64,000 nt of DNA, taken from Bryoerythrophyllum caledonicum (Eukaryota; Streptophyta; Bryopsida; Pottiales; Pottiaceae). This document shows positions 1 to 64,000 of this stretch, one piece after another. The notes beneath the pieces are model-generated. The model was not told the DNA's origin, did no database searches, and worked only from the letters and a program-made list of their open reading frames with translations. Location of the stretch: assembly GCA_963971425.1 (NCBI GenBank), contig OZ020523.1, forward strand, positions 13,574,867-13,638,866, in the 5' to 3' direction. The translations under genes were made by a program, and so were the position numbers. Every line of letters starts with the position of its first letter. Position 1 is the stretch's first letter.

Positions 1-29
1 CTAAATTGAGTTTTATTTTGATATTTCAG

Positions 30-1205
30 ATGGCGAAAACCGAAATGGATTGGGATGACAACTACGACTACTCATCCACTGAGTACTTCATCGAGCGGTT
101 CGTAAATCCAGTACCCCCGTCACCCTTCATAGAAGAAGTCGTAGAGAACTATGGAAGTCTATGGGCATTCAAGGATGTCGTTAAGAGTTGGTCCCTCGCA
201 AAAGCTGGGAAGTGTATCCAAATCACGCTCAAAGTTAACGACAATGTTCCGTTTGTACCGCTGAACCGAAATGAAAGAGTTTCATTCATTGAGCAACAAC
301 AAATGGAGTTCATCGTACTTGGAGTCCAGGCTGTCAATGAAGATGGAGATGATCTTCCACACTGCCACTCCATTGTAGTGAAAGTGGGAACTTCATACGG
401 CCATTTTGATTTCCAAGAACTGCTTGAATGCGTGGTGAGGAACGGTCAGGGGTCCCTTAAAGCAGCGTTGGAGAAGTACCTTCCCTGGGATAACAATGAC
501 GCGGTGAAGGTCAATAGGCGATAGGTTTGAGTTCACCGGTTATTGTCTGCATTTGAAGCTCGTCAAGCACCAATAGAAGGCATGCAACGACGACGTCCTC
601 GAGCAAGTACTACAGATGTGGCGAATCCATCGGGTTCATCCATTCCAAGAACATCAAGCCGTCCTCCTCCAAGGCGACCAACAACTACGGCCGCAACGGC
701 TGGCAAACCATCCACGAAAAGAAGGAAAGCAATTGCCGGAGCAAGCTCGGCCTCCACTGTAACGTGGGCGGTCACTCCAAGTAAGGCGCGGAACAATCCC
801 CAAGTTGACTTCCAGAAGATCACGGAGTCACAACGGCTTTTCTGGGAAGAGTGCAAAGGGTGCTTTCCATTCGAATCATCCACACACAGTGTGTGGATCA
901 AACAATGTGTTGTTGCAAAAGCTCAATACGTAATTCGTGGCATGGAAGAGGGCATTGTGCTAAGCACGATGGACTTTCTTGTTCAGCTTGGCAAAATCGA
1001 TCAGTGCCAAAAGATTTGTGTATGTCCAGTCGATGACGACGGTGAGCCAATAAAGACGAAGCCAACCTCTTGGGACGATATCAAGAAGGAGAAGTTCATG
1101 CTCATAAATGGACAGCACAGCGTGGAGGCATCCAAGCGACTGTGTGAGCCGCAAAAACGGCCCACGGTGACGAATGGACCACGCATTGTGTGCATTAAGG
1201 TTAAT
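30..1205 (+). pseudogene. Element 3: gene B fragment (ParB-like 'NGQHS' protein), first exon only
   Basis: Broken copy of the first coding exon of gene B. An AG acceptor (TATTTCAG) ends at base 29, right before the ATG at 30, as in elements 1 and 2 where the ATG also follows a 5' UTR intron. The N-terminus (acidic, then a FIERF..NP..PSPF motif) and the Pro/Ser/Arg-rich linker match element 2 closely. The ParB/sulfiredoxin-like motif LINGQHSVEAS starts near residue 358. At least two in-frame stops lie near 522-535. Similarity to element 2 fades after about 1140 and is lost by about 1205, where other DNA begins. Closer to element 2 than to element 1, so it is a separate decayed copy. Its intron and gene A should lie left of the window. 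Confidence 0.75.
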
Positions 1206-1211
1206 AAGTAG

Positions 1212-2070
1212 TAGAAATGGGTTATCCCATTGGATTAGCTCGTGATTTTGGATCAAGATGGCTAAATAGCCTTTCCATGCGCTAATTCTTAAAATAGGAG
1301 CCACATTGTGGCAACCAAGAATTTTATGAAGTTAACCAAAAAATAAATAGAAAGAAAAAAATAAAGAAAAGGTTAAGAAAAAACAAAAACAATAGAAAAG
1401 AATTAGAAATGGAAGTGGTGGAGAAGAATTTACCTCCTACCGAGTCGGGGGCCGCAATTGGCCACGGTGAGGAAATCACGGGAAAAATTAGGAGAAGAAG
1501 AAGAATGATGGGAGGAGAAAGAAAAAAGAATGAGGCCTAAAAAGCCATAAAAAATAAGTAAAAAGGGTCCAAAAGAAGTGGAAAAAAACCCTCACCATCA
1601 CTTGGTAAATAAGTCTTAACCCCAAGCAAGGGGAATTCAATTTAGGTAGAGTAGTTAGATTTAGCATCCTTGAAATTAGCTAAATAGCTCACTTATTGGT
1701 GATCATGTACACACCATGTGGCATAAGTTAAAGTAAGAGATTTAGATATTCCTTGGTTAGTAGGACACCCACTTTTGTTAATGCAAGGGTGGCATGGAGT
1801 TAAGTAGTCATAGATTAATGGGTTTTTTTTATTAAAGAAGGTCATTAATGGAAGAAGGCAAAGGCAGCAGGGAACCACCTTGGGAACACAAGGAGAGCCA
1901 AGGAGCTTGGGGGTTACCCCCTAGAGACACTCTCATTTGCGTGTGTGACTGAACAATTGTAGAGGAGAGGAGTGAGAGAATGTAAGAGCGTGGACTGGAG
2001 AGGAGCCAGAAGCCCCGGCCGTTAAAAAGAATTTAATAGGTAGACAGTAGCGAATTCAAGAGAGATAGGG
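1212..2070. other. Unassigned intergenic stretch
   Basis: About 860 bases of A-rich sequence with no convincing reading frame, between the gene-B fragment and the minisatellite. It may be the interior or terminal repeat of another retroelement, but I found no paired ends to support that. Confidence 0.4.
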
Positions 2071-2074
2071 TTAG

Positions 2075-3797
2075 CACAAGAGGAGGAAGACGATCACAAC
2101 ATACGTAGAGGAGGGCGATCATCACGAAGAGGGAGATGAACAACACCCAAGAGAAGGAAGACGATCACAGCATACGAAGAGGAGAACGAACATTACGAAG
2201 AGGGAGATGAACAACACCCAAGAGGAGGAAGACGATCACAACATACGAAGAGAAGGACGAACATCACGAAGAGGGAGACGAACAACACCCAAGAGGAGGA
2301 AGACGATCACAGCATACGAAGAGGAGAACGAACATTACGAAGAGGGAGATGAACAACACCCAAGAGGAGGAAGACGATCACAACATACGAAGAAGAGGAC
2401 GAACATCACGAAGAGGGAGACGAATAACACCCAAGAGGAGGAAGACGATCACAACATACGTAGAGGAGGACGGACATCACGAAGAGGGAGACAAACAACA
2501 TCCAAGAGGAAGAAGACGATCACAACATACGAAGAGGAGGACGAACATCACGGAGAGGGAGACGAACAACACCCTAGAAGAGGAAGACGATCACAGCATA
2601 CGAAGAAGAGGACGAACATCACGAAGAGGGAGATGAATAACACCCAAGAAGAGGAAGACGATCACAGCATACGTAGAGGAGGACGAACATCACGACGAGG
2701 AAACGAACAACACCCAAGAGGAGAAAGACGATCACATCACAGGAAGAGGAGGACGAATATCACGAAGAGGGAGACGAATACCCAAGAGGAGAAAGACGAT
2801 CACAGCATACGAAGAGGAAGACGGACATCACGAAGAGGAGACGAACAACATCCAAGAGGAGGAAGACGATCACAGCATACGAAGAGGAGGACGAACATCA
2901 CGAAGAGGGAGACGAACAACACCCAAGAGGAGGAAGACGATTACATCATACGAAGAGGAGGACGAACATCATGAAGAGGAGACGAATAGCACAAGAGGAG
3001 GACGACGATCACAACATACGAAGAGGAGGACGAACATCACGAAGAGGAGACGAACAACACCTAAGAGGAGGAAGACGATCACATCATAGGAAGAGGACGA
3101 CGAACATCACGAAGAGGGAGACGAATAGCACCCAAGAAGAGGAAGACGATCAAAGTATACAAAGAGGAGGACGAACATCACGAAGAGGGAGACGAATAGC
3201 ACCCAAGAGGAGGAAGATGATCACAGTATACGAAGAGGAGGACGGACATCACGAAGAGGAGACGAACAACATCCAAGAGGAGGAAGACGATCACAGCATA
3301 CGAAGAGGAGGACGAACATCACAAAGAGGGAGACGAACAATATCCAAGAGGAGGAAGACGATCACATCATACGAAGAGGAGGACAAACATCATGAAGAGG
3401 AGACGAATAGCACAAGAGGAGGACGATGATCACAACATACAAAGAGGAGGACGGACATTACGAAGAGGAGACGAACAACATCCAAGAGGAGGAAGATGAT
3501 CACAGCATACGAAGAGGAGGACGAACATCACGAAGAGGGAGACGAACAACACCCAAGAGGAGGAAGACGATCACAGCATACGTAGAGGACGATGATCATC
3601 ACGAAGAGGGAGACGAACAACACTCAAGAGGAGGAGGACAATCATAGCATACGAAGAGGAGGACAAACATCACGAAGAGGGAGACGAACAGTACTCAAGA
3701 GGAGGAAGACGATCACAACTTATGGAGAGGAGGACGAACATTACGAAAAAGAGACGAAGAACACCCAAGAGGAGGAAGACGATCACAGCATACGACC
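2075..3797 (+). repeat. 71-bp minisatellite, about 24 copies
   Basis: Head-to-tail units of about 71 bp, each holding the blocks ACGATCACA, CATACGAAGAGGAGGACG, ACATCACGAAGAGGGAGACG and AACAACACCCAAGAGGAGG. Unit starts can be read at 2232 and 2303. Later copies vary by small deletions and point changes. Because 71 is not a multiple of three, every unit shifts the frame, so overlapping Arg/Glu-rich open frames appear; these are a by-product of the repeat and not genes. Strongly purine-rich on the plus strand. Confidence 0.9.
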
Positions 3798-3859
3798 AAG
3801 GACGAACATGAACAAGGCAGAGGGTGAGTTGAACGGGATCAGGGAGCCTCCTTCCTCTC

Positions 3860-5798
3860 CCAATTGATTCATTATCCTCTTGATTGCATGTGGAGAAGAA
3901 ACCCTAATTTTTCTAGTTACAACGATTGCGTGGAAGCGATGCTTGATTTTTTATAGAATTAGGGTTTTCTATCAAACAAAGACAACCGGTTTTCATATAC
4001 AACAGTAGGCAACCACAGTTGAAGGTGCATGTATGGTATGACGTTCGATTAGGACTCCTTGTGTGAATGTATGTGGTATGCACGTGATGTATGGTACGTG
4101 GTTTTGAATAAACGTATAAGTTGAGTCTTGCACTGCTGATTGCTGGGCTGTGAATCCAAGGTTATGTCAGATGGGTAATTGAGTGCTGCCATTGCGTTAA
4201 GCACAAAAAAAAAATAAGGATTCAAGAAACAAACATAAAAAACGAAGTCATGACGAAAGAGATAATGGGAATATAAATTCTGGATATAAAAAAGAAGCAT
4301 GTCTGCTGTCCGTAGCTGTTAGGGTCACACCTAAGTCTGGATTGGTCGTTGAGGGTCTAATCAAGTTCGTGAGGTTGAGTTGAACCCATATGAGCTTTAA
4401 AATATTGAAAATGGAGTCCTAGGGTAAAACTTATGTGTGTATGAAGTTCGGAACCTCCTTAAGGCTGAATTCAATCATCACCACCCCTTGGTCCACCAAA
4501 ACATTAAGTAACCACAACCTAATCACTATGACTTGATTATAGCATGTATGGTTAGTTCCAATGATGATTGCATATGGGGTTGTATCCCGATTTTAGGAGC
4601 TTGTGTTCAAGATAGGCCACCCGTTAGGGGCGGTTTATTTGGCTCACATTTTGGTGCGTGCGCCGGGAGGAGGCGTGCTCATTGTTTGATTGTGTGGATT
4701 ATTCCATGTTGGATGTAGGTACAATTGCTAATAGCCTCATGGCGTATGGAGCAGCATTGGGTAGCTTGAGGTAAGTGCCCAACTTGCTCATGTATGGTTG
4801 AGTGATCGTTAAGTTGTGAATGATTTGTGAATGTCTTGAAGTATTGTGGATGCATGAACGTGCCAAGTTGTGTTTAAAGGTGGGGGTCTAGAAGGGAGTG
4901 TGGTTTCCCGACCTTCCAACCACAGAACACCTTGTGTTTGAGGGATCCCCTTCTAGTCTTGTGGCTTTGAGTTGAGCAAGGGGCCTAAGGGGTGAAAGGT
5001 TGAGGCCCTCCCACGGATTTCCACAAGGACTTCCAGTGAGCCCCTAGGTCGAAGGGGAAGGGTGCATGAGCCCGGGTACGGGACAAGGGCGCCCCTTCCT
5101 TTCCCCCGTGCTTGACTAACCACCAAGGTAAGTACAACTTGTTGTTGATTGAATTGCTTGAATCAATTGTTGCAAGTTAATAGTATGTATGTGTGAATGA
5201 GCCACCTTGGAGGGGAGTTGGAGTTGCGGACGTGCCCAAGATATAGGGGTGCTGATTAGAAGGAGCGCGGCATACAGTATGTGCTCTACACCCTCTCTTA
5301 GGACCGCGAGTAGTAAGATAGGATTAATTGGATGAGGTGACCATATTAGGGTCAAGAAAACCCTGATTCCCCACTTGAGCCGTGTGGGATAATTGCCTCA
5401 GGAACTTTAGGGCTGGCCAACCACGAAATTACATAAAAGAACCTTGTGATAACATGTGGAGTGGCTGGAGTTGCTAAAAGGTAAGATATCCCCCTCTAAA
5501 ACATTGTATGTGACCCATTGGTCGGCTTTAGAACCGTTAGAGTGCGTTTAGGTCCACGGTCGCCTTCAACTAATGGTGACAGGGTGGCTGGAGATGCATC
5601 AAGGTATGTCCCCTTCATGGTGATAACATTGTCCACACACATGCTTGTATTCCGTCCCGTGATTGTGTCGTTTTCCTCCTAGTGGGTGATGCCTAGCTCA
5701 AAGTAGTAAAAGGTGGAAGGGGGATATCAAAGATACCGAGGAACCCCACCTTTTATCAAGTTGAGGTCTAGGTCAGCCCCACAGTAAGGATTTGTATC
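3860..5798 (+). other. Probable 5' terminal repeat / leader of the Ty3/gypsy element
   Basis: Non-coding sequence leading into the retroelement coding region. A TGGCGCC motif at about 5801, typical of a plant gypsy primer-binding site, lies just before the coding stretch. With no second terminal repeat in the window, the exact borders cannot be set. No host gene is seen here. Confidence 0.35.
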
Positions 5799-8700
5799 GT
5801 GTGGCGCCAATTGAGGAACAACTTTCCAACGGGGTGATGCTCGTGGAGACATTCCTCAATTCGGTTAGTTTTTTGTCGTTTGCCCTTGAAGGGTAGTCCT
5901 TAATAGGATTCTTTGGCGGCTTCATCGAGCTGAAACTCCACAACTAAAACTCTGGTCTTGGTCTTGAATCAGTCCATCCTCGTGATAGTATTGGAAGTGG
6001 GAGTGTTGGAAACACCCACCCACCGTTTGAGATAGGCCGTGTTTCGTGTAGATCCACCCACGACCTTTAAACTTGGACGGGAAACCTTTTTGGGGGACAT
6101 GACTACCATCAACGAACAAGAAGACCTAATTCTTGGACCCTAGAGTAGATGTCCCGTACCACAAGGTTCCAAAGACCTTCCCTCACACCACCGTGGGAAC
6201 CGGCGAGTGAAAGAAGGAGTAGGTCTAGGGAGCTCACTGAGGACACGACAGAAGGATTCTTAGAGGTACAACTAGAAGCCCTTCCAGCCCCATTCCTTCC
6301 CTTTCCCCCATCTTTTTCTTCGACTTCATTCGATCCGGTGAACACCACCAACGCCACTAGTCCACGAGGTACCACCTTAGCCCTTACCATGGCCTCTTGA
6401 GGACCACTCTCAGTCCGGCCTCCCATTAATCTCTTGGTTCAACCAAGGGATTTACCAATCATAGTACCCGAGGGCTTGCAAGCGGCGCCTATGCTACCCA
6501 ACTTGACCACGTTTAAAGGAACCAAGGATGAAGACCCCTCCGCACACGTGGAACGGTTTCTATGCTCCTCACTACTTGCCTCATCACCAACACCGGTTAT
6601 TTCCTAGTGTGGTTCTCGTGTACCTTGAAGGATGTCGCTTACAAGTGGTATAGGAATCACCTCCCCGACACTTTTGAGGATTGAGATAGCCTCATGAGGG
6701 CCTTTTTGGAGCACTTTAGACCCGAAGTAGGTCAAAGTAACGCCCTCACAGCCCTAGCCGCACTATGCCAAGGTCCAGGGGAGGAAATCACCACTTACAT
6801 TAGGAGATTCGAGTTAGTGGTTACAAGATTCATGGGAAACCTCCTCACTAATGACACCTTGACCCAATTCTTTATCTAAGGGTTCAACAACAAGGGAACC
6901 ATTAGAGAAATTTTGAAGGTCCTACCCACATCCTTAGACGCTGCCAAGGCACAAGCTAGGCTAATAGAGCAGGTTGATCGAGACCAAGAGCGCATGTGGA
7001 GGAAGGAAGAATACTACATCCCTAGTTTCATACCAATCCATGCCAAGGGCAAAGGACCAGTCCTAGAGCCTAGCCAAGGAGCCACGGGTGCTCAAGTCCC
7101 CATGTGGAACTACTATGCTCCACCCTTGAACGTTAGGCCACCAGTAGCTCTCCCCGAGCTCACATATTACGAAGAGCGGGGCACATGGAAGGAGGAAATG
7201 AAGAACAAAATCCTCCAAGGCCAACAAGGCTTCTAGGACCAATTAGCTCAACAAATCAAGGCCATGCAAGACCAAATGGCCTTGTTGATTAAAAACCAAG
7301 TCCCTAACCCCACACCTACACCCATAGAGTCCGGTAGACATGCTTCGGGCCTATGGTGTACTCAATGTGGTCAACCAGGCCACACCAGCCCTTTTTGCAC
7401 GACTCTAGTGGAAGCACCTCAGCAATAAACCACTCAACCCCCATATGTACCCCCCCATAAGAATCAACCACCGGCCGTAACTAACTATGTATCGCACGGC
7501 TATGTATCTCCTAGTCAAGGTTACGGGAGACCTCCGAGACCACCGTTTGAGATCCATCACACTTGAGGCAAGAGACACGCACCGGGGCAGTGTTGGGTCG
7601 AGAGTAGAGTAATATGTGGAAACTGTGGAGGTAATCACCCTACCCAAGTATGTCGTAGACCGGACAAGGTGATTCCCATGCCTTTTCCACCGGAGAACTA
7701 CCTTCAACAAGCGCAAGACCACTTGAGAGGTGTACGTAACCCTCCCTCCGATAATATCCTTAGGCCACCAAGTCTTTATTACAACTACAACAATAACCGC
7801 CAGAACCAAACTCCTCCAATGGGGGTTAATACCAAGGACGGTTACATCCCCAGTAATCAAGGGCAAAATCACGGGGGGCAACAAATCCACGGCCTACAAA
7901 ATGTTTGCTATGCCACCATGTCAAGTGAAATCGTGTCCACGCATACTCTTTCCCTCAGTGAGCTCAATGTAGTCTTCCACGAGGTTAGCACGACCAAGGA
8001 GGCAAAAACTTGTGAGTTATCGGCGTTAGCAGTTCAAACTCGGTCGAATCGGCGGGAACCTAGGTACTCGAGTCCTCCTCCACCCATACTGGAGGAGGGT
8101 GAGACCTCGGAGGAAGATTCACCACACTTCTTTGACCTAAACGAGACCACCAAGGAGGCGGTCGAGGGCATTCGACGGGCCAACTTGAGGCCCTCCCATG
8201 GAACACCTAAGTTCCGAACACCATTATTCACCCCCCAAGATGCATGGGAGGGTCCACCAATCTCTAGTCCCGAGGTAAACACATTCCCACGTGTCGAGGA
8301 GCATGTGGGAGAAGGGCCTTACGATTTATGGGCAAATCTGAGTCGCCTTAAGGCGGACATCACCATTGCTCAACTATTCGAGGTGTCACCACCCATGAGG
8401 AAGGTCCTTAGGTCGCGCACCCCAGTGAAGCGGAGGCCTAAGGCAAGGATTAGATTGGCAGCCCGTGTTAAGTCCGCACACCCCAATATCGAGGTCAAGG
8501 CGGTTCAAATCGAGGTCTCCATCGTAGACAACATAGTACCCAATGTACTAGTAGACGGTGGTAGTGGTTTGAACATTTTGCCCCTCTCAACCATGGAGAA
8601 GTTGGGCCTGGACATCACGGAACCCTCACCGTACATCATCAACATGGCTAATCACAGCTTTGAGGCCCCGTTAGGCCAAATTAGTGGTTGCAAGGTTACC

Positions 8701-9326
8701 ACAGGGGGAATAGAGTACTCCCTCACCTTCCAAGTCATTCAAATGCACTCCAACAAGAACGCATACCCCTTGCTACTAGGTAGGCCTTGGTTGCGAATTG
8801 TCAATGCCACGGTAGAATGGGGAGGACCGAAACCAAACATCACCTATGGTCCACCGGAGAACCCTACGACGGTCCATATCCAATCAAGTAGGCTAGGATT
8901 ATGCCACGGTTGCATGGGCTCGTCGGAAGATGAATCACAAGAGGTTCTAACAAAGGAGCCTCCCAAGAGAGTGAGATTTGCGCCCCACAAGGCGGTGGAT
9001 AGAGCTCAATCCTCGAAGGCCCACGTGATGCCATTCAAGAGCATGGGACCGGGTCTTTGTGAGTGGGTTCTCACCTGGGAGTTTGTAGAATGGTTGAGGG
9101 AACACCCGACCTCGAGCGCGGATGAAGCTATGTCCGTGCATTTCATGGAGAGTGAATTGGTTGAGGTGGAGACCGAATTGGAACCTAGCCTTATCTCCCT
9201 TCTCGATGACTTAGAACCCGCGGCGGTGTTTGGAATGGATGTCGATGGCACACAAGGGGACAAATTGGAGGTTTTGGTGGACGAAGGCCCTCTCAACCCA
9301 TCTCTCCACTTCCGAAGAACATCCAC
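5799..9326 (+). mobile_element. Ty3/gypsy retrotransposon, 5' part (gag and protease)
   Basis: Fossil Ty3/gypsy-type LTR element. The primer-binding-site-like motif is near 5801. Gag-like capsid sequence runs from about 6480 to 7236, a CCHC zinc knuckle (CTQCGQPGHTSPFC) is near 7357-7398, and an aspartic protease with LVDGGSG is near 8545-8580. The element is broken in several places. It stops at 9326, where giant element 1 is inserted; the rest (polymerase and integrase) resumes at 31427. The flanking retroelement sequence is continuous across the insertion once one copy of the duplicated CCAC is discounted. Old relative to the elements inserted in it. Confidence 0.85.
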
Positions 9327-9354
9327 AACACCATATTCATTATATTGGGAGATT
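9327..9354 (+). repeat. Left terminal inverted repeat of element 1
   Basis: 28 bp starting AACACCATATTCATTA, inverted at 31395-31422 with one mismatch (position 11). Flanked by the target duplication CCAC. Confidence 0.9.
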
Positions 9355-9637
9355 AGGAGCCTCCCAAAATAATATGAAAAGCTTGAGCAAACCTAAATAT
9401 GCAAATGTTTAGTGATTTGCATAGTAACCTTTGAATACTATCTTTCGAGTTTGGTGTCCACTAAAATGGGAGGTGCGGAATTATTTTCAATGTAAAATTA
9501 GGCTTGAAAGAAATTAAAGTACATTTTTAGCTTCAGTCAAGCTGAAAGCAAGCAACACTTACAACTCCAAATATCAGTCAAAAACAAAAGATCAAATGTC
9601 AAGGTACAAAAATACATTTCTCAAATCGAAACACACT

Positions 9638-9912
9638 ATCAGCTCGAGTCGAGCTGAATGTGACCCAACAATTCCTATGCCATAAAACATTTAGAATAGT
9701 AAATATCAAAGGGCAAATCATCAAGCCCAAAATTCACTTCTCTCCAAGAAGAAAGCCATACACATTCAGCTTGACTCGAGCTGAATGTGCCCAAGCAATT
9801 TCTATGCGATAAACCATTTAGCATAGCAAATAATAAAATATCAAAACTCTGAAATGTATTAATCTCCACAAGAAATGGGTGTACACTTTCAGCTCGATTC
9901 GAGCTAAAATCA
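9638..9912. repeat. Element 1 palindromes, cluster downstream of gene A (3 copies)
   Basis: Copies near 9640, 9761 and 9882 of the palindrome with arm CATTCAGCTCG, a 3-base centre and the mirrored arm. A weaker copy is near 9529. They lie between the left end and the stop of gene A. Confidence 0.85.
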
Positions 9913-9984
9913 CGCCAACAAATTTTGATCTTATGCACACATTCTTGGATACTAGTATAAGAGTAACATCTTTGTACTAAAAAA

Positions 9985-12699
9985 TCATTGCGAAGAAGAT
10001 GGCTCGGTATCCCTGATCAAACTATCTTGGATGATTTGAACTTGATTTCTAGGCATCTTCACAACAGGAAATTCACTCCTACTTCTAGACTTCCATGCAG
10101 TCAACAGAGATCCGGTGTCCTCCCATTGCGGAAGTTGCTCGTCATCAATTGTCCATTGTAGACCATTGGAAGAGGCCCATCCATCATAGCATCTTCGGAC
10201 ATTTGCATCGCGCGAAGTGTGACGGAAGTACTGTATTTTGATAGAATTAGGCCTTTCCAGATCCGAATTAGGGTTCGAGAGAGCTTGTGCAATCCAAACA
10301 GGACGTTCATCTCCATCACACGGTCTTAATGCAACAAAATAGCCTGAGTAAACGTCTCGATTAATCCGAAAAGAAGGGGCTGGCCTATCTCGACTCTGCC
10401 CAACAAAGTCGTCATCTTCATCATGATCCTCACGAACAGTGCCCACACTAGTGAATCGGTCCTCGATTGTCTGACCAATATGACTAGAAGGCCAAAAACC
10501 ATCCTGTAGAGAGGTGGGCAAGTCCATTGGTTGACTAAGTGACTCTCTAACTACCTGCCAATAGTAGCTCAAAGGCTCATATCGCCTTCGATATTCACCT
10601 GTATGATCCTCACGTGCTTGATGCTCCCAATATGAAATGAATCCAGAAAGACCTTTAATCACTTCAGGAAGATTATGCATTGCTTGTGGCTGCAATGAAG
10701 GTGGTTCTCCACGTGGCCATAAAAACCTCCCATTTGAATCCTCCTTCCACAATTTGATCCCACCCCCTTCTCTTGGAAGCCAATCATCTTGATGACAAAG
10801 AATCTTGTATTTCATCATGGGACATCCGTTGGAGTCAACAAAGAATTTGAATTGGTGAGCCTTTGTGTGGCCTTGTAATGCTTCGTCTCCACCTGCAATA
10901 CCTTCACTAATAAAGGACTTGAAGTCCGGGACTTCTTCAATCAAGTGGGGGATTGTTGGCACACTTTCGTTCTCCATAAATGATCTCATGAGCAAAGGGA
11001 TCGTGGGGAAACTCTCCTTCTTCAAAGCCATACTCCATCGACCGAATAATGCATCAATGTCATCATGTGTGTGGCCAACAAGCATGAAATTAACATAAAC
11101 CTCTCGGAAGATACCCTTTGCAACAAGAAAAGACCAAAAGCAAAACACATATCTATTTTTGTTGTCACTCACCGCATTGTCCATTTGCACATGCAAAATA
11201 GGCGGCAAAGGTTTTGCTGTAGCTAGAGACTCAGGTGCGGGGCGGAGGAATGGGACACAAATATCTGAAGCTCCTTGCAAAACAGCTCGAAACAATGCAG
11301 TTCTCCCCAAACCCTGAAATAATTGTCGAGACGATGTCTTCGAAGGTTGTTCTAAATCTCCCAACAATCTAGCAAAAGATCCCACTGTATAGTTGACATC
11401 ATGTGGGTAAATGTCCAAGCCATAATGAGCATATCGAACATCACCATGACCATGTGCAAGCATTCCAGTAACAGAGATGGGCAACTTCATCAGACCATCC
11501 AAATGTTTTGTCTTGTGAGAGAGGACAGGAGATGCAGTCTTTGAGTGATCCATCTTGTCGTGCATAATCGAAACACATTCATCCGGCAAGTCTTGAGAGT
11601 AGTAACGGTTGGAATAATACAACTCTCGATGAGCCCATGCTGAATCCAAATGGAGATTCAACCTCTGCTGCCACAATAGCGCAGCTTCTGTTCCAGGCTG
11701 CTGCAATCTCCGATGGGAATGGTACTTATCACACGTTGAACAACGAGCAAAGTTATCCCGAGTTCGTTTTGCATTGTAATCGGAAAAATGGACCCGCCTA
11801 ATCTTACTCAGCCCTGAAGTGGAAATTTGGGAAAGCCCGCAATTAACTAAATGGGCATCAATTGCAGGAATTTGATCTTTCCACTTGAAATTTGCGGGAA
11901 GAACTTTGGCCACAGATGTCTCACCCAAAGGCAAGATGCAGGACTTGTGGGGCATGTGGTCAGCATTCCTATTAAGAATGACACGTAATGTTGCGGTAGC
12001 GACTACTATGTGATTTCTAGGTTTCCGTTTCCCAGAATTACCATGGGGTTGCGCGACTACACCAGCCGCTGCATCCTTGGCATATTCATAGAACGAGGTT
12101 TCACTGACGCCCATGATGTACTGCCAAGCAGCTATGCACACATCAACGCCCTCAATGGTCACCACATTTCTACCGTTAGTGGCCACATGAAACTGTCCGT
12201 GAACATCTAGCTTCATATGCCTTCTAAATTGAACGGAGGTTCCAAAATACATCCTCATCCGCAATACCTTAATCTTCAATCGTGGAAAGCGTTGAACACA
12301 ACTCCTAGAGCAACAGAGGTTTCCAGCAACAGAGTTGATAGATTCGTTAGAGAGGAGAATTGATGATTTTGTTGAAACCATGGTTGAAGGGATCCTAGAT
12401 GAACTTTCATAAGAGTGAGTCCTCTCTCCAAGAGACCGGGTTCTCATTGCCATTACAGAATTGTAAGTATCACGCTGCAGGTGATGCAAGAGACTGACAC
12501 TATTATAGAAAACTTGACCAATAGGCCAAATCTTAACACAATAACGCCATTCGTCCGGTGCTTCATCTTCAATTAATGTCCTAGAGACCTGAATGGCAAC
12601 GTGCGTATCACCTAATGGAGCATCAGTCCTAGAAATAGCCGTGGTGTGAAGGTTACGAAGTATTCCAGTGGCAATTGTAACACCGGACAGGTTTTTCAT
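9985..12699 (-). CDS. Element 1 gene A: DUF7869-like protein, candidate transposase
   Basis: Uninterrupted 904-codon frame without introns. Family features as I recall them for DUF7869 proteins: Cys-rich N-terminal part (CCSRSC near 129-134), FARCSTC (residues 317-323), then HDKMDHSK (380-387), VQMDN..SDNKNRY (505-517) and VGHTHDDIDALF (541-552). The spaced acidic residues D381/D384, D507 and D546-D549 resemble an RNase H-fold DDE/D nuclease, which is an inference from spacing and context. A further in-frame stretch runs upstream to an ATG at 12842 and aligns with the N-terminus of element 2 gene A, but a TAG at 12718-12720 separates it, where element 2 has Trp. The true start may therefore be 12842. 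The stop lies 658 bp inside the left end; in element 2 the figure is 654 bp. Transcribed away from genes B-D. Confidence 0.85.
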   Translation of the reverse strand: MKNLSGVTIATGILRNLHTTAISRTDAPLGDTHVAIQVSRTLIEDEAPDEWRYCVKIWPIGQVFYNSVSLLHHLQRDTYNSVMAMRTRSLGERTHSYESSSRIPSTMVSTKSSILLSNESINSVAGNLCCSRSCVQRFPRLKIKVLRMRMYFGTSVQFRRHMKLDVHGQFHVATNGRNVVTIEGVDVCIAAWQYIMGVSETSFYEYAKDAAAGVVAQPHGNSGKRKPRNHIVVATATLRVILNRNADHMPHKSCILPLGETSVAKVLPANFKWKDQIPAIDAHLVNCGLSQISTSGLSKIRRVHFSDYNAKRTRDNFARCSTCDKYHSHRRLQQPGTEAALLWQQRLNLHLDSAWAHRELYYSNRYYSQDLPDECVSIMHDKMDHSKTASPVLSHKTKHLDGLMKLPISVTGMLAHGHGDVRYAHYGLDIYPHDVNYTVGSFARLLGDLEQPSKTSSRQLFQGLGRTALFRAVLQGASDICVPFLRPAPESLATAKPLPPILHVQMDNAVSDNKNRYVFCFWSFLVAKGIFREVYVNFMLVGHTHDDIDALFGRWSMALKKESFPTIPLLMRSFMENESVPTIPHLIEEVPDFKSFISEGIAGGDEALQGHTKAHQFKFFVDSNGCPMMKYKILCHQDDWLPREGGGIKLWKEDSNGRFLWPRGEPPSLQPQAMHNLPEVIKGLSGFISYWEHQAREDHTGEYRRRYEPLSYYWQVVRESLSQPMDLPTSLQDGFWPSSHIGQTIEDRFTSVGTVREDHDEDDDFVGQSRDRPAPSFRINRDVYSGYFVALRPCDGDERPVWIAQALSNPNSDLERPNSIKIQYFRHTSRDANVRRCYDGWASSNGLQWTIDDEQLPQWEDTGSLLTAWKSRSRSEFPVVKMPRNQVQIIQDSLIRDTEPSSSQ

Positions 12700-12974
12700 T
12701 TCGACTATCTTACCAACCTAAGAATGCCTTGGGAGAACTTCGAATACCATCAAATGAGCATCTACTGGATTGTGGAAAGACGAGTTGTCACTTGACAAAT
12801 CAAAATCATCGTCGATTGAGGCACCGGTTGAAGTGTCCATCTCGGCACTGCAAAGTTAAGGCGAAAGTGTAAATAATTGTCGTAGTATAATAGTACTCCA
12901 AGGTTCATCCCACATCAATCAAAGTAAACAAAAAAAAGCATAATTGTTCATCTCCACGATTAGGTGAAAACAAA

Positions 12975-13141
12975 GCACATTTAGCTCGAGTCGAGCTGAA
13001 TGTGCACTGCACATTTAGCTCGGGTCAAGTTGAATATGCACTGCACATTTAGCTCGGGTCGAGCTGAATATGCAGTGCACATTTAGCTCGGGTCGAGCTG
13101 AATATGCAATGCACATTCAGCTCGACTCGAGCTGAATGTGC
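12975..13141. repeat. Element 1 palindrome array, five units of exactly 34 bp
   Basis: Units start at 12975, 13009, 13043, 13077 and 13111. Each holds one palindrome (GCACATTTAGCTCG or GCACATTCAGCTCG, 3-base centre, mirrored arm) with only about 3 bases between copies. It lies 130-300 bp upstream of the longest start of gene A, in its promoter or 5' leader. Confidence 0.95.
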
Positions 13142-13151
13142 ACTGCTTCAA

Positions 13152-13567
13152 GCTAGAGTACTAAATCAAAACCTGAAGCACTCATACCAACAAAAACTAC
13201 GCATTTTGACAGTTGCAAGAACATATATGTCATACTGACGTACAAATAATAAAATGAAGCCCTAAACCTGTTCTACGGAGGCGATTGTGTTGACGCCGAA
13301 GTATCACCTCCTTCCTACAACTTTTTCATTAGGCCAAAATCTATGCATGTCTTTTAAAGTTGACCTAGAATAATGTATCCACTTCTTGCTAGAGTACTGA
13401 ATCAAAACCTGAAGCACTCATATGAAGAAAAACTACGCCTTTTGACAGTTGCAAGAACATATATGTCATACTGACATACAAATAATAAAATGAATCCCTA
13501 AATCAGTACTAAGAAGGCGATTATGTTGACGCCGAAGTATCACCTCCTTCCTACAACTTTTTCATTA
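13152..13567 (+). repeat. Direct duplication, two 180-bp copies
   Basis: Copy 1 at 13152-13331 and copy 2 at 13388-13567, both running from GCTAGAGTACT to CAACTTTTTCATTA. Two short linkers recur elsewhere: TTAGGCCAAAATCTATGC at 13329 and again near 18449, and GTTGACCTAGAATAATG at 13358 and again near 13776. This points to local duplication and insertion at the edge of the spacer. Confidence 0.85.
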
Positions 13568-13905
13568 CATTGAAAATGATAGTATCAAATGTGCAAATCA
13601 AATGCCAAGTTAATCACTATAAAGTTTAGACAGAAGTCACTTACAAATAGTCCGATTGCGTGCACCAAAACGTCTTGAATGAAGAAGGAAGAGAAAACCC
13701 TACTCTTTGTCACGGCCGCAGCAACCATTCACGACCACACACCTCTGCATCTCTAGAAATTCCAAACACAACTAAGTTGACCTAGAATAATGTATCCACT
13801 TCTTGCACAGAAATTTGACTTCGAATGCCATAGGTCTTTCAAATGTCAAGGCATACTTCGAGACAATATAGATTCACGAAGGCTTACCATATTAGAAAGG
13901 TGCAA

Positions 13906-13908
<3 letters not shown>

Positions 13909-13954
<46 letters not shown>
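13909..13954 (+). repeat. (GA)n microsatellite
   Basis: About 23 GA dinucleotides in a row. Element 2 carries a (CT)n tract in its own spacer at 53816-53886. Confidence 0.95.
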
Positions 13955-13958
<4 letters not shown>

Positions 13959-14322
13959 AGGTTGGGGTGTACTGACCACGTCGAACAAGTTGCCGTTAAG
14001 AAAAGAGCGGGAATGACATCACGTTTAGTGGGGAGGAGCTATTCTAAATAAAGCATCTTTCAAAATTGACCAAAAAATTAACAAGCACATAAGTTTCTCC
14101 TCATATCTCGATGTATTGGAAGTTTCTATTTACATGATCAATTTAAGGTTATCGATTGGGGTTATGGGTATCAATTTAAATTTGCAAGAATCAATTTAAA
14201 TTTAAGGTATAGAATTATGTATCAATTTAAGGTTATCAATTTGGGTTATGGGTATTTGATTACGGTCATTTATTTCCATATTAAGGATATTGATTATGAC
14301 TAGATTATAAAAGTAAAGATTT

Positions 14323-14580
14323 AGGTTTAGGGTTCAAATTACATTTTGACATTTAGGGTTTAGGGTTTAAGGTTTAGGATTGCAAGTCCATGGTATGAAG
14401 TGTAAATTATAGGGTTTAGGGTTTAAGGTTTAGGATTGCAAGTCCATGGAATGAAGTGTAAGTTATAGAGTTTAGGATTTCGGACTAGACAATTCTAGAA
14501 TTAGATTTATGGATTTGGATTTAGGGTTTAGGGTTTTAGAGTTTAGTGTTTGGGGTTTAGGATTAGGGTTTAGATTAGCA
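14323..14580 (+). repeat. Degenerate interstitial telomere-like tract
   Basis: Repeated GGTTTAGGGTTTAGGGTTT-like blocks, matching the plant telomere unit TTTAGGG imperfectly, with two near-identical 60-bp sub-blocks (14350 and 14405). Confidence 0.7.
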
Positions 14581-15530
14581 TTGAGATTACCACTAAATCA
14601 AAATGTCCTTTCTATAAGACTGTTTATCATATCAAAATTGAATTGTGCCTTGGTATTGATTTAAGAAAATTCATTACATATCACCTAAAGATAAGATTTA
14701 ACCCCTAAACGTCCCTGATGTTGAAAAACGACATTCCGGATGAGCTCGGGGAAGTTCAAATGGCTGCCATTTTTTCATCCGAAGTCCGATTCATTCGTTT
14801 GTTTTTGGAAGTTACTGTAGACCGGGTGTAGTTTACTATGGAGTTATTTCCTTTACCCCAAGCAATACTGTGATTTTTGTAGGGAGGTTTTAGATGGAGG
14901 AGGTTTTTGTTTTGAAGCAAGTTTTGCAATTTTTGGTGAAAATTTTGGCTGCCATTTTGAGTTGGGGCAGTAGGGATTAGTGCAAAGATGAGGAAAGAAA
15001 TTATGCTGCCCTTGGTGGTTCACTTCAAGAAAAGTGTGCTTTTAGAAAGATAAGTAATTAGAGCTACTAATTACTATTACAGGGTGGTTGGACAACCTCC
15101 AAAACGGGCTCCTTCATCAAATAGGGCAGATCTCAAGACAAGGAGGGGGAAGGACAAAGTGGCATTAAAAATTCAAATGTGCACACAAACTACCTTCCTG
15201 TGCATTCAAAAAACCAAGTCATACAATACATTTCAACATTATTGAGCCACCATTTCAACATCTCAGCAATCAAATTGCAAGATTCAAATCACAACCAACA
15301 CGATTCCACCACCATCACGTAATAAATGCACATGGATTTTAAAATTCAAAATTCAAAACTCATGTACATGCTACATCAAATTCTAGAGGATTCCATTTAC
15401 AACTTGGGCTCAAATCAATTTGCCTACCAACATTTTACAAATGAAAAACATCCAACAATTGAAATTTGAATCAGTTCTTCTAAACCGGGTTGCATATTGA
15501 ATTCCATACTATGCCCCATCCGCACTAATT
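14581..15530. other. Spacer without recognised genes
   Basis: AT-rich sequence inside element 1. No coding signal, palindrome copy or paired element ends seen. Confidence 0.5.
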
Positions 15531-15738
15531 GGGACCCCAACAACAATAATTAGGGTCCCCAACAACAGCTAAAGGGGCCCCAATAACAGTAGTTGGGGCC
15601 CCGAGCAATAGCTCCTGGGGCCCCCAGCAATAGTCGCTGGGGTCCCCAGCAATAGCTACTGGGGCCTCAACAACAGTCGTTGGGGCCCACAGCAATAGCT
15701 GTTGGGGTCTCAACAACAGCTGCTAGGGCTCCTACAAC
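15531..15738 (+). repeat. GC-rich 22-bp minisatellite, about 10 copies
   Basis: Diverged units of the form GGGGCCCCAACAACAGTAGTT. Each junction is itself nearly palindromic (GTTGGGGCCCCAAC). The minus-strand open frame across it is a repeat artefact. Confidence 0.85.
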
Positions 15739-17436
15739 AATGTCTTCGTCTTTTTGTCTTTGTCTTTTTGTCTTTGAGTTTTTGTCTTTTACTTTCAACA
15801 CAAAATTGAACATACTTTTATATTTTAATAATTTTAGAAAAAAAATTATATTTTTATAAATTCAAACTGATACTTACATTGTAAATTTATTATTACAGCA
15901 AAAAAAAGTGAAAGCTTGTAGAAGTTAGCTATAAATACTATTTACAAAAAAAAATATTGTTATTGTATAGAGTAAACACATATAATTATCAAAATATATC
16001 GAGATATTTATTGCCTTATATTCTGAAGATGGCTGAGCTTGTGCAATCGAGTGCAAAAAAACCTAGAATAGGACAAGTTATTGCCCTAAATTTTATAGAA
16101 GATTAGCAAATCCTCGAGTTGGTATACGATTCAAAGAGTAGAGGTTGTTAAACCGTAGGGCACACCAACAAAGCATTTGACCGGTAATATGCCATACCTT
16201 GTAGAAAAACCCTAACGTGGCTGTATTTCAAAAATATATTTACCAATCCTTCATCTAGGGTAGACATGACCATAACAAAACAACAGGTTTACGTCCATTA
16301 TTTCCACAAACTATGCCATGATTGTGCGCAAAAATCTTTACGTTGCTCTATATGTGAACCGACACTAGATCCTGATTTTGCAATGCATACAAGATTTATT
16401 TTTTATTCTTCAATAATTATCAACATGTTCTTTGTATCAATATTGTTCTCCATTGTAATATCTTGTCTTAGCAAGGGACCCTATGTGGGTATCATTTAGG
16501 TTTTGGCTTCATTAAGTATATAGTGAAAATTGTTATATATAGAGATAAATTATGATATGATATAAATTTATAAATATTGGTAGAGTCAATTGATAGAAAT
16601 TAAATACTTGGAGGTTCATCAGGCTAATATCATTCATTCAAAGATATTCAGTGTTAAGTTTATTTTCAAAATCTTAAGCGAATAACTATCAATTCTATGT
16701 GTAACATTTAATCCATAGAATTTATACTTAGTGGTCAAGCTTCTATTATATTTTTTAAATATTTTAATGTATTTTCAAAATTATATTTTTAGATATTCAA
16801 TGATTAATCTTTTAAAAATATTCAACTAACAAAATGGCAATTATTAATGACTCTTTGGATTTAAAAGATGACCTTTAAAAAGAAGTGTACAACAAGTTTA
16901 ATTTTATTTATATTTTCAATTATCAATACTACAATCAAATGTGTTGAAATAAAATAAAAATCATGATATAGATTATTCAAATAGTGGAAATGATTTGTTG
17001 AATTTGACCAAAACAATGTAATGTGGTTGCTTTTGTACATAATTCATATAAAATGGATGAAAGTATAAACTTTTTGTCCAGGTGATTATCCATGTAATGT
17101 TAAGGTGCTACCCCTATAATGCATAGGTGATACCCATGTAATACTTAGGTGAAATCCACTATGTCCAAATCATTGGGACAAAGGAAAATAATTCTTTTGA
17201 CTTAGAGGTGTTGAAGTGACCACTAGATATGGTATTGATAAATTTCAATGATTATAAATTCTTGATCAATTGCACATTTTTTCCTTTTAGAAATCTATAG
17301 TTGAATTTCAAAGAAATTTGGAGTCCTATTGTCCAACCGTAGGAATTTGATATATCCTAGGAATAAACAATGATCATTTGAGGTAGCTTTGATATGATTG
17401 AAGAACCTTCAATTTCAAAATCAATGACTTATTGCA
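15739..17436. other. AT-rich spacer without recognised genes
   Basis: Low-GC DNA inside element 1. A 77-codon plus-strand frame at 16266-16499 has a Cys-His-rich start but no domain I can defend. Otherwise nothing recognised. Confidence 0.5.
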
Positions 17437-18262
17437 TCATACTACTAAAATCATAATCCTTGCAGTGAACCACGCAGCGATCAATCGCGCAGTCAGCCGT
17501 GCAGTGAACTATAGGAGCGATATAGTCAACCGCGCAGTTAATTACGCAGCCAACCGCGTAGTGAATCATGTTACTTTTTTTAAAATATAGTTTGTAATAT
17601 ATAAAAATACATTAAAATAATTGGACTCATGCGTTGCAAAGCATTAGCTTGAGTTTTTGGGTGTGACAAATTTGCATTTGTGTGTTGCAATTTGTGCTCT
17701 TGATTACAAATTTGACGTTTAAAATATTTTTTTAGTTAAGCACTAAAAGATTGAATTGTAAATTATGAGTTGTAAAGTTGGAGTAAAAAAGTTGTGAAGT
17801 TGGAGTAAAAAAGTTGTGAAGTTGGAGTTGTGATCTTGGAGGTTGGCATACAAAGTTGGAGTTCCAAAATTGCATATTCGAGTTGTGGAGATTGAAATTA
17901 CAAATTGAGTTTGTGGATGTGTGAATTTGAGATTGTAATTAAAAGTTGAGTTTGTGGGTGTGTGAAATTTGCATTTGTGTGTTGCAATTTGTGCTTATCC
18001 AAAATAAATTTGAAACTCTTGATTACAAATTTGACGTTCATAACATTTTTGAAATTCCATGTTAAAATGCAAAAAATCTAAAACCTAATTAATTTTTTTC
18101 TATTCTATTCTATTACATTATTAAAATTCATGCATAGGTTTCAAAGACATATTTACATTTTATGTAGATTGTTGTTACCTTTTTTTTTAATATATTTTGT
18201 GATATAAAAACTACATTAAAATGGTTGAACTAATGCGTTGCAAAGCAAGCGCCAACTGCTAG
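17437..18262 (+). mobile_element. Short non-autonomous Helitron-like element
   Basis: Starts TCATACTACTAAAATC after an A at 17436 and ends CTAG at 18262 before a T, the A|T target typical of Helitrons. Just before the end is the hairpin GCGTTGC-aaa-GCAAGCGC. A second copy of the 3'-type sequence (GCGTTGCAAAGC) lies at about 17632, so two ends may be joined. No helicase coding. The structural match is good, but the family was not confirmed. Confidence 0.6.
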
Positions 18263-19909
18263 TATGTATTTAAAAATACAATCTCATTATTGAAGTTTCG
18301 TTTCACAATAGATTAGGATTCTCAATCCATGAAAGATATTTGATACTTTTCAAAATTAGATTTTTAATTTGAAGCCCCCTCATCCATTCACTCGATTCCA
18401 ATCTACTTAGATATTTATTTAAACTCACTATTTTATCCATGATATTGCTATTAGGCCAAAATCTATGCATGTCTTTTAAATAATATTAATTGTTTTGAAC
18501 ATATAAAAACTTTGAAATTATATTTTTGGTTTTTATATATGTGCTATCACAAAAAGAAGAAGATTAAATATTGTAACTCAATTGTTTAATCATAAATCTT
18601 CCAAAAACAATAAATTAAAAAATATATATTGTATAATCCCAGTGTCTTTGATTTGCGTTCACTACAGGAAGTTTTTGAGTATGATATTTACAAGCCTATA
18701 GAGTAGGTGCAAAATGTATATAACACAAATTGTATATAATAATGGCAATTTCTTTTCATATTGTAAGATTGTCATTCATCATGTAAAGTTGCAATGGGCC
18801 CATTCAATAACAACATGTCCAAAATAGTCTTCACCATCACTTCAAAGCCATAATCTTCCAAATTCTACTATGAAGGAATTAATAACATTTGTATTAACCC
18901 CTAAAGGACCAGAGTCTCCTTCGGGGGGATTTCTGATTTTGGGTAGGTTCCTAAAATTCGAAAAAATTCTTTTTTCTCTAAATTTTTTATTCTAGATTGC
19001 CTCTGATAAGAGCTTCGTAGACGTATTTTTATTTTATTTTTTGGATTTGTGGTTTGAAAGTTAGTACCACTTAAAGCCAAAAGTTGGGACACCGGGCACC
19101 TCAAATTTTTTTGACAAAAGTTTCTAAGGCTAAAATCCAAATTAGGCTAATATCCAAAAGAAAACGTGAAATGGCAATCATTGAACCTCCACTCCTAAAT
19201 TTGGCTAAAATCCAAATTAGGCTAATATCCAAATTTTAGCTGCTTTGGTCTTCCCAAGATGAGATTTGTGTAAAACCCATATATTACAGTTTTAACTCAG
19301 TTGCATTTTGGAAGATAATGGATAAGGTAACCCCTTGTATCCAATGAGAACTCATAATCAACACCAATAAAATTAGGGTATATCCAACTGACTTCCATCC
19401 CATTACCACCTATTTAGCTCCAAGTGAAGGTTAGCGACTCAAAAGAATCCCGTACTTTTTGCCGGCACTCTTGGGGGTACCTATTAGCGGTTGCCGGCTA
19501 AAAAAGGCAACACACTTTGAAAATTCACAAAGAATTTACATTTCATCGAAAAAGTATGAAATCACTTGGATTCAAATTGTAATTATATTGGCTATCACCG
19601 AAAATTAAATTGGGTAGAATTTTTTCCTCCCTCCATATATGCACATTGCTTAACCCTATAAGGCCGATGAGCTTTTTTAGCCTCGAAGAATCTACGAGTG
19701 TTCTAAATCATGCAGAATAACATCAACACCACAAGGTACATAACATCAGAACCCCCACTCATGGAAATCATTCTTGCTGGTCTATGCTTGCACCGATATT
19801 CGCGGAGATTGTCTCAATAGATGCCCATCTTCCTCCACCTCTTTTTCATAGTTCAAGTCTTTAGCAGTTGCTATTGAGATTATGGAAAGAGGACCCGAAA
19901 TGGGCGATA
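18263..19909. other. Spacer; holds a sequence block shared with element 2
   Basis: No gene seen. The block at about 18894-19115 (CCTAAAGGACCAGAGTCTCC ... GGATTTGTGGTTTGAAAG ... GTACCACTTAAAG) recurs in diverged form in the spacer of element 2 near 50190-50250 and 51650-51800. It may be an older shared part of the spacer or a common repeat. Confidence 0.55.
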
Positions 19910-20235
19910 ACTTGTCGGTTATGAACGGGTGAGGGAACGATGGGAATCATGAGAACAGAGAAAGGAGCAATGCGAACAGCGAAGCAGGAAAAGTTGCTAT
20001 TAACGGGTGAGGGAACGATGGAAATCATGAGAACAGAGAAGGGAGCGATGCGAACAGCAAAGCAGGAAAAGTTGGTTATGAACGGGTGAGGGAACGATGG
20101 GAATCATGAGAACAGAGAAGGGAGCGATGCGAACAGCAAAGCAGGAAAAGTCGGTTATGAACGGGTGAGGGAACGATGGGAATCAGGAGAACAAAGAAGG
20201 GAGCGATGCGAACAGCGAAGCAGGAAAAGGAAAGG
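19910..20235 (+). repeat. 79-bp tandem repeat, about 4 copies
   Basis: The block AACGGGTGAGGGAACGATGG starts at 19924, 20002, 20081 and 20160, giving steps of 78-79 bp. Lies just upstream of the captured gene pieces. Confidence 0.9.
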
Positions 20236-20331
20236 AACAAATTTGGAAACAGGCGAGGGAACAGTGCGAACGGCGGAGGGCAAGAGGCCGGAGGGAGACG
20301 AAGGGAGTTCCTTTTCATCTTCTTGTGTGCG

Positions 20332-20413
20332 ACGCCAAAGCGCAGGCGCACCACCGCATAGCCTCAGATCCAACGCCGAAGCGCAGGCGCACCACCGCAT
20401 AGCCACAGATCCA
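20332..20413 (+). repeat. 41-bp duplication in a GC-rich leader-like stretch
   Basis: Two near-identical units containing AAGCGCAGGCGCACCACCGC. A GAG|GTAAGC donor-like site follows at about 20434, so this may be the captured first (5' UTR) exon of a host gene. Confidence 0.6.
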
Positions 20414-20435
20414 ATGCCGCACACCATCACGAGGT

Positions 20436-21629
20436 AAGCCTGCGCCGAGAGGCCTGTGAGTTTGAAGTTTTAGGTTGATCGCTGGTTTAGGGTTGATCGT
20501 TGGTTTCGTGGAATCGCTGGTTTAGGTTGAGAATCACTGGAAGAAGGGTCGGAGTTGATTGCGTTCTGGAGGTTGAGGTTTAGGGTTTCGGCTTCAGAGA
20601 AGTTTTTAGGGTTTGGGTGTCGTTGGTTGCGATTGGTGATGTTGGATTTGCCTGTGAGTTTTCTAAGTGTAGGTTATGAGCATTTTTGTGTTGAAGCCTA
20701 GGAACTTGTGGCATTTTAAGCGTCGTGAATCAGTGTTGACGTGAATTAGTACACTGGAGTGGAGATAGGTTTTCTTTGAAGTGGTGATGGAGTGGAGGTT
20801 TTGTTGAAGTCAGTTGGTGCACGATGTTTGTGAAGTGGTCAGGTTGGAGAGGTTGTTAGGGTTATTTGCGGCAGTGTTCGTTTCTGTATGGTTCCACGGT
20901 GGACATGGGCACGAGTTAAGAGCTACTGAATTGGTTCCGTGTAGGATGAGCTGGGGTTGGTATGTGGTCTGAGGGTTCTACAGAGGATATCTCTGTGGTG
21001 AGGTGAGTCTGAAATTCGAGAGGTGAGGTTTGGAGGATGATCGGGATGCTTGGGTGCATGGCGCCGGACGTTAGTTCAATCGTGCAGCTCAATTGTTTTG
21101 TTTTTGTTCCCAAAAAACTTGGCAGCGCGTAGTTGTATAGGTCCGTCGTGGTTGCCTCTAGCATCGCCCTACTTGCTCCCCCATCGTACATCCAACGGTG
21201 AAACTTGTGTACTGATCCGATGTATCTTCGGTTCAGGGCTTCTTTTCTTTCTTCCCTTAGTCCTCCTCGGACTTGCCTCGGTTCTTCCCCTTGTTCTGCT
21301 GTATGTGTCCCTCTCATGGATGTTTCTGGCCAGTGCTTGACTGTCCCGAAAATTCGGGTGGCTGCTAGATTCAGCCCCCATCTAACCACCATATCCACCT
21401 TTCCCCCCTTGTCTTTGTTTCCTTCTCGTTCCGCTTTGACTAGTTCTTTCGAACCATGTTTGAATATGGCTGATGAGATGCCTTTGAATCTTTTCCTTGA
21501 ACTTTTTCCTTTGAATCCCACCGACTGAGTGCTGGGCGGTTGGATTTTGTAGCAGGAGCTCGAGTGTGGGAGGATATGATGAGATGTTTGGTGGGAGCGT
21601 TGACGTGAATCAGTGTTGAAGCGACGTGA
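20436..21629. other. GC-richer stretch, possibly captured host intron or leader
   Basis: Higher GC than the surroundings, with open frames on both strands (a 262-codon minus-strand frame at 20916-21704 is the longest) but no recognisable domain. Position between a leader-like donor site and the proteasome exons suggests captured gene DNA; this is inference. Confidence 0.35.
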
Positions 21630-21639
21630 ATTATTTTTA

Positions 21640-22076
21640 TTCTTTTGGAAGACTTCAAGCCCACCGAAATTGAGGTGTTCTTTCGTCCCTGATAATGACA
21701 GCACTATTTAATGAAGATAGATTGTAAATCTTGAGAAAGCTGTCTAGTCACGGTTGTAGTTACTTGTTCGCATGACTCAAATGCTCTTAATGCAGGCAAC
21801 TAGCTCTGGTTCCAAGGACCAAGAGGTAGTGAATTTCCTCAAAAAGAAGATCAAGAATAATCCGCAACTCTCGTACGAGGAAACCGTTCAAGTGAGTCTA
21901 CGTGCTAGCTACTTTGAATGTTCAAAATTGTTAATTTGCTGAGATCTGACTCGTACTTAGGTTATCTGATGACTCTTATTTGTGTGGGGGTCCAACAGAC
22001 AGCGATTTCATGCTTGCAATCAATTCTTTTGGAGGACTTCAAGCCCACCGAAATTGAGGTGTTCTTTCGTCCCTGA
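21640..22076 (+). pseudogene. PAA: Captured fragment of proteasome subunit alpha type-6
   Basis: Two spliceable exons of a 20S proteasome alpha-6 gene. Exon 21796-21891 encodes 32 residues including [19 protein letters not shown] and ends SYEETVQ; exon 21999-22076 encodes TAISCLQSILLEDFKPTEIE and then stops. Acceptors (TGCAG, CAACAG) and the donor (CAAGTGAGT) are intact. A second copy of the end of the last exon lies at 21640-21696 (TTTTGGAAGACTTCAAGCCC). The start of the gene, with the catalytic-core-forming part, is absent. This is a piece of a host gene carried inside element 1, as in Pack-type capture. Confidence 0.85.
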
Positions 22077-22334
22077 GGCTTAATTTGAGTACTTCCGTGA
22101 CTTCATGGAAAACAGTAGAAATAATCATTATCTCCAATTCTTAAGCTTAAAACAGTTCTTTACTTTAAGTGATGTATGTGTAAGGATGACGTGTAGAGCT
22201 TGACCTTCTTCTTCTTTTACCCTCGGATTCTAGGAGAGGGTTACATTTCACAGCATAAAGCTTGTATTTTCTTCTTATGTGGTTGCATCAAGCTGTTTCC
22301 TTTTTTATGATCCTTCCCGATTTTGCTTTTTCAG

Positions 22335-22890
22335 TGCCCGGAGCCAAGAAATTGAACAGCTTGAAGGAGCTGCTCGTTGCCAATGACATAATCACGCTGC
22401 ATTGTGCGCTTACTAACAACACTCTGCAGCTCATCAATGCGGATAGTCTTCAGCACATCAAACCAGGTTTGTGCTTAGTGAGCCTCATCAAGCAAATTGG
22501 ATTAGGTTATGCTAATTAATTCAGGTGTGGATTCAATTATGGTCTCTGATGACCAGTGGTTCTGGACACGTGCGGTAGTCGTGATTACAAGTAGCAGCCA
22601 CTTGCTGGACGATTGTGCGTTGAAGGAGGCGCTCATCAATGGCATTGTTGCTGGTGTTGCCTTGGATGGCATTGAAGGGCCCCAGTGGCTTGAAGCTTGG
22701 GTACATGATCTTGCGCGTGACTTCCCTCGTCTTTCTGTACTCAACTTGATTTTATGTTCCCATTCTCCTTCCACGGGTGAGAGAGATGTTGAATGTGCTG
22801 ATCGTTCTGTGCAGTGCAGACTACAGTGAAGAGGTTTGGGCCGAGATACGGTCAAATGCTTGACTCCAGGAAGAAGTTACATTCAGAGTT
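22335..22890 (+). pseudogene. AN: Captured fragment of ANGUSTIFOLIA / CtBP-like gene
   Basis: Pieces of the 2-hydroxyacid dehydrogenase-like domain of the plant C-terminal-binding protein homologue. Exon 22335-22466 encodes LNSLKELLVANDIITLHCAL and LQLINADSLQHIKPG; 22557-22732 encodes SSSHLLDDCALKEALINGI and VALDGIEGPQWLEAWV; 22794-22860 encodes the SADYSEEVWAEIR part. The pieces lie in gene order but the whole is too short and broken to make the protein. Next to the proteasome fragment, so element 1 carries parts of two unrelated host genes. Confidence 0.85.
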
Positions 22891-23190
22891 ATACGGGTTC
22901 ACCTTGGGATGAAATCCTTGTGATGTTGTAATTTTTTGTAAGTTGGGAGTTGGTAGGTTTTCAAGTTGTAGAGTTTCGGTCACTCATCTTAGTTTTGAGT
23001 TTCTAATAGTGATTGGATTACGATTCAAAGAGGGGACATTTTTTCACTAAAGCAGCTCCTTTGTGTGACATACCTCAAGCCATTTGTTTGAAGATTGAAG
23101 AGGCTGCAAAACAATGGAAATGAGGTAGGTAGACTCCTACGGAACTTGCAATTTGAATGAATTTTGTAATTTCTCATTCATATAATTAGT

Positions 23191-23915
23191 GCATATTCAG
23201 CTCGAGCCGAGCTGAATATGCACAATTGGTTGATCACGAGGTTCATATTCAGCTCGGGTAGAGCTGAATGTGCACGTTCAATTTTGAATGATGTGCATAT
23301 TCAGCTCGACTCAAGCTGAATGTGCAACGCATGATGAGCTTTGTGTGCACATTCAGCTCGGGTAGAGCTAAATATGCACGTGCAGTTTTGAATGATGTGC
23401 ATATTCAGCACGACTCGAGCTGAATGTGCAGTGTATGATGAGCTTTGTGTGCACATTCAGCTCGACTCAAGCTAAATATGCACTTCCGGCTCATTAGTAT
23501 GTGCGCAAATGATTGACCATAATGTGCACATTCAGCTAGAGCCGAGCTGAATGTGCATCTTAATTTCAACTATGAGTGCATATTCAGCTCGACTCGAGCT
23601 GAATATGTACAGTCTACTGAGCTTTCTGTGCACATTCAGTTTGACTCGAAATGAATATGCACGTTCAGTTCATTAGTTCATGGGCGTTACATTAATATTT
23701 ATCAGCACATTCAATTCGACACGAGCCGAATGTGCACGGTAAAACAGGCTTTGTGTGCACATTTAGCTCAAGTAAAGCTAAATGTGCAATAGAAATGGTA
23801 AAAAACTTCAAACACTCGCAAGTGGTAATACAAGATTTGAAACTTCTTGACGGAACCACACCTGTGCAATTAAGCGTTGTATTGCATATTCAGCTCGACT
23901 GTAGCTGAATATGAA
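23191..23915. repeat. Element 1 palindrome array: 12 copies at exact 52- or 75-bp steps
   Basis: Palindromes start at 23191, 23243, 23295, 23347, 23399, 23451, 23526, 23578, 23630, 23705, 23757 and 23884. Steps are 52, 52, 52, 52, 52, 75, 52, 52, 75, 52 and 127 (52+75). Arms are GCATATTCAGCTCG or GCACATTCAGCTCG around a 3-base centre (ACT, AGC, GGT and others). Alternate spacers are alike (TTTTGAATGATGT, and CATGATGAGCTTTGTGT), giving a 104-bp higher-order unit. It lies just before gene B, in its promoter or 5' UTR intron (acceptor at 23988). Confidence 0.95.
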
Positions 23916-23995
23916 AAAATGAGAAAAAATTGTAATGCATTAAGTACGCGTAATAAAAATCTGACTTCACTTATGGACTCTATTGCAGAAATCCA

Positions 23996-26900
23996 ATGAA
24001 CGACCAAGAGGTCCTGGAGCAATACTATAAACCAACAAGTTTTGCGATCGAGTCCGATGACGGAGAGGAGCACGAGTTACTCAACTGCTACGAGCTTCGA
24101 GATCGAGAGAGACATGAGGCGTGGGGGTTCGAACATATCGGTCACTCTGACAGCTTGGTGTTGACTCACAAATTTCGAGGCATGGATATGTTCTTGCACG
24201 TTTCACCGAATGAGAAGATAATCGAGTTTGACCACCACAAGAAGTTCCTCGTGGTTAAAAGTGAGACGACAACTGAAAGCAGTTTTCAGTACACGGTTCT
24301 CATCGACTGCATGACTCAAGTCTTCAGCCTTGATCCCTTTCTCGACAGTATTGAGAACTCATTGTTTGAGTCAATAAAGGACATCCTCAAACAACAGGAC
24401 GAAGATTACTGGAAGAGCAGTATTGGTGGGCCTCTTTGCGCTAAAGCTTTGTCATCGAAGTTGACAAGTCTCCTCCATGCAATGGCGATGAAGGTTCTTC
24501 AAAACTAGCAGACCTCATCTGAGATGATTCCGGTGGAGGTCTCTCGTAGGACCGAGAGTGGCAACGTTAGCCAAGGTGGTAACACTGGACAGAAGACTGC
24601 AGCGGCTCGAATTAGCAAGGCAAATCCGAGGAAGTCGTTGTCTGCAAACCCAACGCCACCAAAGAGGCAGCGTCGATCACTTGCTCCGGAGGCTTCAACT
24701 CGAAGAGCACTAAAATCTAGTGCAAAGAACCAAGAAGTTGGTAATCCAGATGGTGAGGCCAGCATCGTCTCTGCAATCACCGATCTGCCCCACGAGTTGC
24801 GTCCTGGAGAAGCCATTGACTACGGGAATGCATCCGAGGTGTATGAAAAGTTCTGGACAGATTGCCAGGACTGCTTCCTCTACAACCCTGACATGAAGAA
24901 GGAGCTGGACGTGCGGCAGTTATCACCAGCACCAGAGGACTGGATAATTCGGGCCTTTGAGAAGAAAGGCATGGATGTGGTAATGAATTACCTCATCCAC
25001 ATGCCCGATAAATCCATCAAGCAGACGCTTTGCGTAATGCCGATAATAAACGAGAAGCCTGATGGAGACTGGCAAGACATTCGAAAGGGAAAGTTCTATA
25101 TCATAAATGGCCAACATAGTCTGGCGGCCAGTTTAGTGATGATGGCGGATGAATCTATTGATGAGACCACAGTGAGGCACTTTTGCGTGTGGAAGTATTT
25201 TGTCGTATGGTCCAATGACAAAGAAAAACTGCGTAAGATCTCAGCATTCTACAGCCGAGTCAATCACTTGTCCATCTTCAAGCCAACATGGTCGACCAAC
25301 ATCCTGTCCGCACGGTCGACATGGACCAATCTAGGTCGCCGAATTCCACTACAGAAGAAGAATACGCCTGGTGGCCGTGGAGCTCCAAGAGCCAACGACA
25401 AGGCGTATAAGGTAAGCAATCCTGATTGCGATTGCATATTCAGCTCGAGTCGAGCTAAATATGCAAACCCTTACAAATGCATATTCAGCTCAACTCGAGC
25501 TAAATGTGCACACCTTTGTCTACAATTATTCACTTTTACTAACACAATCATTGTGCCTTCTGTAGGTGTTCATTGAGGCTATTCAACGTCGATTTGTTTG
25601 CATTGACGTTGCAAAGAACCAGCAGTATGCTAGCAAATCTAGTCAGGTTCCTCAGCTAGCTTTCTCAAATGAGGTCAAGATTATCATGTCGCCTGATTCT
25701 ACTTTCAATCTCTGGCAAGATGTGATGGCCGCAAGTGCTCAAGGGGACTTGATTGACGTTGACACCAACCTCCTTTGCAAATTCAAAGACAACCTGAAGT
25801 CGACACCAACGAAGGATGGTGGTATGAATCGAGAGTTCTTCAAGTGGCTCAATGGCCTCACTGATGCAGATCATGTAAAGTTGTTGAACCACATTTTGAA
25901 CCGCAGCGGACCAAAACGGCGGCTGTAGTACCCAAAGGTGGTCATCAAGACACCAACCAGCGTATTGGATAGTAACTACACGGCTTTGGAATGGATCGAG
26001 CGGCGCAAGAGGAAGAACGTCGTCCGTAGGGAGTTGCAGAAACTAAAGCCTAGTCTTGCATTTTTTGATGCAAACAAAAATTTTATTCCTGGAAACTAGA
26101 AGCGTTTTAAGCGTGAATATCACGTCTCATCCGCAACCATGAGGGTGCTTGTCGATCAACCCGGTGAGGCATTCTTCACTAAGGCGCGACAGCTTCGGAG
26201 CAAGAACAAGTCTGCGGAGGAGCTATCGCCGTACGCGAAAGCTTGGTTTAAGTTGTTCTTAGACAAGCGCCAACACTTTAAAGAAGCGTCCGGGTCTGCA
26301 TACATTCGGAAGTACAACATCATCAATGATGCGTTGGGTGTGTGGCCCGAAAACACATGGGATCCCCGCGGCGAAAAGCCTCGGCTTGCATTAATCGATT
26401 TCAGATCAGCTTCCGGGCAAGATTTGAAGCCATCATCAACGGTCGCTAACCCATTCTTCAAGGACTTCATGGAGGCATTGCGGGCTGGAGGCAGCCCTGG
26501 ACTGACAGACCCAGATGTTTGGCTATGGATTTGTGGGACAAAGATAGAGGAGAGGCAAGTCTTCTTCATAATCGAGAAGTCCCTATTTGCGGACGAATAC
26601 GTGACATATAGTTCCGCATACATTCCTGGTAAGTATGAGCGGCTCGATGATCTGCCGATAGGCAACAAGTTGTCGAAAGATTTTGTCGAACTTCTTTGGC
26701 TAGTCCGTAAGCAGTTAGCTTGCCCTAACTTAGTTACAAAAGAGTATGTCTATCCGCTTCATGTTGCAAACACCAAGGTCCGCAAGTACAACGAGTTGGA
26801 GTATCGTGTGAACACTACTGAGTTCACAATGGAGTTCTACTTTCAAGTACTCAAAGAATGGGGCAAACCCGGGGACTTAGTCTTCTCTGTCTTTGGAGGC

Positions 26901-28193
26901 TCAAAGTTTCTTATTGCATCTATGGTAAGCATTTCTCCCGAGCTCTCTTGTTTGCATATTCGACTAGAGCTGAATATGCAAGTGCTTCTCGATCATTAGC
27001 TTCGAGTTGCATATTTAGCTCGAGTCGAGCTGAATATGCAAGTAGTGTAGTTTCATGGAATGCAATTATATGTCGCTTGAGTTAGTTTGATTGATTGCCA
27101 GTGGCTGTGGTGTACCTTGCAGATCGAATCTCTAGGGTGTGCCTGCATCTGCGAGACTTCTGAGAGTGATCGGTACGAAAGCAAGGCCAAATTGGCTTTG
27201 TCTCTATGCAAAGCGGATTTCGTTGCCGACGGTTATCCAGTTGACGAGAGGAAATATCCTGTTAAGCCTCCTCGTGGTAAGGGTAAGGGCAAGAGACAAG
27301 TTAATGACGACGATGATGATGAGGAAGATGATGATGAGCATCCTACTGTGGATGTTACGAGCTCAGATGTTGCGGTAGCTGAGCCATCAGACCTCGCTTC
27401 TGCTCGCGTTAATGAAGGCGCAGATACTGGTGCATTTTTTGCGAATGATTATGAGGATCTTGCTCTTCGTCGGTCCAGTGTGATTGCGGATGGTGCTGGT
27501 CCATCCAACCATCGGTCGCAGAGTAGGGCTGATTCCTCAGATGGAAATACTGACGATGACGTTGAAGTGATGGCTTCTGCTCCAACGCCCCCGCACAAGC
27601 GCCAACGAACTCCTGTGATGGTTAACTCGCCCGCACTATCTACGTCCCCTCCGACTACACAAGCTGATATGGCATTGAAGGTCGAGATGCTCTTAAAAAA
27701 AGTCGAGGAGCAAGAGAGGCTCAACCAAGAGTTGTCAAGACGGCAGGAAGAGCGCCAAGATGAGCTCCTTGCAGCGTAGAGAGCCGACATGGAGCGGAAC
27801 AGGCAAGCGATGATCGCTTCTATGTTTGCAAGGTTCAAACAGATGTTGCCACCGCAGTCCAAGCCGATAGAGCATATTTTAGGTGCAACTCTTGGGATGG
27901 CTGCAAGACCATCGTCTCAAGGCCTTACTGTTATAGAGACGGTTCCCTCGTTTGGAGAGGCGTCTGTCCAACAGTCTTTGCTGACATCAGATCCAAAGAC
28001 GTCTTCTCCTCGTTCACCGCCACAAGCGACAGCCTATGTTGGAGACGAGCGCATGGTTTCCGCCGATCCCAATGTTGAGCCAATCAATGTGATCCGGGTG
28101 GAAGAGACAGAAGTTGCTAATGAAGTCAACACACCGAGCAACACTCAAGCATCTCCAGAACACTCTTCATGTGGAATTCTCGATGAGAACTAG
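23996..28193 (+). CDS. Element 1 gene B: ParB/sulfiredoxin-like 'NGQHS' protein with acidic and coiled-coil tail
   Basis: Three exons, all introns phase 0: 23996-25411, 25566-26924 and 27123-28193, 1,282 codons. The ATG follows an AG acceptor at 23988. A basic Ser/Thr-rich linker (about 175-250) leads to a ParB/Srx-like motif IINGQHSLAAS near residues 369-379, comparable to the DGQHR/ParB phosphate-binding motif of that fold. A conserved middle domain fills exon 2. Exon 3 has a basic patch (PPRGKGKGKR), a run of Asp/Glu, and a predicted coiled coil (KVEMLLKKVEEQERLNQELS). Four in-frame TAG codons (24506, 25926, 26097, 27777) but no frameshift. Both introns hold the element palindrome. DNA binding to these palindromes is a hypothesis from the ParB analogy. 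Without those TAGs being read through the protein cannot be full length. Confidence 0.75.
25435..25510. repeat. Two element 1 palindromes in intron 1 of gene B
   Basis: Copies at about 25435 and 25479 inside the 154-bp intron 25412-25565. Element 2 has one of its own palindromes in the matching intron. Confidence 0.9.
26953..27041. repeat. Two element 1 palindromes in intron 2 of gene B
   Basis: One shortened copy near 26953 and one full copy near 27007, in intron 26925-27122. Element 2 has two of its own in the matching intron. Confidence 0.85.
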
Positions 28194-28498
28194 TACATCG
28201 AGTATTCTTGTTGTTGTTAATTTTGTTTCCTCAATTACTTTCGTACATTAACTTTTGTTTGTAAATAATCTTGGATGTTTATTGTCCTTTTTAACCTTGG
28301 CACAGTAAATTTGATGTTGTTTCCATTTCAAATCTCCTTAATCACTTCCCTTCGTTGTATGTTGTTTACGTCTTGATCCATTTATTTTTCCTTTTAGACT
28401 TCACTTAAGTTGAAGTAAATCTACTGCAAGTAAGTAGTAGTATATCTCTCTCTGTTTTGTTATTTTCGGTCCTTCTCCTAAAGTCATTGTTACTTCTA

Positions 28499-28668
28499 TT
28501 GCATATTTAGCTCGACTCAAGCTGAATATGCATTACTTTCTGTATATATTGTTGTTCTCCCTCTGTGTGCATCATGTTGAAATTCAAGTAGTCCTCTCCC
28601 TTGTGTGCATCCAATTGTTGAGCACTCATATACTTGCACAATCAGTTTGAGTCGAGCTGTATGTTGAT
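28499..28668. repeat. Two element 1 palindromes between genes B and C
   Basis: A good copy at about 28499-28531 and a decayed one near 28636-28668, just upstream of the first recognised exon of gene C. Confidence 0.75.
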
Positions 28669-28745
28669 CTTGTTTAGTATCAACTGTCGTTGCATTTTTT
28701 GGGCATGTTTGTTCATAACCTTTAATCAAATTTGCTGAATTTCAG

Positions 28746-29806
28746 ATGCCCTAAGCCTTGAAGTTGATTTCATAAAAGATGATGCTGGCGCTTCTGAGCA
28801 TCCTCCTATGGTTGGTGCAAAGCCCATTGATGCTACTTTGGCCATCATTTCACAGGTATAACTTTAATCTCACTACTTCATGGCCAAAAAGATTGTGCTG
28901 TCATTTGTAGTGCTTCCTTCTTCGTATAATATTTTGTGCTCTATTGTTATATATTGTTTAATGTTTAGTAATATGTACCTCCACTCTTTCCCATCTGAAT
29001 TCCAGGTGGTCGAGCCACTGGAGAGCGTTCATAGCGCCGTAGTCCGTGTTTCTCGTTCAACCCCTAGAGTGGTCAAACCGTGGTTAAACATTGTGTTTGA
29101 CTTGAACGGTATATTGTGTGTGTGCGAGGAATTCCGCTTGAGGTCTGCTACACAAGCCTTCAATGCATGTTCTCTACCACACTCTATAAAGGTTCCAGCC
29201 AAGGTCGGCCCAAAGCTAGTGTATGTTCGTCCTGGCTGCAAGGCATTTTCGAACGTTGTTTCCATGTTTGCATCGATATCGGTCTGGAGTTCGATGAAAT
29301 TGAACACCACTAGTAGCATCGTCAATTACCTCTTCCCGAAAGCAGTCTCACCAAAAGTTATATTTGGGCAAGAGCATTGTAGCAGAGTCGTAACTGCTAT
29401 GATACATAATGTACCTCAATATCTGAAGGTTAAGAACTCGGATAAGGAGGTATTTCTGAAGACGTTGTCGAAAGACCTTTTTACAAAAAAGGGTGGATCC
29501 TTTACGAAGGAGAATACCATCATCATAGATGACAGCCCGTACAAGCACGTCCTTAATAATCTGGAGAATGTGCTTCTTGCGGATACTTGGTCCTACAAAG
29601 GGGATGGATGGAACGATAAGTTCCTTCTCAATGTCTTGCTTCCGTGGCTCCAAAAGCTCCACAGTATTACAGAGTTAGGGCTGCAATCTTTTCGGCAAGA
29701 GAATCCCTTTGGTCGTCCGACAGTTTGCTCGGATCCATATACCTTAGAATACATAGAATTAACGCACGCGATTATGATATCTGATGGGCTCACAAATTCA
29801 AAGTAG
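28746..29806 (+). CDS. Element 1 gene C: FCP1/NIF-like HAD phosphatase homologue
   Basis: Exons 28746-28855 and 29006-29806, in phase and free of stops. HAD-type motifs: motif I FDLNGILC (29097), motif II VWSSMK (29284) and motif III IIDDSPYKH (29524), matching the FCP1/SCP family that acts on the RNA polymerase II CTD. The usual DxDxT is changed to DLNGI, so the second Asp (general acid/base in the family) is Asn, as in some other plant FCP1-like proteins; catalysis is doubtful. The first exon opens with two bases of a split codon, so either an upstream exon is missing from my model or the gene starts at an internal Met. It may use gene B's transcript. Element 2 has the same gene in the same place. 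Confidence 0.7.
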
Positions 29807-30099
29807 TTCACTGGTATCAAACATAATTGTCGTGATGTGTTATACTGTACATATCTTGTAATTCAAGTGGCAGTTGCCAGTTCTTTGATATTTGATTGTA
29901 ATTGTTTGTTTGTTATTGTTGAGTTTGTAAGTTTTTGTTCTCTCATTGCTTACATGTTTGAAAAAGAGCCGTTCACCATTTTCTCAAGTAAACTATTGTA
30001 TTGCCACCATGGATTCCTGTTTTGAAGTCTGAAGATTGTGGATATCGAATTCCAAGAAATCGAAATGATTTGTACTCCCGCGGAGCAGCTGATTATTTG

Positions 30100-31053
30100 A
30101 TGGACTCTTCGATGGTTCCAATTGAAGAAGATGAAGTAAACAACCCCCCACCAAAATTTTGCATTCGAAAGGTTGCCTCCCGTTCTATTCTTCAACCTCG
30201 TCAAATTTTGGGGTCCCCCGGTGTTGATAGGATTTGTGGGAAAGGTGACCAAGTGCTTGTTTGCGGACGTGAGGAATCATTGTCTCTTCCCCCGAGAAGC
30301 ATGGTATTCCCCCCCTCCCCTTCTCTGTATTTGTCCTAGGTCTTTTTTTGGCAATGTGCACATTCAGCTTGAATAGAGCTAAATATGCACAAGTAGCATT
30401 TTAACTCCCTTTGACCCTACGTCATAGGATCACGCGCTTCTAACATTTGTTGGTGTAATTCAACCACCTACGACGGTGCCATCAGAGAAAATGCCCACAA
30501 TTCCTACTACGTGTCGGCCTGTTGCAACGGTCGGAAATGATGAGAACAAGCTTCAATCTCTAAGTGGGAAAACGCATTCTACTATTGAGGTTAGTCATAT
30601 TTTTTGTTATTGTTTAATGTGTTGTATCTTCTCCTCTTAATCAACATTGTTTTGATTTTGCATGTTTCACGAACACCTAAATTGGACATAATTATTTGAA
30701 TGGATTCCACGTCATGGTGTTTGTATTTTTTTGACATGTGTGGCTACATATTCAGCTTGGTTTAAGCTGATTTTTGTGGTCTCTTTTGCTAGGTGCTTCG
30801 ACCGACAATACAGCGTCAAAGTGCTTCCCCAAAGCATGGTTTAAACCAAAACTCGAAGCGTCACTCTCGCCGTCGCCACTCGCTTCCTGTGCCTGTTGTT
30901 ACTTGGAATCAACGAATGCAACGCCAACGACTGCAAGAACATATACGTGCTAGTCAAATGCCATATACCGGTTACAGCCGCAAAGATGAACTTCAGAGGG
31001 GTAGGGATGAGCTGAGTAAATCTAATTCTAGTGACCTGGAGAAGATCAAGTAG
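30100..31053 (+). CDS. Element 1 gene D: small basic protein
   Basis: Three in-phase exons with GT-AG borders: up to 30303, 30428-30589 and 30793-31053. The first in-frame ATG is at 30100; the frame stays open upstream to about 29992, so an earlier exon is possible. The C-terminus is strongly basic (HSRRRHSLPVPVV, then Gln/Arg-rich, then GYSRKDELQRGRDEL). Element 2 gene D has a similar ending (YSRRKEIMIGYAKVKAQEA). No known domain. The introns and 3' flank each carry a decayed element palindrome (30357, 30748, 31078). The stop lies 369 bp from the right end. Confidence 0.55.
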
Positions 31054-31111
31054 ATTTATGATCTTAGTGGTACAAGTGCACATTCAGCTTGGCTATACCT
31101 AAATGTGCATT
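30357..31111. repeat. Three decayed element 1 palindromes around gene D
   Basis: Copies near 30357-30390 (intron), 30748-30772 (intron) and 31078-31111 (after the stop). The arms are less perfect than in the main arrays. Confidence 0.75.
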
Positions 31112-31394
31112 GACTAGTAATTAATGTGTATGTTTTTGGTCGTAGTAAAAGCCTTTTTCTACATGGAAAGGATGATGCATGTTTTGTATATGGATTACTT
31201 CTATCATATTATAAATAAAGTCTGCAATTAAAGATATTAGTTCATTTGATTCTCCCATTTGGGTACTGTTTGCCTAACATCTTCATATTATCTTACAAAT
31301 ATGGTGTTGTACTTCTATTCTAATCATGTTTTGCTTCATCACTACGGTAAAATATTTGGATTACTCAAGAGCATGTACCTCCTAAATCCCTAGA

Positions 31395-31422
31395 AATCTC
31401 CCAATATAATGTATATGGTGTT
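31395..31422 (-). repeat. Right terminal inverted repeat of element 1
   Basis: Inverse of 9327-9354 with one mismatch, followed by the target duplication CCAC at 31423-31426. Confidence 0.9.
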
Positions 31423-32689
31423 CCACCGGTATTCTAGCTAGTGGATCGGGGGCAACATTCCCCCAAGTTCCGAATGATTGGTACAAGGGACCCACTCAAC
31501 AACCACACCTGCATCACGATGATTGGAAGTTGATGGTGGTCTCTCACAACGAGGACGAGGTCCATAATATAAAGGTGGGTGTTGGATTGACCGAGGATGA
31601 GATGGTGAAATACAAGTCACTAGTGGTTGAGTTTCGGGACATTTTTGCATGGTCATACAAAGACCTCAAAGGCATTCCCCTGGCAGTGACACAACCTCAC
31701 ATTCCCCTTCTCCCGGGCACTACTCCCATTAGACAAAAAGAGCGGTGTATGAATCCTAACCTATAGCTCATTGTCAAGGCAGAGTTGGAAAAGCTACTCC
31801 AAGCGGCGTTCATTAAACCCGTGGAGACATCCGATTGGGTCTCCCCCAAGGTTTTGGTTAAAAAGAAAAATGGGAAGCTACGGGTGTGCATTGACTATAG
31901 GAAACTCAACCACCACACCCAAAAAGACCACTTCCCCTTGCCATTTATCAACACCATCTTAGAGGAGGTAGGTGGTCATGAGCTTTACACATTTATGGAT
32001 GGCTACTCGGGCTACAATCAAATCTCCATTGCCCCCAAGGACTATCACTAGACCGCCTTCACTACCCCATGGAGCACCTTCATTTATTTGGTCATGCCTT
32101 TTGGGCTTTTTAATGCCCCTTCCGCATTCCAGAGGGCCATGATCTATGCCTTCTCAGACCTCTTGCATAAATCAATGACGGTGTTCATTGATGATTTTAG
32201 CACCCAGTCCACGAAGGACAACCACCTCGCGTGTGTGAGGCAAAGCTTCGAATGGTGTAGGCGCACCGATATCGCTCTCAATCCCGAGAAGATTTTCCTC
32301 GGCGTAGAAAAGTGAGTCTTGCTAGGGTTTGTGGTCTGCAAGGAGGGTAGAGTCTAGAGAGCCGGATCCCGACAAGGTATAGGTAATCGTGGAGTTACAC
32401 CCTCCCACAAACGTCAAGGAAATACAAAAAACCCTAGGACACATAGGGTGGTATCGGGAGGTTATCCATGACTATGCCACGAAATCCATGCCTATCACTA
32501 GACTCATCCAAAAGAACGTGAGGTTCGAGTGGACCCCAAGTTGTCAAGAGGCCTTCGAGATTCTGAAGGGGGAATTAACCACCTACCCGGTTTTGAGGCC
32601 CCCGAATTGGGAGTTGCCCGTTCACATCTATAGCGATGCCTCGGCGGTGGCAGTAGGAAGCACCTTGTGCCAACCGGTGGGCCTTAATG

Positions 32690-33048
32690 CACTATAAGAA
32701 ACCCGTGTTTTTTGTGATGTTCCAAAAAACGTAGAAAATGTCAAAAAAACAGGGATGATGTCCATGAAAGCATCACCTAAAATTTGGATCAACCGAAACA
32801 TGCAAAAACATGGCAAAAATTGCAGTCAACATAGACAATGTTTACGTTAACGTCTTTGCCAACATATACGCGTGTCCTTGCTAACATCCCCATGTTTGGG
32901 AGCTAACATGCCCACGTGTCCCAACTAACATCTCCATGTTTTTTACAACGTCCTGTTAATTCTGATGTTTTTCTAGATGTCACTTTTCAAAATGTAAATG
33001 TTTTACGATTTTAGGTGACATCACAAAAAACACGGGTTTCTTATAGTG
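32690..33048. mobile_element. Non-autonomous CACTA-type element, 359 bp, TSD ATG
   Basis: Starts CACTATAAGAAACCCGTG and ends with the inverse CACGGGTTTCTTATAGTG. The 3-bp duplication ATG is at 32687-32689 and 33049-33051. CACTA termini with a 3-bp TSD identify the En/Spm superfamily. No coding capacity. Sits in the RNase H region of the gypsy element. Confidence 0.95.
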
Positions 33049-33383
33049 ATGGCAAGGCGTTGCCTTCGCAAGTAGGCAATTAAACCCCGCCGAAAAGAAC
33101 TATACCACCACCGAACGTGAATGTTTGGCAATGGTCTTTTCGGTCAAAAACTTTCGCCATTACTTGTTACTCAACCCCGTGGTGTTCTACGTGGATCACA
33201 TGGCCATCAAGTACCTCGTCAACAAGGCAGATTTGAGTGGTCGTTTAGCAAGGTGGGTCTTACTTTTAGAAGAGTTTGACTACACGGTTGAGTACCGCCC
33301 GGGAAGAATGCACCTTCAAGCGGATCACCTCTCCCGTCTTTCAAAGGAAACCGGCGTGGTCCCCATTGATGAGGCCTTGATAG

Positions 33384-35116
33384 CACTATAAGAAAACCAT
33401 GTTTTTAGTGTCGTCAAGGCTGTTACGTGTTGTATTTTCTGTGATGTCACACGTTAGTCGAAAAATTGCTACAGTACCTCGAATTTAGTTTGGCGTTGCA
33501 TCAAACGTGTTCCTGTTAAAGACAAAACGCGTTGATGTCACCGTAGACATGCACGTTTTTGGTGACGTAAAAATAAACGTGACCACGTTAGACTGTGACA
33601 TCATAGAAAACACGAGATGTCCACGTCAGCCACAGTTGCATTTAATTTTACTGTGGAATGATTGCAACCCGCTGCCCAAAAGCCAAAAATTGAGGAAATG
33701 GGCAGCTTTCATCCGTAGTGGATGAAATATGTCGCAAGGAAGGAAGAGCCGAAGGGCGACTTACACACAAGCAACCTCCACAACAACTACACTTTACTTT
33801 TGGAAGTGTGGGTGAGAGCAAATTGAACTTAGGTGATAGAAGTGGGAGGTGGGTTGCGGCAAAGCTCACTTTAACGCTAAGAGGAGGGAGATTAGGAGAA
33901 CAACAAGAAGTAGAAAGAGGCAACTTGAACGTGATGGAGCAAAGCAGCGGCGGCTATGGCGGGAGCCATAAAGCGGTGACGACGGAGCTAGCTGGGAGCA
34001 AGGAAGGTGATCTACGGCAAATCAAGACGGCAAGGGGAGAGCTCAAAGGGAAGAAGAACGATGGCAGGGGGAGCTTTGGCCATAGCCGGCTAATCCTAGC
34101 CATAGCTGACCTCAGCCATGGCCAGGACACCCTAGCCATAGCCAAGTTCAGTATTCATCACCGTGGAGAGGCGCTGTAGCAGCAAGGTCGGTACGTCCTC
34201 CACTTACTTAGAACTCGTGAAACACGTCGTGAAGTCTTCGCATCGAACTGCAGGTACGTGGTTCTAACACAAACTTGCGCGGAGCTCCACCTCGCAATCT
34301 TCGGCCGAATTCCTCCTCGTGCGCAGGTCGTGCCAAGCTGCAAACCGCAACTCTCCCATCCACACAGCGCCGAACTCCAGCTCTGTAGATCCTCTTGAGC
34401 GCCGAAGCTGTGACCTAGGTCGTCGCACACCCATGACGTAGTCTGAAGAACAATTTTTAGGCACCCTAAATCCTTCCCAAATGCCCATGCTCGTTCATCA
34501 ATTGCCCCAGCAAGCGCCAAATCACACATTAGGGTTTTGATCATTTTTAGAAACATGTTTAGAAAAAAGTCCAAAAGAACATGCTAGATGTTCAAGTGAA
34601 CATGATCTCCAGCATGAAAAAGGTCATTGACAACATATAGGCAGAATGCGCCAACGTCAGGATTGATGTCATGAGCAACACGAGCATGTCAAAACGAACG
34701 TCAAAACTAATAGCCTTCTGTGGACAAAAAATGCTCTAAAAGCATGACGTCAGCTGACGTGGGTTGTCCACGCCATAATTCTTTGGGTCCAAGTCAGCAA
34801 TTTATAAAATTCCACGTCACTGCCCGCTCAAAATGGAGTTGGATGAAAAAAATCCCGCGTGGCGCTGCCCAAAGGAAAACATAGCTGATATGGACATGGG
34901 CCCCCCTCCACGTGGAGCCCTTTCCTACACATTTCAAGCAACGTTCAGTTGGATGTCAAGAGGTTGACAACCATGTTACGATAGATTTTTTGACGTTTTT
35001 GACCTATTCATCTTGACGGATTTTAGGTGACATCAACATTGACGCAGCAGCATGTTACTTTTGACGTTCAGGCATGTTTTTCACCGTGTTACAAAAAACA
35101 CGGGTTTTTTATAGTG
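33384..35116. mobile_element. Non-autonomous CACTA-type element, 1,733 bp, TSD TAG
   Basis: Starts CACTATAAGAAAACC and ends GGTTTTTTATAGTG. The 3-bp duplication TAG is at 33381-33383 and 35117-35119. Its termini match the 359-bp copy. The interior holds short open frames (for example 33718-34179) with no transposase similarity; a GC-richer middle at about 33700-34500 may be captured DNA. Separates the RNase H and integrase regions of the gypsy element. Confidence 0.9.
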
Positions 35117-35806
35117 TAGAGGAGGACTTGTTTAAAGTATCCTCCATTCCCTCATGTACAACTTAGTGGCCGAATTCCTTACCACCTACCTTCTACCGGA
35201 CTCATGGTCAAAAAACGAGCGTAGAATAGTTCGCCTTCATAGCCGCCACTTTACCATAGTGGGAGGCAAATTGTACCGTCGTGGGGTCGACGGCATGCTA
35301 CGTCAATGTGTGACGTCCGTGGAAATCCCCACGATCCTCTTAGCCTGCCACGACAACGCATGTGGAGGGCACTTCTCTAGGACCTTGACTGCCCAAAAAG
35401 TCCTTCGCGCGGGCTACTATTGGCCCACATTGTTCCAAGATGCCCACGAATACACCAAGAGATGCGACGCTTGTCAACGGTATGCCCGAAATGACCTTTG
35501 AATGAGCATGCCATTGCGCGTATCCTTGCCCTTGGTCCCATTCGAGAAGTGGGGTATTGACTACGTGGGAGAGGTACATCCTAGCTCCTCTAGTGGAATG
35601 AAGCACATAGTGGTGGCAACCGAATACCTCACGAAATGGGCCGAGGCTTGAGCCGTGAAAACCAATGACGCTAACCAATGAACAACAAGATTTCAGATTC
35701 CGGACTGAAACACATGGTCATTATAAAGGTTGACATTTCTATTCATGGTCTTTACTTGGGCTTGGGCTTTAAGACTACAACAAACCCTGTCATTTTTCAT
35801 ATACTA

Positions 35807-37125
35807 CAGTGGCAAGCACAAGTATTCGGACAGAGAGGCATCTCTCATAATCCTTAATTATCAACTCCTTAATATGTCCATTGTAGCGTAATTAAGGAGT
35901 CGGTAAGATATTTTTTGGGCTTGCTTTAACTAACACACCACATGGCACCTAATTAACATTGTTTCCTTTAATATTTGACACTTGAAGAGATTATACATGC
36001 AAAGATCATGAAGAGGTGTGTACGGCTTGTTATGCTCACAAGATGTGCACACCACAATCATCTCATTACATGTCCATTTATAAAGCTTTTTGTTGTGAAT
36101 TTTTTTTTGTAAGATTTGGAGAGGCCCTTGGAGAATAGCCATGGCTCCTAGAAGATTTGAGAATGACCATAGAACAATTCTTGAAATGTATGAGTGAGGG
36201 AACTCATATAGAGAGATTTCAATGGTTTTGGGCATTCCTGAAAGCACTTGTTCTGACATAGTGCGAAGGTTTCGTGAGAGAAAGACCTTGAAAGACAAAG
36301 CTTCACCTGGAAGACCTAGAATTCTTGATGAACGTGGTGACCGTGACGTTGTGAGGAGGTTAAATGATCCACATACTAGTATAGCTGCAGCTGTAGGACG
36401 TGCATTACGATATGAGGGTATGCGATTGAGTGATGATACGGTGAAAAGAAGTCTTCGGAGGCAAGGGCTGAGAGCATGTGTGAAGACCAAGAAGCCACTT
36501 TTGACAAAGAAGCATCGAGCTCGTCGTTTGCACTGGGCAAAGAAGTGCAAACATGCAACTTAGGAATTTTGGAGTCATGTCATTTTTTCTAATGAGTCCA
36601 AATTCAATCTTTCTCGCTCGGATGGACATCAATATTGTTGGAGAAAGTGTGGAGAGCGTCTTTTAGATTAGCAGGTGCAACCTACAATTAAATATGGGGG
36701 AGGAAGCATAATGGCTTGGGGTTGTATGAGTTGGAAAGGAGTTGGCAAACTTCATTTGATTGAAGGGAAGATGGATAAATTTGTACATAGCAATATTTTA
36801 GAGACGGAACTTGTTGGCACTATACAAATGCAAGATTTAGAAGATCATGTTTTTTTTCAACACGACAATGACCCAAAACACACTGCACATTATGTTGTAG
36901 ATTGGTTGTGTGCTCAAAAGTTTATCACTATTGGGCATCCTCCACAATCACCTAACCTCAATCCAATAGAACATCTTTGGAATGAAGTAGATCGTTGTAT
37001 AAGAAGGTCTGAGAGGAAACCTACTACCAAAAGTGACTTGTGGAAGAAGATTCAAGAAACGGATATTTAACTAAATGTGGACAAAACGATCAATTGTGGA
37101 CCAAATTAGATACTTGTGATGACCC
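35807..37125 (+). mobile_element. Tc1/mariner (DD34E) transposon, decayed
   Basis: The left end CAGTGGCAAGCACAAGTATT follows a TA at 35805. A degenerate inverse (ATACTTGTG) near 37110 marks the right end. Transposase reading from the ATG at 36141: HTH region with IPESTCSDIVRRF and a GRPR-like SPGRPR box, then the catalytic part. The second Asp is in FQHDNDPKH and the Glu in NLNPIEHLW, exactly 34 residues apart. The first catalytic Asp is Asn (FSNESKF instead of FSDESKF), and three in-frame stops are present. Inactive. Tc1-like elements are rare in land plants. Confidence 0.9.
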
Positions 37126-37222
37126 TAAATACCTACTAGATTGTCCTAAAATATACAATTTGTATGGGTGAAGGATACTGAGAATCTACTGAGGATTGTA
37201 AAAATGTCGCGTGACTTCTCTT

Positions 37223-40069
37223 CTCGGGGGGCGGCCGACCATGAGGCGACGTTGACGACCTAGACTCTTCGTCTTCCATATTAACATGAATAGTGCTTTG
37301 TATCGCAGAGATGTAGTAGAAGGAATTTAAACGCAAGTGTCGGCGGGCAGCCGAGACGTAGTGATCGAGGATAAGGTGAAACAAACCATGATGGAGGATG
37401 GCGTCATGCACGTAGTCCACGATCATGAGCGTAAAAATATCTTGAATAAAGGGCTCAAATCCTGCGACTAGTGAAGATAGGAGAGGGTGGTTTGTAAGCA
37501 CAAGGAGGCCGGAAAAGATTAGAAATGAGCTTCATACAAAACAATGAAGCCAACGGTTTAGGACACTTTGACAAAATAGACGATTGCATATCTGAGAAAT
37601 AGTCGACACGATTGCATTTGTTGTGTAAAGTGTACAGTCGCAGTCGGCGGGGAGCCGACAAGAACGCTCACTTCTATCCAGAAAGAGACCTCGCCATCTA
37701 ATAACCAAGAATAGTACCTACAGTGCGATCTGACAACAATTGAGTCCTAAGATAAGGATTAAGCAGCAATCCATCGGCTGGCAGCCGATGAAATAAGAAT
37801 CAGTCCTCATTTCCACAATTGACTGAGATGCCACCAGCCTCCAAAGTTGCAATCGCAGCGCTCGCTGCCTCAGGCGGAAGACGGTGAGAACCAGGAGGGC
37901 CTTTCTTAGTGTGCGACGGATAGCGGTGCGAGTAAAGAACAATTTTGCAGTTTTGTACCTCTGAAAGACAAGGTTTCCTTTGCCATCTCCTGGTCTAGCA
38001 TTCCCTCGCAACAATCTTCTTTGATTCCTTCTTCCCTGACATGGGCATCCACCATTCGACTTTGAAATTCCCGTAGCAATCACCTGGTGTCAGATTGACG
38101 CATTCAAGAACTCGGCCCATCCACACGAGAAGGTAATGACCGTTGCTAGGACGGCAGAGAATAAAATCATTGAGTAAAACGTCTCGAAATGGATTGAACG
38201 ACAACTTCGGACGGCTCAATTCAGAGCCACAAAAAGGATATGCGTCGGGGTCATCCTCAGGGATAATGTCAGGAATTCCAATGACGTAATCGGGCGACTT
38301 TGAGCCGCGAGCATGATGGCGAATCCAATTTGAAGTTGGCCAAAATCCTTCCTGGACAGACTCCCGGTTTGGTGGCAGAGGACCAGAAATAAGTTGATGG
38401 ATACGCTCCCAGTACAAAATGTAGGGGGCCAAATCCGCTATATAACGCTTGTCCTGGGACATGCTGGTCTTCCAGAACTCAATATATTTAGCAATTCCGT
38501 TCTTGATGAAGGATTGCTTCTCGCTGACTCCAGTGGCACGGGCAACCTCCTTCTCTAGGTTTCTTTTGTTCTGGTTAACTCGGACGTCCCCCTAGAGAGG
38601 CTTAAATGGGACAGGCTTTGGATCTCCAACAGGTAGGCGTAGATTTCCGTGCTCATCTGCGGTCCACATCTTGACAGGATTACCTGTAGGAGTCCAAGAA
38701 GAATCAGTGGCACAAATAAAATGAGCGCACAAACTCACAGCAGAAACGTTTAGGTCCATCGGCGGGCCGCTGATGGAGATGGAAGACGACGAAGGTGGAG
38801 AAAGCTGAAGAGAGATGGAAATAGGAGTATTTCCACCATGACTGGCTTACCTGGAGGAAGCCAGGATGAATCAGTTGCACACTTCTTGTATCTCATGACC
38901 GGCCATCCAGCGTCATCTCCTTCCTCCTCCATGTAAAACTTGAACATGTGCATCTCTCCGAGTCCCACAATCCTGTTACTCTCGTCATGATGATATCCAA
39001 CAATATAACTCTTAAAATCTGCAACCTCTTGGACAAGTTCCGAAATGAACGCGACAGTCTTCTGCGCTCCATGAAGGCTTTCATGAGGTCAGCCAAACAG
39101 TAAGTATTCTTCCGTTTGATGAGTTTCAATAGGTAACTAAAATGTGCGTCAATATCCTCATAAGTGTGGCCAACAATCAAGAATCCCACAGTGACCTCCT
39201 TGAAGATTTTTCTAGCTGTAAGAAGCGAACAAAACGCCATGAGGAACCGATTCTTGTTATCCTTGGCAGAGTTATCAAGCTGGAGAAACAACTTCCGAGG
39301 AAGCGGGACTTGCGGTCTACCAGAAGGAGTATTCGGAAACGGATCTGCTTTAGATTCTGGAATCAATGACATACATCTGGACTTCCCATGAAGTAGAGCA
39401 TCAAAGAAAGGATTGAGGGGTGGACGGGTGAATAGCTCCTTGGACTCTCGCACGGGGCGCCTCTCTAATGCTCTTAGAACACGGCAAAGAGAAGAGATGG
39501 TGAAATTCAAGTCCCTCGGCCATAACGATGTCGAGTAATGAGGGTAGGCACCGTCGCCGTGTCCATGTGTGAGCATGCCGGTACATGAAATCGGAATCTA
39601 ACCGAGCCCGGCGGTGGCCTTGGTAATCCTCTGCATTCTAGAAATGGCCGTCTTGGAGGTTTCCATCTTGTCATGAATTATGCAAAGGAACTTAGACGGG
39701 TACTGAATAGATTGAGCCGACTAGCCGGAATAAACATTTCTGCATGCCCTTTGGTAGTTTAGGTGCCTGTTTCTGTCATCCGTGAGTCCTTGCCACTCGT
39801 CTGACCCGTTAGGATCTTTTGCGATAAACTCGACGAGGAAGTCGCACTCCGTGCACCTGGAGAAGTTGTTGCCCACAGACTTCACTTCTACATTTCTGAA
39901 GAACCTCTTCTTCATGTTATTCACCGCAGATTGCAAAATCGGCTTAGCATTGCATTCAACGTTTACCTCGATAAGACATTTTAATGCATATCAGTAATAC
40001 AGAAAGACGATGGTGTCATGGGTATGCCCAGTAGGCAATGAGTGAGTTCCGTCGGCGGGCTGCCGACGT
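37223..40069. repeat. Element 4 palindromes (six copies, TCGGC/GCCGA type)
   Basis: Copies at 37223-37239, 37340-37354, 37643-37659, 37772-37790, 38757-38777 and 40050-40069. The best are ATCGGCTGGCAGCCGAT and GTCGGCGGGCTGCCGAC. None of this type was noticed in elements 1 or 2. Confidence 0.8.
37800..39945 (-). pseudogene. Element 4 gene A: broken DUF7869-like protein
   Basis: Same family as gene A of elements 1 and 2 but diverged. Segments seen: NNFSRCTEC (39850 region), IHDKMETSK, MLTHGHGDGAYPHY, LQLDNSAKDNKNRF and VGHTYEDIDAHF, then the C-terminal part with YILYWERIHQL and FNPFRDVLLNDF at 37995-38462. The roughly 300-residue N-terminal Cys-rich part is missing and the frame is broken several times. 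Candidate catalytic acids are kept in the pieces (D in HDKM, D in QLDN, EDID). Confidence 0.75.
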
Positions 40070-40812
40070 CGCTCGTTGAAGCAACAAAGAAGTCAGGGGT
40101 GAAAGTCCACTAAGGTGGTATATAAATAGTGTCACAAATGGGTTTGGAAATAGTCACAAACCTTCTACTGCCCAAAAGTGGAAATGTGGGACTAACCTTT
40201 GAATTCTACTGATGGAATGTAGAAGGTAACTTGAATAAAAGGGTGGAAACCATAGGCGAGTTTAATTTTGACTAATGGTTTGGCCAATCTAGGTATATCT
40301 TTCAGATGTACATACTTGTCACAGGTATACAAAATTCAACAAATATACTGATTTTGAGAGTTCTAGGAAGTAAAATACTTTGAAACTTGTAAGACACATC
40401 CACGCTACAATGTTTTCATATATTTTGATTGGAAATTCCAGATCGGCAAGTTATTTTCACTTTTATTGCTAAAAAACTAGCTATTTTTTCAAGGCTCATA
40501 AAATAGGGATCACTGTTGTTTTCTGCTTTGATTTCTTATCGAATCAGATACATTGTACAGTAATCCATCTTTGAACATAATTTTATCATACAAAAATGTT
40601 TTGTATCCATAAATTTGGGTCAAATCAAGTTTTCGGGGGTCTGCGTTTCTTCATATACTTCACTGTACATATGGTATATTTTCCATACCCTACGGTATGT
40701 AATATACTGAAACACGGGAAAGGAGTGGGCAGCTTAGATCGCGACACGTGCCTTCCTCAAATGCAGAAAGGCTGTCAGTCGAATGGCAGTGAATGTTTGT
40801 TGAACTACCTGG
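40070..40812. other. Unassigned DNA between element 4 gene A and element 2
   Basis: AT-rich, no recognised gene. Probably element 4 interior, given the palindrome at 40050, but no direct proof. Confidence 0.4.
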
Positions 40813-40838
40813 AACACTGTATTCATTAAAATGAGACA
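40813..40838 (+). repeat. Left terminal inverted repeat of element 2
   Basis: 26 bp, inverse of 62905-62930 with one mismatch (position 6). Confidence 0.92.
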
Positions 40839-41466
40839 TTTCAGAGTCTCAAATTATCATGGTGTCTTTTTTTAGTCAATTTGGAATTTCATTAATTTGA
40901 GACTATGTATTAAATTGAGACTCAATCTCGATTGGAATGCTAAATAATCTAGCCATATCATGGATTGTTGAATTAAATTTGTATGAAAATTAATATCATA
41001 TTCAATTGTGTGTGTAAAGGTAATAGATTATAAAAAATGAAAGAGAAATAATTACCAACTTCAAGAGATTATACTATTTCCAAACAAGGTCGTTGAAATA
41101 CCTAGCGTTGAAAAGTTAGCATGTATTATCGATGCATCAAGGATAAATGTACAATTAATGACACTCACAATGTGGACCACCATTTATACATCACTGATGA
41201 AACTAAATTCCCGCCTTTGCTCTATAATATTGAAAGCAACACAATACATCACTACATGGAACTACAAACACTAATCTAATTCTATCTACAAATATGCTAT
41301 GCGCACATTCAAAGTCTACAATTCCATCCTATAGATACAAGTTCACTACATACTTAATAGAATATCCAGTACAAAAGAACAAAAAATCAAAAAAGAACAT
41401 GCATCCCCCCTATTTTATAATGGATAAATTACTCTAGTCCCCAGAAACCACAAACTCCGTTGAAAT

Positions 41467-44400
41467 CTATAATTCAGCTAAAGATGCCTTGATTATGTCC
41501 ACCTGTGATTTTGGAATTTTTAACCTAGAAGAGCTTGTGTTTCCACGCAACCTAGGCTTCCAAGCCGTTAAAATACAATCTGTATACACCCAGATTGGTT
41601 TAGATTCAGTCTCTTCAACCCAATTATTCCCATGATTAGAATCCCACCCTTGATACGTTTCTAAGTCCACATGACGCAGGGATGCAGGTTTGAAGTATTG
41701 CACTTTAATCTCATGAGAATGTTCACGATCCGGATGTGAATTAGTCAATGCCAAGGCAATCCAAAATGGGCGCAAATCTCCATCAACAGAATGCACCGCA
41801 AGTACATAGCCTTTGTACACATCTCTACCAACTCGAAATGATGGAGGGGGACAATGACGTTGTTGTCCAATGAATGGAGGGTCTTGTGCATACTCCTCCC
41901 TCAACGACCCATCAATCTCATATTCATCCACCATGGATGGAGCATATCTAGATAGTGGCCAGAATCCATCTCGTAGGAGAGGCGATTCTTCCAAAGGCAC
42001 CTCAAGGGAAGCCTTAACACCTCTCCAATAGTACATAATACGCTCGTTCTTCCTCCTTTATTCACCCGAGAGATCCTCGTTAGCCATAGATTTCCAAAGA
42101 TATAGAAACCCAGAGATACCCTTCAGAACCTTATCATAATTCTCATGACGTCGCGGAATGAGAGGAATCGGCTGTCCACGAGGCAAAATTGGCCTACCAT
42201 CTTCCGTCACTTTCCAGAGCTGGATTCCTCTATCTTCCTCAGGCAACCAATCCCTATCTGTACAAAGAATTTTGTACTGCATCTTTGGCAATCCATCTAA
42301 GCCGTTGTAGAACTTGAATTGCTGACCCTTTGTGTGACCCGTAAGGGCCTCTTTGCCAATGCACAAATATCCTTCTAAAAAGCCCTTGAAATCGGGCACC
42401 TCTTCAATGAGGTGTGGAATAACTGGCATTTTCTCAGCATCCATAAATGATTTCATCAAGAGTGGGATCGTTGGACAGCTATTTGACTTGAGTTTGGAAC
42501 TCCATCTTCCAAACATTGCATCAATATCCTCGTGAGTATGACCAACAAGTACGAAGTTGACATACACTTCATAGAAAATACCCATATGAACGAGGAGGGA
42601 AAAAAAAGCGAACACAAATCTATTTTTATTGTCCCCTGTGGCATTATCCAACTGCATTTGGAGAATTGGTACTAGTAATTGTTTCGCAGGAACAGGTTCA
42701 ACCGGTGGAGCAGCAAGGGATCCAAGACACACGTTAGCATCCGCAAGCACAGCCTGAGAGAGAGAAGAAGCTCTTCCTCCCGTTAATAATTCACGAGAAG
42801 AATACATCGGTGGACTCTCTAAGTCCCGAAGTAACTTCGCAATGGATCCAACAGTGTGGTTCGAGTCGGTGGAGAAGATGTCAAGACTATAATGGGCATA
42901 ACGAACATCTCCATGTCCATGCGCAATCATTCCAGTTACAGCCACAGGCAGTTTCATGAAGGACTCCGTCGCTTTATTCTTGTGTGAAAAATGAGGAGAT
43001 GCGGTTTTGCTATGATCCATTTTATCATGGATGATGCACACAACCTCGTTAGGTTTTTCTTCCGAGTTCTTGCGGTTCCCATAATATAAAATACGATGAG
43101 TCTGTTGAGAGGCCTGATGTAACTGCAATTTGACTTCCCACATTTTGTATGACGAGGACCCCCGTATACAAGCCTTCTTTAATTGCTTGAGTTGGTTGCA
43201 TCTTCCGCTGTCCTGATGGAAATTCTTCCATCATGTACATACAAGTATTAGTCTTTTTATGTGTGGATTTTAATAAATAAGGAGTTGGGAAAAGGGGTTG
43301 GTCGTGGTAAGAACTACGGTTTGAGGATTTGGGCGAGTGTTAGCATTTAGGTGCTGCACCGCTCTTGTCACTGCTCAGGGGGGTAGATAGCGGGTTGACT
43401 GATATTTTTCCTGTCTCACTAGCGAGCCAAGCCGTGGGCCGCCGAACCACTCGACGGGCTCGATCGGGTTCGAACCCGGACCGGCGGCAGCCACTAACCA
43501 CGACATTTCCAGCCAACCAAGTCCACGACTTGGCGATCAGGTTGTGCGAATCAACACCTTTATACGTCCGTACCATCAGCTATCTTACGATAAGTTTTGT
43601 TTTTATTTTTATTTAGTTATTTTTTTTATTTTACTTATCTTGTTGGTTGGAAGGTCTAAGTTTTTAGTCTTCCAATAAATAAAAGACTAGGGGATTTTAT
43701 GTGGTTGAAAGTGGAAAGGATAAGAAAGTAATGAAGTACCTTGTGGGGTACTTTGGGTAGGGTGACATGGGTTGGAGTGCCCACGTCCACTTGAGGTGGA
43801 AAAGTGGGAAAAGGAGATTCCTTAGTGAGTGTGTGTGTGTGTGTGCGGGTGAGAGAGCAAGGGTTTGGAGCAGAACTTTGACTGTGTGTAACTCGTTGAG
43901 CTTGAATGCTATGGAATTGAAATTTTGTGATCTTGTTCCTTGTTTCAAGAGCTTTCCATACTCGTTTAAAATTCTGAATTCGGAGTTGTAAAGAAAAAGT
44001 TATTGAGGTTTTAATTCTGTGATAACCCGAGGCCATCCATTGAGGGGAAGAGGTTTCGAGGAGCCACAACTTTTTCTGTAGTTCTCAATTTGATTTGAGA
44101 TTTTAAGGGACTGTGCATCTCTATCTTAACTTTCTAGAAAGATATTACAATTGAGATTTGGAGTTGTGAGCAAGAAGTTATAGAGATCTGAATGAATAGG
44201 GGTAGGCAAAACTTTGATTGTCTATAAATTTCGGACAGTAGTTTAGATTGACTTGAAATTTGGAGGAGTGTTAGTTGTCTGAATTAGCTTTCTAGAGAGC
44301 TATTACACTTAGTATTTGAAGTTTTGAGTCATCTGTGTCACTTGTTTGAAGGTTACAGCCTTGGTGAAACTTTTCCATTGTGTTTTTGAACACTTCTTTT

Positions 44401-46045
44401 GAGTTTCTTAGTGTTTTTGAACACTTGAAGACTTTGGAGTTGAAGGATGGAAGAATTGAAGACTTGAGGCTTGAAGAGAAGAAAAGATGGAGACAAGTGT
44501 GTTGTGGCTTGTGGTCCAATTTCTTTTTTTGTGATTCCAAGCCAGCTTTGGAGGCTAGTTGTATTTCAATTATGTTCTTGTAAACTTTGTTGCGGCGAAG
44601 TGGGGTTAATTGCCCACATGGTCGTGTTTATGTCGTTCCCACCGGTGAGGCACGTTTGCTGGTCACCGTGGGTTTGAATTTTAGGAGCCAATCTTTCGGA
44701 CGGTTTCAGCTTGTGGTCTGGCCGTCCCGTTTTACCCATCCGAGGCCGTGGTTTCTTATCACCCACCTTTACCCTTAACCCTTTAGAGCCACCACAGGAT
44801 AGGCCAACGGAGAGGATTTTTAAGACTGAAGACTGAAGATTGAAGACTAGAGACTGAAGACCTGAAGATTTGAAAATACGATTGGATTCCCGAGCAAACA
44901 ATCTCCAGTCGCAGCCAGATTCCCTGCAAATTCTCAAGGCGCTCCCCTCTCTACACGACACCGCAGCGAGCAAAGTTGTCACCAAGCTTCTTCGTAGAGT
45001 ATTGTTCAAATTCGGAGCTCCGAATTCGACTAAGACCAGACAAAGATATTGGTTTGAGGCCAAATCTTGAATTCACCTCATTCACTTTGGGCAACACTCC
45101 ACTCCATTGAAAAGAGGCAAGAAGGTGCTTGGAGACGACCTTCTCTCCAGTGCCAAGTATAGTAGTCTTATTAGGACTGTGATCGGCAGCATCATCAAGT
45201 ATATCATGCAGAGTAGCAATTGCCTGAAGGGTATGAGTCCGGGGCTTCTTTGAACCAGTATTGCCGTGTGCCCCTGCCCGCATCCCATCCTTTGCCTCTC
45301 GTTTGTACCGGTAGAATGTGGCTCGGCTAACCCCTATTATAGTACACCATGCATTTTGGCATACATCAATTCCATCAAGCGTCACCACATGGTTCCCATT
45401 GGAATCCATGTGAATCTGCCTGTGTACATCAAGCCAAACATGTTTCTGAAAGAAAACACCTCCAATGTCACGGTAAACTTGGGAGCGAAGCACAGAAATT
45501 GAACACCGTGGAAATCGTTGAGTACAATATCTTGGACAACAGACGGTACTCGCAACGGAGTTGATCGATTGTGAAGTAAGAAGTACTTCCTTCTTTGGTG
45601 GGGAAGGACCCTCTACCCTCTGACGAGTGGTTTTGTATTGTCGGATGCCTACTTTAGGTCCGCGACGAAATACTTTAAGAGTTGCATTGAAAATGCTAGT
45701 TTGCTCTTGATCATACAAACTCACATTACAAAGAAAGACGTGTCGAGTTGGCCAAGCTCGGAGGGCAAATATCCAATTCAATGGAATTTCATTCTCGTCA
45801 AAGCATTCAGCGATTAGAATCACTACATGATCATCTCCAAGTGGCCGACCACCAGTTTCAGGAACAAATCCAGAATCAACACTCTTGCAAAGTCCAATTG
45901 CAACATCGGCCCCAGATGTGTTTCGAAGGATGATGCGCTTTGAGAACCACAATGTGCGAGGAATACCGTCACATGCAGCAACCCCTGGAGGTAAGGTCGG
46001 TGGAACTCGGACAACACCATCATATGAGCGTTCTTCCATCTTCAA
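41467..46045 (-). pseudogene. Element 2 gene A: DUF7869-like candidate transposase, split by a solo LTR
   Basis: Two blocks: 44961-46045 (N-terminal; Cys-rich CCPRYC, ends at FARC) and 41467-43208 (C-terminal). Motifs: IIHDKMDHSK, MQLDNATGDNKNRF and VGHTHEDIDAMFGRW, so all candidate catalytic acids are present. The block boundary falls between two Cys residues of the motif seen as FARCSTC in element 1, exactly where the LTR sits with its 4-bp duplication. One further stop (TAA near 42055, Tyr in element 1) is seen. The N-terminus starts at MKMEERSY and supports the longer start of element 1 gene A. The stop is 654 bp from the left end. Confidence 0.85.
43209..44960. mobile_element. Solo LTR (1,752 bp) inside element 2 gene A
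   Basis: The insertion starts TGTCCTGATGG and ends CTACACGACA, flanked by a 4-bp duplication CCGC (43205-43208 and 44961-44964). TG...CA-type ends, a long non-coding interior and no paired second copy fit a solo LTR left by recombination. Family not identified. Younger than element 2. Confidence 0.7.
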
Positions 46046-46146
46046 GATATCACAATGAAAAGGACATTGGGTTAATTATCCAAAAAAAATCGACAAATAA
46101 GTAAAGGACCGCTCTATTGAGAGGAGATAGACATTAATAAGATATG

Positions 46147-46938
46147 GCTATCCTCGACACGAGGATAATTCCAGATATTGAATGTATGAACACTAAATTA
46201 GGGGAATTAACAATAATACCACAGTCGGGAATAACAACACATTGTTGATTTTAACCCGGAGAAAACACACCAAATACGCACTACACTTCGAACGAAGATC
46301 AGCGTTCAAAAATAAGTTATCACCAATCAGATTGGATAAATTATCTAAATTATTGCAAAATTGCATCGATCCAATTTCTTGTTAAATTATCATGACAGAC
46401 ACCACAAAGCCTTACCGTGATATCCTCGACCCGAGGATAATACTGCGAATGATTACTGTAAAACAGAAGTGTTAGAATGACATAGGCATTTCCCACTTCA
46501 CTGTCTACACTAAACATTACTCTGAGATGATATTGAACTCGAAGTCAGTTATCCTCGACTCTAGAATAACCATCATAAATTTAGTGGTCCATTATTTGAA
46601 TATCTCAGTTTTGATATCCTCGATTCGAGGATAACACACATGAAGGGTTTTCCACACATTATGGGCAATGATTGACGTGATCCAAACCATGATTAAGCTG
46701 ATGAATTCATGATTCAGTCATTCTGGTTTCATCGAATTCCATCGAATCAACATCGATTATTCTCGAGTCGAGGATAATTGTTTTTTCAATTTCAGTCGCC
46801 AATTCTTACAGTACTTTACACTTTAAAGATGTAGTAGTATTATTCTCAAGTCGAGGATAAACCTCATAGGTAATGTCTCATATGTGATGAATTTGATTCG
46901 ATTATGTGAGTTCAGGTTATCCTCGACCCGAGGATAAC
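46147..46938. repeat. Element 2 palindromes upstream of gene A (7 copies)
   Basis: Copies near 46147, 46420, 46548, 46615, 46757, 46840 and 46915, with arm TTATCCTCG or GATATCCTCG, a 3-base centre (ACA, ACC, ACT, ATT, AGT) and the mirrored arm. Spacing is irregular. Lies in the leader or promoter of gene A, like the 34-bp array of element 1. Confidence 0.95.
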
Positions 46939-48041
46939 AATGCTACAGTGTATCCGTAATATGCGGAATGTCACAGAAAGAGATTTAGATAAGAGACGAA
47001 CAAGAACCGCTGAAGAGGTCAATATCACTGAATAACGTGTGATGGGGAGACCTGTACTCTTGCTCAGAAAGCAGAGGAGAAAACCTTGAAATGTCCTATG
47101 CGACAGAGGCAAATAGAAAATGAAAATGATTTCAACCAACCAGCAAGTAAAACAACCACATAAGAAGTACAGCCACACTTACACTCCTGCCCTAAAAATC
47201 AAACCAAAACATTCGTGTCCCCAAAAACGACCTGGAAAAATAATAACCAGTTCAGTATCTTACTGAGGAGAGGCAAGAGCTGAAGCAGAGAAGTGGAAGC
47301 GGAGGCGAGGCACAGAGAGCTTCAGAGAGGGGAGGGTTGGAAATGAGAATTTCCAGGGCAAAGTCAGAATGTCGTGATGGACTTCAGTGCACAAAAAACG
47401 GAGGTGGGCGGGAAACTTGAAAGACTTTTTCTAACGGCTGCATTTTTGGGCGGGAAAACAAAGTATTTTTGTCACATCTTTTATGGTGACCTTTTTAAGT
47501 TGTCGAGTCACTTCAATTTAGGGTTGCAACCAACCCGAATAAGACAAAATGAGATTCGTTTTGACAAAATCGGATGTTAAAATGAATGAAAAATTGAAAG
47601 TCATATTCGGTTTCCTATGTTAAAAAGTAATAAAAAATCAGAAATATCTGCTAAATTAGTTTTTTTAAAATTGTTTTTAAAAAACAAAAAAAAACCTTAT
47701 AAAATCAGAATCGGTTTAAAGAAAATAACTCTTCGAATATTACAAGTTTTAACCTATATAATTTGTTTTAGTATTTTTTTCAAATAAGAAAATAGGGAAA
47801 TTTAATTTTGTCTTAAAAAAATTGTATATTCATTAAAGCTTTCTTCGTTTCATTGATAAAAATTCGATTTTTTATCAACTTCTGATTATATTTAAGTTAA
47901 ACCAGACTTATGTCACATACATATTTGTTCTTCAAAGTTGACGAAGGAGAAAAAATATTAAAATTTGTTCACAATCTTTAAAAATAAGTCAAACCTATTT
48001 TAAGCTAATTCATGCAATTGGATGACTTTCTAATTAAAGGT

Positions 48042-48063
48042 TATCCTTGATTTGAGGATAAGT
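48042..48063. repeat. Single decayed element 2 palindrome
   Basis: TTATCCTTGATTTGAGGATA; both arms changed by C-to-T/G-to-A steps. Last copy before the spacer. Confidence 0.8.
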
Positions 48064-48076
48064 TTTCCAATTATAA

Positions 48077-48985
48077 CTACACTAAAAGTTTCATTTAGTG
48101 TAGTGGACACTAAATACGAACCCACACACTAATTGTCAACTACGCAATTAGTGTAGCGACAAAATAGTACACTAAATGTGAACTACTACACTATTTGTGA
48201 ACTTTTGTAAAGATTGGAATATTAACTTTTTCACTCGTGCATGTTTAGTATATTGAAAGTAGAAGAGAATTATGTGTACAAAAAGGTGAAGAAGAGAAAA
48301 AATAAAACTCACAAAGAAAAAATTGGAACAACAATTGGGTAGAAACAACAATTAGGAAAAAACAACAATTTGGGAAAACAACAAATAGGAAAAAACAACA
48401 TTTTTGAAAAAAACAAGAACTAGGGAAAAACATCAATTTGGGGAAAAAGGACAACTTACCTTTTGAAAAGGTAAACTTTTGTAAAAATAAGCTTTTCCAA
48501 ATGTAAACATTTGAAAAAGTAAAGATTTGAAAAAGTAAACGTTTGAAAAGTAAACTTTTTCAAAAATAAGCCTTTTCAAAAGTAAACTTTTTCAAAAATA
48601 AGCCTTTTCAAAAGTAAACTTTTTCAAAGTAAACTTGGAAGAAAGTAATTTTTTGAAAAAGTAAGGTTTTGAAAAAGTAAAGTTTTGAAAAAGTAAAGTT
48701 TTGAATAAGTAAATATTTGGAAAAGTGAAATTTGAAAAAGTAAACTTTTCATGAAGTAAAACTTGAAAAAGTAATCTCTTGAAAAAGTAAGCTTTAAAAA
48801 TATTAAATTTCCATAAAGTGTACTCTGATAAAGTAATCTTTGATAAAGTAAATTTTGATCGAATAATCTTTTGAGAAAGTACACTTGTTTGCAATTAGTA
48901 CACTATTTGTCAACTTGTTCGCAATTAGTGTACTAAGGTAACTACACTATTCGTGCCATTACACTAAATGAAACTTTTAGTGTAG
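48077..48985. mobile_element. MITE-like element, 909 bp, TSD TAA
   Basis: Starts CTACACTAAAAGTTTCATTT and ends with the inverse AAATGAAACTTTTAGTGTAG. The 3-bp duplication TAA is at 48074-48076 and 48986-48988, which would fit a PIF/Harbinger-type element. The interior holds many short AAAAGTAAACTTTT-like repeats (48460-48890). No coding capacity; open frames here are repeat artefacts. Confidence 0.75.
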
Positions 48986-51900
48986 TAATGAATTGCAAAG
49001 TATAGAAAATTAGAAAATGGTATAAAGTTGTTATTTAAATCACCAAACTATATAGTGAAATATGAGGGGAATTTGAAAACTATTCATGGCACTGTCTGTA
49101 ATTCTTTATGTCTTTTTATCTTCTAACTTAAGTCTTATTGTTTTTCTTAGAATTGCTTATATAAAACTATTCTTAGTAAATCAAATACATGTAGTTTTCT
49201 ATAAGAACGACTGAAATGAAATTTCATTGGTTTCGTATGTTTGTATTGTGGATTGTAAGTTGTAAGAAATTGTTAATTGACAATTGCAACTTTAAATTTG
49301 AAAAGCAATTTGTGGACCACTTTGAAAAATCAAGTGCAATGTCAACTTAAAAAAAAAGGATTTGTCGTATAATATGTTTATTTCTTATATATTGTATAAG
49401 TTAAGTATATTATAATTCAATTTATCAAGTCATATTACATGAGGTTTTTAAGTAGGATGATAAATGTTTTATGTCACACACAAGAAAAAGAAGAACTCTT
49501 GTTCGAAGGGCCAGCATGAATAAAGTGTTTGTTTGATCCACCACTAAGTCCATGTCCACTGGACTTATGTCACACACATATTTGTTCTTAAAAGTTCTTA
49601 AAAGAAGAGGAAAAATGATTAATTTTGTTCACAAACTTTGAAAATAAGTCGAACCTTAAATTAGGTTGTAAGGAAAATTATAAATAATATTTATTTATTT
49701 TTAAACAAAAAAAATCTTGAATACAACTTAAAATATTTTTTAAACGCTCAAGGTTGAAATTGCTCTAGAATCTAAACCAAGCAGGTTCTACAATATATCT
49801 TCAGAAGAATAGTATAAAAGAACACCAAACAATTCTATAAATCAAATTATCAATCAATGGAAAAATTAAATGTAAGACAGAGAGAAATTATGTAGAATCA
49901 AAATATCACATGCAAATTTTTAAAACAAATAAAGTTATGACAAACACAAACTTACACTGTACTCTTTTCTGTACCATTGGAAGAAAGAAAACTATAAAAT
50001 GATATCAATAATCCTAAATATCATATTGTTATAAACTTGATTTTCAACACAACCAATTGTTGTTAACTCATTCCAATTTTTAAAAAATATATATTTCATA
50101 ATACTTTTATAAAAACTATAATGAAATGTTTTTATAAAATATTAGATGAAATTACACTTTGTAGCTTGTTCTAGCTCTTGTAGGAAATCTATACTTAACC
50201 CCGAAGGACCAAAATCTCCTTGCAAGAGTGTAGAGCCAAAATGACAAAAAAGGCTCTTTTCCGAAAATTAAGTGTAAAAAGGGTTGTAGATGTATGGATA
50301 ACTAAATAATTAATGATGAAGTTTACACTAAGTAGTTATTTAATTAAAAAGTACCTATTCATATCCAAGAATTTGGGAATAATGGGAAAAGGGTTGAACT
50401 TGCACCCTTTGGGTAGACTGTACCTTTTCACATTGATTAGATATGAAGAGATGTGAAGATTTAGTGGAATTAATTTTAATGGTTAATGATAGGGAAAACC
50501 TCTTCCCAAGAGGTGTACCTCTTGGATGTTGAGTAGAATGACTAGCTTGAATTTGTAGCATTCTTGGCCATTACCATAGCAATTCCTTGCCAGAGGAAGA
50601 TTGGAGTGAGCCCTAGCTTTACGTGAAAGTTGATGACTTTTAATGTTGTAAGAGTATTTATTAATATATATAAATTATTGAATTTGAATATGTAGAGTCT
50701 TTTGTGTGACTTGAGTCATATGTATAATTACAATAATATGTGATCTTCATTGAATAAATTTGACATTGTGTTTTCTAAATGCAAGTGCATGCATAAGGTA
50801 TTAATTGTGGATAAAATTCCTTGGGATGAATGCATTGTATATTTATTCTTCGTGGAATAAGTTAGGGAAATACCCAAACTACTAAGGTCGTGTCTGTAAC
50901 CTTATGTGTGTTGGAGCATTGATCATAAGTGTGAAGATTAATGGAGATGATAGAAATTTAGTAACTTAATGCATGTGGAGTGTGGGCCATAAGTACTTCA
51001 TAGGATCTCAAGTGTGAGTGAGCATAACTTGAGTATCTTAAGAATATGAGTGGTCCATATTTGTTAAATTGAGAATACCATATTCTTAAAGGGTTAATTG
51101 TTGATGAGTGGACTTATGTGGAGACTTAAGATGTGGATTTGTTAAGACTTAAGTTAACTTGTATGTGGATTCCTTAAGACCAACCCTTGTATTAAGAACG
51201 TGATCACGTGGATTGAGTGGACTGACGCGAAAAGTGAAACGATTTGCCTGAGGTAAGACTTTGAATTATCAAAAGCCTTCATTCACAAACCAATGCAATG
51301 AGATTTAATGGGATCTTCCATTAGCCCAGTGTGGTATATGTTTAAGAGTTAGTGGCATAAGCACCAACTGAAAAGGACTAATGTTTCTTTTTAAGGCACC
51401 AGAGATCCTTTGGGGTTATACTTTGTGGGTGGATCCCTTAATAGTGTTGCTAACTGCCCTAATTACCTAAAATATAGATAGATAACCTTAAGAATTAACC
51501 AAAATGATAGCTTTAAGTACACAACTAAGCTTTAATTACTTAAAAATAGGCGTATGACTATTTCCTTAACGAATCCTATGAGGTGTGCGTATACTTGGGT
51601 GTTTTCTTAGAGTGGTGAAAAATCACTCTAGAAGGGGATTTCTTGAGTTTAGGAAATTTCTTGTGATTCAAAAAAACTATATTTTTTCTTAAAATTTTAT
51701 ACTCTATTTTCCTTAGTCACAGGTTTGTTGAGGTGTTTTTATTATGTTTCTTGGATTTGTGGTTCAAAAGTGAGTACCACTAAAAGTCAAAAATATAGAC
51801 TCCGCGCAGCTCCAAATTCTTCACACATAATAAGGAACTAGAATCATGCTTAACATGATGGTAATGCATTTAGAATCCCATTAATAGTGCAAGTATTTAA

Positions 51901-53815
51901 CAACAACAGAAAACTAAAAAACAACAGAAGACTAACAACAACAGAAGACTTAGTCAAAGAACTTTGTTGATCCACTGAATCAGCCTTTTTTTTTTGGCGT
52001 AAAATAACCAATGGGGGGAAAAAAATTCTTAAAATGAAATATTCCGAAGAAAAATGAAAATTTGAGATTACACATCGCCAGAATTCCATCAATGGTCGTT
52101 GCCATGTTGCCATATTGCCACGAATGAACAACGGAGACTCCATCTTTTCACCAAAAAGGATGTACAAATCTATGTTTATACAGATGAAATCTCTGAAATG
52201 AATATTTCTGGCAAAAATTTAGTTTCGTTTGGATTGAGGAGAAAGCCAGAAGTGCTATAGCTCCTTGGCTTCTACAGCCACTGTGCAGATCCCATTCAAA
52301 CAAAAAAACAAGACTGCACAGAATGCAGAGAAGAAATCTTTCAATCCATGCGGTTAATGTCAATGAAGTTTTGTAAGATCAGTATTTGGTAATGATTTAT
52401 TGAAATCATATAGTAAAATTGGGAAATACAAGTATTTGTTTCCTTCGTTACTCATTGCACTATAATCAACAGTTCAGAAGCGATTTTGGTGTGAAATTGA
52501 CCAGGAACTTTTATAACTGTTTAGTAATATTGAAGTATTTTGAATACTTTAAGTGGTTCTACAAAGGTAGATAAGCCAGGAGATAGTTGACATTAAAACT
52601 TACATGAAGTAAATTAGAGTCATCAAAGTACAAATGCTAAATGCTTAATCAATCACAAACAATGGAGACACTGCAAAATCGTAACAAGTGTGTGTTAAAT
52701 AACAATTTTTGAAGAAACTATATGAAAATTATGTCGAAGTCTTCAAACATAATTCATAATTCTTTAACTTTCCATTCATTTCAACTTTAATACATAGAAT
52801 ATTCATCTCAAAGAGGCTTAAAATAAAAAATAATAATAAAAATGTAAACCTCTTCTACAGTATATAACTCAAACAAACATAACCAAGATTAAAAAGATTA
52901 GACTTAAATAAATATTCATAAGTTTTAAATATGATGTGCATTTGAAATCTATTCACGGATCATGGTGTCTGTACTTCTTTATGTCTTATTATCTTGTGAC
53001 TCAAGTCTTATTGTGTTTCTAAGGATTGCTTATTTAAAACTATAGTAAATCAAATACATGTAGTTTTCTTTAAGAACGACTAATATAAAATTTAATTGGT
53101 TCGGTATGTTTGTATTGTATATTATAGGTTCTAAGAAATTGTTAATTGACAATTGCAACTTTAAATTTGAAAAGGAACTTGTGGACGACTTTGAAAAATC
53201 TAGTGCGATGTCTTTATAATCATAACTGATTACAAACATACAATTAACATCATGAAATTGACACATATCAAAACAAAAAAAGACATATTAATGTAGTTTT
53301 ATCTAGATCCACTCAAAGAGTCCTAATTTGATGAACAATGACTATAAAAAATGTTTACAAAATTTCCATTTAAAAAATATTTGGCTTTAAAATTTACAAT
53401 ACAGTAGTAATGAAAAATTAATATTATTAACGATGTTTTCAAAAATTAAAATTTTTAAAATACGTTTATGTCAAGTAAAATTTTTATGAACTTCCCAAGA
53501 AACTAATTTAGAAAACTTTTTCATCATGCAAGAGTATGCCAAAGTTGGTAGTTTTCAAATCATTCTAAGTACAATCAAATTGACGGATGAAAACGTCCCA
53601 TATTAATTCCAATTCACGAACATTCATTAACCAAAAAGTGAATTGAAGCATTGCGTCATTTCGGTATAGTTTCTAAATTAAACATAATTGGACATTCATT
53701 TACCGCGACGCTTTAAATTTTGGTTTGGTTTGGTCTCGTAAGTAGGTGAGAAAGTTGAAGAGCCGCCAATTCGTTCACTATTTCAAGTGCGAATTAGGGC
53801 GTGACAACTCTCACT

Positions 53816-53835
53816 CGCTCTCTCTCTCACACACA

Positions 53836-53882
<47 letters not shown>

Positions 53883-53886
53883 CCTC
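53816..53886 (+). repeat. (CT)n microsatellite
   Basis: Imperfect CT run with short CA interruptions, followed by GTGTGAGCG-like low-complexity DNA to about 54320. Confidence 0.95.
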
Positions 53887-54777
53887 GCGCGCGCTGTTTT
53901 CCAATTTTCCTCTCTTCTCTCCCTCTCTCTTCGTTGGGCTTCCCTTGCTTGTAAGCGTGTGCGTGAGCGTGTGAGGGTTTTTGCGTGAGCGTGTATGCGT
54001 GAGGTTGTGTCAGCGCGTGAGTGTGTTTATTTAGTTTATTGTGTGAGCGCGAGAGTGTTATAGTTGTGTGAGCGCGTGAGGGTTTTGAGGTTGTGTGAGC
54101 GCTCAGTAGTTGTGAGTGTAAGGTTGTTTGTGCACTGTGTTAGAGTGTGTGTTGATTGCCTGCGAGTGGGTGCGAGTTTATGTGACATCTGTGGGTGTGA
54201 GGTGTGTGGCCGTGTGGTGAGGAGAGGTGTGTGAGTGTCAATCTTTGTGTGTGAGGTGAGGTGTGTGTTTGTGAGCGCGTGTGTGCGTGAAGAGTGTGTG
54301 TGTGAGGGTTTGGTAGTCATTTGCAAAGATTTGTGATTGGTAGTGATTCGCTTTGAATTTCAACTGAACAGGTTTTGGAGGTTTAGACTATCTCAGCTAG
54401 GGTTTGTGTCTCAGTTAGGGTTTCGATTGACATTGTGCGAGGGTTTTCCAAGGCTTTGTTGTGAAAGAAACCCTAATTTATTTCAGCTTTTTCACACATT
54501 GATTGTGCACGTCAACTTCATTTGGATTCAGAGCTTACCTTGGCTGTATTTGCAGACAGCCGAAGTAAGTAAATGCTATCTTTCTCAATTTTGCATTCCG
54601 CAATACAAGCTGCATATGATTTTGTGTTTATAACATTGTATATATGCGTGAGTAGAGAATTGACTGACACCATCGTTTGTAAGTGTATTGTTAATTTGTA
54701 TGTTTGTTTGCTTGTTTGTCTGCATTAACATTGCAATGAACTGTAGATGCTAAAATCGCAGCCATAACTCGAAACCG

Positions 54778-55494
54778 TTTATCCTCGATCCAAGGATAAA
54801 CTTGTTGTCATGGTTAACTGGTAAAACAAAAGACGTCTAAAGAAATACTAATTATCATTGAATGCAATAACCTTATCCTCGACCCGAGAATAAATACAAG
54901 AGAAGAAGATGACAAGAGTAAAGTATTCTCGAGCCGAGGATAAACTAATTGAAATTCAGTGATAAATAGTACCCGAAATCATCCATAATGTTAAAGAGTC
55001 ATGGAAATTTTATGTGATTGGAAAAGACGTCTGATTCAGTACAAATTGATTGAATTTCAACTAATTTATCGTCGACCCGAGAATAAATACATGGAAATAC
55101 CAAGACAAGATGTAACGTATCCTCGAGCCGAGGATAAATTAGTTGAAATTCAACGATAAATTGTACCGAAAATCATGACATCGATAGAAACCAGTCATGA
55201 AGTTGTATGAAATTAATATATGTGCCCGTTAAACGTCGATACCTAGCAACACACACTCTACCAGTCTGATTTAACATATATCCTCGAGTCGAGGATAACT
55301 AGCCTCAATATCACAATACAATCAACAGGAGTCGAATAATGTATCATCGACTCGAGGATAACATAATTCAGAAACCATGAATTTCAAAAGTCTATATTTG
55401 ATGGTTTCCTCGACTCCAGGAAACAAGGACTTATAACCAAATCTCATATCGTCAGAAAGACGAATACTTATCCTCGACACGAGGATAAGTCCCA
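54778..55494. repeat. Element 2 palindromes upstream of gene B (9 copies)
   Basis: Copies near 54778, 54873, 54923, 55066, 55117, 55278, 55340, 55407 and 55468, in what is probably the 5' UTR intron of gene B (acceptor CTGCAG at 55533). Two pairs are about 50 bp apart. The copy at 55407 has both arms altered in a matching way (GTTTCCT/AGGAAAC). Confidence 0.95.
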
Positions 55495-56932
55495 AAATGG
55501 TATCTAATATCCCTGTGGTCATGCATTCTGCAGATGGCCAGTGACCCAATGGACATTGTCGACGAATACGATTATTCAGCGGAGGAGTACTTTATTGAGA
55601 GGTTCAAAAATCCTTTCGATCCATCCCCCTTCATCGACGACGTGGTGGAAAACTATGGCACACCGTGAACGTTTAAGGATGTCGTGCGGTCTTGGTCGTT
55701 TTCTAAACTCGGGAAGTTTGTACAGATTACGATCAAAGTCAGTGACGAAGTCCCATTTGTGCTTCTGAACCGCAAGGAGAGAGTGACCTTTGTCGAGCAG
55801 CAACAGATGGAGTATATTGTGCTCAGACTTCAGGCATTCGATGATGCTGGGGCTGATTTTCCCCACTGCCATTCCATTGTCGTCAAAGTGGGTTTAGATT
55901 ACGGGCAATTCGACTTCTCGGAGTTGCTCGAATGCGTTGTTCGAAACGGGCAAGGATCGCTAAAAGAGGCGTTCGAGAAGTACTTGCCCTGGACAAACGA
56001 TGATGCTGTGAAGGTCAACAGGCGATTAGTTCGAATCCATCAACTCCTTTCGGCATTTGAAACTCGGTCAGTTCCAATCGGAGCCACTGCACGTCGTCGA
56101 CCTCGCGCACTTGGTGCTGAGGCCACCAATCCATCGGGATCATCTGCACCTCAAGCATCCAGCCGTGCTCCGCCAAGAAGACCGTCGACAACGACTGCAA
56201 CGGCTGGAGAGCCATCCTCAAAGAAAAGGAAGTCAACGGCTGGTGGAAGCTCCACCTCGACCATTACGCGGGCTGCGACTCCAAACAAAGCACGAAACGA
56301 TCCGCATGTGGATTTTGAGGCGGTCACCGAGTTGTAGCGATTGTTCTGGGAGGAGTGCAAGGGATGCTTCCCATTTGACAGTTCTACTTATGGGGTACGA
56401 ATCGAGCGGTGCGTAGTTGCAAAAGCCCAGTACGTCATTTGGGGAATGGAGGAGGGCATCGTGTTAAACACCATGGACTTCCTTGTGCAACTTGGAGAAA
56501 TTGGTCAACGCCAGAAAATCTGTGTGTGCCCAGTCGATGAGGACGGTGAGCCTCTTCAGTGGAAGCCTACGACTTGGGACGATATAAAAAAGGACAAGTT
56601 CATGCTGATCAATGGATAGCATAGCGTGGAGGCCTCTAGGCGTCTACAAAACGTCGAGAAGTGCAGTGAAAATTGAAGGAATGTTTTGCAGCGATGGGAT
56701 GCGTATGTAGTTTGGTCGACAGATCCTCCGAAGTTGCAGAGAATATCCAAATTCTACAACGACACGAACTACCTGGACCATGATCAGGCGACATGGGGGA
56801 ATCAGATCTTGAGTTGCAGAAGAATTTGGCTCAACTCAAGACGACCAAGCTACCAGCAAGGAGAGGGCGCAACTCGCGGAAACGCCACAGTTTTCGACCA
56901 AGAGAAGTATTCGGTAAGCTTTCGAATATGAA

Positions 56933-56955
56933 AGTATCCTCGAGTCGAGGATAAC
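56933..56955. repeat. Element 2 palindrome in intron 1 of gene B
   Basis: TATCCTCGAGTCGAGGATA in intron 56914-57056, the same intron that holds two element 1 palindromes in the other copy. Confidence 0.95.
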
Positions 56956-58402
56956 TATCGATACTTAAGAACTTGAATATTCTTTCTCCTGCACGTCGTC
57001 CTCTTTTTTAATGATTATGTTTAGTAATTGACATATGTGGGGTCCCTGATATGCAGTTATTCTGCCAACTTATCGTGAACCGCTTCCAAAACATCGACCC
57101 CACGAAGGAAGGGAAGTAGGTGAACAAGTCCTCAGATATCACGAATGAGATCAAGGTGATCACATTGCCTGATGACATTTTCAAGCTGTGGGAAGATTTT
57201 CTCGAAAAACACACGAAAGGCGAGATAATCAACCCAGACACGATGGTCATGTATAATGAGGCTGAGAATTTTAGAGCCTCTCCCATCCATCGTGAATTTT
57301 TCAAGAGGTTGGGTCACCTCTCCGATAAGGACTTACGGGACGTGTTCACCTATCTGGTTGACAGTGATGGCCCAAACAGGTACCTGAAAGTCACGCTTCG
57401 GCGGACAAGCGTGGTTCACGGGTCCTGCTATCACTACGAGGAGTGGGCAGATTGCCGGAAGAGGAAGCGCATTGTCCTTCAGGAATTCATCGCAATAGAT
57501 CCTTCCTTGAAGTTTTTGATGCCAGACGGGTCAACAAACGGCGAGGTGTGGAAGGCGTGGAAGCATGAACACTGCGTTTCTTCTGCGACGTACAACATGC
57601 TCCTTGTCTGGCCCGACAAGGAGTTCTTCTCGATGAGGCTAACAAATGCTGGAAAGCTCAAGCGAGCATCTCAGCTGCTGGAGAAGTTTCCGAACGTGTT
57701 TCCATTCTTTCGGAAGTTTTTGTACGTGAAGAGCCACATCGACCCCGTTGTTGGACCCGCCAAGCTTCGCGATTTTGATGGGGAGAAAATGGAGTTCTCC
57801 GAATATTTTGACCCGCCCGCGGAGGACAGAGAGTGGTCCCTTGGTCTCCTAGACCTTCGACAGGTCTCCGGCTGGTCTTCCAAGGAGGACTCATCTGAAG
57901 AGCCATACTTCTCGGAGTTTTTGAAGACATTGAAGACACAAAGAAGTAAACCCACCCTGAACTCTCCGGCTGTTTGGGTTTGGATAACCTCTTCGGAGCA
58001 GCGAGCGGTGCAAGCGGAAAAGTATGTGGAGAGGAGGATGTCGAAATATGTGTGCCTTCCGTCGAGGTACATGCCATCCGCATTCGAGCGACTAAACTTG
58101 GGGACTTCAAGGTCGAAGTGCACTGAGGTATACCTGCTGTTCCTCATTCGGGATGACCATCCCAATTCTCCGGCGCTGTTGAAGAAGGTTGATCTGAATT
58201 ACTCTGCCGCGGATACTCCGTACTACACCGAGAGAAACAAATACTTGGAGGCATGCTTCGCAGTTCACGGCTACGAGTTGCGGATGGAGTTCTACCTAGA
58301 GCTCCTAATAGCCTTCAGCAAGCCGAGGAGCAGAGTTTTCGGAGTCTTCTGTGGCTCCAAACTCCTGCTGGCGAGTAAGGTAATTATCCACTTCATTACC
58401 TT

Positions 58403-58527
58403 GTTTATCCTCGGGTCGAGGATAAACCCGGTGATTCACCGATTTACAATATTATGTATTTGGTTGTCCTTTATCTTGCCTCTTCCTATATCCTTTTGTG
58501 TCTATTTATCTTCGTGTCGAGGATAAC
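58403..58527. repeat. Two element 2 palindromes in intron 2 of gene B
   Basis: Copies at about 58405 and 58504 in intron 58380-58603, matching the two element 1 palindromes in the homologous intron. Confidence 0.95.
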
Positions 58528-59723
58528 TCTCATGCTATCCGTTCGATTCCTGACTGTTATAGTTGTCATGTTAAACTCATCGGCTTTGCCTTCTCTTTAT
58601 CAGATGTTCGGAACCTCGTTTTATGGACTGGTGGACAAAGACTATCGCAATTTGTACAAACACAATGCGAAAAAAATTGAAAAGTATGACATAAACGACT
58701 TCCTTCATAAGGATTGTGCTTATGTTAGTCGTCCCCTGCCGCCGGATTCCGATGATCCCGAATCCGCACCAGCACTCAACACTGAAGATCAAAGGCCCTC
58801 CAGGACCGCCACCGCTCGCACAAGCTCTGCACAGAGGCCTACGGAGACTGCAGCTGCAACGGCCTCAACCTTTGGTTTCCGTCAGGATTCAGTCCGCATT
58901 GTCAATGAATCTGAAGAGGATGCCGACCCTCCATTCTCGCGCAGATCTCCTCCTCCGCCGAATCCCCCGGAACCTAACGACAATGATACTCCGGAATTGG
59001 ATACGTATGGGAGTAATATTGGTGTAAACCTCTTGTCCCTAGGACCTGACTCGGCTGGGCCATCTTCTCATCATGGTAATGATGCAGGCAAATTACCGGT
59101 GCCATCATCCTCTGGAGTCGACGTTGAGGCGCTCCCCAATGAGGTCCCTTCCTCTGTTATTCCAACTCTTCAAGGAGACGCCCCTCTTGATTTAGCACCT
59201 TCATCTGAAGTGGTGCCACCACCTGAAGTAGCCACGAAGCGGGATATTCCCATCATTCTGCTTTCGGACAGTGACGACAAAGGACCAAGACCTCCAGTGG
59301 CCGGCCCATCAAAGGTTAAAACTCCTGAAGTTATATGGCCTTTGAAACCGACTGTGCTTGAGGCTTCCGACTTCTTTGTCAACGCTGCTGGAGAAGCCCT
59401 GCCCCTTGAAAAGGTTGTGAAGTACGAACCTGGTGGTGATTTTTATCAGCAGCTGGCGATCAAACGCCTTATGGAGATGAATGACAAGCAGGATATGGTG
59501 GACCGCTTAGAAGAGTCGAAGCGCAGGCAGGCAGAGATGGAGGCAGCTCTTGAGAAGCAGAGGTTGGAGTTTGCCTTGGAAAAGGCGCGGATCGAGGCGA
59601 CTATCAGGGCTGAGCTACAGCTTCAAATGAAGTCAGACCTTGCCCAGATGGCCGTGAGGAGCCCTTTGAATTCGGGGGCAACATCATCTGGTCCTCCGCC
59701 CACTGAGTTGCCTGTGAACACGA

Positions 59724-59940
59724 GTTATCCTCGTGTCGAAGATAACTTAGGTTCAGGGCTCTCTACTCCCCTGCAACCTTCGGCTGGGTTTTCTCAGAGG
59801 GAGCCTTATGTTCCTGTTCGCGAAGCTGCCTCTCTTGATCAGCAGCAGTCTCTTCCTCAAGCAGCACCTGCGTTCGCTCCCTCTGAGGAGCTCGCTCCAA
59901 GAAGAAGCCCTCCTTCAGAGTATCCTCGACCCGAGGGTAC
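59724..59940. repeat. Two element 2 palindromes inside the coding sequence of gene B exon 3
   Basis: GTTATCCTCGTGTCGAAGAT at 59724 and TATCCTCGACCCGAGGGTA at 59921. Both are read in the same frame as YPR(V/P)E in a Pro/Ser-rich region. Confidence 0.9.
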
Positions 59941-60369
59941 GCCGGGTGTCTGCCTTCACCAGATCCCGCTTCCTTTCCCCGCTCCCCTTCAACAGTCTGT
60001 GGAGTGCGACATAGAGGCCCGCGTAATCGACGTTCCTATGGTGGCTATGAATGTCAGTCCGGTGGAGGAGGATCGAGTGGATTACGAGCCGTCACCTGAT
60101 GGACCTCGAAACGGAGCATCTGATTCTGACCAGGTTGGCTAGCTCTTTTTTTCCATTTCTTTCAGGCTACTTTACAAGCTGCAGCCCTGTATTTTTTGAA
60201 TGACTACCCATAGTCTCTAGTAGGTCTCATATGGGTTTGTTGGACTGCAGGCATCGGATCCATATGAGTTTTGATGTACTTTAGGCGGAGTGTACATACT
60301 TGTAAAAGCATTTGTATATAAATTTATGGAATTGTTTAACAATTCAGTTTTCTTCAATTGTTTTCTCAG

Positions 60370-61345
60370 ATGAGAATGGATGATATTGTTCATCGACCTC
60401 TTGCATTGAAGCCTCGGATTGGGAATGATTTACAGAAGTCGCTATGTGGAGGAGAATTGATGCAGTCTGTGACGCTTCCTTTGCATATTGCTCAATGTGC
60501 ATTTCATCAGGTTATTTCCATTGACTTCAGTGTGTGTTCGTCCTGTCCCAGGACTGTTTGCGGAGGAGTTTGTCCGTTGTTCCCAACCGGCGGCCACACA
60601 AGTGGCTTAATATTGTTTTGGATATTAATGGCATCCTGTGCGAGACAGAGCATGCCCCTGGGTTGTCTAGAGGCTCAGGGAGTCAGGCAGCGTATTCTTG
60701 CACGTCCTTGCGTACATAGGTCCAAAAGTTGTATATACTCGCCTTGGAGTTCGTGCGTTTCTGGCGGAGATCCGAAACATGACGAACTCTATTGTCGTCT
60801 GGAGCTCGATGAAGAAGTCCACTGTTGTTGAAATTGCGAAGTATCTTTTTTTGGACATGCCTTCTCCAACTCTGGTTCTTGGTCAGGAGAGCTGTGATAG
60901 AATCGAAACCTCACCCAATAAGTTCTTGATGGATCAGAATAATTTGAACAAGATGATCTTTTTAAAAACTCTGTCATCAACTTTATTTAGGCAACGACTT
61001 GAGTCGATGGTCCTAGATTCGGACAACACCTTTCTCATCGACAACAGCCCGGAGAAGAGCGTTTGTAATCATATGGGAAATGCCATATTCCTTCGTCCGT
61101 GGAGACATGTGGCTTGTGACGACCAGTTCCTTACTCAGGAACTTGTACCTTGGTTGCGACGTCTTGTTTCTAAATGCCTTCTTGGGCAGTTACATGATTA
61201 TGTTAATATCAATCGTATAGGGGTTGAGCCGTTGGCGCATAATAGTCCTTTCATGAAATACATTGTAGATAAGATGGAGCTCTCAAACAAGAACGTTGGC
61301 TATGTCTATGAAATTCCACATGGTTCTTCTTCGTCAGCTTCATAG
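60370..61345 (+). pseudogene. Element 2 gene C: FCP1/NIF-like HAD phosphatase homologue, frame broken
   Basis: First exon from 60370 after a CTCAG acceptor to about 60510. Motif I LNIVLDINGILC lies near 60610, then the frame changes near 60690-60700 and continues as IGPKVVYTRLGVRAF, VVWSSMKKST (motif II) and FLIDNSPEKS (motif III) to the stop at 61345. The second Asp of motif I is again Asn. At least one frameshift compared with element 1. Otherwise the domain is well kept, so the loss looks recent. Confidence 0.75.
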
Positions 61346-61550
61346 TTTCATCGGCTCATTTTTAGTAATATAGTAGGAATTTAGTATCGATATTGTAAAT
61401 ACTCTGTTTCATTTTGAATATATAAATATTTTACAACTTCAACAAGTTTTATTGTAATTTATTGGCTTTGTCTGGTGATTTTTGTTATCTATGTGCTGCA
61501 ATTCATCATTCGGTCGGTTCTAGGATTTATCATTGTTTTCAGTATTAGTG

Positions 61551-61644
61551 TTTATCCTCTGGTCCAGCGTATTGTTTTTATTATGGATTCAAGGTATACT
61601 GTAGTCCTTTGGGCTTTCATATTTATCCTCGGGTCGAGCATGCG
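61551..61644. repeat. Two decayed element 2 palindromes between genes C and D
   Basis: TTTATCCTCTGGTCCAG near 61551 and TTTATCCTCGGGTCGAG near 61621; the right arm is lost in both. Confidence 0.7.
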
Positions 61645-61707
61645 TTGGATTTCTGTGAATGTTGTTATGTTGACTCATTGCTTCTTTGTCTCGTGTGTCT
61701 TTTGCAG

Positions 61708-62529
61708 GTTGTGAAGGCTACCATCATCCCTCCATATAGGAGTGATCGTAGTAAACCGCCCTCCGATTTTGGCTCCTTTTCTGAGTACTCTGGGTCGCTT
61801 CCTGGAGGTGATTCCCAATCCCACTATTCAAAGCCATTTCTTATGTGCAGTGCAACCGATGCTGCCTCTGCTATCATGGACTTTTCTACACAGAAGGTCG
61901 ATGATGGTGTTGTTGATAGCCCTCCTGAGCGGAGGGCTGGAATTCCTTGTGTGGCATCTCCTTCGCCATTCAAGCAAATGTGTGCATCTATAGAGCCTGT
62001 TGGCGATTGCACTCCTAAACGGCAGCTCTATCTTAATGGTGCAATTGATGTAAACGAGGTGAAGGAGTCTGAGCCTATCTCTTCTAACTTGATTATTTCG
62101 CCTTCGTTTATTCGTGTCCAGCCTTCCCCTCCTACCCTTGCTAAGTGGAGGCCGCTTCCTAGTTCAAGATCTGAAGATATGGTTAGAGCTAGTATTCCGC
62201 AATCCCGTTCAACAGGATTGCATACCGAATCTCTCGGTGTTAAGCCTAGATCTTTGAGATCCGCATCTTCACAAATTCGTCGGAAGGCACTATGCTTGAG
62301 TGGAGGTGGTGGTTCTGGGGCTGGTTGTGGTCGGTGCCATCAATCACGTCATTCACCTGTGCGAAAATCCGTGAATTATTCGGAAGTAGATGATTACTAT
62401 AAACCCTATTCTCGAAGGAAGGAAATTATGATTGGGTATGCGAAAGTGAAAGCGCAAGAGGCCTTACTTCTGCAGACACAAGGAGGTGGTTCAACCATTC
62501 CTTCTAGTGAGGGGGGAACTCCTAAGTAG
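61708..62529 (+). CDS. Element 2 gene D: basic Ser/Pro-rich protein
   Basis: An open frame of 273 codons from a TTTGCAG acceptor at 61707 to the stop at 62529, phase 0. Ser/Pro-rich body, then a Gly/Cys cluster (GGGGSGAGCGRC), basic HQSRHSPVRKS, and YSRRKEIMIGYAKVKAQEA. The ending and position match gene D of element 1. The upstream exon or start is not resolved; the first in-frame Met is in FLMCSATD. It may be a separate gene or an alternative 3' exon of gene C. No known domain. Confidence 0.55.
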   Translation, partial: VVKATIIPPYRSDRSKPPSDFGSFSEYSGSLPGGDSQSHYSKPFLMCSATDAASAIMDFSTQKVDDGVVDSPPERRAGIPCVASPSPFKQMCASIEPVGDCTPKRQLYLNGAIDVNEVKESEPISSNLIISPSFIRVQPSPPTLAKWRPLPSSRSEDMVRASIPQSRSTGLHTESLGVKPRSLRSASSQIRRKALCLSGGGGSGAGCGRCHQSRHSPVRKSVNYSEVDDYYKPYSRRKEIMIGYAKVKAQEALLLQTQGGGSTIPSSEGGTPK

Positions 62530-62904
62530 GAACAATTTTATATGCTTTAGGAGTCCTTCCTTGTTTTGTAGTAGACACGATAGTATAGATCCTAGACTAC
62601 TATAAATAGAAATTAACTTTTGATTACCTATGTTGGTAAACGATGTCATGAAAATAAAGTTGTAGTATTAGTATTTCCATTGTGCTCACTCTTTTTCGAC
62701 TCTGGATGGAATTATATTCTCTATGCCGAGATATTAATAGTATGTCTCGTATAATGCAATTTTGAAGCGTCTCAATGATTATGTTGTTTATTGTTTGATT
62801 TGGGATGTTTTGTGTATGGTGCATGATGTATGCCTTCGATTGCAACAACTTTTCACGATATTTGTGTCCGAAGTAATAGGCTTTTAGTCTCAAATCTCAC
62901 GATT
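62530..62904. other. Right subterminal DNA of element 2
   Basis: AT-rich, no gene recognised; leads into the right terminal repeat. Confidence 0.5.
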
Positions 62905-62930
62905 TGTCTCATTTTAATGAATACGGTGTT
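62905..62930 (-). repeat. Right terminal inverted repeat of element 2
   Basis: Inverse of the left end with one mismatch; followed by the duplication CTGG. Confidence 0.92.
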
Positions 62931-62934
62931 CTGG

Positions 62935-64000
62935 TATCCAGGACTTTAATGTGGATGACGCTCTAACTTTGCAAAGTTGCATGGCCGCCGTAACGTCATT
63001 ACTTGGGTGTAGACTGTGTGCGGTGGTGGTGAAGATGGTCTCTGCGCCGAAAGGTGGTGAAGATGATCTCTGCGCTAGCGTAACTTCTTGGAGCATGCTC
63101 CATGCAACATGCGCCTGAAGGAAAAATTAGAGCCCTGCAACGAGTCCACGAAAATCGCACACCGATGACCGCATACAAAGATACCAGGTAAGTCTCTAAT
63201 TTCTTCCACTTATTGAATGTCGTTGAAGTTTCGGTGAAGCTTGATTGTTGTCGACAATTTCGTTTTCCACTCTTGGCTGTGTTGTATGATCCAGATACAT
63301 CGACTTCTAGGGTGGGAGAAGATGGCGCTCCAGTACGTGTTGTCCGAATAGAAAGAAGCCTACTATACGTGGGCGTCGGTTTAGGGTGTGAAGTACGCGT
63401 AGCTTGGTTGTCATTCCTCAATGACTCTGCAGACGCCAAGCCGAGGAATGTTTACGTGACCTACGAAAAGCGATCAGTGGGACGGTCGCATTGTGGTCAA
63501 GTTTTCTACCCTTTGACACTCTGAGGTAATTTTGGTGCTATTTGTTTAGGGTCTGTTCTGAGTTAGAAGGTCTACTCATCTGTAAAGACGTCGTTAACCA
63601 CTACGTGATGTGCTCATGGAAAATAAGAGGCTGGGTCTACAACGCACATCAAAGTGGTTTGAAATCAGTTTCATGGTGAGATCCATATGACATGCAGGTT
63701 GAAGGAGGTTACGGCTTGTCGGTGAGAAGGGATTGTGCAACACGCGATACTTCTTGAAATGGGTGTTCGTTGCAAGGCATCATGCTCGAACATGCGGGCT
63801 GTCATCGAAATGAAGATAGGGTTCGGACCAGGGGACTATCAGGCAGGTCTGTGTGTTGTAGTTCATTCAATTTTTGAAAGCTGTAGTGAAGAGTAGAAAC
63901 TTGCATCTTATCTAATGTGATGTTTGTATTGCTTTTTCAGACTGCCGAGGCTCTTCAGAAGGCACTAGGAAAGGATAAAGTGTACATCAAAGGAATTCGC
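62935..64000. other. Flank right of element 2, with possible unidentified exons
   Basis: Should continue the DNA seen left of 40812, perhaps element 4 interior. A donor-like CCAG|GTAAGT at about 63188 and an acceptor TTTTTCAG at about 63949 hint at exons. The last one reads TAEALQKALGKDKVYIKGIR up to the window edge, which I cannot assign to a family. Confidence 0.35.

Follow-up and report, generated by a model that had tools for sequence, protein, structure and literature searches.

To our knowledge, very few transposons mark their own copies by a private DNA code that is read by a protein they encode themselves. The best worked case is VANC of Arabidopsis. VANDAL elements are Mutator-like, with a Mutator-type transposase and a 9-bp target duplication; CACTA (En/Spm) elements have ends that start with CACTA, a 2-3-bp target duplication and a TNP2-type transposase. 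In the available text of two reports, VANC is described as a sequence-specific anti-silencing factor with diverging motifs that lie in non-coding DNA (PMC5735166; PMC10398659), and the motifs given are 8-9 bases long (YAGTATTAY, AGTTGTCC/AC; PMC5735166). Subterminal repeated motifs of CACTA elements are described as diverging between subfamilies along with the proteins that bind them, and some form palindromes (PMC2613891). Here we analyzed a single stretch of 64,000 nt (the window), to which all site counts and confinement results apply and in which large transposons carry palindromes of their own. In our preferred reading, given a probability of about 0.5, these palindromes would be binding sites of an element-encoded dimer, the product of gene B being a likelier candidate than that of gene A; this dimer would activate its own copies or relieve their silencing.

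Results

The window is plant-like; no tRNA was found in it and no RNA family reached the gathering score. Element 1 (E1; 9327..31422, 22,096 bp) is a DNA transposon with terminal inverted repeats of 28 bp and 96.4% identity (9327..9354, + strand, and 31395..31422, - strand) and a 4-bp target duplication, CCAC; elements and palindromes are given here without strand. It is inserted in a Ty3/gypsy-like retroelement, and rejoining its flanks restores a 69-codon open frame that spans the site in frame with a 567-aa ORF on the left. Gene A (9985..12699, - strand) encodes 904 aa. Gene B (23996..31055, + strand) has several exons with in-frame stops, its exon limits being estimated by hand, and resembles gene B of element 2; its downstream blocks, from 28.8 kb on, may be a separate gene. 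An alternative genetic code was rejected: what separates the ORFs is non-coding plant DNA rather than reassigned codons.

Element 2 (E2; 40813..62930, 22,118 bp) has the same architecture, with terminal inverted repeats of 26 bp (96.2% identity) and a 4-bp duplication, CTGG. Its gene A (41467..46045, - strand) is supported by a tblastn match to E1 gene A and is broken up between about 43.2 and 44.95 kb; its gene B (55534..62529, + strand) has several exons and in-frame stops. E2 is inserted in, and interrupts, the remnant of a further element (E4), of which a gene A remnant is left (38106..39960, - strand; tblastn to E1 gene A, 26-36% identity) and for which only weak left-end candidates were seen, near 35.7 and 35.95 kb. 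A gene B fragment of about 1150 bp (E3; 1..1150, + strand), which is truncated where the window begins and also by an inserted element, is close to E2 gene B (67.7% identity over 266 aa). No palindrome was found in it; as its coding part alone falls inside the window, E3 is not assignable to a palindrome type.

Gene A carries DUF7869 (PF25273) well above the curated cut-off of 26 bits in both elements (145.2 and 146.6 bits; E 2.3e-42 in E1 and 8.8e-43 in E2), and this was the only Pfam match above cut-off in E1 gene A and the tested pieces of E2 gene A; weak HTH matches below cut-off sit in gene A of E2. Gene A likely encodes the transposase. Mention of DUF7869 was not found in the literature searched, and the titles and abstract openings returned there gave no description of such an element.

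A dullard/SCP-like phosphatase domain (PF03031, curated cut-off 21.8 bits) was recognized in gene B of E1 (28880-29806, + strand; 56.7 bits, E 2.9e-15) and of E2 (60588-61342, + strand; 32 bits, E 1.2e-7), and NCBIfam TIGR02251 scored 30 against a cut-off of 139. SCP/dullard (NIF) phosphatases usually have the catalytic motif DxDx(T/V); despite the PF03031 match, the first motif of gene B lacks the second aspartate, reading DLNGI in E1 and DINGI in E2. A stretch INGQHS is invariant in three gene B copies and is followed by F-Y-x(3)-N/F-x(4)-N in the two that reach that far. ParB proteins bind palindromic sites. The gene B motifs recall the DGQHR and FxxxN motifs given for the ParB/Srx fold (ParB/parS, DGQHR/GmrS) in the available text of PMC4619093. 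The likeness is one of motif, however, as no ParB, DGQHR or DUF262 profile match to gene B was obtained in Pfam, NCBIfam or PDB sequences, and predicted structures were of low confidence (mean pLDDT 36 for the B domain from a 3-row alignment and 33 for gene A from a 5-row alignment). Comparison of gene B with Pfam, NCBIfam and PHROGs revealed no DNA-binding domain at the search levels used, which counts against the preferred reading. Searches of IMG/VR with E1 gene A, E1 gene B or the gene B alignment found no relatives, nor did a search of prokaryote genome contigs and phages with E2 gene A; in a pattern search of IMG/VR, the E1 palindrome was present in 0 stretches and that of E2 in 1 (L001).

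Three palindrome types could be assigned in the window. F1 (GCAYATTYAGCTCGNNNCGAGCTRAATRTGC), a 31-bp palindrome retained at up to 8 mismatches, has 28 sites, all in E1; ten shuffles gave 0 matches at this threshold and 0.7 at 9 mismatches. Extending the search to 9 mismatches gave 30 matches, 30/30 inside E1, the two additional ones (9521 and 23220) being left out of the set. F2 (TTATCCTCGNNNCGAGGATAA), a 21-bp palindrome, has 22 clear sites at up to 3 mismatches, all in E2 (46148-61643), where shuffles gave 0 at 0-2 mismatches and 0.1 at 3. At up to 5 mismatches there are 26 matches in the window: the working list (n=24) adds to the clear sites two 5-mismatch matches, 55404 and 61552, and leaves out 38976 (5 mismatches, outside E2) and 41126 (4 mismatches, inside E2). 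F4 (RTCGGCNGNCNGCCGAY), a 17-bp palindrome, has 6 matches at up to 2 mismatches, at 37223, 37339, 37643, 37773, 38758 and 40051 (37223..40067) in the E4 remnant and none in E1 or E2; twenty shuffles gave 0 at up to 1 mismatch, 0.4 at 2 and 1.75 at 3, and a single 3-mismatch match inside E2 is compatible with chance. Half-sites follow the same distribution, 28/28 for F1 lying within E1 and 30/31 for F2 within E2, the remaining one at 37366. No clear site of any type lies in the wrong element. These results bear out an earlier sequence-only reading, which had given each element its own family with about 29, about 24 and at least six copies, and the confinement supports the view that each element addresses its own sites.

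The same reading had pointed to a common inner core and overlapping centres in F1 and F2, and both were recovered. The core CTCGA-N-TCGAG is common to the two families, the shared core CTCGNNNCGAG occurring exactly 24 times against 0.32 expected, and at least one central half-site reads CTCGA in 28/28 F1 and 24/24 F2 sites. The sets of 3-base centres overlap, with ACC, TGT and ATC seen in F2 only. The core of F4 differs from that of F1 and F2.

E1 and E2 place their palindromes alike. Of 52 sites, 33 (17/28 F1, 16/24 F2) fall in the 1 kb that precedes the start codon of gene A or gene B, at matching locations in the two elements, and 12 more are in gene B introns. In E1, five sites lie upstream of gene A (12975..13141) at a spacing of 34 bp and twelve upstream of gene B (23191..23914), mostly spaced by 52 bp; seven are in gene B introns (25434, 25479, 27009, 28501, 28636, 30358 and 30746; 25434..30776), three are 3' of gene A (9633..9913) and a single one is at 31078..31108. 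In E2, seven sites lie upstream of gene A (46148..46937), one between the genes (48041..48061), nine upstream of gene B (54779..55488) and seven within gene B (56934..61643), of which five are intronic (56934, 58405, 58506, the weak 61552, and 61623) and two are exonic (59725 and 59920). Exons make up about 37% of E1 and 39% of E2 and hold 0/28 F1 and 2/24 F2 sites. Many sites arose by tandem duplication and are hence not independent, which weakens the case for the preferred reading; tested by clusters, exon avoidance has P 0.017 in E1 and 0.11 in E2.

Positions near the ends bear on a role in transposition, in which the palindromes would be bound by the transposase, or by an accessory protein resembling TNPA, to join the ends, and gene regulation would be secondary, as in CACTA. 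Subfamily-specific, partly palindromic CACTA motifs that diverge with their binders are a precedent (PMC2613891, available text), and an end role fits the outermost F1 sites, 306 bp from the left and 314 bp from the right end of E1, and a possible F2 site (41126..41146) lying 313 bp inside the left end of E2, just as well. The score of the latter was equalled in 1/200 shuffles of that end kilobase of E2, and 4-mismatch matches to F2 arose 4 times in total over 40 whole-window shuffles; it may be a degraded real site. However, most sites are internal, upstream of genes or in introns, and only 4/28 in E1 and 0/24 in E2, apart from the doubtful 41126, lie within 600 bp of an element end. With that site set aside, 5335 bp separate the left end of E2 from its first site; the last clear one stops 1287 bp short of the right end, near which the F2 search gave nothing better than shuffles. 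E2 thus has one degraded site at most near the left end and lacks any near the right. This is weak evidence against an exclusive transposase-end role, and weaker still if 41126 is real. We regard this role as unlikely, though it is the strongest of the alternatives.

Spread of tiny mobile or duplicating units inside each element, of no use to the element, was considered next to these positions. The upstream arrays were formed by tandem duplication with periods of 52 and 34 bp. Flanks of isolated intronic F1 sites have a best-partner identity of 0.35-0.50 (random 0.40, sd 0.04), at or little above chance, so that the palindrome alone is the unit. Flanking 3-bp duplications, however, do not support such units (2/28 F1 with 0.75 expected, 1/24 F2 with 0.62 expected), the 21/28 obtained at a 2-base trim stems from the GC ends of F1, and placement is non-random and alike in two diverged elements. 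This makes useless units improbable.

Alternatively, the palindromes could work as hairpins, formed in RNA or in single strands, for instance in transcripts, splicing or small-RNA production. The site at 13111-13141 folds as RNA at -23.3 kcal/mol (z -6.9), six single sites that were folded all have z between -3.2 and -6.9, and several sites are intronic. Every DNA palindrome folds as RNA, however, so these energies do not discriminate, and sites are found upstream of genes too. Stems show no covariation: at F1 positions 4/28 the combinations are C-G 9, C-A 7, T-A 6, T-G 4 and two others, and at 8/24 they are C-G 14, C-A 7, T-G 6 and T-A 1, unpaired C-A being as common as free variation predicts. 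Hairpins are thus very improbable. Independent variation of the arms favours two protein half-sites, and position, symmetry and arm variation together fit protein binding.

Comparison of the genes places E1 and E2 closest, with 54.7% identity of the gene A proteins over 254 common columns; their identities to the E4 remnant, which bears F4, are 36.2% and 37.8%. Divergence of palindrome type along with gene A is consistent with this pattern, for which three types are at hand and which is no proof. The core shared by the two closest elements supports the preferred reading. In the comparison of E1 with E2, gene B shows less conservation than gene A (about 28-36% vs 40-50%), as expected of a specificity factor. 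A host protein might bind instead: no binder was singled out, and the core common to F1 and F2 could be a host site. Neighbouring elements of one genome nevertheless differ in their outer arms, and F4 in its core, differences that binding by one host factor would not call for; we give a host binder very little weight.

Discussion

The sequence-only reading had also proposed that the palindromes are self-versus-other recognition sites diverging with the element. The divergence holds within the window; the recognition role is kept as the best reading. We infer protein binding, a dimer, gene B as the binder and a role in expression. An element-encoded dimer, more likely of B than of A, would bind the palindromes of its own element and coat the promoters and introns of its two genes; this coating would keep its own copies expressed, the protein acting as activator or anti-silencing factor. 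Changes in the outer arms in each lineage would then ensure that only its own kind is addressed.

Sequence hints of past methylation point both ways. With palindromes masked, CpG observed/expected is 0.80, 1.07, 0.86 and 0.85 in the upstream zones vs 0.65 and 0.58 in the element middles; based on 10 to 21 CpGs per zone, this contrast weakly suggests less past methylation upstream. CpG transitions at 15/112 positions within F1 suggest some past methylation of these copies, which counts against the preferred reading.

The proposed mechanism would work in the manner of VANC, although VANDAL and the elements described here are unrelated transposons. VANC motifs are likewise short, element-specific, multi-copy, non-coding and partly tandem, and differ between related elements (PMC5735166, available text). 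They differ in that the available text of PMC5735166 never uses the word palindrome, whereas F1, F2 and F4 are palindromes of 17-31 bp, often isolated rather than tandem. VANDAL membership was rejected, as E1 and E2 have DUF7869 as the only Pfam match above cut-off in the tested gene A sequences, and 4-bp target duplications. The available text on the soybean CACTA element Tgmt* (20.5 kb) describes a large two-function element with reiterated motifs able to form palindromes, and CACTA motif subfamilies that diverge within one species with a presumed binding protein (PMC2613891). Its motifs, however, lie within 159 and 732 bp of the ends, whereas those of E1 and E2 are mostly in promoters and introns, and its ends are of the CACTA type with a duplication of 3 bp (PMC2613891). 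CACTA membership was rejected on the ends of E1 and E2, AACAC[C/T] with 4-bp duplications; DUF7869 was the sole Pfam match above cut-off in the tested gene A sequences, with none to a TNP2-type transposase, and the motifs are not mainly near the ends.

A wider proposal, which we hold tentatively and consider doubtful, is that a hitherto undescribed group of giant two-gene plant transposons, pairing a DUF7869 gene A with a gene B that has a phosphatase domain, independently evolved sequence-specific self-recognition and anti-silencing. The B dimer of each lineage would read a long palindrome of its own, whose core would be conserved for binding and whose outer arms would diverge fast for identity. 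If true, this would be a second case, unrelated to VANC and marked by long palindromes with a common core and exchangeable outer arms, and such systems would arise repeatedly. The diverging pair of protein and site would be tractable for studying how DNA-binding specificity changes, and the nested copies in the window allow changes in core and arms to be compared with the divergence of the genes.

Transposon structure and gene content

Two full DNA transposons lie in the window. The first, E1, spans 9327-31422 (22,096 bp) and is bounded by 28-bp terminal inverted repeats that are 96.4% identical, with a CCAC duplication. When its flanks are rejoined, the frame is open across 69/69 codons tested and is in frame with the left-hand retroelement ORF. 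The second, E2, spans 40813-62930 (22,118 bp) and carries 26-bp terminal repeats (96.2%) and a CTGG duplication. E2 splits a remnant, E4, in which gene A is found at about 38.1-39.96 kb, and a fragment of gene B, termed E3, extends from position 1 to about 1150. A Tc1/mariner transposase remnant (36222-37070; HTH_Tnp_Tc3_2 4.4e-14, DDE_3 3.5e-8) is inserted between the retroelement and E4, and a 71-bp tandem repeat array occupies 1935-3837.

The interior of E1 carries host-like gene fragments, captured or inserted (21781-22718). One resembles 2-hydroxyacid dehydrogenase/CtBP (PF02826, 1.3e-8). The other is proteasome alpha-like, and in a PDB sequence search its top match was the solved chain 7qve, a spinach structure (6.6e-11, compared to 0.1 for the second-best chain). 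As the window also shows TTTAGGG-like runs and introns, its DNA is eukaryotic and most likely of plant origin.

The leftward gene A of both full elements matched DUF7869 in profile searches (E = 2.3e-42 in E1 and 8.8e-43 in E2). The stretches HDKM, Q-x-DN-x3-DNKNR and VGHT-x2-DIDA are invariant across E1, E2 and E4 and look like a DDE-type catalytic set. The rightward gene B encodes a NIF/dullard-like phosphatase domain at 28880-29806 in E1 (2.9e-15) and 60588-61342 in E2 (1.2e-7). In both elements the second aspartate of the usual phosphatase motif is replaced (DLNGI/DINGI), so this domain may be altered or inactive. The stretch INGQHS is invariant in three gene B copies (24770-25417, 56302-56916 and 774-1142); it resembles DGQHR/ParB-Srx motifs, a likeness of motif for which profile searches of this stretch gave no support.

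Palindromes share a core in E1 and E2 and differ in their arms

The palindrome families of E1, E2 and E4 (F1, F2 and F4) are 31 bp, 21 bp and 17 bp long, respectively, and all three have an odd centre. The sequence-only reading had proposed that elements 1 and 2 share an inner core while their outer arms differ, and this was borne out: F1 and F2 have the same five positions on either side of the centre (CTCGA-N-TCGAG) and are different outside. The core of F4 is another. Among the three elements typed, all from one window, the common core is found in the closest pair by gene A and is absent from the more distant E4.

Palindromes lie upstream of both genes and in introns of gene B

The site lists involve choices by hand. 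Among 28 F1 sites, 5 lie less than 1 kb upstream of gene A and 12 less than 1 kb upstream of gene B; the remaining sites are in gene B introns (7), past the 3' end of gene A (3) or near the right end (1). The 24 F2 sites are distributed similarly, with 7 upstream of gene A, 9 upstream of gene B, 5 intronic, 2 exonic and 1 intergenic between the two genes. With sites taken as independent, upstream enrichment gave P = 1.5e-11 for F1 in E1 and 7.2e-12 for F2 in E2, and exon avoidance gave P = 2.9e-6 and 8.3e-4, respectively. The sites are, however, partly tandem copies; counted by clusters, P for exon avoidance is only 0.017 in E1 and 0.11 in E2. The outermost sites of E1 are 306 and 314 bp from the element ends. 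In E2, the nearest sites of the working list are 5335 and 1287 bp from the ends, but on the left a degraded F2 candidate is only 313 bp away from the terminus. In E1, the F1 array of gene A is directly preceded, on its upstream side, by a 186-bp repeat, the two copies of which (13146-13567) are 92% alike.

Origin and variation of the palindromes

Upstream of gene B in E1, successive F1 sites are spaced by 52, 52, 52, 52, 52, 75, 52, 52, 75, 52 and 127 bp, and upstream of gene A by 34 bp. This spacing indicates that the upstream arrays grew through duplication. The flanks of intronic F1 sites have a low identity (0.35-0.50 compared to 0.40, sd 0.04, at random places). Most F2 sites also have little common flank, except for five upstream of gene B (0.53-0.57).

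The palindromes could be thought to act as hairpins, a structure that would favour paired changes in the two arms. However, at variable positions changes in one arm are independent of the other, and at the centre at least one half-site has the sequence CTCGA in every case. Such variation is the pattern that would be expected of two putative protein half-sites. Transitions in F1 are concentrated at CpG positions (15/112, compared to 12/224 at other C/G and 2/336 at A/T), as if the copies bearing F1 had once been methylated. Even so, CpG retention is higher in zones around the palindromes than in element middles.

A putative self-encoded factor

Private sites are placed alike at both promoters and in gene B introns of two diverged elements, which points to a self-encoded factor that would act, through these sites, on the expression of its own element. 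Gene B appears to be the better candidate for this factor: it is less conserved than gene A, has no other evident job and contains, in one block, a stretch judged by eye to be coiled-coil-like. Against this choice, weak HTH-like matches fall in gene A and not in gene B. A known parallel to the putative factor is VANC, the anti-silencing protein of Arabidopsis VANDAL transposons, which binds element-specific motifs.
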